Shown here one piece after another: positions 1 through 20,189 of a DNA stretch of 20,189 nt (its first letter is position 1; every line of letters begins with the position of its first letter). The position numbers and the translations under genes are program-made. Below the pieces are notes generated by a model that was given only the letters and a program-made list of their open reading frames with translations, was not told the DNA's origin and searched no databases. Origin of the DNA: a virus; the IMG/VR virus record IMGVR_UViG_3300007229_000134, positions 1-20,189 of that record. One strand, 5' to 3'.

Positions 1-225
1 AAAACGTTTTGTGGCTTATTAGGGCGTTTGATACCTGCCACCGTCGCTATCGCTGTAACTCACAAGATTGATCTAGCGGCAATGATGCAATTAGCAGACA
101 CAAACGTGCAACGTTTAAACGCACCCGATACAATAGAACACGAACAATCTAATACCGTTATAGTTGAGCAAGTAGTAAGCGATATTCAACCTATGGATAA
201 TAACCCAATGAAATCAAAGACTTAG
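1..225 (+). CDS. C-terminal end of a gene cut by the window start; possible small terminase subunit
   Basis: The frame is open from base 1 to a TAG at 223-225, giving 74 residues of a protein whose start lies outside the window. A TTG at 28 could in theory start it, but it has no ribosome binding site and the frame is open upstream, so a truncated gene is the better reading. The visible part begins with a short hydrophobic stretch (GLLGRLIPATVAIAV, about residues 5-19), then a mixed helix-like segment and an acidic, probably flexible tail rich in V, E, Q and N ending in MKSKT. Its position directly before the large terminase, and the LLGRLIP-type segment near the C-terminus, fit a small terminase subunit, which would bind the packaging site on phage DNA. 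That identity is inference from position and a weak motif only. Confidence 0.55.
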   Translation, partial: KTFCGLLGRLIPATVAIAVTHKIDLAAMMQLADTNVQRLNAPDTIEHEQSNTVIVEQVVSDIQPMDNNPMKSKT

Positions 226-445
226 CGTGTTTATGTTTCACGTTTTGACTTTCCATAATATACGTTATGCGATAACTAGCAGCGCAAGACGTTTAAACGT
301 GCTACGGTTTTACGTGTTTCGTTCTAGGCGTGATAGGGGGTACACCCACCCCCACCCCCAGATTTTCCCGCGCGCCTCTGTCTCTGGACCTGTCCAACGC
401 CCTACACGTAAAAATTTTCAGAAAATTTTTTTTTAGGAAAAATAA
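226..445 (+). promoter_or_regulatory. Non-coding leader of the terminase gene with C-rich tract and AT inverted repeat
   Basis: No convincing gene lies here. From left to right it holds an AT-rich part with a TTGACT (245-250) and a CATAAT (254-259) that are not spaced as one promoter; the palindrome ACGTTTAAACGT (289-300); a short hairpin GGGGGT/ACCCCC (336-341 with 348-353) followed by a repeated ACCCCC, giving strong strand asymmetry (342-360); and an AT-only inverted repeat AAAAATTTT/AAAATTTTT (410-418 with 422-430) running into a T tract to 434. The terminase ribosome binding site AGGAAA (435-440) follows directly. The region could hold a promoter, a packaging recognition site or a genome end. 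Nothing in the sequence decides between these. Confidence 0.5.
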
Positions 446-1975
446 ATGGCTAAACAAGAAGCACACCCCCAAGAGGAACAGTTAATGCTCAAGCTGTTCA
501 GTTTTAAAGATGATCCGCTTGGGTTTGTGCTGTACGCATTCCCGTGGGGACAACCCAACACACCCCTTGCTAATCACGATGGACCGCGTGATTGGCAACG
601 CAAGGCGCTTTCTCAAATGCGCGACCACATTTTAGAGAACAATCGAAAAGTAACACACGGTAATGTGCCAGAGCTTATGAAACTCGCAAGAGCGTCAGGG
701 CGTGGGATTGGGAAGTCAGCATTCCTTGCTTGGATTAGCATCTGGTTGTTTTCTTGTTTACCGTCTAGCACCGTTATTGTGTCAGCGAACACGGAGCAGC
801 AACTCAAGTCCACAACGTTTCCTGAGATTAGGAAGTGGGCAACGATGAGTATTAACAGCAGGTGGTTTGAACACAACGCAATGTCTCTTAGACCTGCGGA
901 ATGGTTAATTGAAGCTCTTAAAGCAACAACGGGTTATGATGATGCGTACTGGTATATCCAAGCACGGCTGTGGTCAGAAGAAGCGCCAGACGCCTATGCG
1001 GGTATCCACTCACAGATGGGGATGGCGGTTTTATTTGATGAGGCAAGCGGCATCCACTCAGCTATCTGGCCCGTGGCGCAAGGGTATTTTACAGACAAGA
1101 CAACACATAGGTTCTGGATTGCTATCTCTAATCCAAGAAACCCCAGTGGTGAGTTCTTTGAATGTTTCCACGGGAACAGGGACCAGTGGAATAACGAAAC
1201 GATAGACGGCAGAAGTGTTAATGAGAACGACCACACGCTGTATAATGACATCATATCTCAGTACGGCGAGGACTCCGACCAAGCCAGAGTTGAGGTGTAT
1301 GGGAAGTTCCCACGTCAGGGGGATTATCAGTTTATAGGTCGAGGGGATGTAGACGATGCAATAGCGCGTGAAGCGGTTGATGACCCCGGCGCGGCGTTAG
1401 TTATGGGTGTAGACCCGGCACGGTACGGGGATGATAGTGCGGTAATAGCATACCGCATAGGGCGAGACGCATCGTCCATACCGTTCGAGCGGTATAAGAG
1501 TTGTAGCATAACAGAGCTTGCGGAACACGTAGCGCGTGGGATTGAGAAGTATAAACCAAACGCGGTGTTTGTTGAGGGTGATGGGGTAGGCGGCGGTGTT
1601 GTAGACGTGCTAAAAGATAATAACTTTAATATTATAGAGGTTAAGACAGGGGGCGGCGCGCAGGATAAAGATGCGTATGCCAACCACCGGACAGAGATGT
1701 GGGGGCGGGTTAGAGATTGGCTACCAACCGCGTCACTGCCAGCTATAAAAGAACTTGCGGATGACCTGTGTGGGCCGATGTATGACTTTAATCTTAAAGG
1801 CCAGCTCAAGCTGGAGCCTAAAGAGAAAATGAAGAAACGCGGACACGCCAGCCCTGACTTTGCAGATGCGTTAGCTGTGACGTTTAGTCGTGTAATAGGT
1901 AGAACAGACGCGACGACAGGGCGCAGTAGAAGAAGACAGGTTGCAAATGATATGGATTATGATATGTTTGGATAG
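446..1975 (+). CDS. terL: Terminase large subunit (packaging ATPase-nuclease)
   Basis: This 509-residue protein is the DNA-packaging motor. It hydrolyses ATP to drive phage DNA through the portal into the prohead and cuts the concatemer with its C-terminal nuclease. The ATPase half shows a Walker A loop, GRGIGKS (residues 85-91), and a Walker B, VLFDE (195-199, with D198 and catalytic E199). The RNase-H-like nuclease half shows the expected acidic positions: D323 in GVDPARYGDDS, E377/D379 in FVEGDGVGGG, and D471/D474 in SPDFADALA. Length and domain order are normal for the family. The ATG at 446 has AGGAAA about five bases upstream. The gene is separated from the following structural genes by a strong terminator at 2020-2049. 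It uses many ATA, AGG, AGA and GGG codons, unlike the capsid gene. Confidence 0.96.
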   Translation: MAKQEAHPQEEQLMLKLFSFKDDPLGFVLYAFPWGQPNTPLANHDGPRDWQRKALSQMRDHILENNRKVTHGNVPELMKLARASGRGIGKSAFLAWISIWLFSCLPSSTVIVSANTEQQLKSTTFPEIRKWATMSINSRWFEHNAMSLRPAEWLIEALKATTGYDDAYWYIQARLWSEEAPDAYAGIHSQMGMAVLFDEASGIHSAIWPVAQGYFTDKTTHRFWIAISNPRNPSGEFFECFHGNRDQWNNETIDGRSVNENDHTLYNDIISQYGEDSDQARVEVYGKFPRQGDYQFIGRGDVDDAIAREAVDDPGAALVMGVDPARYGDDSAVIAYRIGRDASSIPFERYKSCSITELAEHVARGIEKYKPNAVFVEGDGVGGGVVDVLKDNNFNIIEVKTGGGAQDKDAYANHRTEMWGRVRDWLPTASLPAIKELADDLCGPMYDFNLKGQLKLEPKEKMKKRGHASPDFADALAVTFSRVIGRTDATTGRSRRRQVANDMDYDMFG

Positions 1976-2019
1976 TAAAGCGATACCCCCCTTTCGTTTT
2001 ACACCTCCCTGTTTAAACT

Positions 2020-2049
2020 TACTCCGGCCTTGCGCCGGAGTACTTTTTT
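2020..2049 (+). terminator. Intrinsic terminator after the large terminase
   Basis: A 9-base-pair GC-rich stem (TACTCCGGC at 2020-2028 with GCCGGAGTA at 2034-2042) closes a 5-base loop and is followed by six Ts (2044-2049). This is a textbook Rho-independent terminator. It lies 44 bases after the terminase stop and separates terminase from the portal-capsid run. The palindrome GTTTAAAC (2011-2018) ends one base before the stem. Confidence 0.9.
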
Positions 2050-2076
2050 GTGTTAGCGTTCAGAAATTAGTATTAT
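2048..2076 (+). promoter_or_regulatory. Possible sigma-70-type promoter for the head gene run
   Basis: TTGTGT (2048-2053) and TATTAT (2071-2076) are spaced by 17 bases. The -10 matches the bacterial consensus at five of six positions, the -35 at only three. It lies just downstream of the terminator and upstream of the first gene of the next unit, which makes it plausible. The predicted start near 2083 would leave an untranslated leader of only about 14 bases, with the ribosome binding site almost at the 5' end. Confidence 0.3.
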
Positions 2077-2096
2077 GTTATTATGGAGAGACAACT

Positions 2097-2309
2097 ATGG
2101 GCGGTATATTTAGTTCCCCTTCAATTCCTGCGCCCGCACCTGCGCCACCCCCACCAACGCGTTCGGACCCTGATGTTCAAGGGGCTGCGATAGACGCCCG
2201 CAGACGTTTGGCGGCAAGGTCAGGTCGCGCCAGTACTATCCTAACAAGTGGTCAGGGTGTGACCGATGAGACACCGTCTACGACTAAGACTTTGCTAGGA
2301 ACCGCGTAA
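2097..2309 (+). CDS. Small phage protein with proline-rich N-terminus and TLLGT tail, function unknown
   Basis: This 70-residue protein starts MGGIFSSP, continues with an alternating Pro/Ala stretch (about residues 8-20), then a basic segment (DARRRLAARSGRAS, about 32-45) and ends KTLLGTA. Small proteins with this layout are recurrent between terminase and portal in podoviruses and related phages; to my knowledge they have no assigned function. The ATG at 2097 is preferred over in-frame upstream codons because GGAGAG (2085-2090) sits six bases before it and the terminator lies further upstream. The stop overlaps the next start as TAATG, so the two are probably translationally coupled. The basic GRAS...TLLGT part recurs at the end of the next gene. 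Confidence 0.8.
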   Translation: MGGIFSSPSIPAPAPAPPPPTRSDPDVQGAAIDARRRLAARSGRASTILTSGQGVTDETPSTTKTLLGTA

Positions 2310-3220
2310 TGGGTGGTGAAGCAACAGGTGGGGGCGGCAATGACACCCAGACAAAGGTGGATAGCTTTAGGGCGTTCAGCGCACCGCCAGCACAACAACC
2401 AACTGGGTTTGACGCGGGCCGTGGACCGTCTATTACCGGAGCAGGTAATGGCACAATTAATGACAACGGCGGCGACGACGTTTTAAAAGGTGGAGCCAAC
2501 GCAGACTTGCTTGGAACACCAGCACCAGCACTAGGCAAGCCTGTAGATTTAACATCACCTTTAAACTCACCTAGAAGTTCATTATCTAGGCAAGCCGCGT
2601 TAGCTGGCAAAAGCGCGTTGTTGGGTACTTTAGGTTTACCCGGCAGCGGAAGTTTAACAGAAGAAGAACAAGCGCGGGTAGACGCTCAAGCTAAAGGTTT
2701 AAATAAAGCAGAAGAATTAGTAGGCGACACTGGAGGCGCTAGTGTTACACCTGCAACAGAAGGTTTACTAGGTCTTAAAAGTGAAGGTATAGGAATTAAA
2801 GGTGGTCGCCCCGGTGTAGCCAGCGCAACTAAAGTTGGTTTTGCAACTATGGTAGGCGCTGCTACCCCAATACCCGGCGCAATAGCTGCGGGACGCGCAA
2901 TTGATGTCAACACGGACTATGCACTGGGTTCTAAAACGTTTGATGGGTTTACACCAACAGACGGAAAATCTGGTGGTACTAACCCTTTTGGGGGTGGTGG
3001 ATTAGATAATAATATTATTGATAAATCACCTGAAACAGTTTCTAAACCAAATCAAGTAGCCGCTACCGCGCCCAATCAAAAATCCGCTCTTGAAACGCAA
3101 ATTGCAAATATAGTTAGTGAGCAAACCCGTTCGGCTAGACAACGCGGGAGAGCCGCATCTTCATCAACAGGCGCAAGCGGACAAGGGCAATATGCCTCAA
3201 GAACGCTGTTAGGAACGTAA
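2309..3220 (+). CDS. Low-complexity phage structural-region protein with TLLGT tail, function unknown
   Basis: This 303-residue protein has no fold I recognise. It is rich in Gly, Ala, Ser, Thr, Pro and Asn, with likely disordered stretches (about residues 1-90 and 195-300) around a central Gly/Ala-rich segment (about 150-200) that could be weakly hydrophobic. The last 30 residues (RQRGRAASSSTG...YASRTLLGT) repeat the pattern of the small protein just upstream. The ATG at 2309 overlaps the previous stop (TAATG), with AGGAA (2298-2302) in good position. The portal gene starts two bases after its stop, and the AGGAA encoding its own final LGT serves as the portal ribosome binding site. Position suggests a minor head or connector-associated component. 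This is inference. Confidence 0.75.
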   Translation: MGGEATGGGGNDTQTKVDSFRAFSAPPAQQPTGFDAGRGPSITGAGNGTINDNGGDDVLKGGANADLLGTPAPALGKPVDLTSPLNSPRSSLSRQAALAGKSALLGTLGLPGSGSLTEEEQARVDAQAKGLNKAEELVGDTGGASVTPATEGLLGLKSEGIGIKGGRPGVASATKVGFATMVGAATPIPGAIAAGRAIDVNTDYALGSKTFDGFTPTDGKSGGTNPFGGGGLDNNIIDKSPETVSKPNQVAATAPNQKSALETQIANIVSEQTRSARQRGRAASSSTGASGQGQYASRTLLGT

Positions 3221-3221
3221 T

Positions 3222-4841
3222 ATGGAAAATGACATTGCCACAGGTGTAATCAAACGGTACGACGCCCTTAAAGGCCAGCGTGGTACTTGGGAGAACCATT
3301 GGGAAGAGATAGCAGACAGGGTGATGCCCCGCTACTCTGGCTCTATGCAGTCTCCTGACAGTGGGATAACCCGTGGCGAGAAACGCACTAGCAAGATGTT
3401 TGACAGTACCGCCGCGTTAGGTCTTGAACGTTTTGCTGCTGCAATGGAGAGTATGCTAACACCGCGTAACAGTCGGTGGCACAGGTTAAGTGTAACAAAC
3501 CCAGACCTGTCAAAAGATCGTGAAGTAAAACTGTATTTTGAGCAGACAACTAACATACTGTTTAAACACCGCTACTCACCTAAAGCAAATTACTCTAGCC
3601 AACAGCATGAGGTCTACATGGGCCTTGGTGCGTTCGGTACGAGTGCTATATTTCCAGACGCGCATGATGATGGCGGCTTACGTTATCAATCTATAGACTT
3701 ACGGGAAATACTGTTTGATATGAGCCATCAAGGTATGGTGGACACAAGCTATCGTAAGTACAGCTTGACCGCACGTCAGATGCAACAGCGCGTCGATGTA
3801 AAACGCTGGGAAAGTATACCCGAAGCCATTAGTAAAGCGGTCAAGGACCAGCCTGATAAAAAGTTTGAAATTATACATTGTGTTCGGCCTCGTTCAGAAG
3901 TTGACCCGCGCAAGATGGATTACAGAGGTAAAAAGTTTGCCTCGTACTATGTCAGCGTCGAGGGTAAACACTTATTGAGCGAGGGTGGTTTTAACACCTT
4001 CCCCTATCCAATCAGCCGCTACGTCACTGGACCCGGTGAGATTTACGGGCGTTCACCCGCTATGTTGGTCTTGCCATCAATTAAAGTTCTTAATGAGCAG
4101 AAGAAAACAATGCTTAAGCAGGGTCACAGAGTTGTAGACCCCGTATTGCTATCCCATGACGACGGGGTGCTGGACTCGTTTAGTATGAAACCGGGAGCGA
4201 TGAACCCCGGTGGCGTATCTGCCGAAGGTCGATTGATGGTGCAGACGCTACCCACGGGCAACTTGGCAGCGGGTCAAGAGCTAATGGACATGGAAAGACA
4301 AGTAATAAACGACGGATTTTTAGTTAGTTTATTCCAAATCTTAGTGGATACACCAGCTATGACGGCTACTGAAGTGTTGGAGAGAGCCAGAGAAAAAGGC
4401 GCACTCCTATCACCTACAATGGGTCGTCAACAGTCTGAGATGCTTGGGCCTATGATTGATCGTGAGCTAGACCTTTTAAATATGCAGGGTTTACTGCCGC
4501 AGATGCCAGAGGCTTTGATTGAAGCAGAAGGCGAGTATGACGTGGCCTATGACAGCCCTCTCAGTCGCTCTCAGAGAGCCGAAGAAGCTACAGGCTACTT
4601 GCGCACCTTTGAGACGGCTATTGCTCACGCAAACACAACACAAGACCTCAGTGTTATGGACTATTTTAATACTGACGTAATCTACCCGGCTTTGGCTGAG
4701 ATTAACGCAATGCCTGAGAGTTGGATGAACGGACCAGAACAAATAGAAGCCTTACGACAGCAACGCGCTCAACAGCAACAGACACAGCAAATGATTGAGG
4801 CCGCACCCGCCGCCGCAGGTGTAATGAAAGCGTTAGGGTAA
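3222..4841 (+). CDS. Portal protein (head-to-tail connecting protein family)
   Basis: This 539-residue protein forms the dodecameric ring at one capsid vertex through which DNA enters and leaves and to which the tail attaches. The N-terminal half has the signature of the podovirus head-tail connector family (Pfam Head-tail_con type): an amphipathic start with W residues (TWENHWEEIADRVMPR), then LERFAAAMESMLTPRNSRWHRL, the VYMGLGAFGTSAIF block and the FPYPISRY...GEIYGRSPAM block (about residues 260-285). A C-terminal helical region ends in a Gln-rich tail (about 505-525), likely the crown or barrel part. Length is typical of the family. It starts at 3222 with TAGGAA six bases upstream, and its stop overlaps the next ATG (TAATG). 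Confidence 0.93.
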   Translation: MENDIATGVIKRYDALKGQRGTWENHWEEIADRVMPRYSGSMQSPDSGITRGEKRTSKMFDSTAALGLERFAAAMESMLTPRNSRWHRLSVTNPDLSKDREVKLYFEQTTNILFKHRYSPKANYSSQQHEVYMGLGAFGTSAIFPDAHDDGGLRYQSIDLREILFDMSHQGMVDTSYRKYSLTARQMQQRVDVKRWESIPEAISKAVKDQPDKKFEIIHCVRPRSEVDPRKMDYRGKKFASYYVSVEGKHLLSEGGFNTFPYPISRYVTGPGEIYGRSPAMLVLPSIKVLNEQKKTMLKQGHRVVDPVLLSHDDGVLDSFSMKPGAMNPGGVSAEGRLMVQTLPTGNLAAGQELMDMERQVINDGFLVSLFQILVDTPAMTATEVLERAREKGALLSPTMGRQQSEMLGPMIDRELDLLNMQGLLPQMPEALIEAEGEYDVAYDSPLSRSQRAEEATGYLRTFETAIAHANTTQDLSVMDYFNTDVIYPALAEINAMPESWMNGPEQIEALRQQRAQQQQTQQMIEAAPAAAGVMKALG

Positions 4842-5167
4842 TGGAACAGAAAAAACGAGACATACGCCCGCTTAAACAAGGAGAGTTTAGACAAAATAAA
4901 GACGGAACGCGCTCAACTGAAATAAGTAAGACAGTTACGCACCCTAACATTAACAACGGTGCGCCAACTAACATTCCTTCATTGTATGTAGTTAACGGCA
5001 AAGTTACAGAATTTCCTGATGACGACGAAGCGGTAAAAGCCGCACAAGATACAGGTTTACAGTTTCCTAGTTTTCCCGATATACCTTCCGCAGTTAAAGA
5101 TGCGCAAACGCGCAGCAACGAAGGCGGGATTGCCGCAGGTAAAATTGGTGAGGTAATTAAAGAGTGA
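4841..5167 (+). CDS. Small conserved phage protein between portal and scaffold, function unknown
   Basis: This 108-residue protein starts in the portal stop (TAATG) and ends in a GTGA overlap with the next gene. The middle (IPSLYVVNGKVTEFPDDDEAVKAAQDTGLQ, about residues 46-75) and FPSFPDIPSAVKDAQTRSNEGG (about 76-97) form a recognisable small-phage-protein pattern that I associate with proteins next to portals in BPP-1-like and other podoviruses. The N-terminal 35 residues are strongly basic and charged. No catalytic motif or membrane segment is visible. It is probably a minor head or assembly factor, by position only. Confidence 0.8.
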   Translation: MEQKKRDIRPLKQGEFRQNKDGTRSTEISKTVTHPNINNGAPTNIPSLYVVNGKVTEFPDDDEAVKAAQDTGLQFPSFPDIPSAVKDAQTRSNEGGIAAGKIGEVIKE

Positions 5168-5415
5168 TAGATCGAGTTAAAAGCTATTTACGCACACGCG
5201 CTCAAGATTATCGTCAGGTCTTTTCGGGTGTTCACGGCGAACGGGTACTAGATGATCTAGCTAAGTTTTGCAGAGCGCACGAAAGTACATTTAATCCAGA
5301 CGCCCGAATGGAGGGCGTACTGCAAGGTCGAAGAGAAGTTTGGTTACGCATTGCGCGTCACCTTAAAATGACTGAAGAAGAACTTTGGTCACATTTTAAC
5401 CCCCAAGGAGATTAA
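5164..5415 (+). CDS. Bbp19-like small phage protein
   Basis: This 83-residue protein begins with GTG at 5164, overlapping the previous stop as GTGA. No better in-frame ATG exists near the N-terminus. The pattern AQDYRQVFSG.HGERVLDDLAKFCRAHESTF, then GRREVWLRIARHLKMTEEELW, fits the family named after Bordetella phage BPP-1 Bbp19: short, mostly helical proteins encoded between portal and scaffold. Their role is not known to me; position points to head assembly. The ribosome binding site of the scaffold gene (AAGGAG, 5405-5410) lies in its last codons, so the genes are likely coupled. Confidence 0.85.
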   Translation: MIDRVKSYLRTRAQDYRQVFSGVHGERVLDDLAKFCRAHESTFNPDARMEGVLQGRREVWLRIARHLKMTEEELWSHFNPQGD

Positions 5416-5420
5416 AACAC

Positions 5421-6299
5421 ATGGCTGAAGAAACAGGGTCCGTTGAAACGGGCAACCCAGAAGCAGCAGTAGACGCATCAGTATCCGCATCGGCAACACC
5501 CGGTCAACCTCCAGCAGCTACACAAGGCGCATGGATTGACAGTGTATCAGACACGGACCTACGCGGGTGGGCCGAAAACAAAGGACTACAAAACGGCAAC
5601 TTTGAAAATGTCCTTAATAGCTACCACAATCTTGAAAAGATGATGGGCGCAGATCGTGCAGGTCGTACAGTCACACTGTTAGATGACACATCTACACCAG
5701 AACAGACAGACACATTTTATAATCGTTTAGGTCGTCCAGAAACACCCGACGCGTATAGTTTTGCGTTAGGCGAAGGCGCGGACACTGCCCGTCTTGATGG
5801 GTTACGGGCCACTGCCCACCAGCTAGGTATTACGGACAAGCAGTTCTCTGGGCTTGCAGAAGCCGACAGCGCGTACTTCTCTAATGTAGTTGAGCAACAG
5901 GGTCAGGCAGAACAACTGGCTGCTGTAGACGCGGAAAACGCATTACGACAAGAGTGGGGCGCAGCGTTTGACCAGAACATACAAGGTGTTGAGCAATACG
6001 CGGCGCAGCTTGGTATGACAGAAGCACACTTAGTTGGTTTGCGTGATAGCATGGGGCCAGTTGAAGCCATGAAGTTTGTCCATAGTCTTGGCGGCAAACT
6101 TGGCGAAGATTCAGTAGACCAAGGTGAAAGCGTCACGGGTGGAATGTTAACTCCCGCCGCAGCGCAACAGCAGCTTGGTGAGTTGTCTATGAACAAAGAA
6201 TATATGGAAGCGTGGTTAAATCGCACACACCCCGGTCATAAAGCTGCGGTAGAAAAGAAATCTACTCTGGCACGTCAAGCCGCAGGGCAAGCACCATGA
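5421..6299 (+). CDS. Capsid scaffolding (assembly) protein
   Basis: This 292-residue acidic, Ala/Gln-rich, helix-prone protein lies between portal-associated genes and the capsid gene, where the internal scaffold is found. After a disordered Ala/Ser/Pro N-terminus (about 1-38) comes WAENKGLQNGNFENVLNSYHNLEKMMGADRAGRTVTL (about 50-87) and RLGRPETPDAYSFALGEG (about 103-120), a pattern typical of podovirus scaffold proteins. Long helical segments (about 120-235) follow, then a C-terminal segment with NKEYMEAWLNRTHPGHKAAVEK that could bind capsid protein. The ATG at 5421 has AAGGAG ten bases upstream. The stop overlaps the next start as ATGA. Scaffold coats the inside of the prohead and leaves before or during packaging. 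Confidence 0.85.
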   Translation: MAEETGSVETGNPEAAVDASVSASATPGQPPAATQGAWIDSVSDTDLRGWAENKGLQNGNFENVLNSYHNLEKMMGADRAGRTVTLLDDTSTPEQTDTFYNRLGRPETPDAYSFALGEGADTARLDGLRATAHQLGITDKQFSGLAEADSAYFSNVVEQQGQAEQLAAVDAENALRQEWGAAFDQNIQGVEQYAAQLGMTEAHLVGLRDSMGPVEAMKFVHSLGGKLGEDSVDQGESVTGGMLTPAAAQQQLGELSMNKEYMEAWLNRTHPGHKAAVEKKSTLARQAAGQAP

Positions 6300-6520
6300 G
6301 CGCACAGACTAGGTTAGAAGCGTTAAAATTAGCTGTGCAATCTGGATTAGAAAGTAGCGACATTCTTGTACTAGCTGAAGAGTACGCAAACTTTATTGAA
6401 GGGAGCGCAACCGTTGTCAAGATTAACCAAACGCCACCAGAAACAGAGATTGTCCCGACGCAGAGTGCTACCCCCAACGAAAATCAACAACAACGGCGAT
6501 CTCGAAAGGGTCGTCGTTAA
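6296..6520 (+). CDS. Small basic-tailed protein upstream of the capsid gene, function unknown
   Basis: This 74-residue protein overlaps the scaffold stop (ATGA). Residues 1-35 form a likely helix pair (TRLEALKLAVQSGLESSDILVLAEEYANFIEG), a pattern seen in small proteins beside phage capsid genes. A flexible linker rich in T, P, Q and N follows, then a very basic end, RRSRKGRR, that could touch nucleic acid or the acidic scaffold. No function is known to me. The gene is followed by the 196-base structured leader of the capsid gene. Confidence 0.7.
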   Translation: MSAQTRLEALKLAVQSGLESSDILVLAEEYANFIEGSATVVKINQTPPETEIVPTQSATPNENQQQRRSRKGRR

Positions 6521-6716
6521 AATAAAAAATAACAAACGGGTTGCTTTTTTGTAGTTGACGTAATAATCTTGCATCAAGCGCACCAATGATGGTGTACGAA
6601 ACGGCTACCTCTGATAACCTTCGGGCCAGTAACCAGCCTTATTAGTTTGGCCCCAAGTTTCTTGGATAAGCCTTCCAGCTCTGTTTTTAACCGGATAGAA
6701 GGAAGGCATATTAACC
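6521..6716 (+). promoter_or_regulatory. Structured 5' leader of the major capsid gene, with ribosome binding site in a stem
   Basis: No gene is seen in these 196 bases. Four possible hairpins follow one another: CACCA/TGGTG (6581-6585 with 6590-6594, loop atga); GGGCCA/TGGCCC (6623-6628 with 6648-6653), extendable by AAC/GTT after a bulge; CCAAG/CTTGG (6653-6657 with 6661-6665); and GCCTTCC/GGAAGGC (6670-6676 with 6701-6707). The last stem contains the GGAAGG ribosome binding site used by the ATG at 6717, so folding could limit translation. Near the start, TTGCTT (6541-6546) and AATAAT (6562-6567) could be a weak promoter with a 15-base spacer, and a run of six Ts (6545-6550) lacks a good terminator stem. 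The pairings were found by eye and no energies were computed. Confidence 0.55.
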
Positions 6717-7583
6717 ATGTCTAATGAAATCCTCGATTGGTCAGTGATTGACTATAAATCGACAGTAGAACATCTCTTACAACAAAGAGGTTCTAAATTC
6801 CGTTCAACCGTTATGGAAGATAGCTATAACGGTAAAGCTGGCGCAGCAGTTAACCAAATTGGTGCTGTAAACGCTCAACTCAAAACAACTCGTCATTCTG
6901 ACACACCATTAATCGAAACACCTCATGATAAGCGTTGGGTTTATCCTAGCGATTACGAATGGGCTGATTTGATTGATGATCAAGACAAGCTACGCATTAT
7001 CGCTGATCCAACCTCACCATACGCTATCAACGGCGCAATGGCTCTAGGTCGGGCTATGGATGATGTTATCATTGCGGCTGCTACAGGCACTGCTAAAACA
7101 GGCGAAGACGGCACTGTTTCCACAGCGTTCCCCGCTGCACAAACTGCTAGTACTACAGCGGGTGGATTAACTATTGCCAAGCTACGTGAAGCTATGCAGT
7201 TGTTAATTGCAGCAGAAGTCGATGTAGACAACGAAGAACTATATTGTGCTATTGGCGCTCAACAGCACGATGACTTGTTAGGTCAAACTCAAGCAATTAG
7301 CTTGGATTTCACAACCAAACCTGTACTTGTTGATGGTCGCATTAAGTCGTTCATGGGTTTCAATTTCATAGACAGCCAACGTCTAGCACTCTCTGGTACA
7401 GATCGTACCGCAGTATGTTGGGCTAAATCTGGATTGCATCTTGGTTTATGGAATGACATCAATGCACGTATCACTGAACGTGATGACAAATCTTATTCAA
7501 CACAAGTTTATCTAAAGGCTACCTTTGGCGCTACTCGTGTAGAAGAGAAAAAAGTCGTCGCAATCACTTGTTCGGAGGCTTAA
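6717..7583 (+). CDS. Major capsid protein (Phage_capsid_2 / BPP-1 Bbp17-like)
   Basis: This 288-residue protein builds the icosahedral shell. It carries the family pattern: STVEHLLQQRGSKFRSTV near the N-terminus (about residues 15-32), RHSDTPLIETPHDKRWVYPSDYEWADLIDDQDKLR (about 60-95) and DPTSPYAINGAMALGRAMDDVIIAAATGTA (about 98-127), followed by a variable domain and WAKSGLHLGLWNDINARI near the C-terminus. BPP-1's capsid protein of this kind has an HK97-like fold with altered topology (established for that phage); the same fold here is inference. It is somewhat shorter than many relatives. The ATG at 6717 has GGAAGG ten bases upstream, inside a possible stem. Codons GGT, GCT and CGT with many ATC and AAC suggest high expression. 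Confidence 0.93.
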   Translation: MSNEILDWSVIDYKSTVEHLLQQRGSKFRSTVMEDSYNGKAGAAVNQIGAVNAQLKTTRHSDTPLIETPHDKRWVYPSDYEWADLIDDQDKLRIIADPTSPYAINGAMALGRAMDDVIIAAATGTAKTGEDGTVSTAFPAAQTASTTAGGLTIAKLREAMQLLIAAEVDVDNEELYCAIGAQQHDDLLGQTQAISLDFTTKPVLVDGRIKSFMGFNFIDSQRLALSGTDRTAVCWAKSGLHLGLWNDINARITERDDKSYSTQVYLKATFGATRVEEKKVVAITCSEA

Positions 7584-7586
7584 ATA

Positions 7587-8048
7587 ATGGCTACTACATA
7601 CAGTGTCCAAAAAACTAAGTGGAACCAAGATACGCCAACTACACGAATTAAGCCTAATGAACAGGCTGGTCGTGTGCGTGTTGCTTACGCATTAGCTGAA
7701 GCATCATCGCTTGCTGTTGGTCCAATTGAAATGTTTAACCTTCCGAATGGGGCGCGTATCCTTTCGGGCGAGTTAATGCATGACGCTCTTGGCGGTTCTA
7801 CTACAGCTTCTGTAGGCCACGCGGCTTATAAGAATGCTGACGGTACAGTTGTTGCTCTTGACGTTGATGAATACAAAGCTGCGGCGGCATCAACTTCAGT
7901 TACTACAGTTGATATCGCTGCTACATCAGCACTTGGTCGCAACAGTGTTGTCGATGCAGACGCTGATGGTATCCCCATCACGGTTGTAATCGCTGGCGCT
8001 GCGGCTACAGGAACCATTGAGTTGACAATGTTGTACGTTGTTGACTAA
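7587..8048 (+). CDS. Capsid cement/decoration protein candidate (Bbp16-like by position)
   Basis: This 153-residue protein starts four bases after the capsid stop with a strong ribosome binding site (CGGAGG, 7573-7578, inside the end of the capsid gene). It is small, Ala/Thr/Val-rich and probably beta-rich: alternating segments such as RVRVAYALAEASSLAVGPIE, ARILSGELMHDALGGSTTASVGHAA, and IPITVVIAGAAATGTIELTMLYVVD at the end. In BPP-1 the gene after the capsid gene encodes the cement protein (Bbp16) that stabilises the shell; size, fold type and position match, but I cannot show homology. Codon use resembles the capsid gene, as expected for an abundant virion protein. A strong terminator follows. 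Confidence 0.8.
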   Translation: MATTYSVQKTKWNQDTPTTRIKPNEQAGRVRVAYALAEASSLAVGPIEMFNLPNGARILSGELMHDALGGSTTASVGHAAYKNADGTVVALDVDEYKAAAASTSVTTVDIAATSALGRNSVVDADADGIPITVVIAGAAATGTIELTMLYVVD

Positions 8049-8055
8049 TTGATTA

Positions 8056-8091
8056 GGTGGAGAAGTTTAAACACTTCTCCACCGTTTCTTT
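8056..8091 (+). terminator. Intrinsic terminator after the capsid and cement genes
   Basis: An 11-base-pair perfect stem (GGTGGAGAAGT at 8056-8066 with ACTTCTCCACC at 8073-8083) closes the 6-base loop TTAAAC and is followed by the T-rich GTTTCTTT (8084-8091). It would end transcription of the abundant capsid message before the tail genes, or reduce read-through. The palindrome GTTTAAAC (8065-8072) spans the loop and the top of the stem. The T run is interrupted, so termination may be partial, which would suit the tail genes having no other obvious promoter. Confidence 0.82.
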
Positions 8092-8115
8092 ACGGGTTAA
8101 AGCTAGGAAACACCA

Positions 8116-8712
8116 ATGGCAAGTGCAGTAGATATATGCAATTTAGCTCTTCAACGTTTAGGAGCTAAATCAATTGGAGCTTTGACCGAAGACACTACGG
8201 CAGGGCGTGAATGCAACCGTGTATACGAACACGCTAGAGACAGTGAACTTCGTTCTCATCAATGGAGTTTTGCTCGAACAAGAGTTGAAGTAGCTGCGGA
8301 TTCTGTAGCACCCACTTTTGGTTTTGCAGCCCAGTACACACTACCTTCTGATTATGTGCGGCTATTACCTGCGCGTAACACAGCTACTAATACTTATGCT
8401 TTAGGTGGAATTGACCCAAACATTGATTGGCAAATTGAAGGGCGTAAAATTCTTACTAACGACACTGCACCACTTCAAATTATCTATTTAAAAAGAGTTA
8501 CGGACCCTAACGATTTTGATGAATTGTTTATTGATTTGTTAGTGTCGCGTATTGCTATGGATGTGGCAGAAAAAATAACTCAATCCAACACAAAAAAATC
8601 AGACGCTCAAAATAGATACGTTTTGGCTAAAAGAGAAGCTAAGAAGATAAACGCATACGAACGACCACCACAAGAACTGCCCGTCGATGGGTGGGTTGCG
8701 GCTCGTTTGTAA
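8116..8712 (+). CDS. Tail tubular protein A, T7 gp11-like (head-tail adaptor)
   Basis: This 198-residue protein has almost the same length as T7 gp11 (196) and its pattern: SAVDICNLALQRLGAKSIGALTEDTTAGRECNRVYEHARDSELRSHQWSFARTR (about residues 3-56), then QYTLPSDYVRLLP (about 74-86), a beta segment (DWQIEGRKILTN) and an IIYLKRVTDPNDFDELFIDLLVSRIAMDVAEKI block. In this family the protein forms a ring under the portal, linking it to the tail nozzle. AGGAA lies a few bases before the ATG at 8116. The stop overlaps the ATG of the next gene (TAATG), coupling the two tube proteins. Confidence 0.92.
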   Translation: MASAVDICNLALQRLGAKSIGALTEDTTAGRECNRVYEHARDSELRSHQWSFARTRVEVAADSVAPTFGFAAQYTLPSDYVRLLPARNTATNTYALGGIDPNIDWQIEGRKILTNDTAPLQIIYLKRVTDPNDFDELFIDLLVSRIAMDVAEKITQSNTKKSDAQNRYVLAKREAKKINAYERPPQELPVDGWVAARL

Positions 8713-11465
8713 TGGCAAAAGTATCCGCCATTCAAAACAATTTTAACGGCGGAGAAATCTCTCCGTTGCTTTTTGGTCGTCCTGACGTGGACAAATACAA
8801 AACAGGTTTGCAAACGTGTTTAAACTTTGTCCCTTTAATTCAAGGTCCAATAGAACGTCGTCCCGGTATGGGGTTTGTGAAAGAAGTTAAAACAAGCGCC
8901 AATTTAACGCGCATTATACGTTTTGAGTTCTCTACTACTCAAGCTTACATTATTGAACTAGGTAATTTGTACGCACGTTTTTATAAAGATAACGGAGCTA
9001 TCTTAGACGGGGCTAAAACAATCTCTGCGGCAACTAAAGCTAACCCTTGCGTAGTTACAGCCACATCACATGGGTATAGTAATGGCGATGAAATTTTCAT
9101 AGATGCTGTAGTTGGTATGACCGAACTAAACGGTAAATATTATAAGATTAAAAACAAAGCTACAAACACGTTTGAACTAACCAACATTGACGACGTAAAC
9201 ACTAACTCAAGTTCGTTTACAACATACGGTTCTGGCGGAACAGCATCTAAAACAATTGAGTTAGTAACAACGTACACAACCGCTAATTTGTTTGAACTTA
9301 AATTTACACAATCGGCAGACGTACTCTATATTACGCACCCATCTTATACGCCTCGTAAAATATCCCGCACGTCCGACACTGATTGGTCAATAACTGATAT
9401 TACTTTTACAGATGGGCCTTATTTAAACTCAAATGTCGAAACAACTACGCTAGGTTTGTCCGCAACTTCCGGTTCAGTAACCGTTACTGCTTCAGCGGTG
9501 ACAGGTATTAACGACGGTAGTGGTTTTTTAGCTACCGATGTAGGGCGCTCAATACGTTGGAAAGACGCAGCAGGTAACTTTACTTTTCTAGGAATTACTG
9601 CTTTTACTGACACAACTCACGTTACGGCTACTATTGATGGACCAAACGCGTCTGCTACAACAGCCACTGTAGACTGGCGTTTAGGTGTGTGGTCAAACAC
9701 TACAGGTTTTCCTTCTGCTGTAACGTTTCACCAAGACAGATTAGTGTTTGGCGGTGGTGTAGATTTCCCTCAACGGGTTGACATGAGCCGCACAGGTGAT
9801 TTTGAAAACTTTACACCTACTGAACCTGATGGAACAGTAGTTGACGATAACGCGGTGACCGTTACATTAGCTGCGGATAACGTTAATGCTATTCGCTGGT
9901 TAGCTGACGATGAAAAAGGTTTACTGGTAGGGACTGTTGGCGGTGAGTGGACTGTTCGCCCTTCAGACGCGGGTGGGGTTACTACGCCATCAAACGTTCA
10001 AGGTAAACGGTCTTCTGCCTACGGTAGTGCTAATGTGCAGCCCGTAAGAGTGGGTCGCGCAATGTTATTTTTACAAAGAGCGCAACGAAAGTTGCGAGAG
10101 TTAGCGTTTGCGTTTGAGGATGACGGTTTTAGAGCGCCAGACATGACGCTAATTGCAGAACACGTTACTCGTACAGGCGTTACTGAAATTGCGTATCAAT
10201 CGGAGCCACAAAGTATTGTATGGTGTGCGCTTAACGATGGGACTTTAGTAGGTCTGACATACGAAAGAGATCAAAAGATTATCGGGTGGCATCGTCATGT
10301 TGTGGGCGGATACAGCGACAGTGGTGGCACAATACAAGCTAAAGTTGAGAGTGTAGCCGTCATTCCTAACCCTGAAGGGGTTGCTGATGAATTGTACGTA
10401 GTAGTTAACCGCTACATTAACGGCGCTACACGCAGATACATAGAATATTTAAATTCTTTTTGGGATGCCACAAACGATCCAGAAGATTCTTTTTTTGTTG
10501 ATAGTGGGTTAACTTTAGATAACCCAACTACTATTACCGCTATTACTAAAGCTAAACCTTGTGTTGTTACTGCGGGTTCTCACGGTCTTTCAAACGGAGA
10601 CACGGTTAGAATTACCGAAGTTGGTGGCATGACCGAAGTAAACAAGGGCGTCTATCGTATTGCATCAAAAGCCGCAAACACAATGGAATTGTTTAACACT
10701 GCGGAGAAAAAAGTAACTATTTCAGCAGCTACAGCAGCAAATCCTGTTGTTATAACGGCTGTAGGCCACGGGCTATCTAACGCAGATGAAGTAGCTATTT
10801 TTGATGTTGTTGGAATGACAGAATTAAATGGTCTAGGTTTTACAGTAGCTGGCGTTACCGCAAACACTTTTCAGCTATCTGGTATTAATGGCTCTGGTTA
10901 CACCACTTACGTTTCTGGTGGCGACATACACAGCGCCATAGATAGTTCAGCTTTTACTACTTATTTAGCTAACGGTAAAGTAAGGCAACGGGTAACAACT
11001 CTGTCAGGGTTAGATCATCTTGAAGGTCAAACCGTATCTATATTATCTGAAGGCGCTACCGTACCTGATAAAACCGTATCGTCAGGCGCTATTACTTTTA
11101 GCCGCCCAACTACTAAAGCTCACGTAGGACTAGCCTACACTTCTGATGCGGAAACACTTAGGTCCGATGCAGGAGCTAAAGATGGTACGGCTCAAGGTAA
11201 ATTAATTCGTGTGCATCGTGTAATTGTTAGATTTTTCCAATCGTTAGGCGGAAAGATCGGTTCTACAAACACAAGTTTAGATTCTTTTCATTTTCGTGAA
11301 GGGGGTGACGCAATGGACACGGCAATACCTTTATTTACCGGAGATGTTGAAATTGAGTGGGATGGCGGGTACAGTTCAGATGAACACATCTTTATTCGAC
11401 AGGATCAACCATTACCAATGACATTGGAAGCACTAATGCCTCAAATGTCCACTCAGGATAGATAA
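8712..11465 (+). CDS. Tail tubular protein B, T7 gp12-like nozzle, with FCCH-like repeats
   Basis: This 917-residue protein is the tail nozzle. Its start shows the podovirus signature NFNGGEISPLLFGRPDVDKY...NFVPLIQGPIERRPG (about residues 8-50), and later blocks (TFHQDRLVFGGG, EWTVRP, IVWCALNDGTLVGLTYERDQKIIGWHRH) are typical of the family. The ATG at 8712 overlaps the previous stop as TAATG; a GTG seven codons upstream lies within the previous gene and is not preferred. It is longer than T7 gp12 (794 residues), largely because of three copies of a small beta module (about residues 103-177, 606-663 and 669-737) with the pattern TISAAT.ANP.VVTA..HGLSNGDEV.I..VVGMTELNG...I....ANTFEL, resembling the E1_FCCH-type domain annotated in many phage tail proteins. 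Confidence 0.92.
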   Translation: MAKVSAIQNNFNGGEISPLLFGRPDVDKYKTGLQTCLNFVPLIQGPIERRPGMGFVKEVKTSANLTRIIRFEFSTTQAYIIELGNLYARFYKDNGAILDGAKTISAATKANPCVVTATSHGYSNGDEIFIDAVVGMTELNGKYYKIKNKATNTFELTNIDDVNTNSSSFTTYGSGGTASKTIELVTTYTTANLFELKFTQSADVLYITHPSYTPRKISRTSDTDWSITDITFTDGPYLNSNVETTTLGLSATSGSVTVTASAVTGINDGSGFLATDVGRSIRWKDAAGNFTFLGITAFTDTTHVTATIDGPNASATTATVDWRLGVWSNTTGFPSAVTFHQDRLVFGGGVDFPQRVDMSRTGDFENFTPTEPDGTVVDDNAVTVTLAADNVNAIRWLADDEKGLLVGTVGGEWTVRPSDAGGVTTPSNVQGKRSSAYGSANVQPVRVGRAMLFLQRAQRKLRELAFAFEDDGFRAPDMTLIAEHVTRTGVTEIAYQSEPQSIVWCALNDGTLVGLTYERDQKIIGWHRHVVGGYSDSGGTIQAKVESVAVIPNPEGVADELYVVVNRYINGATRRYIEYLNSFWDATNDPEDSFFVDSGLTLDNPTTITAITKAKPCVVTAGSHGLSNGDTVRITEVGGMTEVNKGVYRIASKAANTMELFNTAEKKVTISAATAANPVVITAVGHGLSNADEVAIFDVVGMTELNGLGFTVAGVTANTFQLSGINGSGYTTYVSGGDIHSAIDSSAFTTYLANGKVRQRVTTLSGLDHLEGQTVSILSEGATVPDKTVSSGAITFSRPTTKAHVGLAYTSDAETLRSDAGAKDGTAQGKLIRVHRVIVRFFQSLGGKIGSTNTSLDSFHFREGGDAMDTAIPLFTGDVEIEWDGGYSSDEHIFIRQDQPLPMTLEALMPQMSTQDR
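9018..10923 (+). repeat. Three FCCH-like modules inside the tail nozzle gene
   Basis: Protein-level repeats encoded at about 9018-9243, 10527-10700 and 10716-10923 share the pattern 'NP or KP, then VVTA, HGLSNGDEV, VVGMTELNG, ANTFEL'. The second and third are adjacent and the first lies about 430 residues earlier. Copies 1 and 3 are closest in sequence (both have VVGMTELNG, and a TTY.SGG end), so copy 3 may derive from copy 1 or the reverse. Confidence 0.85.
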
Positions 11466-11887
11466 TGCTGGTAGTACCTTTTAAAGCAGAGCATTTAGAA
11501 AAACTAAAACTACAGGACGCACAGATGTATTTAAGCGGTTGGGTATCACCAGAGCAAGGACAAGCGTTAGAAGCGCACCCGTCCTATACGGCGGTAGACA
11601 ACGACACACCGCTTGCTGCTGCGGGGGTAATACCCCAATGGCAAGGTAGATCGTTAGCGTGGGCTTTTCTATCCCCAATGGGGCCGCGTCAATTTGTTGG
11701 TGTGCATAGAGCGGTTAAGAATTTCTTAGATGCGTGTTACACTCAACGCATAGAGATGACTGTTGATGTTGATTTTCTAGAAGCCCACCGTTGGGCTAAG
11801 ATGTTAGGATTTAAAATGGAAGCGGAGCGAATGGAAGCGTATTCCCCAGATGGTCGCGCCTGTGCTTTGTATGCGAGGGTCTTATGA
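11465..11887 (+). CDS. GNAT-fold virion-associated protein, T7 gp13-like
   Basis: This 140-residue protein starts in the previous stop (TAATG) and ends in an ATGA overlap. The pattern looks like a GNAT (acetyltransferase) fold: a strand with GVIPQWQGRSLAWAFLSPMG (about 57-76), a helix with VHRAVKNFLDAC, a strand IEMTVDVDFLEAHRWAKMLGFKMEAERMEAYSPDGR (about 95-130) and a final strand ALYARVL. The usual acetyl-CoA loop (Q/RxxGxG/A) is not evident, so it may not be an enzyme. T7 gp13 and relatives at this map position have this type of fold and are needed for correct virion assembly. A structural or assembly role is therefore the better guess. Confidence 0.75.
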   Translation: MLVVPFKAEHLEKLKLQDAQMYLSGWVSPEQGQALEAHPSYTAVDNDTPLAAAGVIPQWQGRSLAWAFLSPMGPRQFVGVHRAVKNFLDACYTQRIEMTVDVDFLEAHRWAKMLGFKMEAERMEAYSPDGRACALYARVL

Positions 11888-12354
11888 CAGGCGCAGAAGT
11901 AGCCTTAATAGCTACCTTTGTTGGTACAGCTACATCCGCTGTTGGCGCTATTAAACAAGGGCAAGCAGCTAGTAAAGCAGCAAAATTTAACGCTCAAGTA
12001 GCAAGCAACAACGCAGTGTCAGCAAAAGCGACATCTGTAGAAAACGCTAACCGTGAAAGAAGAAATGCACTGCGCCGACAAGGCACTATACGGGCTAACA
12101 TGGGCAGCGGAGCGGCGTGGGATATGTTAGAAGATCAAGTAATGGAAGACGAGTTAAGACTTTTGAGTATAGAGCATGAAGGCGAACTTCAAGCTAGTAA
12201 CTTTGAAACTCAATTTACTCTTGAAAGAAGCAGAGGAAAAACGGCACAGCAAGAAGGTATGTTTAGCGCCGCAGGTGCATTACTTAAAGGTAGCGCAAAA
12301 ACTACAGAACGATATAACGCGCTTGCTCCAACTTCAAAACTAAGAATTTTTTAA
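11884..12354 (+). CDS. Small internal virion protein, T7 gp14-like position
   Basis: This 156-residue protein overlaps the previous gene by ATGA with GAGGG (11875-11879) as ribosome binding site. Residues 4-22 are a hydrophobic, Ala/Gly/Val-rich segment, followed by a long Ala/Asn/Lys-rich helix (about 25-70), then RRQGTIRANMGSGAAWDMLEDQVMEDELRLLSIEHEGELQASNFE (about 65-110). The last block is a pattern shared by small internal core or ejection proteins of podoviruses, in which the membrane-active N-terminus helps form a channel in the host envelope. It lies immediately before the large ejection proteins, as gp14 does in T7. Homology to gp14 itself is not shown. Confidence 0.8.
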   Translation: MTGAEVALIATFVGTATSAVGAIKQGQAASKAAKFNAQVASNNAVSAKATSVENANRERRNALRRQGTIRANMGSGAAWDMLEDQVMEDELRLLSIEHEGELQASNFETQFTLERSRGKTAQQEGMFSAAGALLKGSAKTTERYNALAPTSKLRIF

Positions 12355-12363
12355 AGGTAAGTT

Positions 12364-14667
12364 ATGGCTAACAAAATAACTCCAGCAGGTAATGTTAGAT
12401 TTGTCCCGCAAACTGCTCGCGCCGATGTTGCCTCAATGGGTGGGGGTGGTAAAGGGCTTATTAGCGCGGGGCAAGATATATCCGGTTTTGGTGATTTTGT
12501 AGCAGAGAAAACAGAGCGCGACAGTAAAAGCTACGCTGATTTAACTTACATGGAAGGTCGGAGCGAGTGGGCCGAAAGACTGAAGACTAGCGAAGCCGCT
12601 GCGGTAGCGGGCGCTGATGGTTTTACTAAAACGGTAAAAGACGATTTTGATACATGGTCGGCTACAAAATTAGGGAGCGATAAGCTTACTTCAACGGCTA
12701 AAAAACATTTAGCAAAACAGCTTGAAAGTTTAAAGGGTACTCTGGTCGGGAAAGCAGTAGACTTTGAAACAGTGTCTAGAACACGTTTAAACGTTTTAAA
12801 TACTAAGAATACGCTTTCTGCTGGCATTAACGCTGCGTACCAAGACATTCAAATGTTTACAGGAAGTCTTGAACAAGGATTAGAAACAATTAAAGATTCG
12901 CGTATATCAGACGACGCAAAACTTGAAGTTGAACGCGAGTTTCGCGAAGACCTTGCTTACCGCACATTAGTCGGTGAGGTACACCGTGACCCTGATAGTG
13001 TTATAGAAATGCTTACAGGGGATTACTGGCAGACACAGTTAAGTCCAGCGGGATTAAGTCAAATTACCCTTTCAGCTAACAACAAGAAAAATCAATTAGA
13101 CGCTAAAGCATTAAACCAACAAAACAAAAGTAACACCGCTTTTAGGATAGGAATTAATTCTGTACGTGAAAGACTTATTGGAGGTTTTGGTGTTAGCAGC
13201 AGTGAGATGACACAACTTACAACATTAGGGAAGTTGTCAGACGACCCCATAGCTCACGCAAGTTTAACCCGGCTTCATGCGTTTAAAGATTGGCGTGTTG
13301 AAGCTAGTAAAATGTCCGTGCCAGAAGTAAACGCTTTTTTAACTGCGGGGCCGCAGCAGGGACAACCAGCCACTGAATTAGAGTTTATGCAAGTTAAAGC
13401 TGCTCGTAGTATTTTATCAAAGAAAACTACAGAAGCTAATGCCGCCGGACGTGATATGATAGCCGCACTTTTGCCAGTTGCAGAGCTAGGTGAATTACCT
13501 ATAAAAGACGTGGTTATGATACAAGCTCTAATCCCAAGTATAGATGACCCTGACGTATTACGCAAAATGACTAATTTAGTAAACGAAGGATTGCACAGAG
13601 GTTGGGTAGCTAAAAGTGACTTAACTTTAGCGAATACGCAAGCTTATGTTGCTGCTTTTAGTCTTCATGCAGAAAGAACAGATGGCATTTCTACGGTTGA
13701 AGCAGAAACAATAAAGTTGCATAGCGCGTATTTAAAAGAAATGCAAAACGTACTTACTAAAAAAGGCCCGATTTCATGGGCTGCCCAATCAGGAAACATG
13801 GATATACCACCAATAGATATTAAATCTTCCAGTAGTTTAAAAGACCGTTTTACTGCTGCAAACGAGGCTAAAAATAAATATGGAGTTGAAAACTATCAAT
13901 TTTTTCTGCCAGAAGAGCTTTCACAAGTTCAGACAGCAATATTTGAAATGGATGCTAATCAACGCGTAGAATTGTATCGCACTATAGTCGGTACGGGTGG
14001 GCCAGACTCGTACAAGGTGTTTAATGAATTAAGCGAAAAAGGAGCTTCTGGTACAGGGTATGTAGCAGGTATGGCTTCCCACGATCAACACTTAACAATT
14101 GCTTTAGAAATTGAGCAAGGTCGAAAAACGTTAGAACAACCTAATGGTTCTAAAAATTTACCGTCGTCTGGTTTGCGTGAAGTGTTTAACACAGAAATAG
14201 GTGATGCTTTTATGAATATGCCTAATCATGTTAAAGAAGGTATGTATGCTGCTCTTGAAGGTTTGTATGTTAAACGAGGTTTGCCATCAGGTACTGTTAA
14301 AATTACTAATAGTGATGTAAAAAAGTTAATAAAAGAAGTTCATGGCGGAACTATTATTCCTCGTAACAACAGCCGACTAGTCTTACCTATAGGAAAAACA
14401 GAAGAATATTTTGAAAACGCAGTAACAAGTTTAGATAACGAAGAAATTATGTTGCAAGTCTTTGATGGGGTTGTTCCGGTTAATCAACAAGGTAACACGG
14501 TTACTGGAGAAAAATTACTATCAAACAGTCATTTTAGGTACGTTGGTGATGGTCAATATCGTGTGCAACATAAGGGTACTAACAAGTATTTACGCCACCC
14601 CGGTTCTAATAAAGTTTTAATAATGGACCTTAACAAACTTGAAAACTACTACGAGAGTTTTGAATGA
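12364..14667 (+). CDS. Large internal virion (ejection) protein 1, T7 gp15-like position
   Basis: This 767-residue, largely helical protein starts ten bases after the previous stop with AAAGGTAA upstream and ends in an ATGA overlap. It begins with a disordered Gly-rich stretch, MGGGGKGLISAGQDISGFGDFV, and continues with long charged helices (about residues 45-270) of the kind seen in the first ejection protein of BPP-1-like and T7-like phages. The C-terminal 75 residues (FENAVTSLDNEEIMLQVFDGVVP..., then HFRYVGDGQYRVQHKGTNKYLRHPGSNKVLIMDL) form a small beta domain that I associate with ends of such virion proteins. In several relatives a lysozyme or transglycosylase domain precedes this end; I see no such catalytic motif here. 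Likely role: released with DNA and part of the conduit through the cell wall. Confidence 0.8.
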   Translation: MANKITPAGNVRFVPQTARADVASMGGGGKGLISAGQDISGFGDFVAEKTERDSKSYADLTYMEGRSEWAERLKTSEAAAVAGADGFTKTVKDDFDTWSATKLGSDKLTSTAKKHLAKQLESLKGTLVGKAVDFETVSRTRLNVLNTKNTLSAGINAAYQDIQMFTGSLEQGLETIKDSRISDDAKLEVEREFREDLAYRTLVGEVHRDPDSVIEMLTGDYWQTQLSPAGLSQITLSANNKKNQLDAKALNQQNKSNTAFRIGINSVRERLIGGFGVSSSEMTQLTTLGKLSDDPIAHASLTRLHAFKDWRVEASKMSVPEVNAFLTAGPQQGQPATELEFMQVKAARSILSKKTTEANAAGRDMIAALLPVAELGELPIKDVVMIQALIPSIDDPDVLRKMTNLVNEGLHRGWVAKSDLTLANTQAYVAAFSLHAERTDGISTVEAETIKLHSAYLKEMQNVLTKKGPISWAAQSGNMDIPPIDIKSSSSLKDRFTAANEAKNKYGVENYQFFLPEELSQVQTAIFEMDANQRVELYRTIVGTGGPDSYKVFNELSEKGASGTGYVAGMASHDQHLTIALEIEQGRKTLEQPNGSKNLPSSGLREVFNTEIGDAFMNMPNHVKEGMYAALEGLYVKRGLPSGTVKITNSDVKKLIKEVHGGTIIPRNNSRLVLPIGKTEEYFENAVTSLDNEEIMLQVFDGVVPVNQQGNTVTGEKLLSNSHFRYVGDGQYRVQHKGTNKYLRHPGSNKVLIMDLNKLENYYESFE

Positions 14668-16640
14668 GTTTTTTACAGAGCAAACCGTTAGACGTTATAG
14701 GTGGCGTACCCGGTCAGTGGAATGAAACTACAGATTTTACAGAAAATTTTGTAGCTACATTAAACGATGATAATCTCCGCATGGCAGCTAATGGTCTAGA
14801 AGTTGCTATACAAGATGATTACATAGCTAACGCCGCGTCATATTTTGCAGCAACTGGCGAAAAATTATATGAAAATGAGTTGTTTCGCAGCAACTACCTT
14901 AACGGCGCACGTCAAGAAGAGGGTAAAGATACAGAAGTAGACTCAAATTTAACGGAACAATACGCTCAATTTGAGCAAGCAAATCAAAGGTTACAAGCAT
15001 ACAGAGAAGCTAACCCAGAAGATAACAGCGTTAAACTTTTTGGTGAACTTTGGAGCGGTGTTAAATCCCGCAGTAAAGACCTTCGGGGGGTCGCAGCAAG
15101 AATTGGCGAGTCCGCTGGTATTACTGGTAAGTTAGGTGCGTTCAGCGCAGGTTTAGTAGCCTCAATGAACCCTCGCACTAATTTTCTTAATTTTGCTACG
15201 TTAGGTATAGGCGGCGTAGGTCAAACAGTTACTAAGCGTATATTAACTGAAATTGCAGCAGGTGGCGGAATTGAAGCCGTTAACCAATTTACAGGAGTTT
15301 CAGAACGCCAAGCGTTAATGGGTGTCAGTACAACAACAGGTGAAAAATTAACACAAGTAGGTTTTGCGGCAGCGGGTGCGGGGCTACTACGAGGCGCTGG
15401 TGAACTTGCGCCAGTAGCAGGGCGGGCAATAGAGCAACAAGTAGCACCGCAACGCGCACTTGGACGCGCTATGTTACAAAAAACTAACCAAGTAAATTTA
15501 CAACAGACGCGTCAAAAAGCCTACGAAGATGCAGTAATTAAATTAGACCCTAACTTGTTTAAACCTTCCGATCAGGCAGCTATTATTGCAGAGCAAAGCA
15601 ATATTCTGTTTGCCAGAGCAAACCCTTACGGCGACACAGATACTGGGCTTAATTTACACCATGAAAAACTCATGGATGCAATGGAACCTATGCTTAACAA
15701 GTTAAAAGCCGACCTTAGTGGGTCTACACGAATGCCTAATACAACACCAATATATACTAAACCAGATTTTGAAGCTGTGCAGGGCGACCCGGCGATTACC
15801 GAAATGAATAAAAATCCGGCTGTAATAGAGTACGCACGTAATAAGAACCCTGATTTAATTAACAAGTATGAGCGTTTAAGCACTGAAATTGCAGAAGAGC
15901 GTAGACGTTTAGACGATATACGTCAAGAGTTACCGGGGCAAGAAGTCGCGCAAACAATAGGACGCGCTGAAGATGAGTTAGCTGCACTTGAAACTAAGGC
16001 AAGAGGCGCGTCAGCTAAGAACAAAAAGAAAATACAGAAAGAAATTAATGCTAAACGTGAAGCACTAGTTGAGCAAGAATTGCGGCTAACTAGCGCAGAA
16101 AACGCTAAAGAACGAGTTACTCGTGAGGCGCTTCAAGCTGCGGATAACGAATTACGTGACATTGCTCCAGAGATATCTGCGTTGTTAAAGCAAGGTAGAG
16201 ACGCGCTACCCCGCCCAGAATTTGCGCCACCTAAGATTAGCCCGTCAGGTCGCGTTGCTGTTGAGGACATTATGCAACGTCAAAAAATTGACGCTGAACG
16301 TCCAGCACAATCGCTTGTAAGTGCGCTAGACCGTCACACTATAAATGGTATGCCTTTGCAAGACTACGCCGCAAAAGCAGCTAAAGAATTAAAAGATATA
16401 GAACCAAAGTTAGACGAAATGCGTAATACACAAACCGCAGAACACATGAGTTCTATAGATAGTGAAAAAAACACTATAAATTTAGGGCGTGGTATCGGTG
16501 ATGTCGATTTAGACAACACAATCATTCAGATTACGGACGCAGAAACAGGCGGCACGGTGACACTACGCGAATACTTAGACCAAGGTAAGCAAGATGACGA
16601 GTTGTTAAAAGCCTTATCTACTTGCCCAACGGGGATATAA
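14664..16640 (+). CDS. Large internal virion (ejection) protein 2, with coiled coil
   Basis: This 658-residue protein overlaps the previous stop (ATGA). Residues 1-150 are mixed helical (MSFLQSKPLDVIGGVPGQWNE start). About 153-250 is a Gly/Ala-rich, weakly hydrophobic region (KLGAFSAGLVASMNP, NFATLGIGGVGQTV, VGFAAAGAGLLRGAGEL) that could insert in or line a membrane. About 395-510 is a strong coiled coil with EERRRLDDIRQEL and AEDELAALETKARG heptads. The C-terminus is polar and acidic. No enzyme motif was found. Position between two other ejection proteins and this architecture suggest a part of the DNA ejection apparatus. The N-terminal half resembles the N-termini of large podovirus internal proteins, while the rest I cannot place. 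Confidence 0.75.
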   Translation: MSFLQSKPLDVIGGVPGQWNETTDFTENFVATLNDDNLRMAANGLEVAIQDDYIANAASYFAATGEKLYENELFRSNYLNGARQEEGKDTEVDSNLTEQYAQFEQANQRLQAYREANPEDNSVKLFGELWSGVKSRSKDLRGVAARIGESAGITGKLGAFSAGLVASMNPRTNFLNFATLGIGGVGQTVTKRILTEIAAGGGIEAVNQFTGVSERQALMGVSTTTGEKLTQVGFAAAGAGLLRGAGELAPVAGRAIEQQVAPQRALGRAMLQKTNQVNLQQTRQKAYEDAVIKLDPNLFKPSDQAAIIAEQSNILFARANPYGDTDTGLNLHHEKLMDAMEPMLNKLKADLSGSTRMPNTTPIYTKPDFEAVQGDPAITEMNKNPAVIEYARNKNPDLINKYERLSTEIAEERRRLDDIRQELPGQEVAQTIGRAEDELAALETKARGASAKNKKKIQKEINAKREALVEQELRLTSAENAKERVTREALQAADNELRDIAPEISALLKQGRDALPRPEFAPPKISPSGRVAVEDIMQRQKIDAERPAQSLVSALDRHTINGMPLQDYAAKAAKELKDIEPKLDEMRNTQTAEHMSSIDSEKNTINLGRGIGDVDLDNTIIQITDAETGGTVTLREYLDQGKQDDELLKALSTCPTGI

Positions 16641-16641
16641 T

Positions 16642-19107
16642 ATGTCGTATAGAAATTGTATTGTAGAAAGTATTGGTAGCAAACACGCAAAGCATGAAGA
16701 CGCTAAAGTGTTACTAGATCAATTTGACAGCCGCGTTAATGAGATGTTAGGTGACGGTGTTCCGCGTGAACGAGCCGAAAGTGCTGCCGCCGCCGAACTA
16801 ATAGAAGCAAAAACTTTTAAAAACTCAGCGGATCAAGCTCGCCGCATTCGTGACGCGCAGGTACAGATACGACTAACTGACCGTATTATGAAATTAAAAA
16901 ATCGCCCCGGTAAAGAGTTAACTAAGATATATTCGGAAGTTGAATATGTTTCGCGTGGTTATTTAGGGCGTTTTAACGGTTTAATGGTTGATATGCTTGA
17001 TAAATACGACACACGGGTAATTGGGGCATTCCGTTCAAAAGCGGGTTTAGACGATTATATTAAAGAGTTATACGGTAAGGACACAAAAAGCACGGCTGCA
17101 AAAGGGTTATCTGAAGCTACTAAAGAAATGTACGCGGACTTTGCTCGTCTGGCTAAAGCCGCAGGGGTAGACATGGTAGAAGACCCCAATTTTCACGCGC
17201 CTCAAATGCACGACGTTGGTAAAATGTCTAAAAACAGAGATAAGTGGATTGAGGACCATAATGGTGACGGTGTGTTAGATTGGGAACACATGAAACAATT
17301 TAACGGCGGGAAAATAATAGAAGAGAGTGACCGCGTTCGTGTTTTAGGTGAAGTACATACAACAATAACTACAGGCGGTTTAAACAAAATTACTTTTGAC
17401 TATCGCCCAGAAGTAGGGGTAGCCAGCCGTTTAACTAACAAACGTTTTTTGCGGTATAAAACACCGGAATCGTGGTCTAGTATGCAAAGTGAGTATGGTC
17501 GAGGAACGTTAATTGATCAGCTTATTGACTACATGGGCCAAGCGTCACGCGATTTAGCTCAACTACAAGTGCTTGGACCTAACCCCTCTATAATGAAACG
17601 CCGTTTAGAGGCTGCTGTAAAGATGCGAACAAGCCAATTGGTAGATGAAGCGCAAACAAAAGGTGACCTTAAAACTCAAAAAAAATTGTTACACAGTGTG
17701 TCAAGAGATATAAATGACTCAGATAGTGTGTTTGGTTTTGTAACCGGACGTAACGCAGATGTTGAACTTAATAACGTTGGAATTGTTATGAGTACAATAC
17801 GGACGCTACTACCCGGCGCGCTATTAGGTAAAGCTATTTTTTCTGCTGCACCGGGCGACATAGCTACTATGAAATCTGTGTCACGTTTGTCTGGACACAA
17901 AGCTATGTCTCCCATAGCTTCCTACTTAAAAATGATTAACCCAGCTAGTAAAGCTGACCGTGAGTTTGCCCGTCAGATGGGTGTAGTTAATGATTTAGCT
18001 TTAGGTAATTTAGCAGCAGCCGAACGTTTTGGTGGCGACCCGTTTGGCCCTAAATGGGCGCAACGACTTACCGAAGGCGCTCTGCGTTTAAGTTTGTTAA
18101 GCCATCACACTCAAATGTCCCGAAACACATTCTCATTAGAGATGATGGGTAGTTATGCGCGTAACGTAAACAAAACTTTTGATAAAATAGATTTTAAAGA
18201 GAGTATGGAACGTGCAGGTATTACCGCTGAAGATTGGGATATTGTGCGTCAAACAGAATTAACTGACCACAAAGGCGCAAAATTTTTAAACCTTAACGAC
18301 ATGATCCATCGCACAGATATAAGTGCAGACGTAGCAAATGATCTTTTTGCAAAATTTACCGCGTACAATCAGAACTTATTAGAGATGGCAGTTCCTACGT
18401 CGTCTGTTGAAGCTAAATCAGTGTTGATTGGTGGCACTACCGCTGGTACTTTTAAAGGTGAAGTGCTTAGATCAGTTGCCGTATTTAAAAATTTCCCTAT
18501 TACTATAATGATGAAACATCTTGCAGAAGGTATGGCGCGGGAAGGTGCTTTAAATAAAGGTAAATATTTTGTTACGTTTTTAGCATATCTTACCGCTGCT
18601 GGCGCACTATCTGAACAAATTCACGTCATGTCCCGTGGTGAAGACCCTCGCAGTATGAACCCATTTACAGACCCTACGTTTTGGCCTGACGCAGTAGCGC
18701 GGGGTGGGGGGTTATCTTTGTTTGCAGACTTCTTAACATCCGATGTAAACAGATACGGCGGCGGGTTTTTTAAAAGTTTGTTAGGCGCTCCTGCCGCTGC
18801 ATTGGATGGTTTTGCAGAGTTAACTGTAGGAAACGCACAAAGCGCACTACAAGGTGAGGACACTAAGATTGTCCAGCAACTTGTTGGAACGCTAAGAAAA
18901 ATAGTTCCCGGTTCACACCTTTGGTATGTAGATAGAGCCATAACATCACTTGTAGATGAATTTATACTTGAAGATTTAGACCCTAATTTTCAAAACAGAG
19001 CAACTAAGAAAATTAATGACTTAGACGAGGAAGGGCGAGGTATGTGGTGGGAAGCTGGAAAACTACTACCTACAAGAGCGCCAGATTTGAGTAGTGCTTT
19101 TCGGTAG
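16642..19107 (+). CDS. Large internal virion (ejection) protein 3, conserved podovirus family
   Basis: This 821-residue protein starts two bases after the previous stop with GGGGAT upstream. It belongs to a recognisable family of C-terminal parts of giant podovirus internal proteins: RFLRY...W..M...YGRG.LID...DYMGQASRDLAQLQVLGPNP (residues 268-315), then INPASKADREFARQMGVV and WAQRLTEGALRLSLLSHHTQMSRNTFSLEMMG (about 430-505), a hydrophobic stretch YFVTFLAYLTAAGAL (642-656), VPGSHLWYVDRA (755-766) and a WWEAGKLLPTRAPDLSSAF end. A calcium-loop-like DHNGDGVLDWEH is at 205-216. In other phages this part is often fused to a peptidoglycan-cutting domain; here it stands alone. It is likely ejected into the host with the DNA. 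The gene end overlaps a promoter-like sequence for the fibre gene. Confidence 0.82.
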   Translation: MSYRNCIVESIGSKHAKHEDAKVLLDQFDSRVNEMLGDGVPRERAESAAAAELIEAKTFKNSADQARRIRDAQVQIRLTDRIMKLKNRPGKELTKIYSEVEYVSRGYLGRFNGLMVDMLDKYDTRVIGAFRSKAGLDDYIKELYGKDTKSTAAKGLSEATKEMYADFARLAKAAGVDMVEDPNFHAPQMHDVGKMSKNRDKWIEDHNGDGVLDWEHMKQFNGGKIIEESDRVRVLGEVHTTITTGGLNKITFDYRPEVGVASRLTNKRFLRYKTPESWSSMQSEYGRGTLIDQLIDYMGQASRDLAQLQVLGPNPSIMKRRLEAAVKMRTSQLVDEAQTKGDLKTQKKLLHSVSRDINDSDSVFGFVTGRNADVELNNVGIVMSTIRTLLPGALLGKAIFSAAPGDIATMKSVSRLSGHKAMSPIASYLKMINPASKADREFARQMGVVNDLALGNLAAAERFGGDPFGPKWAQRLTEGALRLSLLSHHTQMSRNTFSLEMMGSYARNVNKTFDKIDFKESMERAGITAEDWDIVRQTELTDHKGAKFLNLNDMIHRTDISADVANDLFAKFTAYNQNLLEMAVPTSSVEAKSVLIGGTTAGTFKGEVLRSVAVFKNFPITIMMKHLAEGMAREGALNKGKYFVTFLAYLTAAGALSEQIHVMSRGEDPRSMNPFTDPTFWPDAVARGGGLSLFADFLTSDVNRYGGGFFKSLLGAPAAALDGFAELTVGNAQSALQGEDTKIVQQLVGTLRKIVPGSHLWYVDRAITSLVDEFILEDLDPNFQNRATKKINDLDEEGRGMWWEAGKLLPTRAPDLSSAFR

Positions 19108-19115
19108 TATATGAT
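19087..19115 (+). promoter_or_regulatory. Sigma-70-type promoter candidate for the tail fibre gene
   Basis: TTGAGT (19087-19092) and TATGAT (19110-19115) are separated by exactly 17 bases. The -35 matches four and the -10 five of six consensus bases. The predicted start falls at about 19122, the first base of a GTTTAAAC palindrome (19122-19129). The ribosome binding site AAGGAA (19132-19137) and the fibre ATG at 19146 follow. It overlaps the last codons of the upstream gene. This is the best-spaced bacterial-type promoter I found in the window. Confidence 0.5.
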
Positions 19116-19145
19116 AAGATTGTTTAAACGTAAGGAACCCACACA

Positions 19146-20189
19146 ATGACCATAAGCTCTACAGTAAACCGCGTAAGTTACTCAGGCAACGGAAGCACAA
19201 CCGCTTTTTCGTTTGGTTACTTGTTTTTCAGCAACGCAGACCTCAAGGTTATTCTTGTTGTAAACAGCACAGGCGCTGAGACAACAAAGACTATTACCAC
19301 GCATTACACTATTACTGGTGCGGGTGACGCGTCTGGCGGCACGGTTACTATGGGTACAGCTCCTGCGTCTGGAGAAACACTAGTTATTATTCGTGAAGTT
19401 GGCCTTACACAAGGGCTAGACCTAGTTGAGAACGACGCTTTTCCGTCTGACCTAGTTGAGCAAGAGCTTGATCGGGCAACAATGATGGCGCAACAAATCA
19501 ACACAGAGGTTGATAGATCGTTTAAACTGTCTGATGGTGATACATCAGGAGTAGACACAACGCTTCCTACACCTGTTGCCTTAAAAACATTTCGTTGGAA
19601 CGCTGGGCTAACTGCATTAGAAGAAGCTGATGACCCCGGCGCTGCTACGACTGCGGCGGCTGCAAGTGCGGTTACTGCTTCTACCAAAGCAGATGAAGCA
19701 GTAGCCTCTGCTGCTACGGCAGTAGCGTATGCTGTTAAAGTTGACGGCGCTGCGGCGGGTAGTGACCACAGTTCAAAAGCTTGGGCTGTTGGTGGAACGG
19801 GCATAACCGACACTTCGAGCAAAGGAGCTGCGAAAGAATGGGCTTCTAATCCAGAAGACGATACTGTTGCTGGAGCAGGAACATTCTCTGCTTTACATTA
19901 CTCAGCTAAAGCAACGGCTCAAGCAACACTCGCAACCAACTACGCAACTAAAATTAATGGTGCTGTAACTGGTTCAGACTTTAGTTCTAAAGCTTGGGCG
20001 GTTGGAGGTACAAACGTCACCAGCACTGGCAGTCGTGGAGCCGCAAAAGAGTGGGCTACTACAACAGGGGCCGCTGTTGATACGAGTGAATTTTCTAGTA
20101 AAGAGTATGCACTAGGAACTACTCTCACTACAGGATCATCTAAGCAATGGGCGTTAGGTGGTGGCAGTTCATTTACGGAAGGAACAGCG
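19146..20189 (+). CDS. Tail fibre protein, T7 gp17-like N-terminus (partial, runs off the window)
   Basis: The frame is open for 348 codons from ATG 19146 to the last base; the receptor-binding end is missing. AAGGAA lies nine bases before the ATG. Residues 1-130 fit the T7 gp17-type N-terminal tail-attachment domain: a start with STVNRVSYSGNGSTTAFSFGYLFF, a TITTHYTIT strand, then VTMGTAPASGETLVIIREV and a DLVEQELDRATMMAQQINTEVDRSF helix. An Ala/Thr-rich linker, probably coiled or helical (about 160-195), leads to repeats of 71 residues beginning YAVKVDGAAAGSD (195) and YATKINGAVTGSD (266), each with SSKAWAVGGT and GAAKEWA, and a third degenerate unit (SSKEYALGTT, SSKQWALGGG). The fibre trimer binds the host receptor; its specificity cannot be read from this part. 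Confidence 0.93.
   Translation, partial: MTISSTVNRVSYSGNGSTTAFSFGYLFFSNADLKVILVVNSTGAETTKTITTHYTITGAGDASGGTVTMGTAPASGETLVIIREVGLTQGLDLVENDAFPSDLVEQELDRATMMAQQINTEVDRSFKLSDGDTSGVDTTLPTPVALKTFRWNAGLTALEEADDPGAATTAAAASAVTASTKADEAVASAATAVAYAVKVDGAAAGSDHSSKAWAVGGTGITDTSSKGAAKEWASNPEDDTVAGAGTFSALHYSAKATAQATLATNYATKINGAVTGSDFSSKAWAVGGTNVTSTGSRGAAKEWATTTGAAVDTSEFSSKEYALGTTLTTGSSKQWALGGGSSFTEGTA
19728..20189 (+). repeat. Tandem 71-residue repeats in the tail fibre shaft
   Basis: Two tandem in-frame units start at 19728 and 19941 (period 213 bases) and share GAA.GSD.SSKAWAVGGT and GAAKEWA at the protein level with moderate DNA identity. A degenerate third element (SSKEYALG, SSKQWALGG) follows up to the window end, so more copies may lie beyond it. 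Related SSKAWA-type repeats are common in fibres of marine podoviruses. Confidence 0.8.

Follow-up and report, generated by a model that had tools for sequence, protein, structure and literature searches.

The window analysed here is the whole stretch of 20,189 nucleotides of the viral record IMGVR_UViG_3300007229_000134, and it opens with the terminase genes. The octamer GTTTAAAC, a palindrome that is also the recognition site of PmeI, occurs in it 11 times. The leftmost copy (113-120) lies within the terminase small-subunit gene, the second (291-298) is inscribed in the extended form ACGTTTAAACGT within the intergenic gap between TerS and TerL, and the third (2011-2018) is located 36 bp past the TerL stop, immediately 5' of a terminator-like hairpin. 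A copy within the portal gene (3560-3567) is followed by one at 8065-8072, after the gene at 7587-8048, that lies in the upper stem and loop of a hairpin read from the sequence as GGTGGAGAAG-TTTAAACA-CTTCTCCACC. The next four are intragenic: 8818-8825 in the large tail gene, 12785-12792 (again as ACGTTTAAACGT) in the gene at 12364-14667, 15557-15564 in the gene at 14664-16640, and 17378-17385 in the gene at 16642-19107. Of the last two, one (19122-19129) is placed 24 bp 5' of the fibre gene start, just past a TATGAT that by eye is a putative -10 box, and the other (19520-19527) lies inside the fibre gene.

All 11 copies had been listed in the initial annotation at these positions, and the excess over chance that it proposed is real. 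In fact, 100 dinucleotide shuffles of the window gave a mean of 0.79 copies and a maximum of 3, Markov models predict 1.7 (order 3) or 3.4 (order 5), and our overall estimate is about 1-2. GTTTAAAC is the most frequent 8-mer of the window; the runner-up 8-base palindrome has 4 copies and, in agreement with the earlier remark that one-mismatch neighbours are not similarly frequent, none of these exceeds 3 per strand. The coding copies had been assigned to two reading frames, but all three frames are used. Four copies had been counted in about 4% of non-coding DNA, each at a boundary; with our gene calls, four (291, 2011, 8065 and 19122) lie in about 3% of non-coding DNA (p = 2e-4), beside the terminase genes, in a hairpin and before the fibre gene, and the extended form was likewise present at the two copies for which it had been described (291 and 12785).

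A contig of 37,221 bases of the epsilon15-like podovirus type (IMGVR_UViG_3300025806_000079, G002), whose terminase matches SPN1S and its relatives at about 35%, includes the window at 100% identity. This contig contains 27 dispersed copies, 10 of them intergenic as against 9.6% of non-coding sequence (p = 1e-4). Among relatives of the window gathered from IMG/VR via terminase and capsid, the enrichment is either on or off, strong in some and zero in others; in the relative G051, of 57% GC, 12 of the 13 TTTAAA hexamers are GTTTAAAC, and one copy occupies the position of the fibre-gene site (23 bp before the start). Site positions mostly differ between relatives, and therefore density is conserved more than place. 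Conservation of the intergenic positions, a question left by the initial annotation, was found for the site that follows TerL, a copy in the 75 bases after the TerL stop being present in 12 of the 17 relatives with enrichment and in none of the 28 without it; the two other intergenic positions tested are common to few relatives (3/17 and 2/7). The pooled flanks read Y-GTTTAAAC-R, and the family of the window shows in addition a purine at -5, mirrored by the matching pyrimidine on the opposite flank.

We then scanned IMG/VR by motif density only, as three GTTTAAAC within about 80 bp, such that gene content was not used. The scan returned several unrelated phage groups, enriched along their length, with 10-28 copies in 5-14 kb (for example, 28 in 9 kb). 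Some hits of this triple scan are simple tandem arrays rather than dispersed sites, such as L192 with its 29-bp spacing. When the proteins of the enriched loci were clustered together with those of the window's family, the most widely shared family, present in 12 genomes, was a SprT-like zincin with a C-terminal zinc ribbon, which matches phrog_6361 (listed as "unknown function", with "SprT-like protease" as a frequent annotation). The window's phage encodes it on the reverse strand of the 37-kb contig (L006:8408-9004), and the start codon falls some 550 bp outside the window, on the upstream side. The protein matches the phrog_6361 profile over residues 4-197 of 199 (E = 2e-37), scores 31.4 bits against PF10263 (cutoff 25.6) and has the HEMCH motif as well as the GHG with the third His; most homologues retain HExxH. 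An AlphaFold2 model (mean pLDDT 86, about 70-74 in the loop region) is consistent with a SprT fold plus ribbon, and SPRTN is the best match both in the PDB by fold and by sequence profile, weakly in each case.

Every locus with the SprT-like protein, among those gathered from the density scan and the window's family, has an excess of GTTTAAAC. Within the window's family, loci were enriched in 7 of 7 cases with the gene and in 1 of 13 without it (p = 1e-4), the lone exception being a short fragment, and over whole records we counted 0.49-2.07 sites per kb in the 9 with phrog_6361 versus 0.06-0.61 in the 24 without. It appears extremely improbable that the word is read by some other DNA-binding protein of the phage, for example the small helix-turn-helix protein of the XRE type whose gene follows that of the primase: G002 and G043 both encode one at the same place, but none was found in G051, which has 12 sites, and this candidate was dropped as it is not among the proteins common to the unrelated enriched phages.

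The reverse approach was to choose cultured phages for encoding the SprT-like protein and not for the motif. GTTTAAAC occurs 10 times in 50 kb both in Dinoroseobacter phage R5C (0.37 expected) and in Pseudanabaena phage Pan1 (0.12 expected), where it accounts for all TTTAAA occurrences, and 7 times in Burkholderia phage Mica (0.12 expected). In actinophages with the protein, GTTTAAAC is absent or nearly so, and the strongest 8-mer is its one-base variant GTGTAAAC, with 23 copies in UtzChips (0.34 expected), 20 in Pumpkins (0.77) and 32 in Marky (1.15); GTGTAAAC is also the top 8-mer of Bacteriophage 4A (13 copies, 0.65 expected). Another palindrome, CGAGCTCG, was an early candidate for the actinophages and was abandoned, GTGTAAAC being far stronger. 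E. coli phage ep3 has 4 copies of the word and Pseudomonas KM389229 has 2, in each case with one some 20 bp ahead of the SprT gene. The word was not found in FP1, Epa43 and Brahms, whose homologues are without the loop that precedes the zinc ribbon, and it is missing from nearly all betaproteobacterial loci with such loop-less homologues; nor was it found in Min1, which has no annotated SprT gene.

Two larger protein-led scans covered 70 bacterial and 80 viral loci, collapsed where the C-terminal sequence was identical and tested for an over-represented word of the form.T.TAAA. The SprT proteins are too divergent for a single alignment to serve in a database scan, and closer sets were used instead. 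Such a word was over-represented in 85 of 97 loci with a recognised QxTR-type loop, 12 being without it, versus 4 of 66 without a recognised one, with a p of about 1e-27 that overstates independence because the set includes relatives and a few loci overlap those found by motif. When the loop differs, the word differs by one or two bases. Proteins with Q[STGA]TR go with GTTTAAAC in 38 loci, with GTGTAAAC in 37 and with neither in 11, whereas QPTR is accompanied by ATTTAAAC (4/4), QKTY by CTGTAAAG (2/2) and GSVGSR by GTCTAAAC (2/2); at L383, with the loop QTNRHYK, CGTGTACA occurs 19 times (0.83 expected). For the ATTTAAAC/GTTTAAAT clade, we put aside an explanation by restriction escape, given that the SprT loop of this clade is consistently different (QPTR). 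These sequence comparisons strongly support that the SprT-like protein and dispersed copies of its word are paired across many unrelated phages. They also strongly support co-variation of the word with the loop across loop types, with Q[STGA]TR occurring alongside either GTTTAAAC or GTGTAAAC, and this co-variation represents few independent changes because relatives share ancestry.

Among the roles initially offered for the palindrome, that of a binding site for a phage protein is the one singled out by this co-occurrence and co-variation with the SprT-like protein; a part in modification or restriction gained no support. By eye, we recognised no methyltransferase in the 37-kb contig, ten of whose proteins were scanned with Pfam, and the words of other SprT phages would not be cut by PmeI, such that we discarded a methyltransferase or restriction site. 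The identity of GTTTAAAC with the PmeI site, which could also point to a host-driven origin, looks incidental because other phages with the protein use GTGTAAAC, ATTTAAAC, CTGTAAAG or GTCTAAAC. In such an origin, the word would be a host-genome palindrome of the highly iterated kind, a host methylation site, or the site of a host regulator to which the phage adapted; we regard this as very improbable, as the excess comes and goes among close relatives in step with a phage gene, is present in phages of unrelated hosts and follows the loop of a phage protein. A precedent does exist in the HIP1 palindromes of cyanobacteria (PMC4390886), likewise short and far above chance in both coding and non-coding DNA; however, HIP1 belongs to chromosomes and has a link to methyltransferases, whereas here the trait belongs to the phage, phage genomes being what was counted, and is linked to a DNA-binding candidate.

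In 45 of 108 loci, versus 9.4 expected from density, the 150 bp that precede the SprT gene contain a site, mostly at a distance of 18-60 bp. In three annotated actinophages, 8/23, 10/20 and 9/32 sites are intergenic (p from 8e-4 to 2e-6), several of them 22-31 bp 5' of start codons. By eye, the site upstream of the SprT gene follows a TACAAT box in Mica and a TAGACT in Pumpkins, and overlaps a TAAACT in UtzChips. The placing at promoters and terminators suits a repressor, perhaps acting as a roadblock near terminators; nevertheless, many sites are intragenic, and a pure promoter-operator model is thus incomplete. Since GTTTAAAC is palindromic, no orientation can be read in the window, but that of the asymmetric GTGTAAAC is readable and is mixed in the three actinophages (15/8, 6/14 and 21/11). 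This differs from stoperators, which are oriented with transcription.

A mark for packaging, replication or segregation, of a pac-like or origin-like kind with the SprT-like protein as an accessory factor, could account for the sites that flank the window's terminase genes and for the tight arrays, each of 3-12 copies, that several phages have close to terminase or SprT genes. It seems improbable to us, given that copies are dispersed over whole genomes and located at promoters and terminators, and that the word tracks the SprT loop in phages with different terminases. A somewhat better case, still on the unlikely side, can be made for the sites as loading points of an active protease that, like SPRTN, degrades host proteins on the phage DNA, whether silencers, restriction or defence proteins, or crosslinked ones; genome-wide site density would then outweigh promoter position. 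The weak SPRTN matches by sequence profile and fold, the HExxH kept by most homologues, and the many intragenic sites with their fairly even spacing (for example in R5C) agree with it, but the enrichment between genes and just 5' of the SprT gene does not. Moreover, HExxH was lost in two lineages (L184 and L181/L209) that kept very dense sites, and therefore proteolysis is unnecessary for the pairing of protein and word. SprT/SPRTN proteases are not known to be sequence-specific binders. The phage proteins share with these DNA-protein-crosslink proteases (Spartan, PF10263) a Pfam hit above the gathering score and SPRTN as the top fold match, and depart from them in the occasional loss of HExxH and in having, ahead of the zinc ribbon, a QxTR-type loop that co-varies with a particular DNA word.

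From the sequence evidence taken together, we consider it probable that GTTTAAAC is the recognition site of the phage-encoded SprT-like zincin/zinc-ribbon protein (phrog_6361), which would act as a stoperator-like regulator. Direct contact with the DNA would be made by the loop and the zinc ribbon, with the protein probably dimeric on the palindrome, and by occupying the -10 box or the bases that follow it the protein may repress phage promoters, including that of its own gene. At sites within genes or close to terminators, it would work much like the mycobacteriophage repressors at their stoperators. In fact, the arrangement of the sites resembles the stoperators of the L5-type repressor in Cluster A mycobacteriophages (PMC9283540, PMC6550527), with one phage protein, many short, exact and dispersed sites, their enrichment between genes and a likely autoregulatory site. 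The protein does not, the candidate reader here being a SprT-like zincin with a zinc ribbon and not the mycobacteriophage repressor. In addition, the site here is an 8-base palindrome or near-palindrome, and the phages that show the pairing infect very different hosts, some of these phages being without a recognised integrase. A published account of the pairing between SprT and the word was not found in the literature searched for GTTTAAAC, GTGTAAAC and phage SprT, a search that covered a minority of the subscription journals. The proposal gives a function and an exact DNA target to a widespread phage family listed as of unknown function or merely as a protease, and suggests from sequence alone a relation of loop to word specificity; if binding is true, a DNA-repair protease fold has been turned into a sequence-specific DNA reader.

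Neither the window's phage nor the fetched part of R5C showed a recognised integrase; a role in lysogeny therefore cannot be general, and a regulator of lytic growth has to be allowed as well. For some temperate actinophages that have an integrase and no repressor gene in published work, the phrog_6361 protein is a candidate immunity repressor. Many actinophage loci have a serine integrase homologue 0.3-4 kb downstream of SprT, and in Mica a tyrosine integrase adjoins the SprT-like gene. A survey of Microbacterium phages described the EH phages and Zeta1847 as having integrases and no identified repressor (PMC7302621); together with the integrases beside SprT, this makes the role of immunity repressor attractive there. 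As a broader and tentative proposal, phrog_6361 could be a new class of sequence-specific regulators on the SprT metalloprotease fold, reading DNA via the QxTR loop and the zinc ribbon with a specificity traceable in the sequence (GTTTAAAC-GTCTAAAC), and providing temperate actinophages, in clusters such as EH and AZ, with their immunity repressors. The SprT-like protein is encoded by phages of both the EH and the Zeta1847 kind, such that the question of their missing repressor is directly testable.

In three of the fetched loci (L175, L184 and L169), 6-12 copies of GTTTAAAC, the dispersed word, lie in tight arrays with a spacing of 16-17 or 24-26 bp, an arrangement which suggests that binding there may be cooperative or handcuffed. 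A further specificity is possible in locus L383, where CGTGTACA occurs 19 times against 0.83 expected and the SprT-like protein carries RQTNRHYK.

Strong excesses of GGGTCAGA / CTGACCCC were observed in contigs of Limnohabitans and related bacteria (L304, L296; 19 copies vs. 0.69 expected and 12 vs. 0.44), and the SprT-like gene at the center of these loci is chromosomal and devoid of the loop, the putative DNA reader before the zinc ribbon. Three loci of this same kind also show a mild excess of GTTTAAAC. Several records reached by the protein-led scan, among them L266, L269 and L306, are titled Bordetella parapertussis or Klebsiella pneumoniae; they look like metagenome-assembled genomes whose names are doubtful, since their neighbors in the scan are freshwater betaproteobacteria.

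Among cultured phages, Escherichia phage vB_EcoM-ep3 has a separate dispersed motif, ACAANNNTTGT, with 11 copies against 0.69 expected. The Nanhaivirus phages Pan1 and R5C contain eight and four copies of ATAANNNNNTTAT (0.01 expected), possibly the site of a second regulator.

An XRE helix-turn-helix gene of 72 aa is located upstream of the window and downstream of the primase gene, at 11598-11816 in the reverse complement of G002, the 37-kb contig containing the window; a similar gene occupies the matching position in its relative G043.
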